64,000 nt of DNA, from assembly GCA_027482185.1 (NCBI GenBank), contig JAIXWF010000023.1:1-64000 (forward strand). Direction: 5' to 3'. The stretch is from Opitutaceae bacterium (GTDB lineage: Bacteria; Verrucomicrobiota; Verrucomicrobiia; Opitutales; Opitutaceae). A model generated the notes under the pieces. That model searched no databases. It was given only the letters and a program-made list of their open reading frames with translations, and was not told the origin of the DNA. This document shows, piece by piece, positions 1 to 64,000 of this stretch. Position 1 is the stretch's first letter. Each line of letters starts with the position of its first letter. The position numbers were made by a program, and so were the translations under genes.

Positions 1-207
1 AACATCCTCGCCGTCAACGACGACTGGCGCGGCACCGTCGCGTTGAAGGCGCAGTTCCAATCCGTCGGCGCCTTCCGCTTCTTCTCCGATGCCAGCCGCG
101 ACGCCGCCGTCGCCATCGAACTCCCCCCCGGCGCCTACACCGCCACCGTATCCGGAAAGAACAATACGACCGGCGTCGCCCTCGTCGAGGTCTACGAACT
201 GCCCTGA
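1..207 (+). CDS. C-terminal end of a repeat-module surface protein (5' end outside window)
   Basis: The open frame enters from the left edge and stops at 205-207. The 68 visible residues contain NDDW, an SVGAFRF segment, SRDAA, a PPGAYTATVSG strand and the terminal VEVYELP. The same pattern closes the proteins at 472-3294 and 3455-6229. In those proteins it is the second half of a roughly 130-residue beta-rich module at the extreme C-terminus of secreted FG-GAP proteins, so this is probably the tail of a third family member. The N-terminal architecture cannot be seen. The module's role is unknown; anchoring or sorting at the cell surface is a guess. A TTGAAAG-type repeat block follows the stop. 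Confidence 0.8.
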   Translation, partial: NILAVNDDWRGTVALKAQFQSVGAFRFFSDASRDAAVAIELPPGAYTATVSGKNNTTGVALVEVYELP

Positions 208-215
208 GCCGGATC

Positions 216-435
216 GAAGTTGAAAGTTGAAGGCTGAAAATTGAAAGCCCGGGACAACGCAAAATACCACGGCCGCCTGTGAACCGCGCCGCGAGCAACG
301 GCGGTCCTGCCGGCCGCAACGTGCGGAACCGAACGGCTCGGCTCTCAACTCTCAGCTCAGTTCTCTCCGCTGCCTGAATTCGGCGGAAGGTCCGTTCCTT
401 CAATCTTCAAACTTCACCTTTCCACCGCGGCGCCG
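216..435. repeat. TTGAAAG/CTTTCAA imperfect inverted-repeat block, copy A
   Basis: Nine bases after the stop of the first gene is a run built from GTTGAAAG-like units (216-250). Opposite-sense units of the CTCAACT and CTTCAA type follow at 341-366 and 397-426, ending in ACCGCGGCGCC. The same layout lies downstream of the next family member (3304-3440), so the block travels with these genes. It is not followed by a T-run, so it is not a classical terminator. Confidence 0.55.
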
Positions 436-471
436 CTTGCTGGGCGGCGTTCCCGCGTCCCCGCCGCCCCC

Positions 472-3294
472 ATGAGTCGTCCCTCCCACCCCGGCGCGTG
501 CCTCGCCTCCGCGCTGGTCGCCTCGCTTGCTTTCCTCGCCGCCGCGACATTCGTCCAGGCCCAAGCTCCGCAACCGCCGTTGCAGGATCGCGTCGCCGCC
601 GTCGGCGCTTCGCCGCTCCGCGCCGAGTTCTCGCCCGGCGCTGCTTTCACTCTCGAACTCTGGGTGTTCCCGACCGCCGCCCCCGCCTTCGACTGGCTGG
701 CCGGCAAGGCCTACGGCGCGCCCGGTGTCGATCCCCACCAGAGCTTCGCCCTCCTCCTCCCGTCCACCCGCCGGCCCGAGTTCAACATCGGTGTCCGGCC
801 CGGCGTCGGCGGTTCGGTGCGTTCTCCCGACGCCATTCCGCTCCGCGCCTGGACCCACCTCGCCGGCGTTTCCGACGGCACCACCCTGCGCCTCTATATC
901 AACGGCAACGTCGTCGCCTCCGCGCCCTCGCCCGGAATTCCCGCCGCCCCGGCCGGCGTCCCATTCTCCCTCGGCCGCGCGATCCTGCCCGACGGCGGCA
1001 GCAATTTCTTTCCCTTCCCCGGTTACGCCCGCCAGCTCCGCCTCTGGTCGGTCGCCCGTTCCGCTGCCCAGATCGCAGCCGCCCTCGGCGAATCCCTTCC
1101 GGCCGACCGCACCGGACTCGTTGCCGCCTGGCCTCTCGACGACGAGCCCGGCGTCCGCACCCTGCGCGAGCTCGCCGGCACCGGGCCTGCCCTCACCACC
1201 GGCGGCCTGTCCTCGGCCCGTACCAGCCTCGTCGCCGCCGGCCCATTTTACGCCGACACCGTCTCGCCGCGCGACAACGCCACTTCGCCCGCCCTGCATC
1301 AGGGCGCGCTCATCGATTTCGACTCCGACGGCGACCTCGATGTCGTTTACGCCCAGCTCGACTACACCCAGGCCTCCGGCCCCACCCCCAGGCGCCTCCG
1401 CGCCTTCCGCAATACCAACGGCACCTTCACCGACGTCACCGACGCCGTGCTCGGCACCGTCACCCTCGTCCACCCGCGCCATCAGTTCGTCGCCGACTTC
1501 AACGGCGACGGCCGCAGCGACCTCGTCTTCGTCGGTCACGGCTACGATTTTCCGCCCTACCCCGGCGAGCAATCCCGTCTCCTCATCCAGACGCCCGACG
1601 GCCGGCTCGTCTCCGATCCCGCGCGTCTCCCACGCGTCGACCGCTTCACGCACAACGTCTCCGTCGCCGACATCGACCGCGACGGCGACCTCGACATCTT
1701 CATGTGCAACGTGAATCAGGACCTGTTCGGCCCGCGCCTCTACCTCAACGACGGCCGCGGCTTCTTCACCGAGAATTCCTCGCGGCTCCCTCCCGAAATC
1801 GTGGACGGCTCCCTCGGCTGGGTAAACGGCAGCCTCTTCGTCGACGTCAATCGCGACGGCGCCCCCGACCTCGTGCTCGGCCCGATGCAGGGTCCGCGCC
1901 GCGGCCAGGGTTCGCCGAATCACCTTCTGATGAACGACGGCTCAGGCCGCTTCGTTCGCGACCCGCGCTTCGCCCTCCCCGCCAAGCTCGTCGACCCCAG
2001 CGCCACCGTCGTCAACATCGAGACCGCCGATTTCAACGGCGACGGCTGGCCCGACCTCGTGCTCTCCACCGACGACTCTCTCGTCACGCCCCCCGACGGC
2101 ACGCGGCTCGGTCTCGCCGTCCAACTCCTGATCAACCGCGGCGACGGCACTTTCATCGATGCCACCGCCGGCTCCGGCATCGTGATGTCCCCGCGCGAGG
2201 TCTGGACCGAATGGATGTATCCCGTCGACTTCACCGGCGACGGCCGCCCCGACCTCGTGCTGCATGTTTCTCCCGCCACCGGCCGAACCACGCGCCTGCT
2301 GGCAAACAACGGCACCTCGCCCGTAACCTTCAGCGAAGTCACCGAGATTTACCTTCACGCGGCCACCGGCGGCGTTGTGCTCCCCGGCGATATCGATCGC
2401 GACGGCCGTATCGACTTCCTCGCCGTAACGCCCGACTCCCTGACGTTTTCCCGCAATCTGAAGCCGCTCGTCGCGGGCCGCCTCGCCAACCTCAGCGTCC
2501 GCACCGTCGCCGGTTCCGGCGACGCCACGCTCATCGCCGGCTTCGCCCTCGGCGGCGCGGAGTCCGCCACCGTTCCCAAGCCCCTCCTCGTACGCGCCGT
2601 CGGTCCGACCCTCGCCGCCTTCGGCGTCGGCAACACCCTCGCCGATCCCGCGCTCACCCTCGCCCCGCTCGGCCGCGCCGCCCTCGCGACCAACGACGAC
2701 TGGGGCGGCACCGCCGCCCTGAAGAACGCCTTCGCCTCCGTCGGCGCCTTCGCCTTCGCCAACGACTCCTCCCGCGACGCCGCCCTCCTCGCCAATCCCG
2801 CCCCAGGCACCTACACCGCGACGGTCTCCGGTGGCAACGGGGCCGCCCTCGTCGAAGTCTACGACCTCGGTCCCGGCCGCACGCCCCGCCTCGTCAACCT
2901 CAGCGCCCGCACCGTCGCCGGCTCCGGCGCCGAGGCACTCATCGCCGGCTTCGTCGTCGACGGCACCCTGCCCAAGCGTCTCCTCCTCCGCGCCGCCGGC
3001 CCCACCCTCGCCGCCTTCGGCGTCGGCAACACCCTCGCCGATCCCCAGCTCGTCCTGCGGCCTTTGAATTCGGATACCATCCTCGCCGCCAACGACGACT
3101 GGGGCGGCTCCGCCGCCCTCAAGGCCGCCTTCGCCGCCGTCGGCGCCTTCGCTTTTGCCAACGACACTTCCCGCGACGCCGCCCTCCTCCTCGAACTTCC
3201 CCCCGGCGCCTACACCGTCACCGTCTCGGGCTCCCCCCGCCAAAGCAACGCCCCGGCCGGCGTCGCCCTTGTCGAGGTCTACGAACTGCCGTGA
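472..3294 (+). CDS. Secreted LamG + FG-GAP/VCBS repeat protein
   Basis: This is a 940-residue predicted exported protein. A signal peptide (about residues 1-31, ending in AQA) is followed by a LamG/concanavalin-like domain at about 55-230 (LELWVFP, WTHLAGVSDG, LRLWSVARS). Next come at least seven DxDxDGxxD-type FG-GAP/VCBS motifs (near residues 282, 343, 400, 461, 520, 587 and 640) that should form a calcium-binding beta-propeller. The C-terminus is two tandem copies (about 672-805 and 806-940) of a module with AGSG, RAVGPTLAAFGVG, NDDWGG and VEVY. Known roles of these folds are carbohydrate or protein binding at the cell surface; the ligand cannot be read from sequence. The start is the ATG directly before the signal peptide. 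The gene converges on the related gene at 3455-6229. Confidence 0.85.
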   Translation: MSRPSHPGACLASALVASLAFLAAATFVQAQAPQPPLQDRVAAVGASPLRAEFSPGAAFTLELWVFPTAAPAFDWLAGKAYGAPGVDPHQSFALLLPSTRRPEFNIGVRPGVGGSVRSPDAIPLRAWTHLAGVSDGTTLRLYINGNVVASAPSPGIPAAPAGVPFSLGRAILPDGGSNFFPFPGYARQLRLWSVARSAAQIAAALGESLPADRTGLVAAWPLDDEPGVRTLRELAGTGPALTTGGLSSARTSLVAAGPFYADTVSPRDNATSPALHQGALIDFDSDGDLDVVYAQLDYTQASGPTPRRLRAFRNTNGTFTDVTDAVLGTVTLVHPRHQFVADFNGDGRSDLVFVGHGYDFPPYPGEQSRLLIQTPDGRLVSDPARLPRVDRFTHNVSVADIDRDGDLDIFMCNVNQDLFGPRLYLNDGRGFFTENSSRLPPEIVDGSLGWVNGSLFVDVNRDGAPDLVLGPMQGPRRGQGSPNHLLMNDGSGRFVRDPRFALPAKLVDPSATVVNIETADFNGDGWPDLVLSTDDSLVTPPDGTRLGLAVQLLINRGDGTFIDATAGSGIVMSPREVWTEWMYPVDFTGDGRPDLVLHVSPATGRTTRLLANNGTSPVTFSEVTEIYLHAATGGVVLPGDIDRDGRIDFLAVTPDSLTFSRNLKPLVAGRLANLSVRTVAGSGDATLIAGFALGGAESATVPKPLLVRAVGPTLAAFGVGNTLADPALTLAPLGRAALATNDDWGGTAALKNAFASVGAFAFANDSSRDAALLANPAPGTYTATVSGGNGAALVEVYDLGPGRTPRLVNLSARTVAGSGAEALIAGFVVDGTLPKRLLLRAAGPTLAAFGVGNTLADPQLVLRPLNSDTILAANDDWGGSAALKAAFAAVGAFAFANDTSRDAALLLELPPGAYTVTVSGSPRQSNAPAGVALVEVYELP

Positions 3295-3303
3295 ACGGAA
3301 ACC

Positions 3304-3440
3304 GGGTTGAAAGTTGAAACGTGAAACGTGAAAGCCCAGGCTCCGTGAGAGGCGCGTCCGGGGCTTTCGCGGACCGCGCGCCGCGGGCCACGCGGCTCGT
3401 GCTTTCAACTTTCACCTTTCACCTTTCAACCGCGGCGCGC
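3304..3440. repeat. TTGAAAG/CTTTCAA inverted-repeat block, copy B
   Basis: The left arm at 3304-3336 reads GGTTGAAAGTTGAAACG with further GTGAAA units. The right arm at 3401-3430 carries CTTTCAACTTTCACC units and ends TTTCAACCGCGG. The arms are complementary in kind and enclose about 65 GC-rich bases. The block fills the space between two convergent genes, and its right end resembles that of copy A. Confidence 0.6.
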
Positions 3441-3454
3441 GCCGCCGCGCGCCG

Positions 3455-6229
3455 CTACGGCAGTTCGTAGATCTCGACCAGCGCCTCGCCGGTCGCGCCG
3501 CCCACGCCGCCGACCTGCACGGTGTAGCTCTTGCCCGCGGCCAAAGTCACGACCGCCGCGGAATCCCGGCTGCCGGCCCCGAAGGCGAAGGCACCGACTC
3601 CCGCGAACGTCGGCGCCAGCGCCGCGTCCCAGTTGTCGTTTTCCGCCACCTTCGTCGCCCCTTCGAAGATCTCGAGCTTGGGATCGACCAGCGCCGTGCT
3701 CAGCCCGAAGGCCGCCAACGCCGGGCCCGCCGCCCGGATCAGCAGCCGCTTCGTGCCTGAACCCGCGACATTGAAACCGGCGATCAAGATGTCCGCCCCG
3801 CTGCCGACGCGGTTGCGCGCCGACACATTGACGAGCCGTTGCGCGTTGCCGGGGAGCGCATCGTACGCCTCCACCAGCACCACGCCGCCGGCGGCACCGT
3901 TGACCTGCACCGACGAGCCGCCGTCCAGCGGCGCGAGCAACGCCGCGTCCTTGCCCCCGGCCGCCAACTGGAACGCGCCCAGTTCGCGGAACGTAGCCGA
4001 CAGACCCGCGGCCCAATCGTCGTTCTCCGCCGTCTTCGCCCCGTCCTTGAACACCTGCAGCCGCGGATCCGGCATCGCGTCCGTCAATCCGAACTGCCCC
4101 AGCGTCGGCCCCACCGCGCGGACGAGGACGGGCTTCGCCCCGCCCTGCGCCGTCACGCCGACGATGATCGACTGCCCCGCCTCGAGCGAGGTGCGCACGG
4201 ACAGATTCGCCAGCCAGGCCGACGGCAAACGCGCCAGATCGACGGTCTCGTCCGCGAAACGGATCTGCCCGATGTTCTCCAGCCGCAGCCGGCCGAGCCG
4301 GCCCGTCGTGTCGGTCACGGTGTGGCCGCCGCCCGACGGCGTGATCTGGAACAGCCGCCGCGACCCCGGCAGCGTCAGCGTATCCGTTGCGCTGCGACCC
4401 CGGATGCGCGCGTTGGGCGCGAACGCATCGAGACCCCGCGCCCGGCCCTCGGCCAGATAGTGCGCGAGTCCGCTCGCGTACCGGCCGCCCGTCACCGCGG
4501 CGGCGACGTCGGGGTATTGCGTGAGATAGAAATACTCGGAGAAACCCGGCGCACCCTGCGCCGCCGCATCGGTGCCGTTGGGCCCGGTGCCCAGCGGCGC
4601 CTCCGCGCGGAAATCGAACCAAGCCAGCAGATCCACGTACGTCCCGGTGTTCGTCGTGAACGTGGTCTGCCGCGCGACATAGCCAAGCCGGTTGTCCGTG
4701 AGCATGTAGTACCCGAGGATGTTGTCATACTGGCTCAACCGCGGATCGTTCGCGATTTGCCGCATCGCCACGGTGTGCTCGCGCAATTCGTTCCACATCG
4801 CCTGCACGAACTTCCCCGTCCCCGTGTTGATCAAGATCCGGTTCGCCCAAGTCTGCGGGTTCGAACTCCACGTGCTGCCGTCCGGATTGGGGCTGGCATT
4901 GCCGTAGGGATCGCTGGACAGGATATCCGGGAAACCGTCGCCGTTGATGTCGCGGTACACCGGCTGGTGGCTGCCGCTCGCGCCGAGGAAAAAGTTGTAG
5001 AGCGACGCGTCGGTTTCGTCGGTGAACTGCAGGTTACCCCGGTTGATCAGAATCTGAAAAACACCCGCCTGCGTCCCCGCCGTCGCTTCCCAAAGCATGA
5101 TGCTGACGACGATGTCGGGCCGCCCATCCTGGTTCAGGTCGAGGATCTCGACGTGGATGTTGTGGGACTTGTTGCGGAACTGGGAACGGAAGCCGGCGTA
5201 CGTCGCGTCGCGGTCGAAATACGGCGGCGGCAAGGTCCGCACCGTCGCCCGGCCGATGCCGTCCGCCAATTCGATGTCGGTCAAAATGAAGTTCTCGTTT
5301 TTCGACCAGTTGTTGAGGTTCTGGAATGCATCGACGGTCACGATCTCCGGCTTGCCGTCGCCGTTGAGGTCGCCCATCGCGCACGCCGAACCGCTGCCCA
5401 GCAGAATGGTGCGGTTGCGCTCGTTGCGCGTGAAAAGCGGATACACCGTGAAACCGCCCGCGCGGTCGTTGAGGTACAGCAGCGGATGGCCCCAGCTCCG
5501 GCCGCCGCCGTCGGGCGGCAGTCCCTCCACCGCCGCCGCCGTCAGCACGGACGCGTAGAAATCCTGCTCGGTCCGGTACGCGGCGCTGACGATGTCGATG
5601 TAGCCGTCGCCGTTGAAGTCGCCCGTGCCGGAATTGTGGCCCTCGAGCTTCGGCCCCGCGATGGGCTGGCGCGTGAAGGTACCGTTGGCGTTCTGCAGAA
5701 ACCGCTCGGACGGCGTCGGCACCGCCGGACTCTCGTTGTGCCCGAGGTAGAAGAAATCGTTCCGGCCGTCGCGGTTCAGATCCATGATCCGCGGCGTCGA
5801 GGTGCCGGCGACGGCCGTCGCGCCCAGCAGGGTCTGCGGCGAGACGACCGTGGTTCCGGCGGCGTTCGTCGAAAACGCGAAGATCGGCGCATCGACCGTC
5901 GTGCCGCCCACGCCGAACCCGCGGTACGTCCAGCCCGTGAACAGCACCTCCGGATAACCGTCGTTCGTCAGGTCGCCGCTGGCATGGTAGAAAATCGTCG
6001 TCGGGGGCGCGGCGACGGTCGCGAGATGCCGGCCCTTGAAGGCCGACGCGGGGATGTTCACCGAGGGCGGCAGCGGATTGAGCGTGCGCTGCACGATGGC
6101 CGGCACGGCGGCGATCGCCGCCGCCGCCGTCGCCGCGAATGCCGCCAGACCAATCGCCGTCCACCGGCGGTGCGCACCAAGATGGAATTCGGGCCGGTTC
6201 GCCCGGGGTGACGGAAATTGGCAATGCAT
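3455..6229 (-). CDS. Secreted FG-GAP/VCBS repeat protein with two C-terminal modules
   Basis: The protein is 924 residues from the chosen ATG (6227-6229); an in-frame ATG at 6304 would add 25 residues with no signal character. A hydrophobic export segment (WTAIGLAAFAATAAAA) lies near residues 22-40. At least six FG-GAP-like motifs follow (for example DLNRDGRNDFF, DFNGDGYIDIV, DLNQDGRPDIV, DINGDGFPDIL). Around residues 560-600 is a YPDVAAAV ... GLAHYLAEGRARG segment, a short repeat known from secreted calcium-binding and S-layer-like proteins. The last 270 residues are two copies of the NDDW/NDNW module ending VEIYELP. It is presumably exported and surface located. It converges on the gene at 472 and diverges from the TIR gene. 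Confidence 0.83.
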   Translation of the reverse strand: MHCQFPSPRANRPEFHLGAHRRWTAIGLAAFAATAAAAIAAVPAIVQRTLNPLPPSVNIPASAFKGRHLATVAAPPTTIFYHASGDLTNDGYPEVLFTGWTYRGFGVGGTTVDAPIFAFSTNAAGTTVVSPQTLLGATAVAGTSTPRIMDLNRDGRNDFFYLGHNESPAVPTPSERFLQNANGTFTRQPIAGPKLEGHNSGTGDFNGDGYIDIVSAAYRTEQDFYASVLTAAAVEGLPPDGGGRSWGHPLLYLNDRAGGFTVYPLFTRNERNRTILLGSGSACAMGDLNGDGKPEIVTVDAFQNLNNWSKNENFILTDIELADGIGRATVRTLPPPYFDRDATYAGFRSQFRNKSHNIHVEILDLNQDGRPDIVVSIMLWEATAGTQAGVFQILINRGNLQFTDETDASLYNFFLGASGSHQPVYRDINGDGFPDILSSDPYGNASPNPDGSTWSSNPQTWANRILINTGTGKFVQAMWNELREHTVAMRQIANDPRLSQYDNILGYYMLTDNRLGYVARQTTFTTNTGTYVDLLAWFDFRAEAPLGTGPNGTDAAAQGAPGFSEYFYLTQYPDVAAAVTGGRYASGLAHYLAEGRARGLDAFAPNARIRGRSATDTLTLPGSRRLFQITPSGGGHTVTDTTGRLGRLRLENIGQIRFADETVDLARLPSAWLANLSVRTSLEAGQSIIVGVTAQGGAKPVLVRAVGPTLGQFGLTDAMPDPRLQVFKDGAKTAENDDWAAGLSATFRELGAFQLAAGGKDAALLAPLDGGSSVQVNGAAGGVVLVEAYDALPGNAQRLVNVSARNRVGSGADILIAGFNVAGSGTKRLLIRAAGPALAAFGLSTALVDPKLEIFEGATKVAENDNWDAALAPTFAGVGAFAFGAGSRDSAAVVTLAAGKSYTVQVGGVGGATGEALVEIYELP

Positions 6230-6425
6230 GCTCGCGGACCATGCACATCGGATCCGGCCGCGCAAAACTTCCGGCCGCGCAATTTCCGCCCCGTCCGAAT
6301 GCACCTGCCGCGCCCGTCGCCCGTGAATTGCGGTTCCCGGCCCCGATCTTCTCCCCCGCCGGGCCTCCGCGGCGCATCTCCTTGTTTAGGATCCGCCCTC
6401 CCCCACCGCCCTACATATAAATATA

Positions 6426-6659
6426 ATAGACCGCCGGACCAATCCTGCCATCCGCGACCCGGCCGGGGGCGACACCCTCATCACCGGCTTCACGGTGGGC
6501 GCGGACGCCAACCAGACCGTTCTCATCCGCGCCGTCGGCCCCACCCTCGCCGCGTTCGGCGTCGAGGGCACGCTGCCCAACCCCGAACTCGAGCTCTATT
6601 CCGGCACCGCCAAAATCGCCGAGAACGACGTATGGCGCGCCGCCCGCCCGCACACTTGA
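6426..6659 (+). pseudogene. Orphan fragment of the C-terminal repeat module
   Basis: An open frame without a start codon encodes DTLITGFTVG, LIRAVGPTLAAFGVEG, PNPELELYSG and AENDVW, then diverges and stops at 6657-6659. This is the first half of the module seen at the ends of the neighbouring proteins (RAVGPTLAAFGVG, NDDWGG). Nothing upstream supplies a signal peptide or propeller, and the second half (SVGAF ... VEVYELP) is missing. An unusually AT-rich patch (6411-6428) sits at its left end. The likeliest reading is a remnant left by recombination between module genes. Confidence 0.65.
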
Positions 6660-6696
6660 CCCTGCCGCACCGGCCCGCGACCGTCCCGACCGGTCC

Positions 6697-8106
6697 ATGT
6701 CCAGCGCCAGCACCCAACCGGGGGCGGTTCAGCCCGCCCCGCCGCCGTCGGTCTTCCTGAGCTACGCCTCCGAGGACCGCAGCGCCGTGCGCCGGTTGCG
6801 CGACGCCCTCTCCGCCGCCGGCCTGGAGGTTTGGTACGATGAAAACGAGCTCGGCGGAGGCGATGCCTGGGACCAGAAGATCCGCCGCCAGATCCGCGAG
6901 TGCGACTACTTCATGCCCGTGATCTCGGCCGCGACCGAGGCGCGCAAGGAAGGCTACTTCCGCCGCGAGTGGCGCCTCGCGACCGAGCGCACGCTCGATA
7001 TGGCCGACGACGTCATGTTTTTGCTGCCGGTCGTCCTCGATGACACGGCCGACGCCGGCGCCCGCGTGCCCGAGCGTTTCACGACCGTGCAATGGCTGCG
7101 TTGCCCCGGCGGCGAACCGACGCCCGCCCTCGCCGCTCTCGCCGCCCGCCTCGTGCGCGGCGAGCACACCGCCCTGCCGCGCCGCGCCACGTCGCATCCG
7201 GTCTCCCGCCCGCCCGCCGCCGCGGTCGTCCCGCCGCCCTTGGTTCCGCCCTCCGCGGGTACCGGCTCGGTCCCGCCGCAACCGGGAGCCGGACCGGCGG
7301 CCGACGACCCGCATGTGCCGCCGCCGATGCCGGCGTTCCCGCACCTCGCCGACGACAAAAACTTCGGCCAAGTGATGAAGTTCCTCGCCGAGATCGTGTG
7401 GTGGGCCATCACCGCCGCCTGGCTGCTGCTGAAACGCATGCCCAAGGCGGTCCGCGTCTTGGTGATCGTTTTCCTCTTCATCACCGCCCTGTCCCGCTGC
7501 AGCGGCGACAGCGAACCGCGCGCGCCGCGGCCGCCCAAACCGAAGTCCGAGGCCGCTGCCCCCGCCAACGACGCCGCGACCCAGTTGCGCAAATCCGCCG
7601 CCGAGTTCGAGAAGACCGCGGGCAACCCGGACACGACAAAACTCGTCGCCGGCCTCGCCACCGTCGGCGCCGAAGTCGCCCGCGCCCTCGGGGCGGAAAT
7701 CGAGAACGACGCCGCCCACCGTTCCCTCCTCCTCATTCCTTTCTCCGCCGGCCTGACGGACTCCGCCGCCGCGTTCGGCAACACCGTCTTTGCCGCCGCG
7801 CAAACCCGCCTCACCGCCGCCCGCCCGAAGGGCATCGCGGTCGCGCCTGCTCCGGCGGCTCCGCTCGCCGACGCCGACGCCCTCGCGCTCGCCCGCGAAC
7901 ACCGTTCCCCTTTCGTCGTGCTCGCCCGGCTCGACGGCACCGGCACCGGCCAAGTCCTCACCGTCCGCGCCTTGGCCGTCCGCTCCGGTCGCCCCGCCTG
8001 GACCGGCTCCTTTTTGGTCGCCGGCACCCCGCCCGAAACCGCCGCGGCCGCCGTGGCCGAAGGCATCCTTGCCCTGCTCCCGAAGCCCGGCAGCCCGGGC
8101 AGGTGA
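6697..8106 (+). CDS. TIR-domain membrane protein with periplasmic C-terminal domain
   Basis: 469 residues from ATG 6697. Residues 17-140 form a TIR domain: VFLSYASEDRS, VWYDENEL and a GYFRREWRLA segment whose Glu91 matches the catalytic Glu of NAD-cleaving TIR domains. A Pro/Gly-rich linker (about 165-215) leads to hydrophobic stretches at about 228-246 and 251-266 (VRVLVIVFLFITAL). A roughly 200-residue domain follows, with an alternating strand/helix pattern and a final FVVLARLDG ... LLPKPG part resembling TolB-N-like or Curli-assembly-like domains. Known bacterial TIR proteins hydrolyse or cyclise NAD+ in defence, or act as toxins or scaffolds. No defence partner is adjacent, so a membrane-tethered sensor-effector is only a hypothesis. 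Confidence 0.82.
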   Translation: MSSASTQPGAVQPAPPPSVFLSYASEDRSAVRRLRDALSAAGLEVWYDENELGGGDAWDQKIRRQIRECDYFMPVISAATEARKEGYFRREWRLATERTLDMADDVMFLLPVVLDDTADAGARVPERFTTVQWLRCPGGEPTPALAALAARLVRGEHTALPRRATSHPVSRPPAAAVVPPPLVPPSAGTGSVPPQPGAGPAADDPHVPPPMPAFPHLADDKNFGQVMKFLAEIVWWAITAAWLLLKRMPKAVRVLVIVFLFITALSRCSGDSEPRAPRPPKPKSEAAAPANDAATQLRKSAAEFEKTAGNPDTTKLVAGLATVGAEVARALGAEIENDAAHRSLLLIPFSAGLTDSAAAFGNTVFAAAQTRLTAARPKGIAVAPAPAAPLADADALALAREHRSPFVVLARLDGTGTGQVLTVRALAVRSGRPAWTGSFLVAGTPPETAAAAVAEGILALLPKPGSPGR

Positions 8107-8107
8107 T

Positions 8108-8190
8108 AGTTGAAAGGTGAAAGACCGGACCTCCTCCCTGTCCCGTTTCTCCTTTCCGATTTCCGGTTTCCGAATTCCGAATTCCGGTTT
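8108..8190. repeat. Short repeat tract between convergent genes
   Basis: Immediately after the TIR stop, AGTTGAAAGGTGAAAG repeats the TTGAAAG motif of copies A and B. It is followed at about 8144-8186 by CTTTCCGATTTCCGG and two GAATTCC units. Related GAATTC/CCGATT tracts occur at 28386-28425 and 33555-33580. The tract fills the space before the convergent outer-membrane gene. A weak GGTT/AACC pairing around TTATTGT is the only terminator-like element. Confidence 0.5.
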
Positions 8191-8200
8191 TATTGTAACC

Positions 8201-9268
8201 TCAGAAGTCCAACCCGAACATCACCCGTAGCCGCGTGTAGTCCTGCGCGTTGCCGTCCGGGTTGTCGCGGCGGATCTCGTGCCGCAGCGCCGCGCTCAGC
8301 GTTTCGGTGAGTTTCTTGTTCAGCTCGATGCGGTTCTCGAAGCCGTCGACGTCCCCGTTCACCGGATACCAGACGCCGCGCTGCGTGAGCCCCATGCGCC
8401 ACGGCAGCTTCAGCTCGATTTCCTCGAAAGCCGACTGCACGCCGCGCGACGAATGCTCCTCGTCGCCCGTCGTTTTCCAAAGATCGAAGAGATTCTGCGC
8501 CACGCCCACGCGCACCTTGCGCGTCGGCAACGTCGAGAGCTGCAGACCCACGCCGATTTCCTGCTGCAGCAGCATGTAGTCGTTCGGCACGCCGCGCAGC
8601 CGGCTCGCCCGGTTGATCTCGAAACTAGGCCGGTACTGCGCGAACCGCGCCTTCGTGAACTCGCGCCGCCACGATCCCGAGGTTCTCAGCACATCGGTCG
8701 TCGGCACCTCGTCCGTCTCCGCGTAATCGTAGCGCGCCGAGAGCTGCACTTCGTTGTTCGGCCACTTCCGGGACAAATTCGTCTCCACCGCCAGCGTGTC
8801 GCGATCCGTGACATCCGATACCACTTCCGAGGCGACCGACAGCCGGCCGTTCCACGGCCCCATGAAACTGCGCACCCGCGCCGTCAGCACACTCGGCGAA
8901 AAACGGTCCCACAGCGTCAACCGCTCCTCGTCCGCCGCGGCCGCGTCTTTCGCGGCGACCGGCGCGACGGGCGGAGCGGGGGGCGTTTTCGGCGCCGCGG
9001 CGGCCACGGTCTCCGGCCTGGCCGCCGCCGGCGCGACCGCCGGAATGATCACCGCATCGGCCGCCTTCACGCGGACTTCGCCGAAACGGTCGGACCGGAA
9101 CACGATCTCCTCCGGCGTGCGCTGCACGACGGCGCCATGCAACCGGTCGCCGTCCTTGAAGACGAGCGTGTCGCGGCTGCCGGCCGGCTCCGCGGCGCGG
9201 ACCGCCGCCAAGCCGAGTCCAACCGCTGCCGCCCAAGCCGTCAGGAAAACGATCTTCCGGAAAATCAT
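8201..9268 (-). CDS. Outer-membrane beta-barrel protein, DUF481-like
   Basis: 355 residues with a signal peptide (residues 1-26, ending AVRAA). An N-terminal domain at about 30-75 (DTLVFKDGDRLHG, FGEVRVKAADA) resembles the short beta domain found before DUF481 barrels. An Ala/Pro linker follows, and residues 115-355 show alternating aromatic and polar strands ending in FGLDF, with the terminal Phe expected of an outer-membrane barrel. DUF481 proteins are salt- or starvation-induced outer-membrane proteins of unclear function. The gene stands alone on the minus strand, facing away from the metal cluster at 9386. Confidence 0.75.
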   Translation of the reverse strand: MIFRKIVFLTAWAAAVGLGLAAVRAAEPAGSRDTLVFKDGDRLHGAVVQRTPEEIVFRSDRFGEVRVKAADAVIIPAVAPAAARPETVAAAAPKTPPAPPVAPVAAKDAAAADEERLTLWDRFSPSVLTARVRSFMGPWNGRLSVASEVVSDVTDRDTLAVETNLSRKWPNNEVQLSARYDYAETDEVPTTDVLRTSGSWRREFTKARFAQYRPSFEINRASRLRGVPNDYMLLQQEIGVGLQLSTLPTRKVRVGVAQNLFDLWKTTGDEEHSSRGVQSAFEEIELKLPWRMGLTQRGVWYPVNGDVDGFENRIELNKKLTETLSAALRHEIRRDNPDGNAQDYTRLRVMFGLDF

Positions 9269-9385
9269 CGCGAGCTTCGACGTCCGCGGCGGCGCGGTGT
9301 TTCAGGAAATTTCGGCCGCGGGCAAGGCACGCGGACATTCTTCGCGCTTGCCCCTCCGCCAAGCGACGGCCATCTCTCCGCGCGC

Positions 9386-9766
9386 TTGCGGAAAAAGTTC
9401 GCCAGTCTCGCCCTGCTCTTCGCCTGGGTCTGCGCCAACGGCGCGATCTGGGATGCCGCGCAGTTGCTCGTCTGGGGCAAGATGTTTTCCGACAACGCGC
9501 GCGTGATGCCCGTCGCGGCCGCCCTCCGGGCGACCTTCGATCCGGCCAAGGCCTGCGAACTCTGCGCCGGCGTCGCCGACGCGAAGGAAACCGCGCGGCA
9601 GCAATTGCCGCAGGCCGTGGAGCGCTCCGCCGAGAAGCTGCTCCTCGCGCTGCACACGCCCGCCCCGATCCTGCTCGAGCCGGATCCCGCCGCCTGGCCC
9701 GCCGCGCTCGCGAGCGCGGCGCCCGTGCGCACGGAGTCGGTGCCGGTGCCGCCCCCGCGCGTCTGA
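9386..9766 (+). CDS. Small membrane protein with CxxC motif, paralogue 1
   Basis: About 126 residues, assuming the TTG at 9386; no ATG exists in frame after the divergent neighbour's start. An N-terminal hydrophobic helix (about residues 5-22, ASLALLFAWVCANGAIW) precedes WGKMFSDNARVMP, a TF-x-P turn and a CELC pair (Cys57, Cys60), then a variable tail ending PPPRV. It is clearly related to the protein at 10827-11252: both share W.CA.G..WD, MF..N.R.MP..AAL..TF.P and C.LC. No known family is recognised. The gene precedes a CusF-SCO gene, so a periplasmic, membrane-anchored metal-binding or thiol role is inferred. Start assignment is uncertain. Confidence 0.6.
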   Translation: MRKKFASLALLFAWVCANGAIWDAAQLLVWGKMFSDNARVMPVAAALRATFDPAKACELCAGVADAKETARQQLPQAVERSAEKLLLALHTPAPILLEPDPAAWPAALASAAPVRTESVPVPPPRV

Positions 9767-9834
9767 CGCGCCACCGCACCGCCGTGTCCGCGCCCCCGCG
9801 AACGTAGTTTCGCGCGCGCGTTCTCCCGAGTCCC

Positions 9835-9851
9835 GTTCGCCCCCGGCGAAC
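9835..9851. other. Hairpin in conserved leader before the SCO gene
   Basis: GTTCGCC-CCC-GGCGAAC is a perfect 7-bp stem, 69 bases after the stop of paralogue 1 and 62 before the SCO start. The spacer around it is homologous to the spacer at 11253-11392, which has its own GTTCGC/GCGAAC hairpin at the matching place. Confidence 0.5.
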
Positions 9852-9912
9852 TTCACCTCCGTCCGCGCCCGCGCAGCCGGATCCTTCCGCCCTTGCCGGA
9901 CCTGCTCCCGCC

Positions 9913-10830
9913 ATGCCTTTGCCGTTTTCAATCGCTCCGTTTTTTCGCCGGCTCATCCCCGCCGTCGCGGCCGGCCTTGCCTTGGCCCTCGCCGGCTGCA
10001 CCCGCGACCGACCCGCCGAGCACCCGCCGGAGCCGCCGCGCCATCCGCTCCGCGGGGAGATCCTCGGCGTCGCCCGCGACCGCGGCCTCCTCGTCGTGCA
10101 CCACGAGGAAATCCCCGGCTACATGCCCGCGATGACGATGGAGTTCGCCGTCCCCGGCGCCGATCTCGGCGCCTTCCGCGACGGCCAGAAGATCGCCGCG
10201 ACGCTCGTCGAGGCCGCCGCGGGCGACTTCCGCCTCGAAGGTATCCGGATTCTGGATCCGCAACAGGAACGCGACCTCGCCGCCGCCGCGCTAGCGCTCC
10301 GCCAGGACACCCATACGCGCGGCAAACACGCCTACCGCGAAATCGGCGAAACCGCCCCGGCCTTCGCCCTCGCCAACCAGGATGGCGCCGTCGTCCGGTT
10401 CGACCACTTCCGCGGCAAACGCGTCGTGCTCAATTTCATTTTCACCCGCTGCCCCGTGCCGACCATGTGCCCCGCCGCCACGGCCAAGATGATGGCCCTG
10501 CAGGGCGCCGCCAAAGCCGCCGGCATCCGCGATCTCGAGCTCGTTTCGATTTCCTTCGACACCGACTACGACACGCCGCCCGTGTTGAAAAAGTACGCCT
10601 CCGACCGCGGCATCGACACGTCCAACTTCTCTTTTCTCACGGGCCCCAAGGACGCCATCGCCGACCTGCTCCGCCAATTCGGCGTCTACGCCATCCCCGG
10701 CGAAAACCTCTACCGCCACACCCTCGCCACGATTCTCATCGGCGCGGACGGCAAGATCGTCCACCGCACCGACGAATCGTCGTGGAGCCCCGACGATTTC
10801 CTCCGCCTCCTCGCCCCGCCGTTGCCATGA
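9913..10830 (+). CDS. SCO1/SenC-family copper lipoprotein with N-terminal CusF-like domain
   Basis: 305 residues beginning with a lipoprotein signal (hydrophobic run, then LALAGC, Cys at about 30). Residues 39-115 are a CusF-like domain (HPLRGEILGV, HHEEIPGYMPAMTMEF) with the Met-x-x-Met-x-Met pattern used to bind Cu(I). Residues 135-303 are a thioredoxin-fold SCO domain: KRVVLNFIFTRCPVPTMCP with Cys180 and Cys186, and His269 in LYRHTL. The Cys spacing is C-x5-C rather than the textbook C-x3-C, a variant also known in SCO-family proteins. SCO proteins deliver copper to or reduce cytochrome oxidase CuA. The gene overlaps the next by ATGA, so the pair is co-translated. Confidence 0.88.
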   Translation: MPLPFSIAPFFRRLIPAVAAGLALALAGCTRDRPAEHPPEPPRHPLRGEILGVARDRGLLVVHHEEIPGYMPAMTMEFAVPGADLGAFRDGQKIAATLVEAAAGDFRLEGIRILDPQQERDLAAAALALRQDTHTRGKHAYREIGETAPAFALANQDGAVVRFDHFRGKRVVLNFIFTRCPVPTMCPAATAKMMALQGAAKAAGIRDLELVSISFDTDYDTPPVLKKYASDRGIDTSNFSFLTGPKDAIADLLRQFGVYAIPGENLYRHTLATILIGADGKIVHRTDESSWSPDDFLRLLAPPLP

Positions 10831-11252
10831 CCCGCCCGGCCCGCCCCGTTCCCGGCTGCTCCACCCTTCCGCCCGTCCGGCGGCTCAGCCTCGTCGTGAC
10901 CCTCGTCGCCTGGCTCTGCGCCACCGGCACGCAGTGGGACGTCGTGCAGGCCGTCGCCTGGGTCCGCATGTTCGCCGAGAATTCCCGCGAAATGCCGATG
11001 CTCGCGGCCCTCGAGCGGACGTTCAGCCCCGAGGCGCGCTGCAGCCTTTGCCAGGCCGTCTCGCAGGCGAAACAGGATGAACCCGGCCCCGCGGGCACCG
11101 CCGGCAAGACGGACGCCAAAATCGTCTTCGCGCACCAGACGGCCGAGTCCGCTTTCCTCATTATCCCCGCTGCCCCCGCCTGGCCCGTGGCTGACGTCAC
11201 CGTCGCGGGCACCCTCCGCGCCGCCCCGCCGTTGCCGCCGCCGCGCGCCTGA
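10827..11252 (+). CDS. Small membrane protein with CxxC motif, paralogue 2
   Basis: 141 residues. The ATG overlaps the SCO stop (ATGA at 10827-10830), which fixes the start. The hydrophobic helix (about 18-34, RLSLVVTLVAWLCATG) is followed by QWDVVQAVAWVRMFAENSR, MPMLAALERTFSP and CSLC (Cys72, Cys75). A low-complexity tail ends PPPRA. It shares the diagnostic positions of paralogue 1, and the 140 bases after both stops are also alike. Translational coupling to a copper chaperone suggests the pair works in copper delivery, possibly as a membrane anchor or thiol partner of SCO. This is inference; no known domain is recognised. Confidence 0.72.
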   Translation: MTRPARPVPGCSTLPPVRRLSLVVTLVAWLCATGTQWDVVQAVAWVRMFAENSREMPMLAALERTFSPEARCSLCQAVSQAKQDEPGPAGTAGKTDAKIVFAHQTAESAFLIIPAAPAWPVADVTVAGTLRAAPPLPPPRA

Positions 11253-11321
11253 CGCGCCCCGCACCGCCGTGTCCGCGCCGTCCCGTTTCCGGGGAATCTC
11301 GCGCGCGGTTTTCCGAACTCC

Positions 11322-11338
11322 GTTCGCTTTCCGCGAAC
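11322..11338. other. Hairpin in conserved leader before the TonB receptor gene
   Basis: GTTCGC-TTTCC-GCGAAC lies 70 bases after paralogue 2 and 55 before the receptor start. Stem position and flanking bases (GCGCGCG..TT..CCGA) match the leader at 9835-9851, although loop and stem length differ. It may be a regulatory RNA structure or a fossil of the duplication. Confidence 0.5.
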
Positions 11339-11392
11339 CACGCCGAGCGCCCGCGTGCGCGCCGCCGTGTAGCTCCTTCCGCACGTTTTCCC

Positions 11393-13684
11393 ATGTCTTC
11401 CCGTTTCCCGTATCCCGCCACCTTCCTCCCGCTCTGCGCCGCTCTCGCCGTCTCGGCCGCCGCGCAGACCGCCAAACCGGCCGCCCCCGCGGTTCCCGGC
11501 AAGGAGGATCCCGTCCAACTCGCCGCGTTCGACGTCACCGCCGACAAGGAGAACAACTTCTCCCTGCCGCTCGACGCCGTCGCGACCTCCGGCTCGCGCC
11601 TCGGCCTCACCAGCCGCGATCTCCCCGCCAGCATCTCCGTCATCACCCAGGAGATGATGCAACTCCGCGGCCTGCGCACCGCCGTCGAGGCGGTCGAAGC
11701 TGCCGTCGGCATGACCGGCGGCACGCAATTTGGCTCCATCCCGAGCTACTCCACCCGCGGCTTCGGCGGCAACAACGTCACGATCATGCGCGACGGCATC
11801 CGCCAGAACACCGCGTCGCAAAGCTCCCGCACCGTCGATTCCTTCATCCTCGACCGCATCGAGGTCCTCAAGGGCCCCGACGGCCTCATGTTCGGCGAAG
11901 GCGCCATCGGCGGCGCCGTGAACTACATTTCCAAATCCCCGTCCCCGGTCTTCCGCGGCGACGGTCTCGCCAGCGTCGGCCCCTGGGGCAACTACCGCCT
12001 CGGCCTCGGCGTCGGCGGCCCGCTGCTGAAATCATCGCTCAACTCCCAACCCTCGACTGCCAACTCCCTTTCCTACCGCGCCGACTACTCCCACAACCGC
12101 ACCAACGGCTACCAGGAACGGAACTCGCAGCGCTACGACGCCGTCGCCCTTTCCCTCGCCTGGCAGGCTTCCGAGAAATTCGCGCTCACGTGGTGGGGCA
12201 CCTTCCTCGACGACTGGAACGAGAGCTACTACGGCAACCCGACGATCTACGACGGCGTCGTCAACACCCTCGTCGCCAACGCCCAGCCCGAAGTCCGCAC
12301 CTTCAATTCCGCGACCGACCGCCTGATCAACCCGCGCGTCGATCCCGCCGCCCGCCGCACCAACTACAACTTCTTCGACAACTACGCCGCGACCGAGAAC
12401 GTGTTCAACCGCGTGCGCGCCGACTTCCGGTTCTCCCCGGCCGTCGAATTGCGCAACGAGTCGTACGTCGCGACGCAGTTGCTCAAGTGGAAGAACACCG
12501 AGAGCAACACCTGGAACCCCGTCGCCCGCAACATCACCCGCGGCGGCCTCACGTTGATCTACCGTGACGACGTCCTCTACGGCAACCGCCTCGATCTCAC
12601 GGTGAAAAAGCCGATCGCCGGCCACGCCAACCGGCTCCTTGTCGGCGCCGTCTTCGAGCGCAACGACCAGATCCGCGGCGGCGCCGCCGGCAACCAGGTC
12701 ACCGCCATCCCCGCCGTCTCGCTCTACAATCCCAACGTCGGCTTCGCCCCCGCGTCGCGCTTCCAAAAGACCTCCCGCATCGTCGTCGAAACCCACGCCT
12801 TCCACTTCCAGGATGTCTTCGACGTCACGTCGAACTTCCGCGCCGTGGCCGGCGTGCGCTACGACCACATCGCGCTCCACCGCGACACGCTCTTCAACAA
12901 CACGACCGCGGTGCCGACGCCATTCTCCACCTTCAAGAAAGGTTACCGCACTTACACCGGCCGCGTCGGCGGCGTCTGGATCCTTTCGAAATCCGTCAAC
13001 GCCTACGCCTCGTTTTCCCGCGCCGCCGAGCCCGTCACCCAGCTCGTCTCGCTCAACACCGCCCAAGCCGACTACTCCCTGCAAAAGGGCCGCCAGTACG
13101 AAGCCGGGATCAAGGGCACCTTCCTCGGCGGCAAGCTCGACACCACCTTCGCGATCTTCGACCTGCTGAAAAAGGACCTCCTCACCAGCACCCTCGACCC
13201 CGTGACCGGGCTGCGCATCAGCCAGCAGATCGGCGCCCAGAAATCCAAGGGCGCCGAGTTCGCCCTCGCCGTCTCGCCCGGCGACGGCTGGCGCCTCGAG
13301 GGCAACGTCGCGTATACGGATTCCAAGTACGCCGACTTCAACGAAAACCTCGGCACCGGCGTGATCTCCCGCGCCGGCAAGCGCCCGGGCAATGTCCCCG
13401 AGTGGGTCGCGAATGTCTTCGTCGCGAAGCGCTTCGCCAACGGCTTCGCCCTCAGCGGCGGCCCGCGCTGGGTGAGCGACCGCTTCGGCAACACGAACAA
13501 CTCGGTTGTCGCCGAGGGCTACGTGACGCTCGACGCCTCCGCCACCTACACGTGGCACAAGTGGCACTTCACCCTCCGCGGCCGCAATCTGCTCGACGAG
13601 GAGTACGAGTCCGTCGCCGGCACCACGATGCGCCGCCTCGCCGATCCCCGCACCGCCGAGTTCAGCACCCGCTTCTCGTTCTGA
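11393..13684 (+). CDS. TonB-dependent outer-membrane receptor, siderophore-receptor-like
   Basis: 763 residues with a signal peptide (1-24, ending SAAAQ). A TonB-box-like VQLAAFDVTA is followed by a plug domain at about 55-175 (SRDLPASISVITQEMM, YSTRGFGGNNVTIMRDGIRQ, IEVLKGPDGLMFGEGAIGG). A long barrel ends in the terminal aromatic TRFSF. The family imports metal chelates at TonB expense. The genes on either side (SCO, CxCC sialidase-fold protein, CusF) suggest a copper complex rather than ferric siderophore, but substrate cannot be read from the barrel. Residues 215-228 (SSLNSQPSTANSLS) are encoded by an apparent dispersed-repeat tract. The downstream gene starts about 115 bases later on the same strand. 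Confidence 0.87.
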   Translation: MSSRFPYPATFLPLCAALAVSAAAQTAKPAAPAVPGKEDPVQLAAFDVTADKENNFSLPLDAVATSGSRLGLTSRDLPASISVITQEMMQLRGLRTAVEAVEAAVGMTGGTQFGSIPSYSTRGFGGNNVTIMRDGIRQNTASQSSRTVDSFILDRIEVLKGPDGLMFGEGAIGGAVNYISKSPSPVFRGDGLASVGPWGNYRLGLGVGGPLLKSSLNSQPSTANSLSYRADYSHNRTNGYQERNSQRYDAVALSLAWQASEKFALTWWGTFLDDWNESYYGNPTIYDGVVNTLVANAQPEVRTFNSATDRLINPRVDPAARRTNYNFFDNYAATENVFNRVRADFRFSPAVELRNESYVATQLLKWKNTESNTWNPVARNITRGGLTLIYRDDVLYGNRLDLTVKKPIAGHANRLLVGAVFERNDQIRGGAAGNQVTAIPAVSLYNPNVGFAPASRFQKTSRIVVETHAFHFQDVFDVTSNFRAVAGVRYDHIALHRDTLFNNTTAVPTPFSTFKKGYRTYTGRVGGVWILSKSVNAYASFSRAAEPVTQLVSLNTAQADYSLQKGRQYEAGIKGTFLGGKLDTTFAIFDLLKKDLLTSTLDPVTGLRISQQIGAQKSKGAEFALAVSPGDGWRLEGNVAYTDSKYADFNENLGTGVISRAGKRPGNVPEWVANVFVAKRFANGFALSGGPRWVSDRFGNTNNSVVAEGYVTLDASATYTWHKWHFTLRGRNLLDEEYESVAGTTMRRLADPRTAEFSTRFSF
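12034..12070. repeat. Repeat-like tract inside the TonB receptor gene
   Basis: CTCAACTCCCAACCCTCGAC followed by TGCCAACTCCC has the CAACTC cadence of the intergenic repeats (compare CTCTCAACTCTCAG at 343). It stays in frame and adds a polar Ser/Asn/Pro-rich stretch between two barrel strands. It may be an insertion tolerated in an extracellular loop. Confidence 0.4.
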
Positions 13685-13797
13685 GCGGCCCCGCCGCTCC
13701 CGCTTGCCGGGGGCGGCGCCCGCCGCGCCACTCCCGTTTCCACGTTTACCGTTTGCCTCTCCTCCGCTTCCCGCTCCGCTCCCTTTCCCGGCTGCCC

Positions 13798-15204
13798 ATG
13801 AATCCGCTCCGCCTCCTGCTCGCCGTCGCCGCCCTCGCGCTGCCCGCCCGCGCCGCCGACTTCGCCCGGCCGCTGCCCACTCCCGCCGCCGCCGATTCCC
13901 AATGCGCCAATCTCGCCGCCGGGCCGGACGGCGTTCTTTACCTCACCTGGTGCGGACCCGGCGACCGACCCGGCGAACGCGCGCTCAAGCTCGCGACCCT
14001 CGCTCCCGGCCGCACCGAATGGTCCGCGCCGCTCACCGTCGTCAGCACGCCGTTGCTGATGGAGAACTGGGCCGACTTCGCCTCCCTGGCCGTCGGCACG
14101 GACGGCGCCCTCACCGCGCAATGGTTCCAAAAGCAGGACGGTCCCGAGGCCCGCGGCTACGACGGCTGGTATTCGCGTTCCGAGGACGGCGGCCGCACCT
14201 GGCGCGCGCCCGCCCGCCTCGGCCACGAATTCGTCGCCCTCGCCCCGCTCTCCGGCGGCCGGACCCTCGCCGTCTGGCTGGAAAGCGCCCGCGTCCGCGA
14301 CCCCAACGCCCCGCCCCGCCCGAAACGCGACCCCAACGCCCCGCGCCCGGCCGGCAATCCGGAGTCCGCAACCCGCAATCCGCAATCATCGTCCGCCCCC
14401 TACGCGCCTTCGATGAAATTGCTCGCGCGCCTGCTCGCGCCCGACGGCTCCGCCCTCCGCGAATGGACCGTCGACCCCGATGTCTGCACGTGCTGCCAAA
14501 ACACCGCCGCCGTCCTCCCCGGCGACCGCGTCTTCGTCGGCTACCGCGGCCATACCGCGGCGGAAATCCGCGACAACAAATACGCCGTCTTCGATCTCGC
14601 CGCGGGCACGTGGACCGCTCCGGTCACCCTGAAAGACGACGGTTGGAAAATCGCCGCCTGTCCCGTCAACGGCCCCGCCGCCGACAGCCGCGGCGACGCC
14701 CTCGCCGTCGCCTGGTTCACCGCCGCCGACGGCGTGCCCCGCGTCCAGGCGCGCGCCTCCTCCGACGCCGGCCGCACCTTCGGCGCCCCTGTCCAAGTCG
14801 ATCTCGGCCGGCCCCTCGGCCGCCTCGAAACGGTGCTGCTGGCCGACGGTTCCGCCGCGATCCTCTGGCTCGAAGTCGGCGACGCGGAAAATATCGCCGG
14901 CATCTATGCCCGTCGGCTCTGGGCCGACGGCACACTCTCCGAGGCACGGCTCGTCGCGACCTCGAGCCAGGCCCGCGCCAGCGGTTTCCCGCGCGCCGCC
15001 CGGCGGCCCGATGGGCGTATCGTGATGGCTTGGACGGAGGCCGGCGACCCGAAACAAGTACGCCTCCTCGATTTCGATCCCGCCTCGCTCGTGCGCTCCG
15101 GCAAACTTGCCGCCGCCCCGGCCGCCATTCGCCGCGGCCCGCCGCCCATCCTCGAACTTTGTGAATCACCCGCTGCCCTGAACCGTCTCGCCTCCCATCC
15201 ATGA
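13798..15204 (+). CDS. Exported sialidase-fold protein with CxCC motif
   Basis: 468 residues from ATG 13798, which directly precedes the signal peptide (MNPLRLLLAVAALALPARAA). BNR/Asp-box-like segments (SRSEDGGRTWRAP, ASSDAGRTFGAP) and repeated strand patterns indicate a six-bladed sialidase-type propeller. Sialidase catalytic Arg and Tyr residues are not evident. Instead there is a Cys cluster CTCC (Cys230, 232, 233) and a second conserved Cys288 in ACPVNGPA. The protein at 20538-22028 has CECC and GCPVNGPA at the same relative places. I infer a metal-binding propeller, not a glycosidase. The stop overlaps the ATG of the CusF gene (ATGA). A repeat-like tract encodes residues 185-200. Confidence 0.72.
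   Translation: MNPLRLLLAVAALALPARAADFARPLPTPAAADSQCANLAAGPDGVLYLTWCGPGDRPGERALKLATLAPGRTEWSAPLTVVSTPLLMENWADFASLAVGTDGALTAQWFQKQDGPEARGYDGWYSRSEDGGRTWRAPARLGHEFVALAPLSGGRTLAVWLESARVRDPNAPPRPKRDPNAPRPAGNPESATRNPQSSSAPYAPSMKLLARLLAPDGSALREWTVDPDVCTCCQNTAAVLPGDRVFVGYRGHTAAEIRDNKYAVFDLAAGTWTAPVTLKDDGWKIAACPVNGPAADSRGDALAVAWFTAADGVPRVQARASSDAGRTFGAPVQVDLGRPLGRLETVLLADGSAAILWLEVGDAENIAGIYARRLWADGTLSEARLVATSSQARASGFPRAARRPDGRIVMAWTEAGDPKQVRLLDFDPASLVRSGKLAAAPAAIRRGPPPILELCESPAALNRLASHP
14351..14393. repeat. Repeat-like tract inside the CxCC protein gene
   Basis: The stretch contains CCGCAACCCGCAATCCGCAA and neighbouring CAATCCGGAGT units, encoding GNPESATRNPQSSS. Similar CATTCCGCAACCCGAAATTCC wording occurs between genes at 28402-28422. 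The encoded segment is polar and absent from the paralogue at 20538, as expected of an insertion in a loop. Confidence 0.4.
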
Positions 15205-15530
15205 AAAACCGCCTCCTCGCCACCCTGCTCGCCCTCTCCGCCGCCGGCCATTCCGTCGCCGCCGCCGAAACCAAGCCGGCCGAAAAAGCCGACGCCGTGA
15301 AACGCCATCCGCTCCGCGGCGTGGTCACCTCCGTCGACGCCGAACGTTCCACCCTCATGGTCAAACACGAGGAGATCCCCGGCGTCATGCGCGCCATGAC
15401 CATGGCGTTCAAGGTCGACGCCAAGGCGCTCGCCGCCGTGAAGAAAGGCGACGCGATCACCGGCCTCATGTCCCGCCAAGGCAAAGATTGGGTCCTGGAA
15501 AACGTGCAGCCCGCGGCGGCGAAGCCCTGA
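15201..15530 (+). CDS. CusF-like periplasmic copper-binding protein
   Basis: 109 residues with a signal peptide (about 1-22, ending VAAAE) and one CusF-like OB-fold domain: HPLRGVVTSVDAERS, VKHEEIPGVMRAMTMAF, then a strand ending WVLENVQP. The His and the M-x-x-M-T-M ligands typical of Cu(I)-binding CusF are present; the Trp that caps copper in E. coli CusF is not at the usual place. The start codon overlaps the stop of the CxCC gene. The domain is closest in wording to the N-terminal domain of the SCO protein at 9913, so both probably handle copper in the same periplasmic route. Confidence 0.85.
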   Translation: MKNRLLATLLALSAAGHSVAAAETKPAEKADAVKRHPLRGVVTSVDAERSTLMVKHEEIPGVMRAMTMAFKVDAKALAAVKKGDAITGLMSRQGKDWVLENVQPAAAKP

Positions 15531-15658
15531 ACCGGCACTATGCCGCCGCGGGTTTGACCGTCGAAGGTTGGCCGAACGATCCTTCCGGAATCGGCGAACA
15601 TCGTCGCCGCACACCGTCCGAGACGCCGAACGATCTTGCGCTCAGGCGTTAGCCAAAT

Positions 15659-15688
15659 CCGCCCGGCCGATTGGATCCGGCCGGGCGG
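15659..15688. other. Strong GC hairpin between cusF-like and chemoreceptor genes
   Basis: CCGCCCGGCC and GGCCGGGCGG form a perfect 10-bp stem around GATTGGATCC. It lies 129 bases after the CusF stop and 122 before the chemoreceptor start. There is no T-run after it; it may still limit read-through between the two transcription units. Confidence 0.45.
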
Positions 15689-15810
15689 CGCGCCTGCCGT
15701 AGTTGCCCCCGGGGGCAGTGGGTAAATCTCGTCCCTCGGACGGCTTTCAAGCTTCGGCCGGAGCGGTCGAAGGGAGACGGAAGTTTCGCATAACCGCCTG
15801 CACTCCGACC

Positions 15811-17550
15811 ATGAAAACTCCGCCCCGCCTGTTGCTTCTTCTCCTTCCGCTCGCGCTCGCGCTGGTCGGCTCCGCCGCGGCGGCTGACTCCGGTTCTGCG
15901 GCGGCCGCGACGATCCCGCCGGCGGCCCACTCGACCTCGTTGGCCTGGGGTACGATTGCCGTCGGTGCGCTGGGCCTGGCGCTTTTGCTCTATGGGGTGC
16001 ATCGCGCCTCGCTGACGGTGGCGCAACGCTGGAACATCGGCCGCCGCCTCGCCGCGGGCTTCAGTCTCCTGCTCGTCGTGCTGGCCGGCCTCGCCGCCGA
16101 AAGCTGCTTCAGTCTCCGCACCGCCTACCTTGAATTCGAGGAGTACCGGAGCGACGCACGGAACAGCCTGCTCGCCACGGGCCTGCAGGAAACCGTGTAC
16201 GAACTCCGGCTCGTCGCCGCGCAATACTCGCTCCACGGGGACGCCGCGGCCGCCGTCGCCTACGGGACGCTCAAAACCGATCTCGCCCGCAAACTGCAGG
16301 AGGCCCGGCAAACGATTTCCGTCGGCGAGTTCGGCGGGCAACTCGACCGGATGGATGCCGCGGCCGCGCGCCATGCCGCGCTTTTCGGCGACCTCGAGAA
16401 GGCGGTCGGTTCCGGCCGCTCCGACCGCGCGGCCGTCGAGCGCAGTCTGGCGGAAGTCGGCACCGCGCTGGACCGGGAATCGCACCAGCTGGAACAACTC
16501 TTCATCGCACGCCAGACGGAGGACGGCCCGCGCATCGACGCCGAGCTTCGCCACACCGCATCGCTGGTGCTCTGGGTTGCCGTCGCCTCCGTTCTGCTCG
16601 GCGCCGGTCTCGCCTACTGTATCACCCGTTCGATCGTCGGCCCGCTCCGCGACGTTGCCGCGTCGCTCGGCGCCGGGGCCGAGCAGGCCGCGGCCGCCGC
16701 CGATCAGGTTTCGGCCTCGAGCCAGTCGCTCGCCATGGGCGCGACCGAGCAGGCCGCCTCGCTCGAGGAAACCTCCGCGTCCCTCGAGGAATTATCCTCG
16801 ATGACCAAACGCAACGCCGCGAGTTCGTCGGAAGCCAACCGATCCGCTTCCGCGGCGCGCGCCGCCGCCGACACCGGAGGGCGCCAAATGCAGGCGATGC
16901 AGGACGCGATGAATGCGATCAAGGACGCCTCCGACGACATCGCCAAGATCCTGAAGACGATCGACGAAATCGCCTTCCAGACCAATCTCCTCGCATTGAA
17001 CGCGGCGGTCGAAGCCGCCCGGGCGGGCGAACACGGCATGGGCTTCGCCGTCGTCGCCGACGAAGTGCGCGCCTTGGCCCAGCGCTCGGCGGCCGCCGCC
17101 AAAGACACCGCCACGCGGGTCGTCGAATCGGCCCACAAGAGCCAGCAAGGCGTCACCATCAGCTCGGAAGTCGCGCAGAGTTTTGCCGCCATCCGCCAAC
17201 GCATCGAATCGCTCGACGGCCTCGTCGCGGAAATCTCCACCGCCACTTCGGAGCAGAGCCGCGGCGTCGGGCAGTTGTCGGCCGCCGTTTCGCAGATCGA
17301 CCAAGTCACGCAAAACAACGCCGCCAGCGCCGAGGAAACCGCCGCCGCCGCCGAGGAACTCAACGGCCAGGCCCAGATGCTCAAACATGCCGTGCATCAG
17401 CTCGAGCTGCTGACGGGCGCGCGCGCGGGGGCGACGTTGCCCGCTCCCGTCTCCGTCCGGACCTCGGTCCCGCCGGTCCGCGGTCCCGGGGCCGGCCGGA
17501 ATCACTCCCGCACGGCAGCCCGCCCGGGCGCATTCGCCGGGGTGAATTGA
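15811..17550 (+). CDS. Methyl-accepting chemotaxis protein
   Basis: 579 residues from ATG 15811; upstream in-frame codons to 15703 lack export character. A Leu-rich signal segment, a hydrophobic helix (about 47-68) and another at about 80-98 precede a helical sensory region (about 100-245). A further membrane helix at about 247-272 ([20 protein letters not shown]) leads to a short HAMP-like stretch. The cytoplasmic coiled-coil carries the invariant chemoreceptor hairpin ([39 protein letters not shown]). It should signal to CheA/CheW, which are not in this window. It sits between the two metal modules, so metal sensing is possible but unproven. Confidence 0.9.
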
Positions 17551-18002
17551 CGCCGGCCGGCCGCGAATCGCCAAACTTGTTCCAGCGCTTTCGGGTGCGC
17601 GAAGCTTCGTCGTCACGCCGCCCCCGGCCCCGCGGCGCCAACCCCGACTTCGTTTCTCGAACCCGGGGCCCGACGCCCTCGGCCCCGGCAAGGCGGAACT
17701 TCTCCGCCACATCGCGGCCTCGGAATTCGGCCGGCCGTGCAACCGTGCCCGGCAATCGGTCGCCACGAAGAGTGCGCTCTTCCGGCTACCGTTGTGCGAA
17801 CGCACGCGTGCCGGTGGGTCCATCCTAACGCGGCTCGGCGAAGACGTTCGCACCCGGTACACCCGGATGAAGGCCGTGGTCCGTCGCGCCACTCGCCGGG
17901 ACAGCCGGACTCCCGCGACCCGGTTGAAAATCTGATCCTCGCCCCAAGGCAGGCCCGACAAAGGCGCTTGTCCCTGCCCGCCAAGACCATATAGACCACT
18001 CT
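17551..18002. other. Gene-free spacer
   Basis: 452 bases between the chemoreceptor stop and the GTG of the histidine kinase. Open frames here are short or belong to antisense shadows, and none shows codon bias or a recognisable domain. I see no convincing promoter, repeat or RNA structure. Confidence 0.5.
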
Positions 18003-20369
18003 GTGTCCGGCCCCTTTTCCGATGATGCCACGGCGTGCCGCGAGAAGTCGCTCCGGGACCCGGCGGCTCCGGATCCGGAGTTTGCCCGCATCTGCCGGCT
18101 CGCCGCGCACGGCCTTGTCGCCGACGCCGCGGTGATCGCGCTCGTGCCCGCGCCCGGCGCGGATCCCGTTTTCGCGACCGGCCTTCCGTCCGCGGCCGAT
18201 GCGCTGGGCCCGCTTCTGCGCGCAGGCTGCGCCGAAGCCGTACGCACGCACGCGCCGGTGGCCCGCGAAACCGCGGGCTTCCGCGTGCTCGCCATCCCGC
18301 TTGCCGATTCCGCCGGCGCCGTCGGGTGCGTCGCGGCCGGCGGTCGCAACTGGACCGCGGCCGAGATCGCGCTCGCCGGCGAGTTCGCCGCCCTCGCCGA
18401 GGCGCGCCTCGCCCAGCGCGCCACCCTGGAAAAACTCCGCGGCGACGAAAACAAGCTGCGCAAAATCGCGAGCCGTGTCCCCGGCGTGATCTACCAGTAT
18501 CGCCTCCGGCCCGACGGCACCTCTTGTTTTCCCTACGCCAGCGAGGGCATCCGCGAAATCTACGGCGTGGCCCCGGACGCGGTCGTCGACGACGCCGCGC
18601 CCGTCTTCGCCCAGCTTCATCCCGACGACATCCCGGAGATCGTCGCGTCGATCCAGGAATCCGCGCGCACGCTCCAGCCCTGGCGGCACGAGTACCGCAC
18701 GCGCCTCGCCGACGGCTCCCACCGCTGGCTGCGCGGGGACGCGATCCCGGAGCGCGAGGCCGACGGCGGCGTCCTCTGGCATGGCTTCATCACGGACGTC
18801 ACCGCGCGGCGGCAGGCCGAGACGGACCTGCGCGAAAGCCAGGAACGCTTCCGGTTGAATTTCATCCACGCCGGCATCGGCATGGCCCTCGTCGGCCTCG
18901 ACGGCCGCTGGCTCGACGCCAACCCCGCCCTGCTCGCGATGCTCGGCTGGGATCTGCCGGCGTTGACCGCGCCGACCTGCCCGGAGCTCACCTGGCCCGG
19001 CGATCCGGACTTCAACGTCATCGGACCGCAGCTGCTGCGGCAGGAGATCCCGGTGGCGCGCGTCGAGAAACGCTACCGCTGCGCCGACGGTTCCTACCGG
19101 TGGTGCAAGCTCACCGCGGTGCTCGTCCGCAGCGAAGGCGGCGCCCCGCTCTACTTCGTGGCCCAGATCGAGGACATCCAGGCGGCCCGCGAGGCAACCG
19201 CCGCCAAGGAGCGGATCGAGCGCAAGCTCGCCGAGACCGCCAAGCTCGAGAGCCTCGGCGTCCTCGCCGGCGGCATCGCCCACGATTTCAACAACATCCT
19301 CACCGGCGTGCTCGGCAACGCCTCGCTCCTCCGTCTCGAACTGCCCGCGCAGTCGCCGCACCTCGGCGCCATCGGCCAGATCGAGACCGCCGCGCGCCGC
19401 GCCGCCGATCTCTGCAAGCAGATGCTCGCCTACTCCGGCAAGGGCCGGTTCGTGGTGAAGAACATCGACCTCAACCATCTGATCACGGAGACCGCGCGGC
19501 TGCTCGAGATCTCCATCAGCAAGCACACCGTGCTGCGTTTCCACCTCGCGCCGGATTTGCCGGCCATCGAAGCGGACGAAACCCAGATCCGACAGGTCGT
19601 CATGAACCTCGTGATCAACGCCTCCGAGGCCATCGGCGAGCGCAGCGGCGTGGTCGCGATCGCCACCGGCGCCACCGTGCTCGATTCCCGGTACGCCGCC
19701 ACCCTGCACTTCGAACAGAACCTCCCGCCCGGCCATTACTCGTGGATCGAAGTCAGCGACAACGGCTGCGGCATGGCGCCGGACGTGCTCGGCCGGATCT
19801 TCGATCCGTTCTTCTCCACCAAGTTCACCGGCCGCGGGCTCGGCCTCGCCGCCGTCCAAGGCATCGTCCGCGGCCACCGCGGCGGCATCAAGATCTACTC
19901 GGAGCCGGGCAAGGGCACCACGTTCCGGCTCCTCTTCCCGAGCGTCCCCGGCCCCGCCCAGCCCACGCCCGCGGCGGAGCCCCCTTCGGCGGCCTGGCGC
20001 GGCCACGGCAAGGTCCTAATCGTCGACGACGAGGAAACCGTGCGCAGCGTTGCCGCCCGCCTGCTGGAGCACGCGGGTTTCGTCGCGGAAACGGTGCCGG
20101 ACGGCGTCGAGGCCGTGGCGCTCTTCCGGCGCGCGCCCGCCGCCTACGCCTTTGTCCTGCTCGACCTCACCATGCCCCACCTCGACGGCGAGGAGACGTT
20201 CCGCCAGCTGCGCCACATTTATCCCGGCGTGCGCGTCGTGCTCATGAGCGGCTTCAACCATCAGGATGTGATCACCCGTTTCGCGGGCAAGGGCCTCGCC
20301 GGCTTCGTCCCCAAACCCCTCGACGGCCGCACCCTGCTCGACGCCGCGCGGGCCGCCGTCGGGCCCTGA
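18003..20369 (+). CDS. Hybrid sensor histidine kinase with PAS domains and receiver
   Basis: 788 residues from GTG 18003. There is no signal peptide or membrane helix, so it is cytosolic. An N-terminal GAF-like region (about 15-140) precedes two PAS/PAC domains (about 155-280 and 285-400; DGSHRWLRGDAIP and DGSYRWCKLTAVL are PAC-type motifs). The HisKA segment GGIAHDFNNILTG places the phospho-accepting His at 427. The ATPase domain shows NLVINASEAI, DNGCGMAP, FDPFFSTKF and GRGLGLAAVQG. A C-terminal receiver (about 668-785) has DDEE, Asp721 in LLDLTMP and Lys in FVPKP. No response regulator gene is adjacent, so the downstream target is unknown. Confidence 0.92.
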   Translation: MSGPFSDDATACREKSLRDPAAPDPEFARICRLAAHGLVADAAVIALVPAPGADPVFATGLPSAADALGPLLRAGCAEAVRTHAPVARETAGFRVLAIPLADSAGAVGCVAAGGRNWTAAEIALAGEFAALAEARLAQRATLEKLRGDENKLRKIASRVPGVIYQYRLRPDGTSCFPYASEGIREIYGVAPDAVVDDAAPVFAQLHPDDIPEIVASIQESARTLQPWRHEYRTRLADGSHRWLRGDAIPEREADGGVLWHGFITDVTARRQAETDLRESQERFRLNFIHAGIGMALVGLDGRWLDANPALLAMLGWDLPALTAPTCPELTWPGDPDFNVIGPQLLRQEIPVARVEKRYRCADGSYRWCKLTAVLVRSEGGAPLYFVAQIEDIQAAREATAAKERIERKLAETAKLESLGVLAGGIAHDFNNILTGVLGNASLLRLELPAQSPHLGAIGQIETAARRAADLCKQMLAYSGKGRFVVKNIDLNHLITETARLLEISISKHTVLRFHLAPDLPAIEADETQIRQVVMNLVINASEAIGERSGVVAIATGATVLDSRYAATLHFEQNLPPGHYSWIEVSDNGCGMAPDVLGRIFDPFFSTKFTGRGLGLAAVQGIVRGHRGGIKIYSEPGKGTTFRLLFPSVPGPAQPTPAAEPPSAAWRGHGKVLIVDDEETVRSVAARLLEHAGFVAETVPDGVEAVALFRRAPAAYAFVLLDLTMPHLDGEETFRQLRHIYPGVRVVLMSGFNHQDVITRFAGKGLAGFVPKPLDGRTLLDAARAAVGP

Positions 20370-20537
20370 ACCCGACCAATACGCCCGGGTTCGGGAGATC
20401 GATCCCACCCAGGTCGGGCAACATTGCCGCGAGCCGAAGCGGTGCGGCGCCGTCCGGGTTCGCTGCCGATTCCGCGCCAAGCGCGCGCGAAACCACACGG
20501 CGCTGGCGGAAACGGCCGCAGCCGCTAGAATTGCCGC

Positions 20538-22028
20538 ATGCGCCGGATTGCTTTCCTCGGTTTCATGCTCGCCCTGCTGGCCCCGCTGCGCGCCGCCGCA
20601 GCCCCGCGGCTCGCGGTGGCCCCGCTGGCCCTGCCGCCCGGAGCCGAGCACGCGACCGCCTTCAATGCCCTGCGCGGCGACGACGGCCGGACCTATCTCC
20701 TCTGGATCGAAACCGCGGGCGCGCACCCGGTGCTCCGGCTCGCGCGCCAAGCGGCGGACGATTCCTGGGACCCTGCCGTCACCGTTGCAACCGGCGCCGA
20801 TCCCGTCGTCGACGCCACCGACGTCCCCGCCTTCGCCGTCGACCGCCGGGGCCGCCTCACCGTGGCATGGCTGCAGCCGGCCCACGCCGCCGGCAACCCT
20901 TCCGGTCACGCCGCGGGCGGGAGCGCGTACTTCAGCCGCAGCCTCGACGGCGGCCGCACTTGGTCTCCGCCTGAGTCGCTCGCCGCCGCCGGCCGGTCCG
21001 TGGAGTTTCCCGCGCTCGCGGCCCTCGCCGACGGCGACGTTCTCGCGGTCTGGCTTGAAACCGGGACAACGAAAAACGTCCGCCTCGTCGGCCGCACGCT
21101 CGGCGCCCCAGGGCCCGAGAAGGAGATCGACGCCGCCGTCTGCGAATGCTGCCCGCCGGCCCTGCTCGCGTTTCCCGACGGCACCGCCCTGCTCGCCTAC
21201 CGCGGCCGCACCGAGGAAAATGTCCGCGATATCCGCAGCGCCCGCTTTCGCGCCGGCACCTGGACCGAGAGCCGCCCCCTCAACCAGGACGACTGGCGGC
21301 TCGCCGGCTGTCCCGTCAACGGCCCCGCGCTCGCCGGCGAAGGCGGACGCGTCGCCGCCGCCTGGTTCACCGCCGCCGACAACGATCCGCGCCTGCTCGT
21401 GTCGGCCTCGCCCGACGCCGGCGGCCGCTTCCTCTACCCGCTGCGGCTCGGGGAAAACCGTCCGACCGGCCGGCCCGCCGCCGCGATCCTCCGCGACGGC
21501 GCCCTGCTGGCCGCGTGGATCGACGGTGCCGGCGGCCTCCGCCTGCGCCGCGTCACGCCCGAATTCAGCCTCAGCGTGGAGACCGAACTGGCGGCCCCGG
21601 CTTCGGTCTCCGCCCGCGGCCGGCCCCGGCTGCTCGTGCGCGAGGACTACGCCGGCGGCCGGGAATCAGCCCGGCTCCTCGCCTTCTGGCCGCAGGCAGG
21701 CCGCCCCGCCCTGCGGGCCGCGGTCGTCACCGTGCCGGAGGGCGAACTGCTCGAGGCCGAGAAGAGCTGCGACTGCGCGCCCACGCCGGACCAGCTCCGG
21801 GGCTATCCCTTCTTCGGCACCGTCGTATCCACTTTTACGGATACCGCCGAGATCGCCGTGCGCCACGGGGAGGTTCCGGGGCTCCTGCCCGCCGGCGAGC
21901 GGCGCTTCCGGGCCGCGCCCGACGTGCTCGCCGCGGCGGCCGCGGGCCGGCGCTTCCTCGGGCGATTCGAGGCGGCCGGCGACGGTTGGCGGCTCTTTGA
22001 CGTGCGGTTCGTGGCGGCGTCCCCCTGA
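20538..22028 (+). CDS. Exported sialidase-fold CxCC protein with decayed CusF-like tail
   Basis: 496 residues with a signal peptide (MRRIAFLGFMLALLAPLRAAA). The body is a sialidase-type propeller (FSRSLDGGRTWSPPESL, SASPDAGGRF). It is paralogous to the protein at 13798: CECC (Cys202, 204, 205), Cys258 in GCPVNGPA and AAWFTAAD all recur. Extra here are a CDC pair before the tail and about 75 C-terminal residues (YPFFGTVVSTF, IAVRHGEVPGLLPAGERRF) that align with the CusF-like proteins (HPLRGVVTSV, VKHEEIPGVM) but lack the Met ligands. It therefore looks like a fusion of the two-gene arrangement at 13798-15530, with the copper site lost or altered. Confidence 0.7.
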   Translation: MRRIAFLGFMLALLAPLRAAAAPRLAVAPLALPPGAEHATAFNALRGDDGRTYLLWIETAGAHPVLRLARQAADDSWDPAVTVATGADPVVDATDVPAFAVDRRGRLTVAWLQPAHAAGNPSGHAAGGSAYFSRSLDGGRTWSPPESLAAAGRSVEFPALAALADGDVLAVWLETGTTKNVRLVGRTLGAPGPEKEIDAAVCECCPPALLAFPDGTALLAYRGRTEENVRDIRSARFRAGTWTESRPLNQDDWRLAGCPVNGPALAGEGGRVAAAWFTAADNDPRLLVSASPDAGGRFLYPLRLGENRPTGRPAAAILRDGALLAAWIDGAGGLRLRRVTPEFSLSVETELAAPASVSARGRPRLLVREDYAGGRESARLLAFWPQAGRPALRAAVVTVPEGELLEAEKSCDCAPTPDQLRGYPFFGTVVSTFTDTAEIAVRHGEVPGLLPAGERRFRAAPDVLAAAAAGRRFLGRFEAAGDGWRLFDVRFVAASP

Positions 22029-22057
22029 ACCACCGGCCGGAGCCCCCTTGACGCGCC

Positions 22058-22070
22058 CGGCATAATGCCG
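22058..22070. promoter_or_regulatory. Small palindrome before the His/Cys mini gene
   Basis: CGGCA-TAA-TGCCG ends 17 bases upstream of ATG 22088. A near-identical CGGCA-CTA-TGCCG lies at 15533-15545, just after the CusF gene. It could be an operator or a weak hairpin, but five-base GC arms are expected by chance at this base composition. Confidence 0.2.
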
Positions 22071-22087
22071 AGGTTACCCCCGCGTCC

Positions 22088-22438
22088 ATGTTGTCCGCCT
22101 TCCTGCACCTGCTCGTCCGCTGCCGGCTCCGTTTCGGAGCCGCCGCCGCGTCCGCGCTCGTGCTGGCGCTGACCGTCTTCGCGGCCAGTCCCGGAGCCCA
22201 CGCCTGGCTGCACGCCGACGCCGACCACGGCTGCCACCACGCCCAGCCGACCGAGGACGACGCCGGCTGCGTCGTCTTCCAGTTTGCCGGCGGTATCACG
22301 ACGCCGGCGCCCCAGATTCCGCTCGTTGTCCCCGCGGCGCGGCAGCCGCAGACGGAGTCGCCGGCCGAAGCCCGCCTGCGGTTGGTTTCGCCGCGCTACC
22401 TCCGGCAACCGGAACGCGGCCCGCCCGGCCGGATTTGA
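22088..22438 (+). CDS. Small exported/membrane protein rich in His and Cys
   Basis: 116 residues. A hydrophobic helix at about 17-35 is followed by WLHADADHGCHHA (residues 40-52) and a later Cys in DDAGCVVFQFAGG. The rest is Pro/Ala-rich. Size, topology and the HxDxDHxCHH cluster resemble short DUF2946-like proteins often found beside TonB receptors for metals, though I cannot confirm membership. It lies 59 bases after the CxCC protein and 109 before a ZnuD-like receptor, in the position the CxxC mini proteins occupy in the first module. A metal-binding role is inferred from the ligand-rich motif. Confidence 0.65.
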   Translation: MLSAFLHLLVRCRLRFGAAAASALVLALTVFAASPGAHAWLHADADHGCHHAQPTEDDAGCVVFQFAGGITTPAPQIPLVVPAARQPQTESPAEARLRLVSPRYLRQPERGPPGRI

Positions 22439-22455
22439 ATCGTTTGTCCCGGCCC

Positions 22456-22505
22456 GCGGTCGTCGACCGCCGCCGGATTCCGTAGGCCGCAGTCGTCGAC
22501 TGCGG
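22456..22505. repeat. Two tandem GTC-loop mini-hairpins
   Basis: GCGGTC-GTC-GACCGC (22456-22470) and CCGCAGTC-GTC-GACTGCGG (22487-22505) are perfect stems with the same GTC loop, 16 bases apart, in the spacer before the ZnuD-like receptor. The stems differ in sequence, so pairing rather than sequence seems kept. This looks like a dispersed palindromic repeat unit. Confidence 0.5.
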
Positions 22506-22547
22506 ACCGGCGCGGCCCTCGCCGCGCAAACTCAAATCCGTCCCGCC

Positions 22548-24707
22548 ATGTCGCATTCCTCTTTATTCTCCGGTCTCTTCGTCGCCACCGCCGTCCTCGC
22601 CACGGCCCAAACCGCACCGTCCGCCCCGCCGGCCGCCGCCGCTCCGCACGCCCACGGCCACGCCGTCGTGGCGCTGGACCAATTCGTCACCACCGCCACG
22701 CCGTTCGCCCGCAACCAGGTCGATCTCGCCCAGTCCACCACGGTGCTCGGCGGCCGCAGCCTGCTGCTGAAGCAGCAGCCCACGCTCGGGGAAACCCTCG
22801 CGGCCGAACCGGGCATCAGCGCCACGTCGTTCGGTCCCGGCGCCAGCCGCCCGCTGATCCGCGGCCTCGGCGGCGACCGCATCCGCCTCCTCGAAAACAG
22901 CGTCGGCACGCTCGACGCCTCCGTCATCAGCCCCGACCACGCCGTGAGCGTGGAACCCTTCCTCGTCGAGCGCATCGAGGTCGTGCACGGTCCCGCTTCC
23001 CTCCTCTACGGCGGCAACGCCGTCGGCGGCGTCGTCAACGTCATCACCCACCGCATCGAAACCGAGGTTCCGGCCGAGACGGTGCGCGGCGGCGGCGAAC
23101 TCCGCTACGGCAGCGCCGCCGATGACGTTTCGGTCGGCGGCGTCATCGATGTCGCGCACCGCACGGGCAAGGACAGCGCGGTGGTCCTGCACCTCGACGG
23201 CTCGCATCGCCGCGCGGAGAACCTCGCCATCCCCGGCTTCGCCGAGAGCGCGCGGATCCGCGCGGAGGAGACCGCGGAGGCCCGGAGCCACGGCGAACCG
23301 GCCCCGGATTTCGCGCGCGACCGCCTGCCCAACAGTTCCCTCGAGAACCGCAGCGGCGCCGCGGGTCTCTCGTGGGTGAGCCCGATGTTCCAGATCGGCG
23401 CCGCGTACAGCGGCTTCGAATCCAACTACGGCGTTCCCGGCCACGCCCACGAAGCCGACGCCGGCGCCCCCGCCGTCAGCGAAGGCGTGCGCATCGACCT
23501 GCGCCAACGCCGCACCGACCTGCAGTCGGAATGGCGCGGCGGCACCGGCTGGGTGCGCGGCGCCCGCGTCAAATTCGGCCACGCCGACTACCGCCACACG
23601 GAATTCGAGCCCGACGGCACCGCCGGCACCGTGTTCACCAATCGCGGCCACGAGGCCCGCGCGGAACTCCTGCACGGCGACGGTCGGCCGTGGACCGGCG
23701 CCCTCGGCCTCCAGACCTCCCGCAGCCGTTTCGCCGCCATTGGCGACGAGGCCTTCCTGCCGCCGTCAACCACCCGCGCGGATGCCATCTTTGCCTTCGA
23801 GGAACTCGCCCGGGGCCCGGTCGTCTGGCAGGCCGGCGCCCGGCTCGAACGCACGCGCCTCGCGACCGCGGCGAACTCCCGGACGGACCGCAACCTGAGC
23901 GCCTCCCTCGGCGCCGTTCTGAAACCGGCGGCCGGCTGGGTGCTCGCCGCCTCCCTCTCCCACACGGGCCGCGCCCCGAACGCGCAGGAACTGTACGCCG
24001 ACGGCGCGCACGCGGGCACCGGCAGCTACGAGATCGGCGATGCCGGCCTCGGCCGCGAGCGTTCCCTCGGAGCCGAGGTGAGCCTGCGGCGCCGCACCGG
24101 CCGCGTGACCGGCGGCCTCACGGTGTTCCTGCACCGCTTCGACGGCTACATCTTCGAGCAGCCGACGGGGCTCGTCGCGGTGGAGCACGACGGCGCATGG
24201 GAATTCGAAACCCCGGCCGCCGGCGCCGCCCACGGCCACGAGGAAACGCTGCCGGTTTACCGCTACGTCGCGCGCGACGCCCGCTTCCACGGCGCGGAGG
24301 CCGAAGCCGTCTGGCATCTGCACGAGTCCGGATCCCGCCAACTGGACCTGCGGCTCGCCGCCGATCTCACGCGGGCGGAAGAAGGCGGCCGCGCCCTGCC
24401 CCGCATCCCGGCCGCGCGCACGACGGTCGGCCTGCTCTGGGCCGCCCCGTTGTGGAGCGCCGGCCTCGAGAGCCAGTTCATCCTGCGCCAAAACCGCGTC
24501 GCCGCCAACGAGACCGCCTCGGGCGCGTCCACCGTGCTCAACGCCCACCTCAGCCGGACCGTCGCCTTCGGCGCGGCCCGCGGGGAAATTTTCCTGCGGG
24601 GAACGAACCTCACCGACGCCGAGATCCGGCCGCACCCGTCGTTCGTGAAAGAGCTGGCCCCGCTGGCCGGCCGCGGCGTCGCGGGCGGCGTCCGTTTTTC
24701 GTTCTGA
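22548..24707 (+). CDS. TonB-dependent receptor, ZnuD-like (zinc/copper)
   Basis: 719 residues from ATG 22548, which directly precedes the signal peptide (ending LATAQ). A His-rich HAHGHAV precedes the TonB-box region. The plug (about 45-165) has TLGETLAAEPGIS, GPGASRPLIRGLGGDRIR, the SPDHAVSVEP motif shared with meningococcal ZnuD, and IEVVHGPASLLYGGNAVGG. The barrel includes His-bearing loops (GHAHEADAG, AHGHEETLP) and ends VRFSF. ZnuD imports Zn2+, and the His-rich loops fit zinc or copper. Neighbouring CxCC and His/Cys proteins suggest periplasmic acceptors. It is only distantly similar to the receptor at 11393, so the two modules recruited different receptors. Confidence 0.85.
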   Translation: MSHSSLFSGLFVATAVLATAQTAPSAPPAAAAPHAHGHAVVALDQFVTTATPFARNQVDLAQSTTVLGGRSLLLKQQPTLGETLAAEPGISATSFGPGASRPLIRGLGGDRIRLLENSVGTLDASVISPDHAVSVEPFLVERIEVVHGPASLLYGGNAVGGVVNVITHRIETEVPAETVRGGGELRYGSAADDVSVGGVIDVAHRTGKDSAVVLHLDGSHRRAENLAIPGFAESARIRAEETAEARSHGEPAPDFARDRLPNSSLENRSGAAGLSWVSPMFQIGAAYSGFESNYGVPGHAHEADAGAPAVSEGVRIDLRQRRTDLQSEWRGGTGWVRGARVKFGHADYRHTEFEPDGTAGTVFTNRGHEARAELLHGDGRPWTGALGLQTSRSRFAAIGDEAFLPPSTTRADAIFAFEELARGPVVWQAGARLERTRLATAANSRTDRNLSASLGAVLKPAAGWVLAASLSHTGRAPNAQELYADGAHAGTGSYEIGDAGLGRERSLGAEVSLRRRTGRVTGGLTVFLHRFDGYIFEQPTGLVAVEHDGAWEFETPAAGAAHGHEETLPVYRYVARDARFHGAEAEAVWHLHESGSRQLDLRLAADLTRAEEGGRALPRIPAARTTVGLLWAAPLWSAGLESQFILRQNRVAANETASGASTVLNAHLSRTVAFGAARGEIFLRGTNLTDAEIRPHPSFVKELAPLAGRGVAGGVRFSF

Positions 24708-24786
24708 CCGCGCCCGGCCCGGCGGCATTCGCCGCCGGGCCACACGGTTCTCGACGGCCGGACCGGCATCGTGTTGAACCCGCCCC

Positions 24787-26430
24787 GTGGATCTGAGCAA
24801 AACCGCAGTCCAGAAAGCGTTCGATCCGGGCCACCGGCGGCACCGCTTCAAACTTTGGGTCCGTCTCACGTCGTCGAACCCGCCGCGGGTCCTCTACCAC
24901 GTCTACTGGAAGCGCATCGCGGCCACCCTCGCGTGCCTCGCGGTCGCCGGCTGGCTGGGAGCGGCCGCCGCGGTCTGGAGTTTCGTGAAATATCGCCGCG
25001 GCTACACGGGGGTGCGTTTTGTCGACATCGCGTTTTTTCCGGTCCGGGCCCAGGAGTACCGCACCGGGCTCGGCCGGCATCTGCTCGCGCTGGGGCGCTC
25101 GGAGCTGGAACAGCAGCGCTACCGCGAAGGCTACGCGTTGCTGCGGGCCGGTCTTGATCGGGTGCCCGGCGACCTCGCCGCCCGCCGGGAAGTCGCCCTG
25201 ATGCAGGCGCGCTTCGGCATGGTCTCGCACGCGGTCGAAACCCTGGTGTCCGGCGCCCGGAACGGCCGCGAAGACTTCGATTACCTCCAGCTGATGTTCG
25301 GCCTCCTGCTCGAGGCCCACGAGGACGACCGGGCCGTCGCGCTCGCCGCCGAGTTGCTGCCCGCGGTGCCCGACGGCAAACTCTCGCACCAGTTCATCGC
25401 CCTGCAGGCCGCGACGGCGCATTGCAACCGCGGCCGCTACGACGCCGCCCGCGGCCTCATCGCCGCGTGGAAACTCGAGAATGCGCTGGAGGGGCAGCTC
25501 CTGCTCGCCACCGCCGAGTGGGACCAAGGCCAACGCGACGCCGCCATCCGCCGGCTCGAGGGCCAGCTCGAGCGGTTCCCGAAACGCGACGAGCTCTACC
25601 TCCACCTCGTCCGGCTGACCCGCGACGCCGACCGCTCCGCGGACGCGCGCCGCTACGCCCTGCTGCGCCAATTCAACCAGCCGGAAAACCCCACGCCGCG
25701 GATCGATCTGCTGCACACCTACCGCGCCACCGGCGACTTCGCGGCGGAACGCCGCGAGATCGAGGCCTATCTCGGGATTTTCCGCGACAGCGACCGGGCC
25801 CTGCTGCAACTGGCGGGTTTCGCCGCGGAAACCGGCCAGCCCGAGCTTGCCGACCGAGTGGCCCGCCTCGCCGACGCCCGCAAACTTCCCGGCGAAACGT
25901 TCCTCGTCGCCCGGGTGCAGGCCTACGTGATCGCGCTCGACTACCGGACCGCCGCCGACCTGGCGAAGCCCCCCGTCGCGGGACCCGCGGCGGACCGGTC
26001 GAGCTATCCGCGGCAATTGCTGAACGGTCTGCACGCGCTCGCGCTCCTCGGCCTCGGCGAAGTCTCCGAAGGCGAGTTGCAGATGACGAAGTTCGCCGGC
26101 GAGACACGGCTGCGGGGCGGCGACGCCTTGCTCTTCGGGAAACGCCTCCTGCTGCTCGGTTCCGCCGCATCGGCGCGCCGCGTGCTCGAGCGCGCCTGCG
26201 CCCTCGACCCGCTGCACCAGCCCGCCCTCACGGAGCTCATCCGCCTCGAAGTCGCCGCCGGCAACCGCGCCGGCCTCGTGGAGCACCTGCCGAAACTCCT
26301 GCGGATGCGCCGCCCGCCCCGCCAGCTGCTCGAGGAATGCCTGCTCCGGCTCGACCAACCGGAAGACCAAGCGCTGCGCGCGCAGGTAAAGGCCGCGATC
26401 GAAAAGGCCGGCGCCACGCCGGTTTCCTGA
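24787..26430 (+). CDS. Membrane-anchored tetratricopeptide-repeat protein
   Basis: 547 residues from GTG 24787; no ATG occurs before the conserved-looking N-terminus. One membrane helix (about 41-63, IAATLACLAVAGWLGAAAAVW) follows a basic cytosolic segment. The remainder is a helical solenoid of degenerate TPR units (for example YREGYALLRAGLDRVPGD, DAAIRRLEGQLERFPKR, GETRLRGGDALLFGKRLL, ACALDPLHQPALTELIRLE). Such proteins serve as scaffolds in secretion, polysaccharide or cell-envelope machines; nothing here specifies which. It ends 15 bases before the convergent ftsY. Confidence 0.7.
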   Translation: MDLSKTAVQKAFDPGHRRHRFKLWVRLTSSNPPRVLYHVYWKRIAATLACLAVAGWLGAAAAVWSFVKYRRGYTGVRFVDIAFFPVRAQEYRTGLGRHLLALGRSELEQQRYREGYALLRAGLDRVPGDLAARREVALMQARFGMVSHAVETLVSGARNGREDFDYLQLMFGLLLEAHEDDRAVALAAELLPAVPDGKLSHQFIALQAATAHCNRGRYDAARGLIAAWKLENALEGQLLLATAEWDQGQRDAAIRRLEGQLERFPKRDELYLHLVRLTRDADRSADARRYALLRQFNQPENPTPRIDLLHTYRATGDFAAERREIEAYLGIFRDSDRALLQLAGFAAETGQPELADRVARLADARKLPGETFLVARVQAYVIALDYRTAADLAKPPVAGPAADRSSYPRQLLNGLHALALLGLGEVSEGELQMTKFAGETRLRGGDALLFGKRLLLLGSAASARRVLERACALDPLHQPALTELIRLEVAAGNRAGLVEHLPKLLRMRRPPRQLLEECLLRLDQPEDQALRAQVKAAIEKAGATPVS

Positions 26431-26445
26431 CGTCCGTCGCGGCGC

Positions 26446-27375
26446 CTACTCGAGCCCGAACACGGCCTTCGCGTAGTTCGCCGCGCTGAACGGCTGCAGG
26501 TCCTCGGGCTGCTCCCCGAGGCCGAGGAAATAGATCGGGATCTTCAGTTCGCGGTAGATGCCGACGAGCGCCCCGCCGCGGCTCGTGCCGTCGAGTTTCG
26601 TCACGATCAGCCCGGTCAAACCGAAGCTCTTGTGGAACACCCGCGCCTGCTCGATCGAATTGCTCCCGAGGGATCCGTCGACGACGAGCCAGCGGTGCTG
26701 CGGCGCCGCCGCGTCGTGCTTCTGCAGCACGCGCCGGATCTTCGCCAGCTCCTCCATCAGGTTGCCCTTCGTGTGCAGCCGGCCCGCCGTGTCCACGATC
26801 AGGAAATCTTTCCCGCGCGCCTTCGCCGCCTGCCAGCCGTCGAAGGCCACCGCGGCGGCATCCGCGCCGGTGTGGCTGGCGACAACGTCGAGCTCCAGCC
26901 GCGTCGCCCACGACTTCAGTTGCTCCACCGCCGCGGCGCGGAACGTGTCGCAAGCCGCCAGCGTGACCGTGAGTCCCTCCTGCTTGAACTTCCACGCCAG
27001 CTTCGCCGAGGTCGTGGTCTTGCCGGAACCGTTCACGCCGATCATCGCGATCACGACGGGATTGCCGCCCGCGCCCGCGGCCTTGGCGTCCAGCGTGCCT
27101 TCCGCCCCGGCCAACACCCGCTGCAGCACGGCCGCGCCGATCTCCGCCGCCTGCCGGCCCTGCAACGCCTGATCTTTTCGGTAGGCCTGTTTGATCTCCG
27201 CCAGGATCTCGGACGTCGTCTCGACGCCGAAGTCCGCCGTGTAGAGCGCCTCTTCCAGTTCGTCGAGCGACGCCGCGTCGATCGTGCGGCCGCCGAAAAT
27301 CCCGCGCGTCTTCGCCGCGATCGCCGAGACCGTCTTCGCGAGACCGTCTTTGAATTTCTTGAACAGGCCGAACAT
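26446..27375 (-). CDS. ftsY: Signal recognition particle receptor FtsY
   Basis: 309 residues, a short FtsY without the long acidic A domain of E. coli. The N-terminal helical N domain (FGLFKKFKDGLAKT, LDELEEALYTADFGV) is followed by the GTPase NG core: G1 GVNGSGKTTT (about 116-125), DTFRAAAVEQL, DTAGRLH, TKLDGTSRGG and GLGEQPEDLQPF near the C-terminus. It docks the Ffh-ribosome complex at the membrane and hydrolyses GTP for co-translational targeting. The basic amphipathic N-terminus probably supplies membrane binding. It lies 54 bases downstream of nusB on the same strand and may be co-transcribed with ribH-nusB. Confidence 0.96.
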   Translation of the reverse strand: MFGLFKKFKDGLAKTVSAIAAKTRGIFGGRTIDAASLDELEEALYTADFGVETTSEILAEIKQAYRKDQALQGRQAAEIGAAVLQRVLAGAEGTLDAKAAGAGGNPVVIAMIGVNGSGKTTTSAKLAWKFKQEGLTVTLAACDTFRAAAVEQLKSWATRLELDVVASHTGADAAAVAFDGWQAAKARGKDFLIVDTAGRLHTKGNLMEELAKIRRVLQKHDAAAPQHRWLVVDGSLGSNSIEQARVFHKSFGLTGLIVTKLDGTSRGGALVGIYRELKIPIYFLGLGEQPEDLQPFSAANYAKAVFGLE

Positions 27376-27429
27376 CGGGAAAGGGACTCCGCCCGGATCA
27401 CCGCGGCCCGGGAGCCGCGGTCCGGCGGC

Positions 27430-27873
27430 TTACTCTGCCTTGCGGGCGTCGCGGCCGAGCTCGCCCTTCAGGCGGTCGAGGATGCCGTTGATGAACCGCT
27501 TGGAATCCGCGTTGGAAAACTGCTTCGACAGGTCGATCGCCTCGTTGATCGAGACCACCGGCGGGATGTCCTTGCGGTGAATCATCTCGAACATCGCGAT
27601 GCGCAGGATAGCGAGGTCGATCTTCGCGATGCGGTCGAAATCCCAGTTGTGCGCCAGCCCCTTGATCCGCGCGTCGATGTCCGCCAGGTGCTCGATCGCC
27701 CCGTGGATGAGTTCCTCGCCGAACGCGTAGTGCTCGCGCGGCTGCTCGCAGTTGCCGAAGAAAACCTGCAGGTCGTCCGCCAGGTTCTTGGGCTGGTTCA
27801 GGCTCCACGCGTAAAGGAACTGGAGGGCGGCGACGCGGCCGTCGCGCCGCTGGGCGAACAAAGCTTTGCTCAT
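27430..27873 (-). CDS. nusB: Transcription antitermination factor NusB
   Basis: 147 residues from the ATG at 27871-27873, which overlaps the ribH stop by four bases (ATGA). The family pattern is clear: AQRRDGRVAALQFLYAW at the start, LAHNWDFDRIAKIDLAILRIAMFEM in the middle and VVSINEAIDLSKQFSNADS with FINGILDRL at the end. NusB, with NusE (S10), binds boxA RNA and supports antitermination of rRNA operons. The ribH-nusB order is common in bacteria, and coupling implies a shared transcript. Confidence 0.96.
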   Translation of the reverse strand: MSKALFAQRRDGRVAALQFLYAWSLNQPKNLADDLQVFFGNCEQPREHYAFGEELIHGAIEHLADIDARIKGLAHNWDFDRIAKIDLAILRIAMFEMIHRKDIPPVVSINEAIDLSKQFSNADSKRFINGILDRLKGELGRDARKAE

Positions 27874-28343
27874 CGCGAAATCTCCCGTTTCAGCGCCGCC
27901 ATCTCGAGCGCCGCCGCCGCGAACTCCGCGCCGCGGTCGATTTTCCCCGTCGTGCGCGCCGCGGCTTGCGCGGCCGTGTTCGCCACGATCACGCCGTTGA
28001 TCGCCGGCACCCCCGTGCCCAGCGCCACCTGCTGCAGCGCGTGCGACACGCTCGTCCCGACCATCTCGTGGTGGTTTGTGTCCCCGGCAATCAGCACGCC
28101 AAGGCCGATCACGGCGTCGTACCGCCCGCTCGCCGCCAATTGCTGCGCCGCCCACGGCACCTCGTGCGAACCGGGCACCCGGACGATCCGGATCGAGCCC
28201 GCCTTCACGCCCGCGGCACGCAGGCCCGCGACGGTGCGTTCGAGCAGGCCGTCGACCATCGCCTCGTTGAAACGCGCCGCCGCGATGCCGAACCGCAAAG
28301 CGGCGCCGGAAACGGGGCGGGACGAAGGTTTCGCAAGACTCAT
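27870..28343 (-). CDS. ribH: 6,7-dimethyl-8-ribityllumazine synthase
   Basis: 157 residues, the usual length. Lumazine synthase condenses 5-amino-6-ribitylaminouracil with 3,4-dihydroxy-2-butanone 4-phosphate in riboflavin synthesis. Visible signatures are GIAAARFNEAMVDGLLE (substrate-binding N-terminus), VPGSHEVPWAAQQLA, ALGVLIAGDTNHHE-like wording (IGLGVLIAGDTNHHEMV, with the catalytic His) and GVPAINGVIVANT. No other riboflavin gene is adjacent. It heads the ribH-nusB(-ftsY) unit. Confidence 0.96.
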   Translation of the reverse strand: MSLAKPSSRPVSGAALRFGIAAARFNEAMVDGLLERTVAGLRAAGVKAGSIRIVRVPGSHEVPWAAQQLAASGRYDAVIGLGVLIAGDTNHHEMVGTSVSHALQQVALGTGVPAINGVIVANTAAQAAARTTGKIDRGAEFAAAALEMAALKREISR

Positions 28344-28385
28344 GGTGACGGAAGGAAGTCCGCGCCGGAACGACGCGGATGGTTA

Positions 28386-28425
28386 GACACTCTCCGAATT
28401 TCGCATTCCGCAACCCGAAATTCCA
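28386..28425. repeat. Short AATTTCG/ATTCCG repeat tract
   Basis: Upstream of ribH, the stretch reads CTCCGAATTTCGCATTCCGC and continues AACCCGAAATTCC. It belongs to the same loose family as the tracts at 8144-8186, 14351-14393 and 33555-33580. Confidence 0.35.
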
Positions 28426-28464
28426 AGCGTCGCCGCCGCGCCCGGGTTCCGGCGCCGCGGCCGC

Positions 28465-28995
28465 TCAGGACGCCTGCCGGAAATCGACGACCAGCGTCTC
28501 GCCGGGCGCGGATTCGTCGGCGCCTTCCTTGATCAGCGTGATGAAGAGTTTGAACATGTAGGGCGGCCGGATCGCCTTCGCCGCCGTCATCGACTTCCCG
28601 TCGCCGGCCGGCAGCAAAACGACGCGCTCGTTGCCCACCTTGTACTTCGCGTCCCAGCGCAACGCCGCCCGCGCCACATCCGGCGCCGTCGGCTTCTTTT
28701 TCGCGTCATAGAACGTCAGCTTGAAATTCCCGTTCACGATCTGGAGCCCGAGAAACCCGCCGCCGCGCGGGATTTCCTGGCCGTCGATCTTGCCGATTTC
28801 GTCCTTCTTTGCCGGCGCCTTCGGCGCGGCCTTGGGCGCTTCCTTCTTGGCGGCGTCCTTGGCGGGGGTCGCCGGCAACACGATCCGGGCGGGCGCCTTC
28901 GCCGGCTGGTTCGCCTCCGGCGGCAGCGCCGGCGTCTGCGCCGACAAACTCGCCACCAACACGCCCAAGCTTGCGCACGCGCCGAGAAGTTTCAT
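28465..28995 (-). CDS. Exported protein of unknown function
   Basis: 176 residues. A signal peptide (MKLLGACASLGVLVASLSAQ) is followed by a Lys/Ala/Pro-rich linker (about 20-65) and a compact domain at about 70-176 (GGFLGLQIVNGNFKLTFYDA, YKVGNERVVLLPAGDG, PPYMFKLFITLIKEG, ETLVVDFRQA). The strand-rich pattern suggests a small periplasmic beta-domain. I recognise no family. It stands alone, divergent from the carbonic anhydrase gene 120 bases away. Confidence 0.65.
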   Translation of the reverse strand: MKLLGACASLGVLVASLSAQTPALPPEANQPAKAPARIVLPATPAKDAAKKEAPKAAPKAPAKKDEIGKIDGQEIPRGGGFLGLQIVNGNFKLTFYDAKKKPTAPDVARAALRWDAKYKVGNERVVLLPAGDGKSMTAAKAIRPPYMFKLFITLIKEGADESAPGETLVVDFRQAS

Positions 28996-29115
28996 GCCCG
29001 CAACCTAGTTCGCCGGCCCGCCCGCGGCAAGCGGCTTGCCTCGGCATACCGGCATTCAGTTCCGTTTGACGGCGCCGCTTCCCGCTCGTCATCGTCGCGG
29101 CTCCCGACCGCTCCC

Positions 29116-29760
29116 ATGCCCGATCTCAACCATCTCTTCGCCAACAACCAGGCCTGGGCCGAGAAGGTCAACGAGCGCGACCCCGACTTCTTCCGCAAAC
29201 TCGCGCGCCAGCAATCGCCGCAGTACCTCTGGATCGGCTGCGCCGACAGCCGCGTGCCCGCCAACGAGATCGTCGATCTGCTCCCCGGCGAACTCTTCGT
29301 CCACCGCAACATCGCCAATGTCGTCGTGCACACGGACCTGAATTGCCTCTCGGTCATGCAATTCGCCGTCGATGTGCTGAAGGTCAGCCACATCATCGTC
29401 TGCGGCCACTACGGCTGCTCCGGCGTCCACGCCGCCCTGCACCGCGACCGCATCGGTCTGGCCGACAATTGGCTCCAGCACGTGCAGGATGTGCGCGAAA
29501 AACACAGCCGCCGGCTCGAATGCATCGCGGGCGAAGGCCCGGTCCGCTGCGACCGGCTCTGCGAGCTCAACGTCGTCGAACAGGTCGCCAATGTCTGCCG
29601 CACCACCATCGTGCGCGACGCCTGGGCCCGCGGCCAATCCCTCACCGTCCACGGCTGGATCTACGGCCTGAAGGACGGCCTCCTGCGCAATTTGCAATGC
29701 ACGTCGTCCGGCCCCGAATCCGCCGCGACGTCCTACCACGCCGCCCTCGCCGCGCTCTGA
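29116..29760 (+). CDS. Beta-class carbonic anhydrase
   Basis: 214 residues. Zinc ligands of beta carbonic anhydrases are all present: Cys42 and Asp44 in IGCADSRVP, then His98 and Cys101 in CGHYGCSGV. Further family segments are ELFVHRNIANVV and VHGWIYGLKDGLL. The enzyme interconverts CO2 and bicarbonate in the cytosol, supplying carboxylases and pH control. The length matches E. coli Can. The gene is monocistronic and converges on rarA. Confidence 0.95.
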   Translation: MPDLNHLFANNQAWAEKVNERDPDFFRKLARQQSPQYLWIGCADSRVPANEIVDLLPGELFVHRNIANVVVHTDLNCLSVMQFAVDVLKVSHIIVCGHYGCSGVHAALHRDRIGLADNWLQHVQDVREKHSRRLECIAGEGPVRCDRLCELNVVEQVANVCRTTIVRDAWARGQSLTVHGWIYGLKDGLLRNLQCTSSGPESAATSYHAALAAL

Positions 29761-29864
29761 ACCTCGGCGCGTACCCCGCCCATAGCCCGGCGCTTCAGCC
29801 CCGGGGCATTCCGGCGCAGCGGCTCCGGTTATCCTGGAAGCCCGCCCGCGCCCGCCCCACCGAC

Positions 29865-31223
29865 TCACCCGCGCCGCGCCTTGAGCTCCGCCTTCAGCGC
29901 CTGCCACCGCGCGAGCCGATCCGCGATCTTCGTTTCCCAACCCGCCGCCTTCGGCGTGTAGATCGCCAACGGTTTTTCGAGGTAATCCTGCCCGGAAATG
30001 TTCTCCGGCCACTCGTGCGAATAGGCGTAGTCCTTGCCTTGCCCGATTCGCTTGTTGGCTTGGCCGGATTTGCTCCGCAGCGCCGCCGGGATCGTCTGCA
30101 CCGGCTGTTCCTTCAGCGCGCGGTGCGCCTCCCCCAGCGCCAACGTCGCCGAATTGCTCTTCGGTGCCGTCGCGATGTACAGCGTCGCGTGCGCCAGCGT
30201 CAGTTCCGCTTCCGGCAAGCCGACGAAGTCGACCGCGTGGTGCGCCGCCACCGTCAACGGCAGCGCCTGCGGATCCGCCAAGCCGACGTCCTCGCTGGCC
30301 AAAATCACCAGCCGCCGCGCGATGAACCGCGGGTCCTCGCCGCCCGCGAGCATCTTCGCCAACCAATACATCGCCGCGTCCGGATCGCTGCCGCGGCAGC
30401 TCTTGATGAAGGCGGAAATCGTATCGTAGTGCTCGTCTTCGTCGGCGTCGTAACGGATCCGCCGCTCGCGCGCGAAGACCTCGAGTTCCGCTTCCGTGAT
30501 CGCCCCGCCTTCCGGCAAACCGAGCACCAGCACCTCGAGCGAGTTCAACGCCCGCCGCAGGTCGCCGTCGCAGAGCACCGCCAGATCGGCCAGAATCTTG
30601 TCCGCCGCGGTCACACGCCGCGCGCCGACGCCGCGTTCCGCATCCGCCAACGCGCGCTGCATCACGCCGACGATGTTGGCCGTCGTGTGCGGCTCGAGGC
30701 GGAACAGGTGGCTGCGCGACAGCAGCGGCGGATTCACGTAGAAACCCGGGTTGTGCGTCGTCGCCCCGATCAGGCGCACGGTGCCTTCCTCCACATCGGG
30801 CAACAGCAGGTCCTGCTGCGACTTGTTGAAACGGTGCAGCTCGTCGATGAAGAGAATCGTCGCCGCCTCCGGCCGCCGCCGCGCTGCCGCGAGGATTTCG
30901 CGCAGTTCGGCGACGTTGGACATCACGGCGTTCACGCGGACGAAGCGGCTCTGCGTCTCGTGCGCGATCGCTTCCGCGATGCTCGTCTTGCCGCACCCGG
31001 GCGGACCGTAGAACAACAGCGAACCGAAACGGTTCTGCGCCACGAGCCGCGGCAGCAGGCTGCCCGCCTTGAGAATATGCTCCTGGCCGACGACCTCGCT
31101 CAGCCGGCGCGGGCGCAACCGCGCCGCCAACGGCTGGTTCGCCCGCGGCGCCGCCGCTCCGCCCGCGGCGGCCGGCACGGGTTCATCGCCGCCGAAGAGA
31201 TCGGGTTGGTCGGTTGCGGGCAT
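29865..31223 (-). CDS. rarA: Replication-associated recombination protein RarA (MgsA)
   Basis: 452 residues from the ATG at 31221-31223; an in-frame ATG 60 bases upstream would add a basic stretch unlike the family. The clamp-loader-like AAA+ core has PLAARLRPRRLSEVVGQEH, Walker A GPPGCGKTS, Walker B FIDELHRFNKSQQD, sensor 1 GATTHNP and arginine-finger region LLSRSHLF. A C-terminal MgsA domain follows (CRGSDPDAAMYWLAKML, EDVGLADPQAL). It acts at stalled replication forks. The start lies 96 bases from the divergent comEC. Confidence 0.95.
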   Translation of the reverse strand: MPATDQPDLFGGDEPVPAAAGGAAAPRANQPLAARLRPRRLSEVVGQEHILKAGSLLPRLVAQNRFGSLLFYGPPGCGKTSIAEAIAHETQSRFVRVNAVMSNVAELREILAAARRRPEAATILFIDELHRFNKSQQDLLLPDVEEGTVRLIGATTHNPGFYVNPPLLSRSHLFRLEPHTTANIVGVMQRALADAERGVGARRVTAADKILADLAVLCDGDLRRALNSLEVLVLGLPEGGAITEAELEVFARERRIRYDADEDEHYDTISAFIKSCRGSDPDAAMYWLAKMLAGGEDPRFIARRLVILASEDVGLADPQALPLTVAAHHAVDFVGLPEAELTLAHATLYIATAPKSNSATLALGEAHRALKEQPVQTIPAALRSKSGQANKRIGQGKDYAYSHEWPENISGQDYLEKPLAIYTPKAAGWETKIADRLARWQALKAELKARRG

Positions 31224-31318
31224 CCGCGGAAACGTGCCACGCCGACCGGACGGCGCGAACGAAATTCGGGGCAAAAAACGCATTCCCCTGCGACCACGCG
31301 CCCCGCCGACTTTCCGCC

Positions 31319-32965
31319 ATGTTGCACCGGAGTCTCGGCCATCGCGCCCCGCTGCTTTGGCTCGGGTTGCCGCTGATCGCCGGCCTCGCCGCGGAGTCCG
31401 TGGTGCCGCCGGGAGCCGTTGGCGGGATCCTCGCCGCGGCAGCTGCGGCCTGCAGCGGCGCCTGGGCCGGCAGTTTCAAGCACCCACGCCTCTGGGCCGC
31501 CCTGTTGATCGGCGGCCTCGCGTTCGCCGGCGCCGCCGCCGGCGTCCTCGCCCGCGCCCGTCTGCCGGCGTGGCGCGAACTGCCGCCGCGCGAGGCCCGA
31601 CTCGGCTTGCGCGTGGACCGCCTGTTCGCGGCCGCCTACGCCGAGCGCACCGCCGGCCTCGCCACGGTGACGGCGGCCGAGCCCCACTTGCGCGACCTCG
31701 TCGGCCAACGCGTCTACTTTTCGCTCGTGCTGCCCGCGGGCATCGCGCCACCCATCCGCTCGGCCGGTCTCGAGACCGTCGGCGTGCTGGCCTCCCTGCC
31801 GCCGTCCCCGCCGGCGGACACGTTCGAAGGCTATCTGGCCGCGGCGGGAATCAACTTCCGCCTCTCGCGCGGTCGCGTGCTCGCCGTTCCCGACCCCGGC
31901 TCGGCCTACCACCGCTTCTGCGCGGCGGCCGCGGCCCAGTTTCACGCCTGGCTCGGGCTCGGCATCGCCGAGAAACGCCCTGCCCTCGCCGCCCTGCTCC
32001 GCGCCATGATGCTCGGCCAGACCCGCGAACTGAGCGAGGAACAGCACGGCCTCTTCATGCAAAGCGGCACGATGCATCTCTTCGCGATCAGCGGCCTCAA
32101 CATCGGCGTCGTCGCCGGCTCCCTGCAGGCCCTGCTGCTGTTGCTCCGCTTGCCGGCTTGGCCGCGGTTTATCTTCGGAGCGGCGCTGCTCTGGCTGTTC
32201 GTCGATATCACCGGCGCGGCGCCGTCGGCCGTACGCGCGTTCGTGATGGCGGTGTTCTTCCAGGCCGCCTTCGTGCTGCGCCGGCCGCGCAACTTGCTCG
32301 CGGCCCTCGCCGTGTCCGCGCTGCTCGTGCTGCTCATCGCCCCGCTGCAGGTTTTCGGCGCAAGTTTTCTGATGAGCTACGGCATTGTTGCGGCGCTGCT
32401 GCTGCTCGGCCTGCCGCTGGGCGAGGCGTGGCTCAAACGCTGGACGCCGTGGCGCGCCCTCCCCGCCGCTGCGTGGCAACGCGGGCATCACTGGGTCGCC
32501 GCCGGTTGGCGGTTTCTCGTGCTCGCGGTGGCCGTCGGCGTCGCAACCTCGCTCGTGAGCATCCTCACGGGCCTGCAGTATTTCGGCCTGCTCACGCCCG
32601 GCGGCTTCGCGGCGAATCTCGTGCTCATTCCCGCAGCGATGGCCGTGACGCTTGCCGGCTTCGCGAGCCTCGCCTGCGGGCTGGCGGGTTGGGAAACCGG
32701 CGCCGTGCTGGCCAACCACGCGGGCGCGCTCGTGTTGCTCGTCATCGAGTCCGCGGTCCGGTTCGGCGTGCAGGTGCCGGGCGCGTTCTTCGCCGCGCGT
32801 TTCGCCGCGCCTTGGGTGGGGCCCGTCGCGCTCGGGGCGCTGATGCTCGCGTTGATTCTCGGCTATGCGGGCAATTGGGAAAAACGCGCCGGCGGTTGGT
32901 GGCCGCCGTTCGCCGTCGTCGCCCTCACCTTGGTCGTGGGCGTGCACTATGGCCCGCCTCCCTGA
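31319..32965 (+). CDS. comEC: ComEC/Rec2-family DNA uptake membrane protein, short form
   Basis: 548 residues from ATG 31319. Several N-terminal membrane helices and an OB-fold-like DUF4131 region (about 60-190, GLRVDRLFA, LPPSPPADTFEGYLAAAGI) precede the Competence domain, with LLRAMMLGQ, MHLFAISGLNIGVVAG, FVDITGAAPSAVRAFVMAV and FGASFLMSYGI. At least ten membrane segments are predictable. The C-terminal metallo-beta-lactamase-like domain of long ComEC proteins is absent; the protein ends after its last helix at GVHYGPPP. ComEC forms the inner-membrane channel for single-stranded DNA in natural transformation. The function is assigned by family; no other com gene is in view. Confidence 0.88.
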   Translation: MLHRSLGHRAPLLWLGLPLIAGLAAESVVPPGAVGGILAAAAAACSGAWAGSFKHPRLWAALLIGGLAFAGAAAGVLARARLPAWRELPPREARLGLRVDRLFAAAYAERTAGLATVTAAEPHLRDLVGQRVYFSLVLPAGIAPPIRSAGLETVGVLASLPPSPPADTFEGYLAAAGINFRLSRGRVLAVPDPGSAYHRFCAAAAAQFHAWLGLGIAEKRPALAALLRAMMLGQTRELSEEQHGLFMQSGTMHLFAISGLNIGVVAGSLQALLLLLRLPAWPRFIFGAALLWLFVDITGAAPSAVRAFVMAVFFQAAFVLRRPRNLLAALAVSALLVLLIAPLQVFGASFLMSYGIVAALLLLGLPLGEAWLKRWTPWRALPAAAWQRGHHWVAAGWRFLVLAVAVGVATSLVSILTGLQYFGLLTPGGFAANLVLIPAAMAVTLAGFASLACGLAGWETGAVLANHAGALVLLVIESAVRFGVQVPGAFFAARFAAPWVGPVALGALMLALILGYAGNWEKRAGGWWPPFAVVALTLVVGVHYGPPP

Positions 32966-33014
32966 CGGCGATTTTTCCGTGGCCTCGGCCGCCGCGACCC
33001 GCACGCTTCGGCGC

Positions 33015-33296
33015 ATGAAGAGCGCCTACGAACTCGCCATGGAACGCCTTGCCAAATCGGAACCCTCCGCCGGCCCGCTCACGGCCGAGCAAAAGGGCCG
33101 CCTCGCCGAGATCGACCGCGTCTACAAAGGCAAATGGGCGGAACGGGAAATCTTCCTCAAGAAGCAATTGGACGAAGCCCTCGCCGACCAGAAATTGGAG
33201 GAAGCGGAAAAGATCCGCCAGCAGCTCGGCCAGGAACGCGCCCGCCTCGACGAAGAACGCGAAGCCGAAAAGGAACGCGTCCGTCGCGCGCGCTGA
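33015..33296 (+). CDS. Small charged coiled-coil protein
   Basis: 93 residues from ATG 33015 (MKSAYELAMERLAKSEPS). An earlier in-frame ATG at 32949 overlaps comEC and would add an unlike segment. From residue 25 to the end it is almost entirely Glu/Lys/Arg/Gln helix (AEREIFLKKQLDEALADQKL, RARLDEEREAEKERV), a single coiled coil without membrane segment. The N-terminal wording recurs in small proteins of Verrucomicrobiota genomes as I recall them. Function unknown. Confidence 0.75.
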   Translation: MKSAYELAMERLAKSEPSAGPLTAEQKGRLAEIDRVYKGKWAEREIFLKKQLDEALADQKLEEAEKIRQQLGQERARLDEEREAEKERVRRAR

Positions 33297-33329
33297 CGGC
33301 CGGCCGCCGGGGTTGAGCGCGGAAAGATC

Positions 33330-33555
33330 GACTCGTTTCCGACCGGGGGATTCGGACCGTTTCTGTTGAGGACAGGACGAACCGGAACCGAGCCAAGGAT
33401 TGACCGGATCTTCGGCGATTCGGCCGGCGGCGCATCCCACCTTCGGCCGCCTCCCGATTTTCCAATCCTGTTCATCCCGTCTCCGGTCTCCGTCTTCCTG
33501 TCCATCCTGTCCCCTGCCTTAATTCCGCCGGATCACCCGCACCCGGTCGCCATTC
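33330..33555. repeat. Degenerate dispersed repeats in the comEC/EEP intergenic region
   Basis: GAGGACAGGACG (about 33366) and AAGGATTGACCGGATC (about 33396) face CCAATCCTGTTCATCC (about 33464) and CTGTCCATCCTGTCC (about 33496), an imperfect inverted arrangement. AATCCTGTTCATCC also occurs at 51301-51314, so the unit is dispersed in this genome. Confidence 0.45.
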
Positions 33556-34329
33556 TCAATTCGCGAATTCGAAATCGGCAATCAGCTGGTGATGGTCGCT
33601 CGCCGGCGTCGGCCGCACTTCGTGGGCCAGGCAACGCAGCGGAGCGTTGTGAAAGATATGGTCGAGGACGTAGGGCCGGCGGCGCCACGTGACCTCGGTT
33701 TTCTGCACCGTCGCGAAACCCAACGAGGCAAATTGGGAAACGAGCGACTCGTGCTGCCGCACATTGAAGTCGCCGGTCAAAATCGTCGGGCCCGTCGCCG
33801 AACGGATCTGCTCCGCGACCAACTGGCGCTGGAAGGGATTCGTCGTGCTGCTCGCCCCAAGCATGAAGAACGCGAGCAGGTGCGTGTTGAGCAATTGGAG
33901 TTCGCGGCCGTGGATCGTGGTCTTCGCGCCGATGAGCAGCCGGTCCGTCGGCGTCGTCTTCTTCCCGAAGAAATCGAATTCGATCGGCGGCGACGGCAGG
34001 TCCAAGCGCATCGTGTCCCGCAGCGGCGTGCGCGCAAAAATCGCCAGCCCGATGCCGAACGGCAACTCGCGCGGGTCGGCTTTCGGGTAGCTGAAGAAGC
34101 TGTCGTACCCCGCGAGCTCCGCCTTGAGCCGCGTGTAGTTCGGCGGCGGCTGGAATTGCACGCCACCCGGCATCGCCTGCTCGACTTCCTGCAGCAGAAT
34201 CACGTCGGCGTCATGCCGCCTGATCTCCGCGAGCGTCGTCTCCAGCCGGATCGGCGCGCGGTCCGGGTACGTGTCGTCCCAGATCTGCCCGAACTGCATG
34301 TTGAACTGGAGAACGCGGAAACGGCTCAT
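33556..34329 (-). CDS. Endonuclease/exonuclease/phosphatase (EEP) family protein
   Basis: 257 residues from the ATG at 34327-34329, start of the conserved FRVLQFNMQFGQ strand. Family motifs are N of FNMQ, Glu in VILLQEVEQA, LLNTHLLAFF, TILTGDFNVRQ (D-x-N), YVLDHIFHN and the final catalytic-type SDHHQLIADFEF. There is no signal peptide, so it is likely cytosolic. EEP enzymes cleave phosphodiesters in nucleic acids, phosphoinositides or sphingolipids; this one's substrate is unknown. The last codons, encoding IADFEFAN and the stop, fall within a GAATTCGAAATCGGC tract like the dispersed repeats. Confidence 0.82.
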   Translation of the reverse strand: MSRFRVLQFNMQFGQIWDDTYPDRAPIRLETTLAEIRRHDADVILLQEVEQAMPGGVQFQPPPNYTRLKAELAGYDSFFSYPKADPRELPFGIGLAIFARTPLRDTMRLDLPSPPIEFDFFGKKTTPTDRLLIGAKTTIHGRELQLLNTHLLAFFMLGASSTTNPFQRQLVAEQIRSATGPTILTGDFNVRQHESLVSQFASLGFATVQKTEVTWRRRPYVLDHIFHNAPLRCLAHEVRPTPASDHHQLIADFEFAN

Positions 34330-34348
34330 CGGGCGCAACGTCGCCGGT

Positions 34349-34930
34349 TCACCGGCCGGGGCTGCCGCCGCCGGCGGCCGGCGTGACCGCGGCACCGGTG
34401 GTCACCGCGCCGGTGTCGGCGGGATTCTTGCGGAATACGAAACGGTTGATCTTCGCCGCCGTCGCGCGGTCGGCGGCGGGAAACCGCGCCATGTTGCTCG
34501 CGCTCGCGGCCGTCAGGCTGTCCTGGTACTTCGCCACCTTCGGCGGGGTCGTGGTGTCCGCCGCGGTCGACATGCCCGCCTGCCGGTGGTCGAACGCGCT
34601 GCGCGGGGGCGTCGGGGCCAGCTGTTTCTCGACCGTCTCCTTGTCGCGCACGTCCTTCGGGTGCGTTTCCGAAATCTCGACGGCGGCGCGCCGCTCGCCC
34701 AACGGAGAAGTTTTCTTGTCCACGACCTCGGGATTCACCCGCCGGTCCTGCAGGCCCGCCGCGGTCTCGGGCGTCCGCACCGCCGGCGCCACGGCGGTGC
34801 CGGTGGCAAAAGGGGTGTTGCGCTGCGCGGCATCGACCGGGGCCGTCGCGTTCGCCGCCCGCAGCGGAAATCCGCACGCGGCTCCCAGCGCAACGACGCA
34901 GACGCCGATCGGCTTCAGGGCAAAACGCAC
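34349..34930 (-). CDS. Putative exported protein of unknown function
   Basis: About 193 residues if GTG 34930 is used; it gives an N-terminus typical of export (VRFALKPIGVCVVALGAACG then LRAANA). No in-frame ATG is near. The mature part is Ala/Thr/Pro-rich with charged stretches (SPLGERRAAVEISETHPKDV, ARFPAADRATAAKINRFVFR) and no recognisable domain. It lies 62 bases after the ThyX-like gene and 19 before the EEP gene, all on the minus strand, so the three may share a transcript. The reading frame is supported mainly by position and the signal-like start. Confidence 0.5.
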   Translation of the reverse strand: MRFALKPIGVCVVALGAACGFPLRAANATAPVDAAQRNTPFATGTAVAPAVRTPETAAGLQDRRVNPEVVDKKTSPLGERRAAVEISETHPKDVRDKETVEKQLAPTPPRSAFDHRQAGMSTAADTTTPPKVAKYQDSLTAASASNMARFPAADRATAAKINRFVFRKNPADTGAVTTGAAVTPAAGGGSPGR

Positions 34931-34992
34931 ACCGGGAGGAAGGCCCCGGGTCGACTTTGCGGCAACGCAAATGTTGTTCGTTGCCGGCCGGC

Positions 34993-36339
34993 TCACTCGG
35001 GTTCGGCCGTGCCCTCGACGACCCACTCGCGGGCCTCCGGTACGAGCGCCGTGAACTGCCGCAGCGCCGCGCCCAAATGCTCGGCGTAGCGGTAATGCGC
35101 GCCCATGCCGGTGCGCAGTTCCGCTTCGTAGATGAACTTGTCCGCCTGCGTGCAGTGCTCGAACGGCGTCTGCGCCCCGAGCAACAGCGAGTAAACATAG
35201 GCCGGCGAGCCGCGCGCCATCAGCTCGCGCGTGAGCTCGAGTTGGTCCTGCAGCAACGCCGCGTGCGCCGCGCGGTCGATCTCCGGCGGCAAATAGAAAC
35301 CCGCCTGGATGAACGGCGTGTACCGGTGCCCCGTGCGGTGGCGGTTGAGGTCGCGCAGTTCCGCCAACGCCATGTTGTTCCAGGCGAAACTCACGCGCAT
35401 GCGCCGCGTCGCCGTGCCCTGCTGGCCGTAGCGGTTGGCGCGGTGCCGCAGCGCCTCGGCCACGGGTTGCGTTTCCGGCAACCACGGCGGCGTCGCGCGG
35501 TCGACGTGCACCCAGACTTCGTCCGGCAAGGGCGCCGCCGACAAACGCGCTTGGCCGAGTGCGAGCGAAGCGGCGAGTTCCTGCTTCGCCTGCTCGACGT
35601 ACGAGGCCTCCGCGGAACTGTGCCGCATCAGGCGCGGCGACTGTTTCAGCAATTCGTCGCGGATCAGTTTCGCCGCCGCCTTGGCTTCCGGATGCGGCAA
35701 CGAATCCAAGTGCTTCACCGTCGTCGCCCACATGCGCGAGGTCTGCACGAGACCGAGATTCGTCCGCGTCGCGAGCGGGATGAAGTAGCGCGCGCGGTCG
35801 AGCGCGTAGTTCTTGCGCAGCCGCGTCACGACGGCCGGCTTGGCGTCCGCCGGCAGCCGCACGCGACCCGGCTCCGCCGTCGCCAACGCGTCGAGCCGCG
35901 CGTACTCCGCATGGTAGGCCGCGAACGACCGCGCGAGCACGTCGCGCCAACGCGGCGCGAGGTCCGCGGGAATGCCGAGCTCTTCCGCCGTCGGGACGTT
36001 CGCGGCGTCCATCGTGATGTAGCGCGTGCTCGACTCCTGGCCGTCGGCCATCGTCGCGATCTCGAAAATTTTGTACGCGAGCCACATCGACACGTCGTCG
36101 AGCGCCACCGCAAGGCCGCCCGTCAATCCGCCGATGGAAGCGTGCCCGTAGTCGACAAACTTCAGGATGCGATCGATCGAGGCGTCGGGATTCGCGAGGT
36201 CGACCTTGCCGAGAATCGCCGCGAGGCCTTCGTTGCTGCGCGAGTAGCGCGCGAGGACCGAAGCCAGCAACTCCGGCGTGACCTTCGGGCAATCGGCGGC
36301 GGTGGGCGGCGGGACGAGGGCGAGTCCGGTGATTCTCAT
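34993..36339 (-). CDS. ThyX-like (FAD-dependent thymidylate synthase) family protein, long form
   Basis: 448 residues from the ATG at 36337-36339. A ThyX-type motif RHRTGHRYTPF lies at residues 333-343, and an earlier SSTRYITM (near 100) with FVDYGHASIGG (near 65) resembles the first part of the same fold. ThyX monomers are usually 220-260 residues, so this protein looks like two related halves joined, with one retained RHR motif. ThyX makes dTMP from dUMP using FAD and methylenetetrahydrofolate. Whether this form is catalytic is uncertain: the canonical RHRxxS Ser is not obvious. It follows nuoN after 90 bases. Confidence 0.7.
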   Translation of the reverse strand: MRITGLALVPPPTAADCPKVTPELLASVLARYSRSNEGLAAILGKVDLANPDASIDRILKFVDYGHASIGGLTGGLAVALDDVSMWLAYKIFEIATMADGQESSTRYITMDAANVPTAEELGIPADLAPRWRDVLARSFAAYHAEYARLDALATAEPGRVRLPADAKPAVVTRLRKNYALDRARYFIPLATRTNLGLVQTSRMWATTVKHLDSLPHPEAKAAAKLIRDELLKQSPRLMRHSSAEASYVEQAKQELAASLALGQARLSAAPLPDEVWVHVDRATPPWLPETQPVAEALRHRANRYGQQGTATRRMRVSFAWNNMALAELRDLNRHRTGHRYTPFIQAGFYLPPEIDRAAHAALLQDQLELTRELMARGSPAYVYSLLLGAQTPFEHCTQADKFIYEAELRTGMGAHYRYAEHLGAALRQFTALVPEAREWVVEGTAEPE

Positions 36340-36429
36340 GCGCGGACGCAATGGCCGCAAACTGCAGCCTCCGGTGCAAGACACCAGAGGCCGGACGCCG
36401 AAGAATCCCGCGTTACCGGAAAATCCGGC

Positions 36430-37950
36430 TTACTTCAGCGTCAGGAACTGGCCGAACGGTCCCTGGTAAAAACCGAAGAACACGGACGCCAAAGCCAGAA
36501 AACCGAGCGCAAAGCCGGTGACCCACGTGACCGGCGTGCGGGCCGGGCGCGTCGGCGCGCCATCGGCGGGCGGCGTCCACGTCTCGAAGAAGGCCGCCTT
36601 GATCCAGCCGAAGTAATAGAAAATCGAAACGACCACACCGGCCGCCGCAATGGCCAGGAGCCAACGCGCGCCGGACTGATACGCCGCCACGAAGACGAGG
36701 AACTTGCCCATGAACCCGGCCAGCGGCGGAATGCCCGCGAGCGAACCGAGCCCGATCGCCAGCACGCCGGCGAGGAACGGGCTGTCCTTGGCCAGACCGG
36801 CGTAGTGGTCGAGGTCCTGGTCGGAGTCGTCGGCGCCGGCGAGGTGCGTCATCACGCCGAAGACCGCGAACGAGGCGATCAGGTAGGCGAAGAGGTAGAA
36901 ATAGATCGCGTTGGTCGCGAGGACTGACGTCGCCGAAGCCACAACGCCGAGCAGCAAAAAGCCCGCGTGCGAAACACCGGAGAGGCCGATGAGGCGCTTT
37001 ACGTTGTGCTGCGTCAGGGCCGAGAGATTGCCGAAAATGATCGTCGCCGCCGCCATCACGGTGAGGACGGGCGTCGTGAGGGATTGATACGCGGCGAACA
37101 CGCCGTGCTTGCCGCAGAGCGCCATCAGCACGGCGAAACCGGCGGCCTTGGAAGCGACGGCGAGGAACGCGGTCACGGGCGTCGGCGCCCCCTGGTAAAC
37201 GTCGGGCACCCAGATCTGGAACGGGAACGCGCCGATCTTGAAACCGACGCCGACGAGCACGAGGACGATGCCGAGGCTGGCGACGAAGTTGTCGCGGTTG
37301 CCTTCGAGGAATCGCGTCAGCTCCGGGTAGTACATCGCGTTGTCCGAATGCGCCGGCAGCGCGGGATTCCCCGCCACGCCGTAGAGCAGCACGATGCCGA
37401 AGAGCAAAATGCCGGAGCTCAGCGCGCCCATCACGAGGTACTTCAGGCCGGCCTCGAGGGAGGCGGTGCTCGTGCGGTGATAGCTGACCAAAATGTAGAG
37501 GCCGATCGTGAGCGTCTCGAGGACCACGAAGAGCATCAGCAGGTGGTTGCTCTGCGCCAGGAGCATCATCGCCGCGGTGACCACGAGGACGATGTGGTAG
37601 AACTCGATCTTCGGCATGAGCTGCCGGGCGAGCGTGAGGCGGCCCAATTGGCAAACGAGCAGCGCGCAGATCATGAAGAACGCGCGCATCATCTGGCCCT
37701 GATGGGTGTGATGGATGAGACCGTTGAACGTCTCGGCGCCGATCAGGCTGCTGTTCCAATTGACGAACAGGCCGATGAGCGTGCCGAGCAGGCCGGCGGA
37801 GGCGACATCGGGGATGACGACGTGGTGCTTCTTCGGCAGGACGATTTCCAGCACGAGGAGCAGGAGCGCGAGCCCGGCCAGCATCAGCTCCGGGAAAAGG
37901 GCGCTCCAGAGATTGTCCGCGGCGGCGAGTTTGACAGCTTCGAGATTCAT
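36430..37950 (-). CDS. nuoN: NADH-quinone oxidoreductase subunit N
   Basis: 506 residues, about 14 membrane helices, one of the three antiporter-like proton-pumping subunits of complex I. Typical segments are YHIVLVVTAAMMLLAQSNHL, LEAGLKYLVMGALSSGILLFG, with the Lys of helix 7, KIGAFPFQIWVPDVYQGAPT and HAGFLLLGV. It is the last gene of the nuo operon, 12 bases after nuoM. A small CCGGA-AAA-TCCGG hairpin (36416-36428) follows its stop but has no T-run. Confidence 0.95.
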   Translation of the reverse strand: MNLEAVKLAAADNLWSALFPELMLAGLALLLLVLEIVLPKKHHVVIPDVASAGLLGTLIGLFVNWNSSLIGAETFNGLIHHTHQGQMMRAFFMICALLVCQLGRLTLARQLMPKIEFYHIVLVVTAAMMLLAQSNHLLMLFVVLETLTIGLYILVSYHRTSTASLEAGLKYLVMGALSSGILLFGIVLLYGVAGNPALPAHSDNAMYYPELTRFLEGNRDNFVASLGIVLVLVGVGFKIGAFPFQIWVPDVYQGAPTPVTAFLAVASKAAGFAVLMALCGKHGVFAAYQSLTTPVLTVMAAATIIFGNLSALTQHNVKRLIGLSGVSHAGFLLLGVVASATSVLATNAIYFYLFAYLIASFAVFGVMTHLAGADDSDQDLDHYAGLAKDSPFLAGVLAIGLGSLAGIPPLAGFMGKFLVFVAAYQSGARWLLAIAAAGVVVSIFYYFGWIKAAFFETWTPPADGAPTRPARTPVTWVTGFALGFLALASVFFGFYQGPFGQFLTLK

Positions 37951-37962
37951 CCGGATTCCGAA

Positions 37963-39474
37963 TTACTTGGTGGCCACCTGGGTCTTCGCGGTCAGCGCGG
38001 CGTCGATCGGCGTGGAGAACGATTTCGGCCAGAAGCCGACGAACAGCAGTGCCACGAGCAGAATCAGCGCGGGCAGTTTTTCCGCCCAACGCAGGTCCGC
38101 CGGCGGATGCTGGGCCGCGACCTTGGCCATGCGTTCCGTCGCGGGGCCGAAGAACACGGCCGCCGACGCACGCAACCCGTAGATCGCCGAGATCACGACG
38201 CCCGCGACGGCGAGCACGGTGACCGGCACCGAGAATTTCCAGAGCGCGACGAAGATCGTGAGTTCGCCCCAGAAGTTGGCGAAGCCCGGCAGGCCGATGC
38301 TCGCGAAGGTCGCCGCCACGAAGAACGCGGCCAGCACCGGCGTCTGCTGCGCCAGGCCGCCCATCTCATCGAGCGAGAAGGTGTGCGTGCGGTGGTGGAT
38401 GCAGGTCGAGAGGAGGAAGAGCAGCGCGACCGAAAGGCCGTGCGCCACCATCATGAGCACCACGCCGCCCACGCCGAGCGTCGAACCGGCGGCAATGCCG
38501 AGAAAGGCATAGCCCATGTGCATCACGGAGCTGTAACCGATCATCTGTTTGAGGTCGCGCTGCGCGATCGTCACGAGGCCGACGACGAGCACGTTGCCGA
38601 CGACGGCGAGCCAGGCGAGCGGGTGCGCCCAGTGGACGGCGCCGGCGGGCAGGAGCGGCAGACCGACCTGGATCAGACCGTAGAGGCCGAACTTCTTGAG
38701 CACGCCGGCGTGCAGCATGGCGTTGGAGCTCGGCGCGGCGCCGTAGCCCAGCGGCGCCCACGTGTGCAAGGGCCAGAGGGAAACCAGCACGCCGAAGCCG
38801 AGAAGCAGGAGGCCGAAGATGTTTTGCTGCACCGCATCGGCGAGCGGCACGCGGGCGAGGTGCGCCTTGATCGCGATCAGGTCGAAGGAGTTCGCCCCGC
38901 TCTTCACGTAGAGAGCGATCAGGCCGACCAGCGAAACCATCGCGCCGGCGGTGAGGTAAATCGTCATCTTCATCGCCGCGTAGCTGCGGTCGCGGCCGCC
39001 CCAGACGCCGACCATGATGAACGTCGGGATCAGCGCGAGTTCGTGGAAGAAATAGAGGAAGAAGACATCGACGCTGGCGAACACGCCCATCAAACCGCCC
39101 TGCATGATCAGGAGCAGCATCAGGTAGATCTTGAGCCGCTCGGCCTGCGACTGGATCGCGTAGAGCCCGGCGGCGAAACCGACGATGCCCGCCATCGCGA
39201 ACAGCGGCATCGAGATGCCGTTGAGGCCGAGCTTCAGCCCGATGCCAAGTCCGTCCAAGCCGGTCGAATACTGCGTGAGGAAGGCATAGCCGTCGCGGGT
39301 GGCCGCGGAGGAAAAATGGAACCACGTGTGCAGCGCCATCAGCAGCGGCACCGCGAAGGCGACATAGGCGAGGGTCACCGACCAGCGCTTCGGCAGGCCG
39401 AGCGCGATGAGCAGCGCCAGCGCCAGCGGGGCGGCGATGGCGGTCAGCAGGGGATCGAAAGGCAGGTTGCTCAT
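37963..39474 (-). CDS. nuoM: NADH-quinone oxidoreductase subunit M
   Basis: 503 residues and about 14 membrane helices; proton-pumping antiporter-like subunit. Signatures are FFHELALIPTFIMVGVWGG (the key Glu on helix 5), SLWPLHTWAPLGYGAAPSS (Lys-equivalent region and loop), MLHAGVLKKFGLYGLIQV and MIGYSSVMHMGYAFLGI. It is separated by 4 bases from nuoL and 12 from nuoN. Confidence 0.95.
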   Translation of the reverse strand: MSNLPFDPLLTAIAAPLALALLIALGLPKRWSVTLAYVAFAVPLLMALHTWFHFSSAATRDGYAFLTQYSTGLDGLGIGLKLGLNGISMPLFAMAGIVGFAAGLYAIQSQAERLKIYLMLLLIMQGGLMGVFASVDVFFLYFFHELALIPTFIMVGVWGGRDRSYAAMKMTIYLTAGAMVSLVGLIALYVKSGANSFDLIAIKAHLARVPLADAVQQNIFGLLLLGFGVLVSLWPLHTWAPLGYGAAPSSNAMLHAGVLKKFGLYGLIQVGLPLLPAGAVHWAHPLAWLAVVGNVLVVGLVTIAQRDLKQMIGYSSVMHMGYAFLGIAAGSTLGVGGVVLMMVAHGLSVALLFLLSTCIHHRTHTFSLDEMGGLAQQTPVLAAFFVAATFASIGLPGFANFWGELTIFVALWKFSVPVTVLAVAGVVISAIYGLRASAAVFFGPATERMAKVAAQHPPADLRWAEKLPALILLVALLFVGFWPKSFSTPIDAALTAKTQVATK

Positions 39475-39478
39475 CGGG

Positions 39479-41380
39479 TCAGAATTTCAACACCCCGGCC
39501 GCCACCGCCCAGAGCGCGGCGACACCGAACAGGAACCAGTAGGCGTAGGCGTTGGCGTTGCCCACATGCAGCGCGCGGGCGCCGAGACCGAACAGGCCGA
39601 CGATTCCGGCCAGGCCGCGCAGGATCACGCCGGCGAGGACAATCTGGTCGAGGAAGTTCAGCACCATCGCGAAACGCTGCTGCACCTTCGCGACGTAGTA
39701 GCCGTAGATGCGGTCGAACGAGGCCCACAGCGCGCGCAGCGCGCCGAACGCACCCGGCGCTTTTTCCGCCAGCGCATCCGTCGCCGCCGGCTTGTAGACC
39801 ATGAACGCGAGCCCGGCGCCGATCGCCAGCACCGCGAGGGAAACGCCGAGAATCAAGGTGTGGTCCGAACCGTGCGGATGCGCCACCAGACCGTAGATGC
39901 CGTCGAAGGCACCGCGGGCGACCGCCGAATAGAACCAACCGTAACCGCCGATCACGGACAGCACCGCGAGCACAACCAGCGGGGCCGTGAGCGAGAGCCC
40001 ACCTTCGTGCGCGTGCGCCGCGGATTCGCTGCGGGGCGTGCCGCGGAAAACCAAGATCCAGAGTCGGATCATGTAGAACGACGTGAGGATCGCCGTCAGG
40101 CCGAGCAGGCCGAACACGCCTTTGTGATTCGTGTAGGCGAGATAGAGGATCGCGTCCTTCGAGAAGAAACCGGACAGGAACGGCGTCCCGACAATCGCGA
40201 GCACGCCGATCGTGAACGTCGCAAAGGTCAGCGGCATCTTGGCGCCGAGGCCGCCCATCTTGAAGATGTCCTGCTCGTGGTGGCACCCGTGGATCACGGA
40301 GCCGGAGCCGAGGAACATGAGCGCCTTGAAAAACGCGTGCGTCGTCAGGTGGAACATCGCCGCGCCGACGCCGGCCGCGATCAGGTGCGTGTGGGCATCG
40401 GCGCCCGTGCCGTGCACTTCCTTGATCGAGCCGAGGCCGAAGGCCGCGACCATGTAGCCGAGTTGGGAAAGCGTGGAGTACGCGAGGACCTTCTTGATGT
40501 CGCTCTGGATGATCGCGCAGAGCGCGGCGTAGAGCGCGGTCGCGGTGCCGACCCACATAATGACCGTCAGCGCGTCCGGCACCATCAGGACGTTGATCCG
40601 GCAAAGCATGTAGATACCGGCGGCGACCATCGTCGCGGCGTGGATCAGCGCCGACACCGGCGTCGGGCCTTCCATCGCGTCCGGGAGCCACACGTGCAAG
40701 GGCAGCTGGGCGGACTTGCCGACCGCGCCGCAGAAGAGCAGCAGCGGGATGCCGGCGGCCACGGCGGCGCCGCCGTCGACCAGCTTGGCGAGGGCGTCGA
40801 GGTTGGTCGTACCGAACTGGGCTTGGCACCAGACGATGCCGAGGAGGAAACCGAAGTCGCCGACGCGGTTGGCGATGAAAGCCTTCTTCGAGGCATCGGC
40901 CGCGCTCTGCTTGTGCAGGTAGTGGTTGATGAGCAGCCAGGAGCTGAAACCGACGAGCTCCCAGAAGATAAACATCATGAAAAGATTGTCGGCGAACACG
41001 ATGCCGAGCATCGAAAACATGAAGATCGAGAGGCCGCCGAAGTAGCGGGCGCGGGCCGCATCGTCGTGCATGTAGCCGAGCGAGAACACGTGCACGCAGA
41101 GCCCGACGACGCCGACGATCGTCAGCATGAGCGCGGCGAGATCGTCGAACTTTACGCCGATCGAAAGGGCGAAATCGCCGAGCTTCAAAAGCTCCACGCC
41201 AGCGGGAAAATCGCGGTGGCCGCCGAAGGCCAGAATCGCGGCGCCGGCGGCGATGCCGACCGCGGCAAGCACCGAGACGAGCGAGGCCGCGGCCCCGGCC
41301 CGCCGGAGGAAGAGCGCGATCACCGCCGCCGACACGAGCGGCAGCAGGAGCACGGAGAAAACGAGTTGGGCGGACGTCAT
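39479..41380 (-). CDS. nuoL: NADH-quinone oxidoreductase subunit L
   Basis: 633 residues from the ATG at 41378-41380, in the usual range for NuoL. About 16 helices plus the long lateral helix and final anchor expected of this subunit. Motifs are MFIFWELVGFSSWLLI, FIANRVGDFGFLLGI, KSAQLPLHVWLPDAMEGPTP, VSALIHAATMVAAGIYM and KKVLAYSTLSQLGYMVAAFG. It is the distal proton pump of the complex. It starts 5 bases after nuoK and ends 4 before nuoM. Confidence 0.96.
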   Translation of the reverse strand: MTSAQLVFSVLLLPLVSAAVIALFLRRAGAAASLVSVLAAVGIAAGAAILAFGGHRDFPAGVELLKLGDFALSIGVKFDDLAALMLTIVGVVGLCVHVFSLGYMHDDAARARYFGGLSIFMFSMLGIVFADNLFMMFIFWELVGFSSWLLINHYLHKQSAADASKKAFIANRVGDFGFLLGIVWCQAQFGTTNLDALAKLVDGGAAVAAGIPLLLFCGAVGKSAQLPLHVWLPDAMEGPTPVSALIHAATMVAAGIYMLCRINVLMVPDALTVIMWVGTATALYAALCAIIQSDIKKVLAYSTLSQLGYMVAAFGLGSIKEVHGTGADAHTHLIAAGVGAAMFHLTTHAFFKALMFLGSGSVIHGCHHEQDIFKMGGLGAKMPLTFATFTIGVLAIVGTPFLSGFFSKDAILYLAYTNHKGVFGLLGLTAILTSFYMIRLWILVFRGTPRSESAAHAHEGGLSLTAPLVVLAVLSVIGGYGWFYSAVARGAFDGIYGLVAHPHGSDHTLILGVSLAVLAIGAGLAFMVYKPAATDALAEKAPGAFGALRALWASFDRIYGYYVAKVQQRFAMVLNFLDQIVLAGVILRGLAGIVGLFGLGARALHVGNANAYAYWFLFGVAALWAVAAGVLKF

Positions 41381-41385
41381 CGGCT

Positions 41386-41694
41386 TCAGTTCTTCAGCGT
41401 GTTCAACTGGTCGAGCTGGATCGTCTGCCGCTTGCGGAACAGGGCCACGATGATGGCGAGGCCGACGGCGACCTCGGCCGCGGCCACGGTCAGGATGAAG
41501 AAAACGAAAACGTTGCCGTCCATCGTGCCGTTGTAGCGGGAGAACGCGACCAGGGCCAACGTCGACGCCACGAGCATCAGCTCGAGGCACATGAACACGA
41601 CGAGCGTGTTGCGGCGGATCAGGACGCCGATCAGGCCGATCGCGAAAAGCAGCACGGCGACGGCGAGGTAGGCGTTGAGCGTGGGCGCGATCAT
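41386..41694 (-). CDS. nuoK: NADH-quinone oxidoreductase subunit K
   Basis: 102 residues with three membrane helices. The two conserved membrane Glu residues are visible in [10 protein letters not shown] and [17 protein letters not shown]. NuoK is part of the hydrophilic axis linking quinone reduction to proton pumping. The start is fixed by an ATGA overlap with the nuoJ stop (41691-41694). Confidence 0.95.
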
Positions 41695-42206
41695 TTGATG
41701 TCCTCCAGGCCTTCGAAGCGCTTGCTCAGCACGATCACGCCGAGCATCGCGATCAGGAGCAGGAACCCGAGGATCTGCACGGGCAGCAGGTAGGTGGAGA
41801 ACAGCTGGTAGGCGTAGAGCTTCAGCGTGGCGCCGACGGCGGGCGCGTTGCCGATCGCGGGCTCCGGCAGTTTGCCCTGCGCGACAAACGACACGACCCC
41901 GAGCCCGACAAGCCCGACGGCCAGGACGCGCGCGGCGACCGGCAGCTTGTGCAGCGTGGGCCGGGCGTCGCCCTTCGTGTCGAGGAGCATGACGATGAAG
42001 AGGAACAGCGCGACGATCGCGCCCGCGTAGACGAGCAGGAGCAGGAACGCCAGGAGGTAGGCCTGCAGGCCGACGAAGAGCCCGGCCACGCCGACGAGCG
42101 AGAGCAGCAGGCACATCGAGGCGTTCACGGCGTTGCGGTTCACCACGACACCGACGGCGGTGACGAGGGTGAAGATCGCGAGGACGTTGAAGAGGAAGGT
42201 ACCCAT
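41691..42206 (-). CDS. nuoJ: NADH-quinone oxidoreductase subunit J
   Basis: 171 residues, five membrane helices. The family hallmark [21 protein letters not shown] (helix 3, with the pi-bulge region) is clear, preceded by [20 protein letters not shown] and followed by the final helix [21 protein letters not shown]. It follows nuoI by 30 bases and overlaps nuoK. Confidence 0.94.
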
Positions 42207-42236
42207 GAGGGGAAAGCGGTCGCGCGGCGCGGGAAC

Positions 42237-42779
42237 TCAATGCCGGTCGTTGCCGTGGGCTTCGGCGGACTTCTTCTTGTCCCACTTGAAATGTTGGTCG
42301 GGCAGCGTGCCGCCCAGTTCGTAGAGCCGGGCCTTGTTGTTGACCATCTCCTCGCGGCTGTAGCCGGTCATTGAAAACTGGTTCTGCAGCCAGATCGCCT
42401 CCTCGGGGCAGACCTCCTGGCACATGCCGCAGTAAATGCAGCGCAGCATGTCGATTTCGAATTCCTTGGGCGCCTTTTCCACGTGCTCGGTCGGCGCGCC
42501 GGCGGGAATCTCGCCGGGAGTGATGCGGATCGCTTTCGGCGGGCAGACAAATTCGCAGAGCTGGCAGGAAACGCATTTCTCGCGGCCGTTCGGATCCTTC
42601 ACCAGCGTCGGCACGCCGCGGTAGCCGGGCGGTATCGCCGGGCGCTGCTCGGGATACTCGAGCGTTTCCTTCGGCTTCACGAGGTGCTGCCACGTCGTCT
42701 TCAGGCCGGAGAGAATCTGCGGGACGTAGGTGCGCTCGGCGAAGGTGAGCGGTTTGCGTTCGAGAGGGACGATGGCCAT
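42237..42779 (-). CDS. nuoI: NADH-quinone oxidoreductase subunit I
   Basis: 180 residues. Two 4Fe-4S ferredoxin motifs bind clusters N6a and N6b: [18 protein letters not shown] and [18 protein letters not shown]. The TyrNGxxRGVP-like segment [19 protein letters not shown] precedes the first. It relays electrons from the peripheral arm to N2 in NuoB. A 105-base spacer with a hairpin separates it from nuoH, the largest gap in the operon. Confidence 0.95.
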
Positions 42780-42823
42780 GGCGGGTGAGCGGCTAAACGC
42801 GAAGACGCGAAGAATCGCAAAGG

Positions 42824-42847
42824 TTCGCCAAGGCGTTGCTTGGCGAA
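42824..42847. repeat. 9-bp hairpin in the nuoH-nuoI spacer
   Basis: TTCGCCAAG-GCGTTG-CTTGGCGAA is a perfect stem. It sits in a stretch with GCGAAGACGCGAAGAATCGC on one side and TTGCGTTTCG on the other, giving an extended imperfect palindrome across 42797-42878. There is no T-run, so complete termination inside the operon is unlikely. It may be a dispersed palindromic element or an RNA-processing site. Confidence 0.5.
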
Positions 42848-42884
42848 TCGTTGCGGGCCTTGGCCCCTTTGCGTTTCGTCCGGT

Positions 42885-44045
42885 TCATTTCTGGATAATC
42901 GCGATCGCGATCGCGTAGAAGATCAGGTTGGCGATGGAGAGCGGCAGGAGTTTCTTCCAGCCGAGCTCCATGACTTGGTCGTAGCGGAAACGCGGGACGG
43001 TCCAGCGCACCCACATGAAGAAGAAGACGAGTGCGAGCACCTTGCCGAGGAAGACGCCGATCGAAACGAGCCCGACGGCGATCGGGTGCGCGAGCAGCGG
43101 CGAAAGCTGCGCGAGCCAGCCCGCAAGATCCGCCAACGTAACCCACGGCAACGGATTCCAGCCGCCGAGGAACAGCAGCGTGAATACCGCGGAACCAATC
43201 ACCATGTGCGCGTACTCGGCGACGAAGAACAGACCCCACTTGAACGCGCCGTACTCGGTGTGGAAACCGCCGACGAGGTCGGCCTCCGATTCCGGCATGT
43301 CGAACGGCTGGCGATTGGTTTCGGCAAACAGCGAGGTCAGGAAAATGAACGCGGACACCGGCATGATGAACACGAACCACATGCCGCCGATGAAACCGGG
43401 TTGGCTCTGGAATTCGACCACGCGGCCGAGGCCCAGCGTCGCTTCGCGGCCGGGTTCGTTGACCCAGAGGAACAGCGGGATGACGGACAGCGTCATCGAA
43501 AGTTCGTACGAGATCAATTGAGCCGAGGCGCGCACGCCGCCGAGGAACGGGTACTTCGAGTTCGAAGCCCAGCCAGCGAGAATCAGCGAGTAGACACCGA
43601 GCGAGGAGACCGCGAAGACGGCGAGCAGGCCGATGTCGACGTTGGCCAAGGCGATCGGGATCACCTTGCCCGCCGTGTCGAGGTAGGCACCGAACGGCAC
43701 GGCCGTCACGGTGGTCAGCGCCGGGATCATCGCGACGATCGGCGCGAGAATGAAGTAGAACTTGTTCACGTGCCCCGGCAGGGCGTCTTCCTTGAAGAGC
43801 ATTTTGCCGCCGTCGGCCATGACGTGGAAGATGCCGAGGCGCTGGAGGAACGGACCGATCACCGGGATCCACGAGACCCACGGCACGACGGCGCGGTTGG
43901 GGCCGGGCCGGCCCTGGATCCAGGCGGAGACTTTGCGCTCGGCCATCGAGCAGGCGCCGCCGATCGGGAAGATGACCAAAATCACCGCGAGGCCCTTGAG
44001 GAGGCCCTGCACCACCGGATGAAGGTTCAGGTAGAAGTCGATCAT
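42885..44045 (-). CDS. nuoH: NADH-quinone oxidoreductase subunit H
   Basis: 386 residues with eight or nine membrane helices; it forms the quinone-access channel. Conserved segments are AERKVSAWIQGRPGPNRA, YSLILAGWASNSKYPFLGG, RASAQLISYELSMTLS, NRQPFDMPESEADLVGGFHT and EYGAFKWGLFFVAEYAHM. It starts one base after the 74-residue ORF, suggesting translational coupling. Confidence 0.96.
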   Translation of the reverse strand: MIDFYLNLHPVVQGLLKGLAVILVIFPIGGACSMAERKVSAWIQGRPGPNRAVVPWVSWIPVIGPFLQRLGIFHVMADGGKMLFKEDALPGHVNKFYFILAPIVAMIPALTTVTAVPFGAYLDTAGKVIPIALANVDIGLLAVFAVSSLGVYSLILAGWASNSKYPFLGGVRASAQLISYELSMTLSVIPLFLWVNEPGREATLGLGRVVEFQSQPGFIGGMWFVFIMPVSAFIFLTSLFAETNRQPFDMPESEADLVGGFHTEYGAFKWGLFFVAEYAHMVIGSAVFTLLFLGGWNPLPWVTLADLAGWLAQLSPLLAHPIAVGLVSIGVFLGKVLALVFFFMWVRWTVPRFRYDQVMELGWKKLLPLSIANLIFYAIAIAIIQK

Positions 44046-44046
44046 C

Positions 44047-44271
44047 TCAGAAAAGCGTCAGGACAAAGAACAGCGCGCCGATCCCGGCGATGCCGGCGGC
44101 GGCCAGCCGCAGTTTCCGGTTCTCTTCCGCGAGCGCCGCCTGCTCGCGCAGCTGCGTCTTGGTCGGCGTGGCGGTTTTCGGCGCCTCGGGCTTGCGCAGC
44201 GTCAACGCGAAGAGCGCGGCGCCCATGAGGACGAAGCCGATGCCGAGACCGTAATAGGCGAGGTTGCGCAT
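44047..44271 (-). CDS. 74-residue two-helix membrane protein inside the nuo operon
   Basis: The ATG at 44269-44271 follows nuoG by 11 bases, and the stop lies one base before nuoH. Two hydrophobic helices (about 4-24, LAYYGLGIGFVLMGAALFAL, and about 54-73, LAAAGIAGIGALFFVLTLF) flank a charged loop (KTQLREQAALAEENRKLRLA). It is not NuoA, which is longer and has three helices. No family is recognised. Its tight packing between nuoG and nuoH suggests an accessory subunit or assembly factor of this lineage's complex I. Confidence 0.75.
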   Translation of the reverse strand: MRNLAYYGLGIGFVLMGAALFALTLRKPEAPKTATPTKTQLREQAALAEENRKLRLAAAGIAGIGALFFVLTLF

Positions 44272-44282
44272 GGCGGTCGGGC

Positions 44283-45986
44283 TCAGGCGGTCGCGGCCGG
44301 GGCCGCGGGCTTGTAGTGCAGGGTCTCGCCCTCGACGAAGGGCAAGCCCGCGAAGGGCGTGGCGTCGAGGAGCAATCCGGTTTCGGGCAGATTGGCGAAC
44401 GTGACGGTCTTCAACGCCGCAACCTCGTTCGCGAGCACGGTCCAGACACCGCCGAGGTCCGCGGGCACGGGACCGGCGCCGACCGCTCCGGCCAAACGCG
44501 ACAGCACGGCGAGATCGTCCGCGGCGCCGGTCGGGCCGGGCACGGCTTTGAGGAATTTCTGAATCCGGAACTGCTGGTTCACGAACGTGCCGCTCTTCTC
44601 GAAGACGGTGAGCGTCGGGAAAACGACTTTGGCCGCGGCACTCGTCGCGTTGGCGTGCGTGCCGAGGTACACCACGGCGACCTTGGCCAATTGCGCGGCC
44701 GAGAGGCCCGCGGCGGCGAGGTCTTCGTCCACGGAGACGACGGCCTTGACCTTGCCGGCGTCGATGGCGGCAGCGAGATCGGCCAACTTGGCGGCCGGCA
44801 GTTTCGCGATCAGGCCAGTGACGAGGGCGCCGCGAACGTTGGGATTGCGGTCGGCGGAAACGAGGAGCTTGTCGCCTTCGCCCGTGCGGCTGACGAGTTG
44901 GGCCGGCGCCTTGAGCGCTGCGGCGAGCTTGGCGGTGAGGAATTGTTCCTCGACGGAGCTGCGACCGGAACCGACGACGGCCACCGCGCCGGCGGCGGCC
45001 TTGAGCAGATCGGCCGCGGCCTTGACCGCGAGCTCGAGGGAGCTGTCGGCGCCGTCGACTTTGACGGCGGCGAGCCGGTCCGCGGCGCGGACGGCCTTGA
45101 ACAATTCGCGGCCGCTGTCGGCCATCCAAGTGTCGTTCACCTCGTCGTTGCGGCGCGGGGTGATGCGGTAGATCACGCCTTCGCGGGACCACACGACGGT
45201 GTTGGCGCCGACCGAGGTCTCGGTGTCGATGCTGTTGGTCTGTTTGAGGAACCAGACCCGCATCTTGAAACGGAAATCCGTGCTCGTGAGCGCGCCGACC
45301 GGGCAGATGTCGACGGTGTTGAGCGAGTAATTGTTCGCGAGCTGCTTGCCGGGGTAGCAGGTCAGCGTCGAGTAGCTGCCGCGGTCGATGAAACCGAGGA
45401 CGTCGTCCTTCGCGATCTCCTTGGAAAAACGGATGCAGCGCGAGCAGAGGATGCAGCGCTCGTCGTCGAGCATGACGCGCGGCCCGAGCTGGGTGCGCTT
45501 CGGCTTCACGTTCTTCTGCTCGATGTAGCGGGAGTAGCCGCGGCCGTAGCCGATGGACTGTTCCTGCAGCTTGCACTCGCCGGCCTGGTCGCAGATCGGG
45601 CAGTCGAGCGGGTGGTTGACGAGGAGGAATTCCATCACGCCCTCGCGGCAATCCTTGATCTGCGGCGTGTTGGTGCGGATGTGGAGGCCGGGCGAGGCGT
45701 TGGTCGCGCAGCCGATCTGCGGGCGCGGGATCCAGTTGATCTTCTGCTTGCCCGTCGCCGGATCCATGATCGGCGCCTTGGTGGCGGGATCGACGGCCGG
45801 CATGCCCATTTCGATCAGGCACATGCGGCAGTTGCCCACGACCGAGAGCTTCGGGTGGTAGCAATAATAGGGCACGTCCACGCCCACGAGGCGCGCGGCC
45901 TCGATCGCGTTGGTGCCTTTCGGCACGGCGATCTCCTTGCCGTCGACGTTGACGGTGACGAGGTCGGGTTTGGGAGGGGCGATCAT
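44283..45986 (-). CDS. nuoG: NADH-quinone oxidoreductase subunit G
   Basis: 567 residues, shorter than the E. coli protein (908), with a reduced C-terminal molybdopterin-like domain. The N-terminal 2Fe-2S domain shows YYCYHPKLSVVGNCRMCLI, then HPLDCPICDQAGECKLQEQS, CILCSRCIRFSKEI and the CPVGALTSTDFRFKMRVW segment of a 4Fe-4S site. It carries electrons from NuoF/E toward NuoI. It lies 19 bases after nuoF. Confidence 0.94.
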   Translation of the reverse strand: MIAPPKPDLVTVNVDGKEIAVPKGTNAIEAARLVGVDVPYYCYHPKLSVVGNCRMCLIEMGMPAVDPATKAPIMDPATGKQKINWIPRPQIGCATNASPGLHIRTNTPQIKDCREGVMEFLLVNHPLDCPICDQAGECKLQEQSIGYGRGYSRYIEQKNVKPKRTQLGPRVMLDDERCILCSRCIRFSKEIAKDDVLGFIDRGSYSTLTCYPGKQLANNYSLNTVDICPVGALTSTDFRFKMRVWFLKQTNSIDTETSVGANTVVWSREGVIYRITPRRNDEVNDTWMADSGRELFKAVRAADRLAAVKVDGADSSLELAVKAAADLLKAAAGAVAVVGSGRSSVEEQFLTAKLAAALKAPAQLVSRTGEGDKLLVSADRNPNVRGALVTGLIAKLPAAKLADLAAAIDAGKVKAVVSVDEDLAAAGLSAAQLAKVAVVYLGTHANATSAAAKVVFPTLTVFEKSGTFVNQQFRIQKFLKAVPGPTGAADDLAVLSRLAGAVGAGPVPADLGGVWTVLANEVAALKTVTFANLPETGLLLDATPFAGLPFVEGETLHYKPAAPAATA

Positions 45987-46005
45987 TGCGGGAGAGCGGG
46001 AAGGA

Positions 46006-47358
46006 TCAGACGAGATCGAGGGCGCCGGCGGGCTTCGGGGCGTTCTTGGTTTCCGGATACGCTTTGAACTCGTCGCCGAACTTGGCGACGAAGCTCTGCG
46101 TCGGCCACGAGCAGGCCTCGCCGAAGGCGCAGATGGTGCGGCCGGCGATCTGGTCGGCGACGCTCTTGAGCAGCGCGCCGTCCTCGCTCCGCGCCTTCTC
46201 GTGCACCATGCGCGTCGTGATCTTCTTCATCCAGAGCGAGCCCTCGCGGCAGGGCGTGCACTGGCCGCAGCTCTCGTGGGCGTAGAACGCGTTGATGTTG
46301 GCGAGGGCCTCGACCATGTTGACGGAGTCATCCATCACGATGACGCCGCCGGAACCGCCCATCGTGCCGCAGGCGGCGAGGGTGTCGAAGTCCATCGGGA
46401 TATCCTCGACCGTCAGCGTGCGAGTGGAGCCGTCCTTGTTCTTCAGCGTGAAGGTCTCGCCGAACTTGAGAATCTTGGCCGACGAACCGCCGGGGATGAC
46501 GGCCTTGAATTTCCGGCCGGGCAACGGACCGCCGCAGACCTCGTTGAGCAGCTCGCCCATCGTGATCTTGCCGACCTCGTATTCGAAGTAGCCGGGGTTC
46601 TTCACGTGGCCGCTGACGCAGAGGATGCGGGTGCCGGTATTGTTGGGCGTGCCGATCTTCGTGTAGGCGTCGCCGCCCATCTCCACGATGTGCTTCACGT
46701 GGCAGAGCGTCTCGACGTTGTTCACGATCGTCGGGCACTGGTAGAGGCCGAGCACGGCCGGGAAATACGGCGGCTTGATGCGCGGGTACGGGCGCTTGCC
46801 CTCGAGGGATTCGATCAGGCCGGTTTCCTCGCCGCAAATGTAGGCGCCGGCGCCGCGGTGGACGTAGATTTCGCAGCCGTAGGCCGAACCGAGGATATTG
46901 GGACCGACAAAATTCGCGGCGCGGGCTTCGGCGATGGCCTTTTCCAGGATCCGCGCGCCGTGGGGCATCTCGCCGCGGATGTAGATGTAGGCCTGCTTCA
47001 CGTTGTTCGCCCACGCCGAGATCATGATGCCCTCGATCAGCTGGTGCGGATCCTGGTGCATGATGTACCGGTCCTTGAAGGTGCCGGGCTCGGATTCGTC
47101 GGCGTTGACGACGAGGTAGATCGGTTTGCCGCTCTTGCGGTCGACAAGGCCCCACTTGACGCCGCAGGGGAACCCCGCGCCGCCGCGCCCGCGCAGGCCG
47201 GACTTCTTGACCTCGTCGATGATCGCGGCGGGCTGCATCGCGAGCGCCTTCTTCAACATCTCGTAGCCGCCGTGCTTCACGTAGCAGGCGAGATCGTTGG
47301 TGTAGCCGGGCTCGTCGATGTGCCTGAAGATGATCCGGCGTTGTTGGGGAGCGGGCAT
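46006..47358 (-). CDS. nuoF: NADH-quinone oxidoreductase subunit F
   Basis: 450 residues from the ATG at 47356-47358. NADH- and FMN-binding subunit: GLRGRGGAGFPCGVKWGLV (NADH loop), NADESEPGTFKDRYIM and GAGAYICGEETGLIESLEG (FMN site), and the N3 4Fe-4S motif ESCGQCTPCREGSLWM with a later Cys in AFGEACSWP. It oxidises NADH and passes electrons to NuoE/NuoG. It starts 20 bases after nuoE. Confidence 0.97.
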   Translation of the reverse strand: MPAPQQRRIIFRHIDEPGYTNDLACYVKHGGYEMLKKALAMQPAAIIDEVKKSGLRGRGGAGFPCGVKWGLVDRKSGKPIYLVVNADESEPGTFKDRYIMHQDPHQLIEGIMISAWANNVKQAYIYIRGEMPHGARILEKAIAEARAANFVGPNILGSAYGCEIYVHRGAGAYICGEETGLIESLEGKRPYPRIKPPYFPAVLGLYQCPTIVNNVETLCHVKHIVEMGGDAYTKIGTPNNTGTRILCVSGHVKNPGYFEYEVGKITMGELLNEVCGGPLPGRKFKAVIPGGSSAKILKFGETFTLKNKDGSTRTLTVEDIPMDFDTLAACGTMGGSGGVIVMDDSVNMVEALANINAFYAHESCGQCTPCREGSLWMKKITTRMVHEKARSEDGALLKSVADQIAGRTICAFGEACSWPTQSFVAKFGDEFKAYPETKNAPKPAGALDLV

Positions 47359-47378
47359 GTCGGGAATTCGTTGGCGCT

Positions 47379-47867
47379 TCAGCGGCGTTTCGCGGCCTCG
47401 GCCTTGATCTGGTCGCTGAGCTGCTTGGCCTTGGCGGTGTCGACCTTTTCGTGGAGATCGTCGTCGATCATCACGACGGGGGCGGTCCCGCAACTCGCGA
47501 GGCACTCGACGAACTCGATCGTGACTTCGCCGTCGGGGGAAATCTCGCCGCGGTGCGTGTCGAATTCCTTTTCGAAGGCGGCGCAGGTCTTGTAGCCGCC
47601 CATGAGCGCGCACGAAAGCGTGCGGCAGACCTTGATGTGGCGGCGGCCGATCGGCTTCTGCCGGAACATCGGGTAGAACGTGACCACCTCGTACACGTTG
47701 ATCGGCTGCAGTTCGAGTTTCTGCGCCACCCACTCGATCGCTTCCTGCGGGATGTAGCCGACATCCTCCTGGATCGCGTGCAGGAGCATCAGCACCGCGC
47801 TCCGTTTGACCGGGTAGTGCGTGATGACGTCGTCGATGCGGCGCAGCGTTTCGGGTTTCAGATTCAT
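47379..47867 (-). CDS. nuoE: NADH-quinone oxidoreductase subunit E
   Basis: 162 residues with a thioredoxin-like 2Fe-2S domain. The four ligands are in CRTLSCALMGG and CLASCGTAPVVMIDD. The N-terminal helical part (ALMLLHAIQEDVGYIPQEAI-like wording) and VYEVVTFYPMF are typical. Cluster N1a lies beside FMN in NuoF and may store an electron. It lies 22 bases after nuoD. Confidence 0.96.
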   Translation of the reverse strand: MNLKPETLRRIDDVITHYPVKRSAVLMLLHAIQEDVGYIPQEAIEWVAQKLELQPINVYEVVTFYPMFRQKPIGRRHIKVCRTLSCALMGGYKTCAAFEKEFDTHRGEISPDGEVTIEFVECLASCGTAPVVMIDDDLHEKVDTAKAKQLSDQIKAEAAKRR

Positions 47868-47889
47868 CGGGCGGGAGGGCGCGGAAAGG

Positions 47890-49134
47890 TCAGCGGTCGC
47901 ACTCGCCCATGACGAAGTCGAGGGAGCCGAGGATCGAGACCACGTCGGAGATCAGGCAGCCGACGCACATTTTCTGGAGGATCGAAAGGTTGCAGAACGA
48001 AGGGGAGCGGATCTTCAGCCGGTACGGCACGCCGCCGCCCTTGCTGACGATGAAGAAACCGAGGATGCCCTTGGGATTCTCGGCCTCGAAGTACACTTCG
48101 CCGGCCGGGATCTGCGGGCCTTCGGTCACGATCATGAAGTTCTGGATCAGCTCTTCCATCGAGCTGAGGACCTTTTCCTTCGGCGGCGCGAAGATGCGCT
48201 TGGCCTCGGGGGCGTACCACGAGCCGTCGGGCATTTTGGCGATGACCTGCTTGATGATGCAGACCGACTGGCGCATCTCCTCGCCGCGGACGAGGTAGCG
48301 GTCGTAGCAATCGCCGGTCGTGCCCACGGGCACGTCGAACTCGTAGTTCTCGTAGCCGGAGTACGGCTTGTCCTTGCGCAGATCGAGGCCGACGCCGGAA
48401 CCGCGCAGATTCGGGCCGGTGAGGCCGTAGGCGAGCGCGACGTCCTTCGGGATCACGCCGACGCCGACGGTGCGGTCCATGAAGATCTTGTTTCTCGTGA
48501 GCAGCTTCAGCGTCTCCTCGAGAATCGGCAGGAACTGGTCGCAAAACGCGTTCACGCGGCCGAGCCAGCCGTCGGGGATGTCGCGCGTGACACCCCCGAT
48601 GCGCGTATAGCTCGTGGTGAACCGCGCGCCGGTGAGCTCCTCGAACAGCTTGTAGAGTTTCTCGCGTTCTTCGAGGGAGTACAGGAGGACGCTCCAAGCG
48701 CCGACATCGAGACCAAAGGCGCCGAGTCCCATCATGTGGGCGGAGATGCGAGCCATTTCCGCGGTGATCACGCGGATCGCCTCGCAACGCGGCGGCACCT
48801 TGAGTCCGGCCAACCGCTCGACCGCGATGGCGTAGGCCATGTTGTTCGCGAGCGGCGCCAAGTAATCCAACCGGTCCGTGTAGGGCACGAACTGGTTGTA
48901 GGTCATGTTTTCGGCGATCTTCTCGTCGCCGCGGTGCAGGTAACCGACGACCGGATCGGCCTTGGTCAGGATTTCGCCGTCGAGCTCCATTTGGAGGCGC
49001 AGCACGCCGTGCGTCGAGGGATGCGAGGGTCCCATCGAAAGGGACATCTTCTCGGTCTGAAATTCCGCAGGAGCGGCCTGGGCGCCGGCGGCGGCCTTGG
49101 CGGCGCTGTCGGGAAATGAAAGTTCGGTGGCCAT
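47890..49134 (-). CDS. nuoD: NADH-quinone oxidoreductase subunit D
   Basis: 414 residues. The quinone-site subunit is related to the NiFe-hydrogenase large subunit, with the metal ligands lost. Conserved features are GPSHPSTHGVLRLQMELDGE, VGYLHRGDEKIAENMTYNQF, IRVITAEMARISAHMMGLGA and the C-terminal DVVSILGSLDFVMGECDR. The His and Tyr around the quinone site lie in the first motifs. It is a separate gene, not fused to nuoC. Gap to nuoC is 19 bases. Confidence 0.97.
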   Translation of the reverse strand: MATELSFPDSAAKAAAGAQAAPAEFQTEKMSLSMGPSHPSTHGVLRLQMELDGEILTKADPVVGYLHRGDEKIAENMTYNQFVPYTDRLDYLAPLANNMAYAIAVERLAGLKVPPRCEAIRVITAEMARISAHMMGLGAFGLDVGAWSVLLYSLEEREKLYKLFEELTGARFTTSYTRIGGVTRDIPDGWLGRVNAFCDQFLPILEETLKLLTRNKIFMDRTVGVGVIPKDVALAYGLTGPNLRGSGVGLDLRKDKPYSGYENYEFDVPVGTTGDCYDRYLVRGEEMRQSVCIIKQVIAKMPDGSWYAPEAKRIFAPPKEKVLSSMEELIQNFMIVTEGPQIPAGEVYFEAENPKGILGFFIVSKGGGVPYRLKIRSPSFCNLSILQKMCVGCLISDVVSILGSLDFVMGECDR

Positions 49135-49153
49135 CGTTCGGGGGGCGGGCGCG

Positions 49154-49804
49154 TTATTCCTTCATCTGGCGGAGGGCCGTCTGGTCGGGCCGCGCGACGC
49201 GGTCGCTCCAGCTCTCGTCCTTGGCGCGCGGTTCGGCTTCCGTGAGGTTGATTTCACCGGGCGAGGCGACGAACGGACCGCCGGCCATCGGTGCGGCGAT
49301 AACCTTGGTGCCGGTTTCCTCCGCGATGTCGGCGACCGGGAGATCGGTCTCGATGCCGGCGAGAGGGAATTCCTTGCGCAGCGGGTGATAGGGATAGCCG
49401 TCCCACATCAGAATGCGGCGCAGGTCCGGGTGGCCCTGGAACTTGATCCCGAACATGTCGAAGCACTCGCGCTCGTGCCAATTCGCCGCCGGCCAGATCT
49501 CGACCGCGCTCGGCGCGGTGGGCTCGGCCTCGGTCCCGGCGCAGGGCGCGACGACCCGGACATAAGTGCCGGGCTTGGCGGTAGAATAGAGATGATAAAC
49601 GACGGAGAAGCGCGGCGCGGCGCCTTCGGCCCAATCGATCGCCGTCAGATCCATGAGCAAATCGAAACCCTGGCCGTCACGCAGGTAGGAAAGAACCGCG
49701 ATGAGGTCCACCAACGGCACATCGACCGCCGGGTGGTCGGCCGAAGCACGTTCGGTGACCTGCGGGAATTTCTCTTTGAGAGCGGTCGTGACGTCAGCGG
49801 GCAT
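49154..49804 (-). CDS. nuoC: NADH-quinone oxidoreductase subunit C
   Basis: 216 residues. The 30-kDa subunit signature is complete: NWHERECFDMFGIKFQGHPD followed by LRRILMWDGYPYHPLRKEFP. The N-terminal half (LLMDLTAIDWAEG, RFSVVYHLYS) matches the family fold. It is a structural subunit of the peripheral arm contacting NuoB, D and I. It starts 27 bases after nuoB. Confidence 0.96.
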   Translation of the reverse strand: MPADVTTALKEKFPQVTERASADHPAVDVPLVDLIAVLSYLRDGQGFDLLMDLTAIDWAEGAAPRFSVVYHLYSTAKPGTYVRVVAPCAGTEAEPTAPSAVEIWPAANWHERECFDMFGIKFQGHPDLRRILMWDGYPYHPLRKEFPLAGIETDLPVADIAEETGTKVIAAPMAGGPFVASPGEINLTEAEPRAKDESWSDRVARPDQTALRQMKE

Positions 49805-49831
49805 GTGGGGAGCGGGAGGCGTCGGTGGAGA

Positions 49832-50341
49832 TCAGGCCGAGAGCAGCCGTTTTGATGCCGGCTCTCGTCGCACCTTGTCCTGCAGCTTCATGAGGGCGTC
49901 GAGGAGCGCTTCGGGCCGCGGCGGGCAGCCGCTGACATACACGTCGACCGGGACAATGCGATCCACGCCCTGCAGCGTCGCATAGCTGCGGTACATGCCG
50001 CCCGAGCTGGCGCAGGCACCCATGGCGATGACCCATTTCGGCGCCGCCATCTGGTCATAGATGCGGCGCACCTGGGGAGCCATCTTGTAGGTCACCGTGC
50101 CGGCGACGATCATGCAGTCGGATTGCCGCGGGGAAAAACGCATCACCTCGGCGCCGAAGCGCGCGATGTCGAAACGCGCCCCGCCGACCGCCATGAGCTC
50201 GATCGCGCAGCAAGCCAATCCCATCGGCATCGGCCACATGGAGTTGGTGCGGATCCAATTGATCGCGGCGTCGGCCCGCGAGACGATCACGCCGCCTTCA
50301 ACCTTGCTGTTGTAGCCGAGTTCGGTGGTGGGAGTGACCAT
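49832..50341 (-). CDS. nuoB: NADH-quinone oxidoreductase subunit B
   Basis: 169 residues from the ATG at 50339-50341; an earlier in-frame ATG at 50404 would add 21 residues lacking family similarity. Ligands for the terminal 4Fe-4S cluster N2 are in [20 protein letters not shown] and [19 protein letters not shown]2 reduces quinone at the NuoB-NuoD interface. It is the first nuo gene seen; nuoA, normally just upstream, is missing from the window. Confidence 0.97.
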
Positions 50342-50644
50342 GGGTGCGGTGAGGAGTGGGAGCGAAATCCGGTCGAGAGTTGGGAGCAGCGGCGTGCCGC
50401 GCAAGGAGGTTTTACAAAAACTCCCGCGGGTTCCGACTTAGAAGGGAGCATTTCTTGCACCGACAGCGCGGCTTGAAAAACAAATCGCCCGATTGCGGCG
50501 GCAAGAACCCCGCCGGCGCGGCCCCTCCGGCAACAGCCGCGCCGACTTCGGCGGATTTGCGATTGACCAAGCGTCGGCCATCAACCTTCTTTCGTCCCCT
50601 TAGCCCGAGCGAAGGCCGTTCCCGCAACGTCCTTCAGGGCAACC
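50342..50644. other. Gene-free region upstream of nuoB
   Basis: About 300 bases between the nuoB start and tRNA-Ser. It should hold the nuo promoter on the minus strand, but I cannot point to a convincing -35/-10 pair or ribosome binding site. No NuoA-like frame is present on either strand. Confidence 0.5.
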
Positions 50645-52111
<1,467 letters not shown>

Positions 52112-52879
52112 ATGGAACCCGCTCCGCTCAACGCCAGCCCGACTGCGGTCACGTATCACGTGCCCCCGACGTATCCCGGCAAGCGCTTGGTTGATATCGT
52201 TTTCTGCCTGTTCGCGCTGCCGCTCCTCGGCCTCACCAGCCTCTTCGTCGCCATCATTGTCGGGCTTACCTCTCCGGGCCCCATCTTTTACCGCCAAGAG
52301 CGAGTCGGAATCTGCGGCCGCCGATTCAAGATGTACAAGTTCCGGACGATGCATGTGGGCGCTTCGACCTCCAGCCACCAGGCGCACTTTGCCCAATTGA
52401 TCAACACGAACAGTCCCATGCAGAAACTCGACGGCCGCGGGGACAAACGCCTCATCACCGGCGGCTGGTTCATCCGCGCCAGCGGCTTGGATGAATTGCC
52501 CCAGATCATCAACGTGCTGCTGGGAGATATGTCGGTCGTCGGCCCCCGCCCCTGCATCCCGTACGAGTACGATCACTACTCGGCCGCGCAAAAGCGCCGC
52601 CTTCACGCCCTGCCCGGAGTCACCGGTCTGTGGCAGGTTTCAGGCAAGAATTCCACGACCTTCGACGAAATGGTGCGGCTCGACGTCCGCTATGCCCGCG
52701 AAAAATCCCTCGCCATGGATTTGTGGATCATTCTGATGACGCCCGTGGTGCTCGGACAGGAAATTTTCGCGGCCTGCCGCAAACGCTTCGCCCATTTCGG
52801 CCGCAGCGAAGCCAACCTCATCGATTTGGAACTCGGCCGCAACGCCCGCCGGCACCTGCAGCTCGAGAAGCAATCCTAA
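52112..52879 (+). CDS. Initiating sugar transferase (monotopic phosphoglycosyltransferase)
   Basis: 255 residues from ATG 52112; a TTG at 52094 is possible. Short PglC/WcaJ-core type without the CoA-binding-like N-terminus. A membrane helix (about 29-55, VDIVFCLFALPLLGLTSLFV) is followed by SPGPIFYRQERVGICGRRF, MYKFRTMHVG, ASGLDELPQIINVLLGDMS and VGPRPCIPYEYD, then PGVTGLWQVSGKN. The catalytic Asp-Glu pair lies in DELPQ. It transfers a sugar-phosphate to undecaprenyl phosphate to start a repeat unit. It is the first gene of the EPS cluster; a second initiating enzyme lies at 59893. Confidence 0.9.
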   Translation: MEPAPLNASPTAVTYHVPPTYPGKRLVDIVFCLFALPLLGLTSLFVAIIVGLTSPGPIFYRQERVGICGRRFKMYKFRTMHVGASTSSHQAHFAQLINTNSPMQKLDGRGDKRLITGGWFIRASGLDELPQIINVLLGDMSVVGPRPCIPYEYDHYSAAQKRRLHALPGVTGLWQVSGKNSTTFDEMVRLDVRYAREKSLAMDLWIILMTPVVLGQEIFAACRKRFAHFGRSEANLIDLELGRNARRHLQLEKQS

Positions 52880-52891
52880 CGGCAGTTCCTG

Positions 52892-53944
52892 ATGCAAATC
52901 CAAGTCGGGGTCATCGGTCTCGGATACTGGGGCCCTAACTTGGTGAGAAATCTGCGGGCGCTGCCGGACTGCGGCGTCAGGACCGTTTGCGATCTGGACG
53001 AAAAGAGACTCGCGCACTTGCGTTCACTTTTCCCGGAAGTCGGCGGCACCACGAGCCACCGCGAAGTGATCGAGGATCCGGCGATTCACGCGGTGGTGAT
53101 CGCGACTCCCGTGCGGTCGCATTTTCCCCTGGCGAAGGCCTCGCTGCTGGCCGGCAAACACACCTTCATCGAAAAACCGATGGCCTCATCGTCGGCCGAA
53201 TGCGAGGAACTGATCGCGCTGGCGAAGGCGAAGGGTCTCGTGCTGATGGTCGGCCACGTCTTCCTTTATTCCGCGGCCGTCCGGCGGATCAAAGAAATCG
53301 TCGCCGGCGGCGACATCGGCGAACTCCGCTACATTTCCGCGCGGCGCCTCAATCTCGGACTTTTCCAGAAGGATATAAACGTGACGTGGGACATGGCCCC
53401 GCACGACATCTCGATCATCCTGCACATCATCGGCGAACTGCCCCTGAGCGTGAATTGCCGCGGTGCCGCCCACGTGACGCCGGGAATCGAGGATGTGACC
53501 TCGCTCAGCCTCCAGTTTTCGCAGCAGCGGACCGCCATTATCCACAGCAGCTGGCACGATCCGCGCAAGGTGCGCGAGATGACGATTGTCGGCAGCAAGC
53601 GGATGATCGTTTACGACGACGTCGCCCAACAGGAAAAAATCAAGGTGTTCGATGTCCGCGTGGAACGGCCGCCGCACTACGACAGTTTCGCCGCGTTTCA
53701 CTACGCCTACCACTATGGCGATACCTATTCGCCGTATTTGAAACAGGACGAACCCCTGCGGACCGAGTGCCAGCATTTCGTCGACTGCATTGTGAACGGC
53801 GCGGCCGCGATCAGTCCCGGCCTTGCCGGCCTGGAAGTGGTGCAAATTCTGGAAGCTTCGTCCGAATCGCTGCGCCAGCAGGGCGCCGCCGTGAATCTTC
53901 CGGCCGCGCTCGCCGGCCGGCCGGCTTATCGGGCGCAGGCCTGA
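52892..53944 (+). CDS. Gfo/Idh/MocA-family oxidoreductase (nucleotide-sugar dehydrogenase, WbpB/WlbA-like)
   Basis: 350 residues. A Rossmann domain begins QVGVIGLGYWGPNLVRNLRA, with AVVIATPVRSHFPLA and the catalytic-region FIEKPMASSSAECEEL. The C-terminal beta-sheet substrate domain includes VTWDMAPHDISIILHIIGEL. The next two genes encode a WbpD-like acetyltransferase and a WbpE-like aminotransferase, so this is most likely the 3-dehydrogenase acting on UDP-GlcNAcA. It starts 12 bases after the sugar transferase. Confidence 0.85.
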   Translation: MQIQVGVIGLGYWGPNLVRNLRALPDCGVRTVCDLDEKRLAHLRSLFPEVGGTTSHREVIEDPAIHAVVIATPVRSHFPLAKASLLAGKHTFIEKPMASSSAECEELIALAKAKGLVLMVGHVFLYSAAVRRIKEIVAGGDIGELRYISARRLNLGLFQKDINVTWDMAPHDISIILHIIGELPLSVNCRGAAHVTPGIEDVTSLSLQFSQQRTAIIHSSWHDPRKVREMTIVGSKRMIVYDDVAQQEKIKVFDVRVERPPHYDSFAAFHYAYHYGDTYSPYLKQDEPLRTECQHFVDCIVNGAAAISPGLAGLEVVQILEASSESLRQQGAAVNLPAALAGRPAYRAQA

Positions 53945-53966
53945 ACCGGCCCTTCGCCGCTCGCGC

Positions 53967-54473
53967 ATGAACTCCGCCCTGCAGTTGATCGCCCCCAATG
54001 TCGTCATGGGTGCCCGCGTGAAGATTTACGCGTTCACGAACCTCTACGGCTGCACGCTCGGCGACGACGTCAAGGTCGGCACCTTCGTCGAAATCCAGAA
54101 AGGGGCGCGGATCGGCGACCGCTGCAAAATTTCGAGCCACACCTTCATCTGCGAGGGCGTCACCCTCGAGAGCGACGTGTTCATCGGGCACGGCGTGATG
54201 TTCACCAACGACCGGTTCCCGCGCGCCTCCACCGCGGACGGGAAACCCCAGACGGATGCCGACTGGGTATGTCTGCCCACGCTCGTCAAACGCGGCGCCT
54301 CCATCGGCTCCAACGCGACCCTTCTCTGCGGCATCACGATCGGCGCCGGCGCCATGGTCGGCGCCGGCAGCGTGGTGACCGCCGACGTGCCCGACGGCGC
54401 CGTGGTGGTCGGCAATCCCGCGCGAATCATCCGCCAGCTTGAACCCCGTTCCCATGCAGGTCCCGTTTCTTGA
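53967..54473 (+). CDS. Hexapeptide-repeat N-acetyltransferase, WbpD/WlbB-like
   Basis: 168 residues of left-handed beta-helix (LTLGDDVKVGTFVEIQKG-like repeats, KISSHTFICEGVTLESDVFI). Family markers are FIGHGVMFTNDRFPRA and the closing VVVGNPARIIRQL. WbpD acetylates the 3-amino group of UDP-GlcNAc(3NH2)A, giving the diacetamido sugar. It overlaps the following aminotransferase by 20 bases, and the preceding oxidoreductase is 22 bases away. Confidence 0.88.
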   Translation: MNSALQLIAPNVVMGARVKIYAFTNLYGCTLGDDVKVGTFVEIQKGARIGDRCKISSHTFICEGVTLESDVFIGHGVMFTNDRFPRASTADGKPQTDADWVCLPTLVKRGASIGSNATLLCGITIGAGAMVGAGSVVTADVPDGAVVVGNPARIIRQLEPRSHAGPVS

Positions 54474-55590
54474 TCTCAAGGCGCAGCACGCGCCCATCCG
54501 CGACGAAATCGCACGCGGTATCGCCGCGGTGATCGACGACAGTGCGTTCGCCGGCGGCAAGTACGTCGCGGAGTTCGAAACCGACTTCGCCCGATACTGC
54601 GGCACGCGTTTCGCCATCGGCGTCGGCAACGGCACCGAATCGCTTTGGCTCTGCCTGCTCGCGCTCGGCATCAAGCCGGGCGACGAGGTGATCACGGTGG
54701 CCGCGACCTTCATTGCGACCGCGGAAGCCATCAGCCACGCGGGCGCCGTGCCCGTCTTTGTCGACGTGGACGAACGGACTTCGCTGATGGATCCCGAATT
54801 GCTCGCCGCCGCCATCACCCCGCGGACCAAGGCGATCATCCCGGTGCACCTATACGGCCAGGTGGCCGACATGGATCCGATCCTGCGGATCGCCCGCGCG
54901 CACGGCATTCCCGTGATCGAGGACGCGGCGCAGGCCCACGGGGCGACCTACCGGGGCCGCCAAGCCGGCAGTCTCGGCCGCGCCGGTTCGTTCAGTTTCT
55001 ACCCCGGCAAAAATCTCGGCGCGATGGGCGAAGCCGGCGCGATCACGACGGACGACGCCGACTTGGCGGACCGCCTGCGGGTCCTGCGCGACCACGGCCA
55101 GCGCACCAAATACAATCATTTCGAAATCGGCTGGAATTCCCGGATGGACGGAATGCAGGCCGCCGTCCTGCGCATCAAGCTCCGGCGGTTAACCGAAGGC
55201 AACAGCCGCCGCCGGGCGCACTCCGAACATTACCGGAATCTCCTCGCCGGCACCCCGGGCATCGTGCTGCCGGAAATCCGCGGCACCGGCGAATCCAGCC
55301 ACCACCTTTTTGTCGTCCGCGTGCGGGAACGCGACCGGGTCATCGCCGAAATGGCCAAGCGCGGTATCGGCTGCGGCATCCACTACCCGATCCCGGTGCA
55401 CCGGCAGCCCGCGTACGCGGCGCACGCCGTATCACGGGCGAGCCTGCCGATCACGGAACGCTGGGCGGAGGAAGTCGTCTCGCTGCCGATGTACCCGGAG
55501 CTGCAGGAATCCCAAGTCGCCGCGGCCGCGCAGGCCCTGAAGTCCGTCGTCGCCGAATTGTCGCCCGCCGCGGCCGCCGCCGTGCCGTGA
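54454..55590 (+). CDS. DegT/DnrJ/EryC1/StrS aminotransferase, WbpE/WlbC-like
   Basis: 378 residues from ATG 54454, inside the previous gene's end (TTG 54439 is an alternative). PLP-dependent sugar aminotransferase: QVPFLDLKAQHAPIRDEI, GVGNGTESLWLCLLALGI, DEVITVAATFIATAEAI, VIEDAAQAHGATY and the Schiff-base region FSFYPGKNLGAMGEAGAI (Lys in PGKN). Conserved EIGWNSRMDGMQAAVL follows. It should aminate the 3-keto sugar made by the oxidoreductase. The stop overlaps the GTG of the next gene. Confidence 0.92.
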   Translation: MQVPFLDLKAQHAPIRDEIARGIAAVIDDSAFAGGKYVAEFETDFARYCGTRFAIGVGNGTESLWLCLLALGIKPGDEVITVAATFIATAEAISHAGAVPVFVDVDERTSLMDPELLAAAITPRTKAIIPVHLYGQVADMDPILRIARAHGIPVIEDAAQAHGATYRGRQAGSLGRAGSFSFYPGKNLGAMGEAGAITTDDADLADRLRVLRDHGQRTKYNHFEIGWNSRMDGMQAAVLRIKLRRLTEGNSRRRAHSEHYRNLLAGTPGIVLPEIRGTGESSHHLFVVRVRERDRVIAEMAKRGIGCGIHYPIPVHRQPAYAAHAVSRASLPITERWAEEVVSLPMYPELQESQVAAAAQALKSVVAELSPAAAAAVP

Positions 55591-56618
55591 ATTCCGTCGC
55601 GCTAGTCGATCCGCTGCTCGATGCGGCGTGGGAACGGTCGCTCGACGCCTTCCCGGACGCGACCTCATTCCATTCCGCCGCGTGGCTGCGCGTGCTCGCG
55701 GAGACCTATGCGTTCCGTCCCCTGGGCCTGCTGGCCATGCGCGGAGAAGCCGTCGTCGGCTGCCTGCCTTTGGTGGAAGCCAAAACGTGGCTGACGCCGC
55801 GCCGCGGAATCTCCCTGCCGTTCACGGACGAATGCCGCATCCTTGGCGACGCCGCCGCGCGGACCGCGCTGGTCGAGCGTGCCTTGGCGGAAAGCGAAGC
55901 CCGGGGTTGGCGCTACTGCGAGTTCCGGGACCCCGGCGCGATGGCCGAGTCGACCCCGGCACGGGACGAATTTTTCGGCCACGAGTTGCGGCTGGAACAG
56001 GATCAGGCGGCGGTGTTCGCGCGACTGGACGGCGCCGTGCGCCAGGCGGTGAGAAAGGCGGAACGCGGCGGCCTGCGGATCGAGTTTTCGTCCGGCGCGG
56101 AAGCGATGCGCGACTACTATGCCCTGCATTGCCTGACCCGGCAGCGCCACGGCACCCCGCCGCAGCCGTTCGCGTTTTTCGCGAACCTGCGGCGGCACGT
56201 GCTCGCCGCCGGCGCCGGCCAGGTCGTTTCGGCCCGCCACGGCGACCGCGTGGTGGCGAGCGCGGTCTTCCTCCATCGCGGCCGCCACGCGATCTACAAG
56301 TTCGGCGCCTCGGACGAGGCGTTCCAGTCGCTCCGGGCCAACAACCTCGTCATGTGGAACGCGATCGCCTGGTATTCCGAAAGGGGATACGAGACCTTCG
56401 ATTTCGGCCGCACCGACACCGCCAACGAAGGCCTCCGCCGGTACAAACGTTCCTGGGGCGCGGCCGAACGGCGCGTGCGCTACTACCGATTCGACCGGCG
56501 GACCCGCCGCTGCACCGCCGCCCGGCCCGGCGGCGGCTGGGCCGCCCGCATCGTCCGCCGCCTGCCCCGCCCGGTCGCGCGCCTGATCGGTCTCGCGCTC
56601 TACCGGCACGCCGCCTAA
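55587..56618 (+). CDS. FemAB-like GNAT-fold acyl/aminoacyl transferase
   Basis: 343 residues from GTG 55587 (GTGA overlap with the aminotransferase stop). The tandem GNAT fold of FemAB-related proteins is suggested by FHSAAWLRVLAETYAF, RQAVRKAERGGLRI, a YALHCLTRQRHGTP segment, AIYKFGASDEAFQSLRANN and DFGRTDTANEGLRRYKRSWG. Such proteins are frequent in EPS and exosortase-linked clusters, where they probably decorate the polysaccharide or its lipid precursor. The acyl donor is unknown. Confidence 0.8.
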   Translation: MNSVALVDPLLDAAWERSLDAFPDATSFHSAAWLRVLAETYAFRPLGLLAMRGEAVVGCLPLVEAKTWLTPRRGISLPFTDECRILGDAAARTALVERALAESEARGWRYCEFRDPGAMAESTPARDEFFGHELRLEQDQAAVFARLDGAVRQAVRKAERGGLRIEFSSGAEAMRDYYALHCLTRQRHGTPPQPFAFFANLRRHVLAAGAGQVVSARHGDRVVASAVFLHRGRHAIYKFGASDEAFQSLRANNLVMWNAIAWYSERGYETFDFGRTDTANEGLRRYKRSWGAAERRVRYYRFDRRTRRCTAARPGGGWAARIVRRLPRPVARLIGLALYRHAA

Positions 56619-56627
56619 TCTCCCGCC

Positions 56628-58862
56628 ATGAATGCACCCGCCACCGCCGAAAGCGGATCCAGTTTCAAGATCGGTGACATTTACTACATCCTCTTCCGGC
56701 ACAAGTGGAAGATTCTGGTCTGCACCCTGGTGGGCGTGATCGCCGCCGGTGTCGTCTACAAGACGATGCGGCCGCCGTTCCGTTCGGTCGCGAAGCTGTT
56801 CGTGCGTTTCGTCATCACCGAGGGCAAATCGCTCGGCCCGAACCAGGGCGACGCCTCGGCAAAATCGCCCGACCAGCGCGGCGAGACCATCATGACGGGT
56901 GAAAAGGAAATCATCCTGAGCGCCGATTTGGCGTACAAGGTGGCGGAGTCCGTAGGCGCGGAAAAAATCCTGGCCAAGGCCGGCGGCGGCAAAGAGCTGG
57001 CGAAGGCCATCGGCTTGGTGCGCAACGGACTCAGCGTGAGCGTGCCCGCCCGCAGCAGCGTGATGCACGTTTCCCTGGAACACCCCGACGCGGAGGTCGT
57101 GCAGCCGATCCTGAGGGAAGTCGTCGAACGCTACCTCAAACTGCACGTCGAGACGCACCGCAGCACCGGCATGTCGCTCGACACGCTGGTTCAGGAAACG
57201 GACCAGCTCCGTTCGCGGCTGGCCCAGACGGAGGCGGATCTGCGCAAGGCCCGCCTCGAGGCCGGCGTGGTTTCCCTCGACGCCACCAAGCAGGCGTACA
57301 TCGACCACCTGAACAAGATCCGGGACCAGATTTTCTCGGCGCAGGCCGAACTCGCGGCCCAGATCGCGATCCTCGACGAGATCAACAAGCGCAACCCCGA
57401 CAAACCGAAGCTGGAGGTGCCGAAGGCGGACAACGCGGCGCCGTTGCCGCCCGGCAAACTGGAGGAATACAAGGTGGCCCTGCAGCGCCTCGCCAGCCTC
57501 CAGCTGGCCGAGCAGAACCTGCTGGCGCAGTTCAAACCCGAGAGCCCGCGCGTCCAGGAACTGCGGGCCCAGATCGAGAAGGCCGAAGCGGCCAAGAATG
57601 CGCTGCTGGTCGCTTACCCGGAACTGATCCGCGTCTCCGCGCCGCCCCCGCCGACGGCACCCGTGCAGGCGACCCCGAACCTCACCCCCGATCTCAATCC
57701 GGTGAACGTCATCACCCAGATCGCCGCGCTGCAGGCCCGGATCAAGGCGCTCAATTCCCAAATCGATGTCGTCCGCGCCGATGCGGCGAAAGTCGACCAG
57801 CTCGAGGGCACGATCACGGCCTTGGTTCGGAAAAAGGAATTGGACGAGGGCAACTTCCGCTACTACGCCGCCGCGCTGGAACAGGCGCGGATCAACGAGA
57901 CCCTCGGCAACGGCAAGGTCTCCAACATCGGCGTGATCCAGTCGCCCTCGGCGCCGTTCCCGGACTATACGAAAATCTACAAGATCGCCGGCGGCCTCGC
58001 CGCCGGCGGCCTGGTCCTCGGCCTCGCGTGGGCCGCGGCGCTCGAGCTGCTGTTCGACCACAGCATCCGCCGGGCGGAAAACATCAGCCTGCAGATGAAG
58101 GCCCCGCTCTTTCTGGAAATTCCGCACCTCCGCCGCCGGAAACGTTCGCTGCGGGAGTTGCTGCGCTTCGGGCGCAAATCGGCCAAAAATGCCGCCGTCG
58201 AGCCCCGCCAGTTTCTCGATCGCGGTCTGGCGGAGGAATCGAGGATCTTCCACGAGACGCTGCGCGACCGGCTGATCGCCCACTTCGAAAGCAAGGGTCT
58301 CACCCACAAACCCAAGCTCGTGGCCGTCACGAGTGTGTCGCCCGGCGCCGGCGTGACTTCGATCGCGAACGGATTGGCGCGCAGCCTTTCCGAAACCGGC
58401 GACGGCCACGTGCTGCTGGTCGATCTCACGACGGGCAACGCGACGTCCCAGCACTTCTCCGACGGACGCCCCCGCTGCGAGCTCGACGAGCTCATGCAGT
58501 CGCGGGAATCCGCGCGCGTCGACGACAACCTGTACGTGGTGACCGAGGGCAAGAACAACGACGAGTTGTCGCGCCACCTGCCCCTCCGTTTCTCGAAGAT
58601 CGTGCCCAAGCTCAAGGCCAGCGACTTCGACTATATCATCTTCGATCTGCCGCAGGTCAGCCAGGTGAGCATCACCCCGCGGCTGTCGAGTTTCATGGAC
58701 ATGACCCTGCTCGTCGTGGAGTCGGAGAAAACGAATCTGGAAATCGCCCGCCGCGCGGCGGAACTGCTCCGCAGCACCAAGTCGAATCTCGGCGTCGTCA
58801 TGAACAAGACCAAGCACTACGTTCCGGCGCGCCTGCACCAAGAACTGCTTGTGTCGACGTGA
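56628..58862 (+). CDS. Wzz-type chain-length regulator fused to a BY-kinase-like domain with degenerate P-loop
   Basis: 744 residues. The Wzz domain starts GDIYYILFRHKWKILV with a membrane helix (about 24-46). A long coiled-coil periplasmic part (about 170-330 and 370-440) leads to the second helix (about 446-468, IAGGLAAGGLVLGLAWAAAL). The cytoplasmic domain (about 560-744) resembles bacterial tyrosine kinases/MinD: VAVTSVSPGAGVTSIANGLA, VLLVDLTTGN, FDYIIFDLPQVSQ and VVESEKTNLEIARRAAELL. The Walker A lacks its invariant Lys (GAGVTS where GxGKS/T is expected), and no C-terminal Tyr cluster exists, so kinase activity is doubtful. It probably sets polymer length. Confidence 0.87.
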   Translation: MNAPATAESGSSFKIGDIYYILFRHKWKILVCTLVGVIAAGVVYKTMRPPFRSVAKLFVRFVITEGKSLGPNQGDASAKSPDQRGETIMTGEKEIILSADLAYKVAESVGAEKILAKAGGGKELAKAIGLVRNGLSVSVPARSSVMHVSLEHPDAEVVQPILREVVERYLKLHVETHRSTGMSLDTLVQETDQLRSRLAQTEADLRKARLEAGVVSLDATKQAYIDHLNKIRDQIFSAQAELAAQIAILDEINKRNPDKPKLEVPKADNAAPLPPGKLEEYKVALQRLASLQLAEQNLLAQFKPESPRVQELRAQIEKAEAAKNALLVAYPELIRVSAPPPPTAPVQATPNLTPDLNPVNVITQIAALQARIKALNSQIDVVRADAAKVDQLEGTITALVRKKELDEGNFRYYAAALEQARINETLGNGKVSNIGVIQSPSAPFPDYTKIYKIAGGLAAGGLVLGLAWAAALELLFDHSIRRAENISLQMKAPLFLEIPHLRRRKRSLRELLRFGRKSAKNAAVEPRQFLDRGLAEESRIFHETLRDRLIAHFESKGLTHKPKLVAVTSVSPGAGVTSIANGLARSLSETGDGHVLLVDLTTGNATSQHFSDGRPRCELDELMQSRESARVDDNLYVVTEGKNNDELSRHLPLRFSKIVPKLKASDFDYIIFDLPQVSQVSITPRLSSFMDMTLLVVESEKTNLEIARRAAELLRSTKSNLGVVMNKTKHYVPARLHQELLVST

Positions 58863-58939
58863 ACTATCGGGTTTCAACCGCTTCGGTTTCGTCCCGAGAA
58901 TCCGCCCGTGCCAGCCACCTTCCGAGCCCGCCGCCAACG

Positions 58940-59896
58940 ATGCTGAAGAACCGCATGTACTATGCGGTCAAACCGCTGCTGCCGTGGTCTCTGCGCATCG
59001 CGCTGCGCCGGATCGTCGCGCGGCGGATTGCCAGGAAATCGAGCGGGATTTGGCCGATCAATCCGGCGACGGCAAAGCCGCCCGCGGACTGGCCCGGCTG
59101 GCCGGGCGGCAAACAGTTCGCCGTGGTCCTCACTCACGACGTCGAAGGCCAGCGCGGCTTGGCCCGCTGCGCCGAGTTGGCGAACCGGGAAGCGAAACTG
59201 GGGTTTCGCTCCTCCTTCAATTTCATCCCGGAAGGCGATTACCGCGTCTCGCCCACCCTCCGCCGGGAATTCGAGGCACGGGGATTCGAAGTCGGGGTGC
59301 ATGACCTGAAGCACGACGGCAAACTCTACGACAGTCGGGAAGGTTTCCGGCAGCACGCCCGCCAGATCAACCGCTACCTTTCGGAGTGGCAGGCGGTCGG
59401 GTTCCGCTCCGGCTTCATGTACCACAATCTCGATTGGCTGCACGACCTCGACGCCGAATACGACGCGTCGACGTTCGATACCGACCCTTTCGAGCCGCAG
59501 CCCGACGCAGCCCACACCATCTTTCCGTTCTGGGTCGATTCCCCGGCCGGGTCGGCCGCAAAAAAGCCGGGATACGTCGAGCTGCCCTACACGCTGCCGC
59601 AGGATTCGACCCTCTTCATGATTTTCCAGGAATCCGCCGGAACGATCTGGAAAAACAAACTGGATTGGGTGGTCCGGCAGGGCGGCATGGTATTGGTCAA
59701 CGTCCATCCCGACTATCTTCACCTCGGGCCCGTGACATCGGCCGGCGGGACCACCGTGATGGATCACTACGCCAATCTGCTCGCCTACATCAAAGAAACC
59801 TATCCCGGAGCCTATTGGCACGCCCTGCCCCGCGACGTCGCGGCCTTCGTCCGCTCCTGGAAGAAAATCGCCCCCGCGCTCCCCTCGGTCCAATGA
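58940..59896 (+). CDS. Polysaccharide deacetylase-family protein
   Basis: 318 residues from ATG 58940; a GTG at 58859, overlapping the previous stop, would add 27 residues. The NodB-like barrel has AVVLTHDVEGQRG (motif 1 Asp), FNFIPEGDYRVS, VGVHDLKHDGKLYDS (motif 2 His-x-x-x-His), GFRSGFMYHNLDWLH (motif 3 Arg) and MVLVNVHPDYLHLG (C-terminal His). The family removes N- or O-acetyl groups from polysaccharides. No signal peptide is obvious, so it may act on lipid-linked or cytoplasmic-face substrate. Its stop overlaps the next start. Confidence 0.85.
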   Translation: MLKNRMYYAVKPLLPWSLRIALRRIVARRIARKSSGIWPINPATAKPPADWPGWPGGKQFAVVLTHDVEGQRGLARCAELANREAKLGFRSSFNFIPEGDYRVSPTLRREFEARGFEVGVHDLKHDGKLYDSREGFRQHARQINRYLSEWQAVGFRSGFMYHNLDWLHDLDAEYDASTFDTDPFEPQPDAAHTIFPFWVDSPAGSAAKKPGYVELPYTLPQDSTLFMIFQESAGTIWKNKLDWVVRQGGMVLVNVHPDYLHLGPVTSAGGTTVMDHYANLLAYIKETYPGAYWHALPRDVAAFVRSWKKIAPALPSVQ

Positions 59897-61335
59897 TTCG
59901 GCTACGCCACAAGCTCTTCATCCACGCCCTGCGCGGCCTCGATCAGGCGATCCTTTACGGGACCCTCCTTGCCGTGATCGACTTGGTCGCCCGCGGACGC
60001 AGTCCGGCCGGGCAACCCATCCAGCAGATCCTGCGCGAAGCCTACAAACCCGCCGACTCCTTCGGGATGCTGATTCTGATCGTCGGCTGGATCATGATCT
60101 TCAACCGGCTGGTGAGCTATCAGACCAACCGATTCACCACGCTCAAGGACGACATTTTCGACGTGCTCAAAGCGACGTCGGTTTCCGCGTTCCTGCTGAT
60201 CGTCGTCAGCACCGCCTTCGACTTCGGCCGCGTCAACAACAAGGTCATCGTTCTCTTCTGGGCCGGCGCCACCGTTCTGGCGATGCTCAGCCGCATCGGC
60301 GCCCGCGCCCTGCTGACAACGGCCCGGCGCCAAGGCTACAACTACCGCCACCTGCTGATCATCGGCCACAACGCCGAGGCGCTGCGCATGGCGGCGCGCA
60401 TCGAGGCGCTGCCCGAACTCGGCTACAAGATCGTCGGCTTTGTCGCCGAGCCGACCGTCGGCACCCCGCCCCCGGAAACCAAGATCGCCCCGGTCGTCGG
60501 CCAGCTGTCGGAGGTCCAACGGATCCTCGAACAGGGCTCGGTCGACGAAATGATCGTCTGCCTGCCGATCCGGGAACACGTTGCCACCGTGTTCGACCTC
60601 GTCCGGCTCGCGGAGGAACTCGGCATCGTCGTCCGGCTCTTCCCCGATGCGGCCGGTTCGAAATTCCTCGAACGTCTCCACCTCGAGAAGTTCGACGGCG
60701 ACCACGTCATTACGCTGTTTCGCGAACAGATGCTCCTGCAGCTCCTCGGCAAGCGCGTGATGGATATCGTCGTTTCCTTCACCCTGCTCGTCCTGCTGAG
60801 CCCGCTGCTCGCGTTCGTCGCCCTCGCGATCAAGTTCTCCAGCCCCGGCCCGATCTTCTTCATCCAGAAACGCGTCGGGATGAACAAGCGCATCTTCCAC
60901 CTCTACAAGTTCCGCTCGATGTTCATCGACGCCGAGAAACGCCGCCGCGAACTCGCCCACCTGAACGAGATGGACGGCCCCGTCTTCAAAATCAAAAACG
61001 ACCCTCGCATCACCCCGCTCGGTCATTTCATCCGCAAGACGAGCATCGACGAATTGCCCCAGCTCCTGAACGTCCTCCTGGGCGAGATGAGCCTCGTCGG
61101 CCCGCGCCCGCCGATCCCCGAGGAAGTCGATCGCTACGATTGGCTCTACCGCAAGCGCCTCTCGATCAAGCCGGGCATCACCTGCCTCTGGCAGATCAGC
61201 GGCCGCAACCACATCTCGTTCAAGCAGTGGATGGAGCTGGACCAAACCTACATCAAGAACTGGTCCCTCTGGCTCGACATCAAGATCCTCGTGAAGACCG
61301 TCCCGGCGGTCCTCTTCCAACGCGGAGCAAGTTGA
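59893..61335 (+). CDS. Polyprenyl glycosylphosphotransferase, long WcaJ/WbaP-type
   Basis: 480 residues from ATG 59893 (ATGA overlap). Four N-terminal membrane helices (to about 145) and a Rossmann-like CoA-binding domain ([28 protein letters not shown]) precede the catalytic core: [68 protein letters not shown] and [16 protein letters not shown], ending [19 protein letters not shown]. This full-length form is the usual EPS initiator. It is the second such enzyme in the cluster. Confidence 0.93.
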
Positions 61336-61337
61336 CC

Positions 61338-61808
61338 ATGGCGCCCTCCCCTGCAGGCCGCCGTGTCCGGCTGGCGGCCATCTCTTCCGGCGGCGGCCAC
61401 TGGGTCCAGCTGCAACGCCTGCGCCCGGCTTTCGCCGATTGCGATGTCACGTTTCTCACCGTCAAAGAAGGCTACCGTTCGGATGTGGGCGACGCCGGCT
61501 TCCGGGTCATTCCCGACGCGAACCGCTCCAACAAACTGAAACTCCTGCGCACCGCGCTCGTGGTGTTTTGGCAACTCTTCCGGCTGCGGCCCGACGTCGT
61601 GATCTCGACCGGCGCCGCCCCGGGATACTTCGGCATCCGCGCCGGCAAGCTCCTCGGCGCCCGGACCATCTGGGTCGACAGCGTCGCCAACGTCGAGGAA
61701 CTCTCGATGTCCGGCCAGCGCATCGGCGCCCACGCCGATCTCTGGCTCACCCAGTGGCCGCACCTCGCGCGTCCCACCGGCCCCTTTCACGTCGGGAGCG
61801 TCCTATGA
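61338..61808 (+). CDS. Alg14/PssD-like glycosyltransferase membrane subunit
   Basis: 156 residues. It opens RLAAISSGGGHWVQLQRLRP, the nucleotide-sugar glycosyltransferase glycine loop, followed by VFWQLFRLRPDVVISTGAAP, KLLGARTIWVDSVANVEELS and SGQRIGAHADLWLTQWPHLA. It represents the N-terminal half of a GT-B enzyme. In eukaryotic Alg14/Alg13 and rhizobial PssD/PssE the two halves are separate polypeptides; the next gene is the matching partner. The stop overlaps that ATG. Confidence 0.88.
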   Translation: MAPSPAGRRVRLAAISSGGGHWVQLQRLRPAFADCDVTFLTVKEGYRSDVGDAGFRVIPDANRSNKLKLLRTALVVFWQLFRLRPDVVISTGAAPGYFGIRAGKLLGARTIWVDSVANVEELSMSGQRIGAHADLWLTQWPHLARPTGPFHVGSVL

Positions 61809-62326
61809 TCTTCGTCACTGTCGGCACCGACCTGCCGTTCGACCGGATGGTCAAAGTCATCGACGAATGGGCCGGCGCGACCGGCCGGAAGGACGTGTTC
61901 GCCCAGATCGGGGAAACGGAATTCCGGCCGCGCCATCTGGCGTTCAGCAAATTTCTCGAGCCGCCGGATTTCGTCCGGAATTTCTCCCAGGCCTCGACGA
62001 TCGTCGCCCACGCCGGCATGGGCACGATCCTCTCCGCGCTGCGCTACGAGAAACCGATCCTGGTCATGCCCCGCCGCGCTTCGCTCGGCGAACAGCGCAA
62101 CGAGCACCAACTCGCCACCGCCAAACGCCTGTCCGAGATGGGCAAGATCACGGTCGCCTTCGACGAAGCGGAACTCCGCCGTTGTCTCGAAGATCTGGGC
62201 CGGCTCCAGCCGCGCGAGAAGATCGGCGCGCACGCGAGTCCGGCCCTGATCCAAGGCCTCAAAGACTACATTCACTCCGGCCGCCACCCGGCCCGGCCCG
62301 GCGGCGCGCCGCCGCACGCCGCATGA
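61805..62326 (+). CDS. Alg13/PssE-like glycosyltransferase catalytic subunit
   Basis: 173 residues. C-terminal half of a GT28-type enzyme: MIFVTVGTDLPFDRMVKVID, then NFSQASTIVAHAGMGTILSA (UDP-binding) and KPILVMPRRASLGEQRNEHQ. With the preceding Alg14/PssD-like protein it should form a membrane-recruited heterodimer adding the second or a later sugar to the lipid-linked unit. ATGA overlaps on both sides (61805, 62323) show tight coupling. Confidence 0.88.
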   Translation: MIFVTVGTDLPFDRMVKVIDEWAGATGRKDVFAQIGETEFRPRHLAFSKFLEPPDFVRNFSQASTIVAHAGMGTILSALRYEKPILVMPRRASLGEQRNEHQLATAKRLSEMGKITVAFDEAELRRCLEDLGRLQPREKIGAHASPALIQGLKDYIHSGRHPARPGGAPPHAA

Positions 62327-62895
62327 ACGGTCCGTCCGCTGCCGCCGCCCCGGCCGAAGCCGGCGCCGCGGCGAAGTTGTTCCGTTTCCTCGGTTCGATC
62401 CTCGACCCGCGGATTTACCTCCACGGGCTCCGCATCCTGCACTACTACGGCTACAGCCATGTGCGCGACCGGCGGCAAATCCGCTGCGGCCGCGGCACCG
62501 GCATCGCGCCCAATGTCTCCTTCCGCAACGGCGCCCGCATCGCGATCGGCGAACAATCCCACATCGGCGAACGCGCGTATCTCTGGGCCGGCGACAGCAC
62601 CGGCCGGATCGTCATCGGCAATTTCGTTTCGCTCGCTCCCGAGGTCTTCATCACCGCGTCCGACTACCAATTCGTCGCCGGCGTGCCGTTTCGCCGCCAG
62701 CCCAAGAAGGAACGCGATGTCGTCATCGGCGACGATGTGTGGCTCGGGGCGCGCGTTGTCGTGACCGCCGGCGTCACCATCGGCGCCGGCAGCATTGTCG
62801 GCGCGGGCGCCGTCGTCACCAAGGACATCCCGCCCAACTCGATCGCCGTGGGCGTCCCGGCCCGCGTCGTCGCCCAGCGTTCCTCCGCTTCCTGA
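62323..62895 (+). CDS. Hexapeptide-repeat acyltransferase
   Basis: 190 residues. After an N-terminal helical segment (FRFLGSILDPRIYLHGLRIL), the left-handed beta-helix repeats appear (GTGIAPNVSFRNGARIAIGE, GRIVIGNFVSLAPEVFITAS), followed by DVVIGDDVWLGARVVVTAGV, with the acyl-transfer region, and SIAVGVPARVVAQR. CysE/LacA/NodL superfamily O-acetyltransferase; probable EPS modification. The substrate is not determined. It overlaps the Alg13-like gene by four bases. Confidence 0.85.
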   Translation: MNGPSAAAAPAEAGAAAKLFRFLGSILDPRIYLHGLRILHYYGYSHVRDRRQIRCGRGTGIAPNVSFRNGARIAIGEQSHIGERAYLWAGDSTGRIVIGNFVSLAPEVFITASDYQFVAGVPFRRQPKKERDVVIGDDVWLGARVVVTAGVTIGAGSIVGAGAVVTKDIPPNSIAVGVPARVVAQRSSAS

Positions 62896-62898
62896 CCC

Positions 62899-63837
62899 AT
62901 GCCGGCCGACGTCGCAGTCCTCATCGTCACGTACAATTCGGAAAACGAGATCTCCGACTGCCTCCGCAGCGCCATCGAGCAGCGCCGGGCCGTCGCCCAG
63001 GAGATCGTCGTGGTCGACAACGCCTCGAAGGACGGCACCGTCGCCGCGATCCGCGCCGGCTTCCCCGAGGTGAAACTCGTCCTGCCCGGCAAGAACCTCG
63101 GCTTCGCCGCCGGGGTGAATCTGGCCGCGCGCCAGACCGACGCGAAGTACCTCCTGCTGCTCAATCCCGACACGAGAATCCTCGATCACGCGATCGATGT
63201 GATCGTGGAATTCGCGCGACGCCACCCGCACTATGGTTTCTACGGCGGGCGCACGTTCAAGGACGACGGCCGCCTCGAGCCGTCGTCGTGCTGGGGCTTG
63301 CCCAGCCTGTGGAGCCTGACGATGTTCGCGTTCGGCCTGAGCACGCTCGCCAAACACAATCCGATCCTCGACCCCGAGTCTCTGGGCAGCTGGCCGCGCG
63401 ACACCGTGCGCGAAGTCGGCATCATCACGGGCTGTTTCCTGCTGGTCGAACGCGCCGCCTGGGAAAAACTGCAGGGCTTCGACGAACGCTACTTCATGTA
63501 CGGCGAAGATGCGGACCTGGCGATGCGGGCGCGGAAGGCCGGTTACCGGCCCGTGATCTGCCCGGACGCGCGCCTCGTGCACGAAGTCGGCAAGTCCTCC
63601 GCCACGCCGTTCCACAAGGCGATTTTGCTCTTCCGGGGCAAAGCGAACTACGTGCTCGTCCACTGGACGGGATGGCGGAGCCGTCTCGGGCTGTGGTTGC
63701 TGGCCGCGGGCGTCGGCTTCCGGGCCTTGGGCTCCGTCGTCGTGCGCAGTCCGTCCGACACGTGGCGCAAACTTTGGCAGCAGCGCCGCGACTGGATGCG
63801 CGGCTACTTCGCGGCCCCCGCGAAACCCGCCGCCTGA
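62899..63837 (+). CDS. Family 2 glycosyltransferase (rhamnosyltransferase-like)
   Basis: 312 residues. GT-A fold with DVAVLIVTYNSENEISDCLR, VVVDNASKDGTVAAIR, GKNLGFAAGVNLAARQTDA, LLLLNPDTRI (DxD-equivalent) and FDERYFMYGEDADLAMRARK. The NLGFAAGVN/NPDT combination is typical of rhamnosyltransferases such as WbbL, but donor specificity is not certain. A hydrophobic C-terminal segment (LWLLAAGVGFRALGSVVV) may attach it to the membrane. It starts 3 bases after the acyltransferase. Confidence 0.88.
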   Translation: MPADVAVLIVTYNSENEISDCLRSAIEQRRAVAQEIVVVDNASKDGTVAAIRAGFPEVKLVLPGKNLGFAAGVNLAARQTDAKYLLLLNPDTRILDHAIDVIVEFARRHPHYGFYGGRTFKDDGRLEPSSCWGLPSLWSLTMFAFGLSTLAKHNPILDPESLGSWPRDTVREVGIITGCFLLVERAAWEKLQGFDERYFMYGEDADLAMRARKAGYRPVICPDARLVHEVGKSSATPFHKAILLFRGKANYVLVHWTGWRSRLGLWLLAAGVGFRALGSVVVRSPSDTWRKLWQQRRDWMRGYFAAPAKPAA

Positions 63838-63846
63838 CGTCCTGCG

Positions 63847-64000
63847 ATGAGTTCGGCCCCTCCCATCGTCTCGGTCGTGATCCCGGCCTTCAACCGCCGG
63901 GACAGCGTGCTCCAACTGCTGGGCGACCTGTACCGCCAGACCGGGATTTCCTTCGAGGTGATTGTCGTCGACGATTGTTCGCCCGACGGCACGGCCGACG
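63847..64000 (+). CDS. Family 2 glycosyltransferase, N-terminal part (3' end outside window)
   Basis: Starting at ATG 63847, nine bases after the previous stop, 51 residues are visible: PIVSVVIPAFNRRDSVLQLL, LYRQTGISFEVIVVDDCSPD and GTAD at the edge. The PAFNR and VVDDCSPDGT motifs are the nucleotide-binding start of GT2 enzymes. It presumably adds another sugar to the EPS repeat unit. Confidence 0.85.
   Translation, partial: MSSAPPIVSVVIPAFNRRDSVLQLLGDLYRQTGISFEVIVVDDCSPDGTAD

Follow-up and report, generated by a model that had tools for sequence, protein, structure and literature searches.

Bacterial copper uptake, unlike copper expulsion, is poorly known. The CruR-CrtA-CrpH system of Bordetella comprises a CXXC leader with an arrest-type proline end, a long spacer, a TonB receptor, and links to SCO and heme-copper oxidases (PMC9426467, PMC12914433, PMC13038864), and module 1 of the locus described here is broadly alike in these respects, the ends of its leaders being predicted arrest-type ends. 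A PepSY_TM gene (CrpH) follows the receptor in >75% of CrtA loci; the paper describing the CrtA family was published in 2026 (PMC12914433). The CutF-CutO-CutG system of Rhodobacter resembles module 1 in having a small exported leader with a Cys pair followed by copper genes, and CutF ends in PEPEGPPPRL, i.e., with a GPPPRL end (PMC8456105, PMC9973294). RGPP is a strong ribosome-arrest sequence akin to the RAPP of CruR. RAPP/RGPP upstream ORFs (uORFs) are already on record before TonB- and Cu-related genes in many Gram-negative phyla (PMC12992588); leader 3 of our locus is like these, being a small ORF that precedes a TonB receptor gene and has RGPP at its C terminus. Judged from its sequence, module 1 looks like these recently described copper importers, with a CxCC propeller as an undescribed addition. 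A literature search outside subscription journals and preprints found no paper on a copper-linked propeller or sialidase.

Organization of the two modules

The window, a stretch of 64,000 nucleotides of an Opitutaceae bacterium, carries two modules whose genes all lie on the + strand (positions are those of the window), and each of the ORFs named in an earlier note on this DNA was confirmed to be open. Module 1 has the order leader ORF, CusF-SCO lipoprotein, leader ORF, TonB receptor, CxCC propeller, and CusF. Leader ORF 1 (9386..9766; TTG start, 126 aa) has CELC as its CxxC and ends in VPVPPPRV-stop, with the PPPR codons at 9749-9760; a 146-nt spacer (9767..9912) separates it from the CusF-SCO gene (9913..10830), whose product, read as a lipoprotein by eye (LAGC), has a CusF domain at residues 44-111 (MPAMTM) and an SCO domain at residues 150-281 (C-x5-C). 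Leader ORF 2 (10827..11252; 141 aa; CSLC, codons 11040-11051) ends in RAAPPLPPPRA-stop and is followed by a 140-nt spacer (11253..11392) and the receptor gene (11393..13684; 763 aa). Propeller 1 (13798..15204; 468 aa) has its CxCC at residues 230-233 (nt 14485-14496) and its CPVNGP at residues 288-293 (nt 14659-14676), and the CusF gene (15201..15530; 109 aa, MRAMTM) closes the module. The ATGA overlaps reported earlier at 10827, between leader 2 and the SCO gene, and at 15201, between propeller 1 and CusF, agree with the ORF coordinates. Module 2 has the order CxCC propeller, leader ORF, and ZnuD-like receptor: propeller 2 (20538..22028; 496 aa; CxCC at nt 21141-21152, CPVNGP at nt 21309-21326, and a degenerate CusF-like tail at nt 21813-21986), leader ORF 3 (22088..22438; 116 aa, DUF2946-like, with a His/Cys stretch and a C-terminal PERGPP, RGPP codons 22415-22426), a 103-nt spacer (22439..22541), and the TonB-dependent receptor gene (22542..24707; 721 aa).

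Pfam matches at 9913-10830, 11393-13684, 15201-15530, and 22542-24707 bear out the earlier CusF, SCO, and TonB assignments. The two CusF domains of module 1 score 38.8 bits (9913-10830) and 51.7 bits (15201-15530) against PF11604 (cutoff, 27), each with an MxxMTM-like site; the attribution of this motif to the CusF domains thus holds for both of these, although not for the tail of propeller 2, which is without these methionines (HGEVPGLLPAGERRF) and scores 14.6 bits against the same cutoff. The SCO domain matches PF02630 (SCO1-SenC) with 76.1 bits (cutoff, 22.8) and solved SCO structures with an E value of 7e-17. The copper motif of SCO1/SenC is C-x3-C; the C-x5-C pair here has a two-residue insertion relative to Bacillus Sco1. 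In four genomes (G000, G015, G017, and G020), a further CusF-SCO gene is found ~5 kb away from a COX1 (cytochrome oxidase) gene. The description of the modules as duplicated is loose: they have a propeller family in common, but the propellers are only 32% identical (E = 5e-44), the receptors match CrtA and ZnuD, respectively, and the leaders have no detectable similarity.

Leader ORFs and their spacers

The same note had counted the mini proteins among the components of its metal-acquisition modules. They are most likely regulatory, metal-sensing leader peptides rather than metal carriers, with ends of the CruR/CutF type, and copper is probably sensed by such small peptides. From each of them to the gene that follows, the distance is 103-146 nt. 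In an alignment of 21 module-1 leaders, the CxxC and the terminal PPR are invariant (21/21); the ends are PPPR or RPPR, without RAPP or RGPP as such. Pfam searches with these 21 found no common family, single members giving chance-level matches (E ≥ 0.05), and PF11162 (DUF2946) was recovered with none of them (0/21). Among the module-2 leaders, PF11162 was matched by 1 of 14 at E ≤ 0.01, and leader 3 itself scores 19.8 bits, under the Pfam cutoff of 23.7. An RGPP end is present in all 14 aligned module-2 leaders and in 15 of the 16 of a wider set; a His/Cys stretch takes the place of the CxxC, which is absent from the 16. Only 7 of 9,295 six-frame ORFs have RGPP in their last 12 residues, and 6 of those 7 are module-2 leaders; the PPPR-type end is less specific, 23 of the 44 ORFs that finish this way being something other than leaders. 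A single duplicated leader is not supported, as the two families have no detectable similarity (hhalign probability, 0.1).

The predicted RNA folds of the spacers after leaders 1 and 2 are not unusual (z = -1.13 and +0.35), and the region after leader 3 (22436-22541) is very stable for its composition (z = -3.82; 0/200 shuffles as stable). RNAalifold on a MAFFT alignment of 22 leader-to-gene spacers recovered no pairs and no consensus structure; separately, a GTTCGC/GCGAAC-type hairpin was seen by eye in about half of the 22. A C-over-G bias, taken up as a hint of a Rho site, proved useless, as C is in still greater excess on the same strand in the genes for the receptor and the propeller.

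TonB-dependent receptors

The best solved structure for the module-1 receptor is 9RVQ_A (E = 2.1e-67 over residues 30-760; next best, 2.6e-27), identified as CrtA, a copper importer of Bordetella (PMC12914433). Across 12 aligned receptor rows, two of which are the window's own receptor, the Glu and Arg corresponding to E337 and R395 of CrtA are kept in 12/12, the essential invariant His358 is Arg in 12/12, and Y130 and Q356 are not kept. In CrtA operons, PepSY_TM comes next after the receptor, a place taken here by propeller 1; no CrpH-type PepSY_TM (PF03929) match was found on the window's contig, and in genome G000 PF03929 occurs only on contig C7. For the module-2 receptor, ZnuD (4rdr) is the best solved structure (E = 4.7e-52), with a score of 322.9 bits against the NCBIfam ZnuD model NF038289 (cutoff, 950).

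The CxCC propeller and its neighborhoods

The CxCC and CPVNGPA motifs were confirmed in both propellers, and this sharing is not due to chance because the four cysteines (CxCC and CP) are invariant in all 23 aligned relatives. A sialidase fold, as first supposed, describes the protein loosely: it is a beta-propeller, but the structural model has seven blades, as read from its strands, and its best matches are CylK and PLL-type lectins. Going by strand order, the cysteines would sit in two consecutive blades, each time immediately ahead of the innermost strand, and would share one face of the channel at the center. A sequence search against solved structures returned nothing useful (best E, 0.038). 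In one relative (L024), propeller, CusF, and SCO are joined in one protein, and this natural fusion is found in three related genomes (G008, G014, and G019) as a single 717-codon open frame with CxCC, CPxxGP, MxAMTM, and the SCO Cys pair.

Among the 19 PROP1-clade loci, CusF occurs within 6 kb in 15, a TonB receptor in 13, a leader in 12, and SCO in 8. The background for CusF is 72 matches in 31 whole genomes; the link to the propeller is not a matter of chance because, of the three CusF matches above the cutoff in the 6.4-Mb genome, two sit inside module 1. Of 41 loci outside Opitutae, 12 have thioredoxin or SCO no more than 2.5 kb from the propeller, versus 0 of 41 at 5 to 8 kb. A Pfam survey of the neighboring ORFs of non-Opitutae loci (105 near, 98 far) recovered AhpC-TSA and Redoxin seven times each among the near ones; neither is among the first 25 families listed for the far ones. 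Copper-efflux genes were rejected as general partners, showing no enrichment near versus far in these loci (multicopper oxidase [MCO], 3 versus 4; RND/MFP, 6 versus 4), and 17 of 45 non-Opitutae loci, a few of them truncated by contig ends, have no searched family within 6 kb. The expectation that a true metal carrier's homologues should not lie mostly away from metal genes meets a mixed picture: in Opitutae they are mostly with metal genes, and in other groups a clear association is seen with thioredoxin/SCO only.

Proposed copper route and alternative explanations

We lean slightly toward reading module 1 as a copper-acquisition and delivery operon and module 2, with its propeller, RGPP leader, and ZnuD-like receptor, as another unit built on the same plan that diverged longer ago. 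For module 1, copper import with the propeller as carrier, as originally suggested, is the best available reading, given the closeness to CrtA, the CruR/CutF-type leaders, the fusion, and the conserved clustering. Gene order, families, motifs, clustering, and fusion come directly from the sequence; metal binding by the propeller and regulation by the leaders are what we infer. Under copper scarcity, the CusF-SCO and receptor genes would be governed by ribosomes stalling where the CxxC leader ORFs end in proline and arginine; copper on the nascent CxxC would alter the stall, as in CruR, where copper shuts genes off, or possibly with the opposite sign, as in CutF. The CrtA-like receptor would carry a copper chelate into the periplasm, where the secreted propeller might accept copper through its four invariant cysteines, as a thiol acceptor between the receptor and CusF/SCO. 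CusF and the CusF-SCO lipoprotein would then take over the copper and supply it to cuproenzymes, of which heme-copper oxidases are the most likely, and a thioredoxin-fold partner (SCO here, thioredoxin-like elsewhere) could keep the propeller thiols reduced or take its copper. Module 2 may handle either copper or zinc.

The propeller family reaches beyond import: there are relatives in roseobacter resistance islands, in loci adjoining thioredoxin, and in loci without searched metal genes. Detoxification is one alternative, with the propeller as a protective periplasmic copper buffer having CusF and MCO partners and the leaders switching genes on with copper. In the three roseobacter plasmid records opened, of 63 with a propeller relative, the relative lies in metal-resistance islands, where its neighbors include MCO genes (fragmentary in two of the records) and P-type ATPases; CueR and TolC are also present in one record, and a mer operon in another. 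These islands point to detoxification more than to import. When plasmids were searched with the propeller of L024, the same roseobacter relatives came back, together with one Methylomagnum record; a plasmid of Phaeobacter inhibens carries a relative. Two PROP1-clade loci (L042 and L043) likewise have MCO nearby, and the PPPR-x-stop of the leaders is of the type of CutF, which responds positively to copper. Against this, the TonB receptor frequent in PROP1-clade loci comes with SCO, an assembly rather than an efflux protein, and the MCO, RND/MFP, and P-type ATPase profiles give no match in module 1; we consider detoxification unlikely. It is distinctly unlikely that the propeller is a thiol-redox enzyme instead of a carrier, e.g., a copper-chelate reductase in place of CrpH with thioredoxin or SCO as electron partner. 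Its thioredoxin/SCO neighbors, its post-receptor slot, and the lack of a PepSY_TM match in the three fusion-carrying genomes (G019 being 70% complete) would fit such an enzyme, but no Pfam cofactor domain was found in the propeller, 9 of the 13 genomes examined for PepSY_TM genes have them, and there is also no match in G009, which carries a relative of propeller 1 and no fusion.

That module 2 is a zinc-acquisition unit, in a propeller family handling thiophilic metals generally, is possible but improbable. Its receptor is closest to ZnuD, leader 3 has a His/Cys stretch in place of CxxC, and the CusF-like tail of propeller 2 lacks the copper methionines; yet the same family, with CxCC, also occurs with CusF and SCO, modules 1 and 2 occur together in the window and in L051, and in L114 and L115 a ZnuD-like receptor and an RGPP leader adjoin CusF-SCO. 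True sialidases or other glycosidases, near metal genes by coincidence, are highly improbable. Glycoside hydrolases and one putative neuraminidase are among the close folds of the propeller model. However, the window propellers score 26.1 and 26.2 bits against PF13088 (BNR_2), under the Pfam cutoff of 31.4, the conserved positions include four cysteines, and the propeller is fused to CusF and SCO. The hallmark of sialidases is the Arg of an N-terminal [FY]RIP; a pattern scan of the alignment found no RIP-type motif near the N terminus in 23/23 propellers, a loose pattern matching two in mid-protein (L007, residue 116; L008, residue 135).

Returning to copper import and delivery, the CxCC/CPxxGP propeller would, as a tentative and rather doubtful generalization, be a periplasmic copper protein of a new, thiolate class, acting as a carrier or as a copper-chelate reductase, present in several phyla, labeled "sialidase," and often with a thioredoxin-fold partner. 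In Opitutae it would replace CrpH in a copper-import operon controlled by arrest peptides that sense metal and belong to two unrelated families, of which one is unrecognized by Pfam. If true, a protein labeled "sialidase" in several phyla would supply a missing periplasmic step from an outer-membrane copper importer to the oxidase assembly chaperones.

Comparison with known systems

Should this reading hold, the locus would add to the known arrest uORFs a family of leaders, unrecognized by Pfam, that combine CxxC with a PPPR end and belong to a named metal system. Unlike CruR-CrtA-CrpH, module 1 is without a PepSY_TM gene, and a CxCC propeller and CusF come after the receptor, which is without the essential His of CrtA; its leaders form a family separate from CruR, ending in PPPR, and leader 2 is internal, overlapping the SCO gene. 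CutF has a CxxxC and is followed by a copper oxidase gene, and a stem-loop covers the Shine-Dalgarno site that comes next (PMC8456105, PMC9973294), whereas the module-1 leaders have a CxxC, 140- to 146-nt spacers, and the receptor or CusF-SCO downstream. The module-2 receptor has ZnuD as its best solved-structure match but falls under the NCBIfam ZnuD cutoff and is encoded with a propeller and an RGPP leader. Like sialidase/BNR-repeat proteins, PLL lectins, and CylK, the window propellers are beta-propellers with Asp-box-like repeats, and they differ from these in the invariant CxCC and CPxxGP and in the metal-gene context. Leader 3 differs from the reported RAPP/RGPP uORFs (PMC12992588) in being tied to a CxCC propeller.

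Gene organization and receptor affinities

The window corresponds to contig C5 of a 6.4-Mb genome (G000) that, among named genomes, is closest to Opitutia/Opitutaceae MAGs. Module 1 comprises, all on the + strand, a putative metal-sensing leader (leader 1, 9386 to 9766), a CusF-SCO gene (9913 to 10830), leader 2 (10827 to 11252), a TonB receptor (11393 to 13684), the beta-propeller protein propeller 1 (13798 to 15204), and CusF (15201 to 15530). Module 2 comprises propeller 2 (20538 to 22028), leader 3 (22088 to 22438), and a second receptor (22542 to 24707). The stretch between the modules encodes a hybrid histidine kinase as well as a receptor of the chemotaxis type. Upstream of the copper genes lies a TIR-domain protein (6697 to 8106, + strand; PF13676, 77.8 bits) with a hydrophobic stretch recognized by eye, and the same cluster is also found near the propeller in L044, L055, L071, and L076. 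A tRNA-Glu called by ARAGORN at 8952 to 9029 (+ strand), within an opposite-strand DUF481 gene (8201 to 9268), is probably a false positive.

The module 1 receptor matched 9RVQ (E = 2e-67), with a pyoverdine receptor a distant second; 9RVQ and 9RVX are structures reported in the paper on CrtA, a copper receptor of Bordetella (PMC12914433). Two of the site residues of CrtA, E337 and R395, are retained in 12/12 aligned receptor rows, H358 and Q356 are replaced by Arg and Ile, respectively, in the same 12, Y130 is replaced by Thr in all 10 rows covering the position, and W265 lies opposite Tyr in the pairwise alignment with the module 1 receptor. Given this mixed retention, the module 1 receptor is a sister of CrtA (CrtA-like), not a strict CrtA. 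The nearest match of the module 2 receptor is the zinc receptor ZnuD. PepSY_TM, the family of the CrtA partner CrpH, had no matches in 4 of the 13 genomes checked (G008, G009, G014, and G019), and its matches in the window's genome (G000) lie on a contig other than the window's.

Genomic contexts of the propeller

Scanning 84,980 species genomes recovered at least 591 matching stretches, at least 547 among them propeller relatives; the locus counts are biased toward close relatives because they were taken from the best 80 of these 547. CusF is rare (72 matches across 31 genomes, 0 to 5 per genome), and two of the three matches in G000 fall within module 1. Counting the window's own, 11 places are ≥55% identical to propeller 1; CusF lies within 6 kb in seven, and three of the other four are within 1.6 kb of a contig end. 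Among the best 80 relatives, the 19 loci of the propeller 1 clade include CusF in 15, a TonB receptor in 13, a leader in 12, SCO in 8, and MCO in 2, with <1.7 kb of upstream sequence in four of the six lacking a receptor; the 16 Opitutae loci of the propeller 2 clade have a TonB receptor in 9, a module 1-type leader in 6, a module 2-type leader in 4, and a separate CusF in 2.

In G019, propeller (CECC ... CPHHGP), CusF (35.0 bits), and SCO (87.3 bits) domains are combined in a single protein of 656 aa, counted from its likely start. A single open frame of 717 codons in G019, G014, and G008 contains the CxCC, CPxxGP, and MxAMTM motifs and the SCO Cys pair. The G019 locus (L114) runs leader (CxxC, RPPR end), TonB receptor, fusion, CusF, CusF-SCO, RGPP leader, and ZnuD-like receptor; this order recurs from the receptor onward in G014 (L115), and G008 (L116) has leader, receptor, fusion, and CusF. 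Receptor matches adjoining the fusion are weak and fragmented (E = 1e-6 to 1e-13). Propeller-like relatives in L022 (G030) and L023 (G027) lack the CxCC and CPxxGP cysteines and keep a CusF-like tail, with MPAMTM intact in L023.

The best 80 relatives also include 45 loci outside Opitutae (Bacteroidota, Gemmatimonadota, Acidobacteriota, Proteobacteria, and others), and a member of one or more of the searched families lies within 6 kb in 28 of them, as against no such member in the remaining 17. After removal of four near-duplicates, thioredoxin/SCO was found near the propeller (≤2.5 kb; 184.6 kb in total) in 12/41 loci versus 0/41 far from it (5 to 8 kb; 165.4 kb). The corresponding near and far counts were 5 and 1 for P-type ATPase, 3 and 1 for cytochrome c, 6 and 4 for RND/MFP, 3 and 4 for MCO, and 0 and 0 for both CusF and TonB receptor. 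On plasmids, a relative occurs in 63 records, 62 from listed roseobacter-type genera, and lies in a metal-resistance island in all three records examined.

COX1 was found in 13/13 genomes checked, and a further CusF-SCO gene is located on the opposite strand, some 5 kb away, in G000 (contig C3, about 152079 to 159369), G015, G017, and G020. Module 1 likely handles copper, and the one reading that we favor over the others, with moderate confidence, is that it imports copper and delivers it to oxidases. The invariant Cys, the fusion, and the neighbors suggest that the propeller may serve as a thiol carrier; our literature search found nothing on a copper-linked propeller of the CxCC/CPxxGP kind.

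Putative leader peptides and known copper-responsive systems

Each of the 21 module 1 leaders has a CxxC motif and PPR at its C terminus, and module 2 leaders end in PERGPP or GRGPP. RGPP is rarely found near the C terminus (7 of 9,295 six-frame ORFs, six of them module 2-type leaders). Within the last 8 residues, a PPR-type end occurs in 44 ORFs of this set and, since 21 of these are leaders, is less specific by itself. The RNA fold predicted for 22436 to 22541 (+ strand), which covers spacer 3 ahead of the ZnuD-like receptor, is very stable (z = -3.82) and includes a nested palindromic stem; those of spacers 1 and 2 are not unusually stable. A small hypothetical protein of a roseobacter copper island (L033, 3051 to 3467; L112, 763 to 1179) ends in RPPRFLI and may be a further CutF-like leader; in L033, it had no Pfam match and lies upstream of TolC and copper-oxidase genes.

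RGPP is reported to cause the strongest arrest and, of all four-residue sequences, to be the one most excluded in many phyla; RAPP/RGPP uORFs are also reported ahead of genes related to TonB and Cu across many phyla of Gram-negative bacteria (PMC12992588). CruR requires CXXC and RAPP and is separated from the downstream TonB receptor by a 162-bp spacer (PMC9426467); its homologs have been described from Proteobacteria, plus a few from Planctomycetes, Firmicutes, and Deinococcus. CutF ends in PEPEGPPPRL, and its function requires this C-terminal end and its Cys pair (PMC8456105). Module 1 leaders had no Pfam match above chance, and only 1/14 module 2 leaders reached DUF2946, below the Pfam cutoff; on this basis, the leaders are CruR/CutF-like in design and not members by the Pfam test. 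The spacers after leaders 1, 2, and 3 measure 146, 140, and 103 nt, compared with the 162 bp of CruR, and module 1 leaders resemble CutF in having a Cys pair, spaced as CxxC and not as the CxxxC of CutF, and a PPR-type C terminus.
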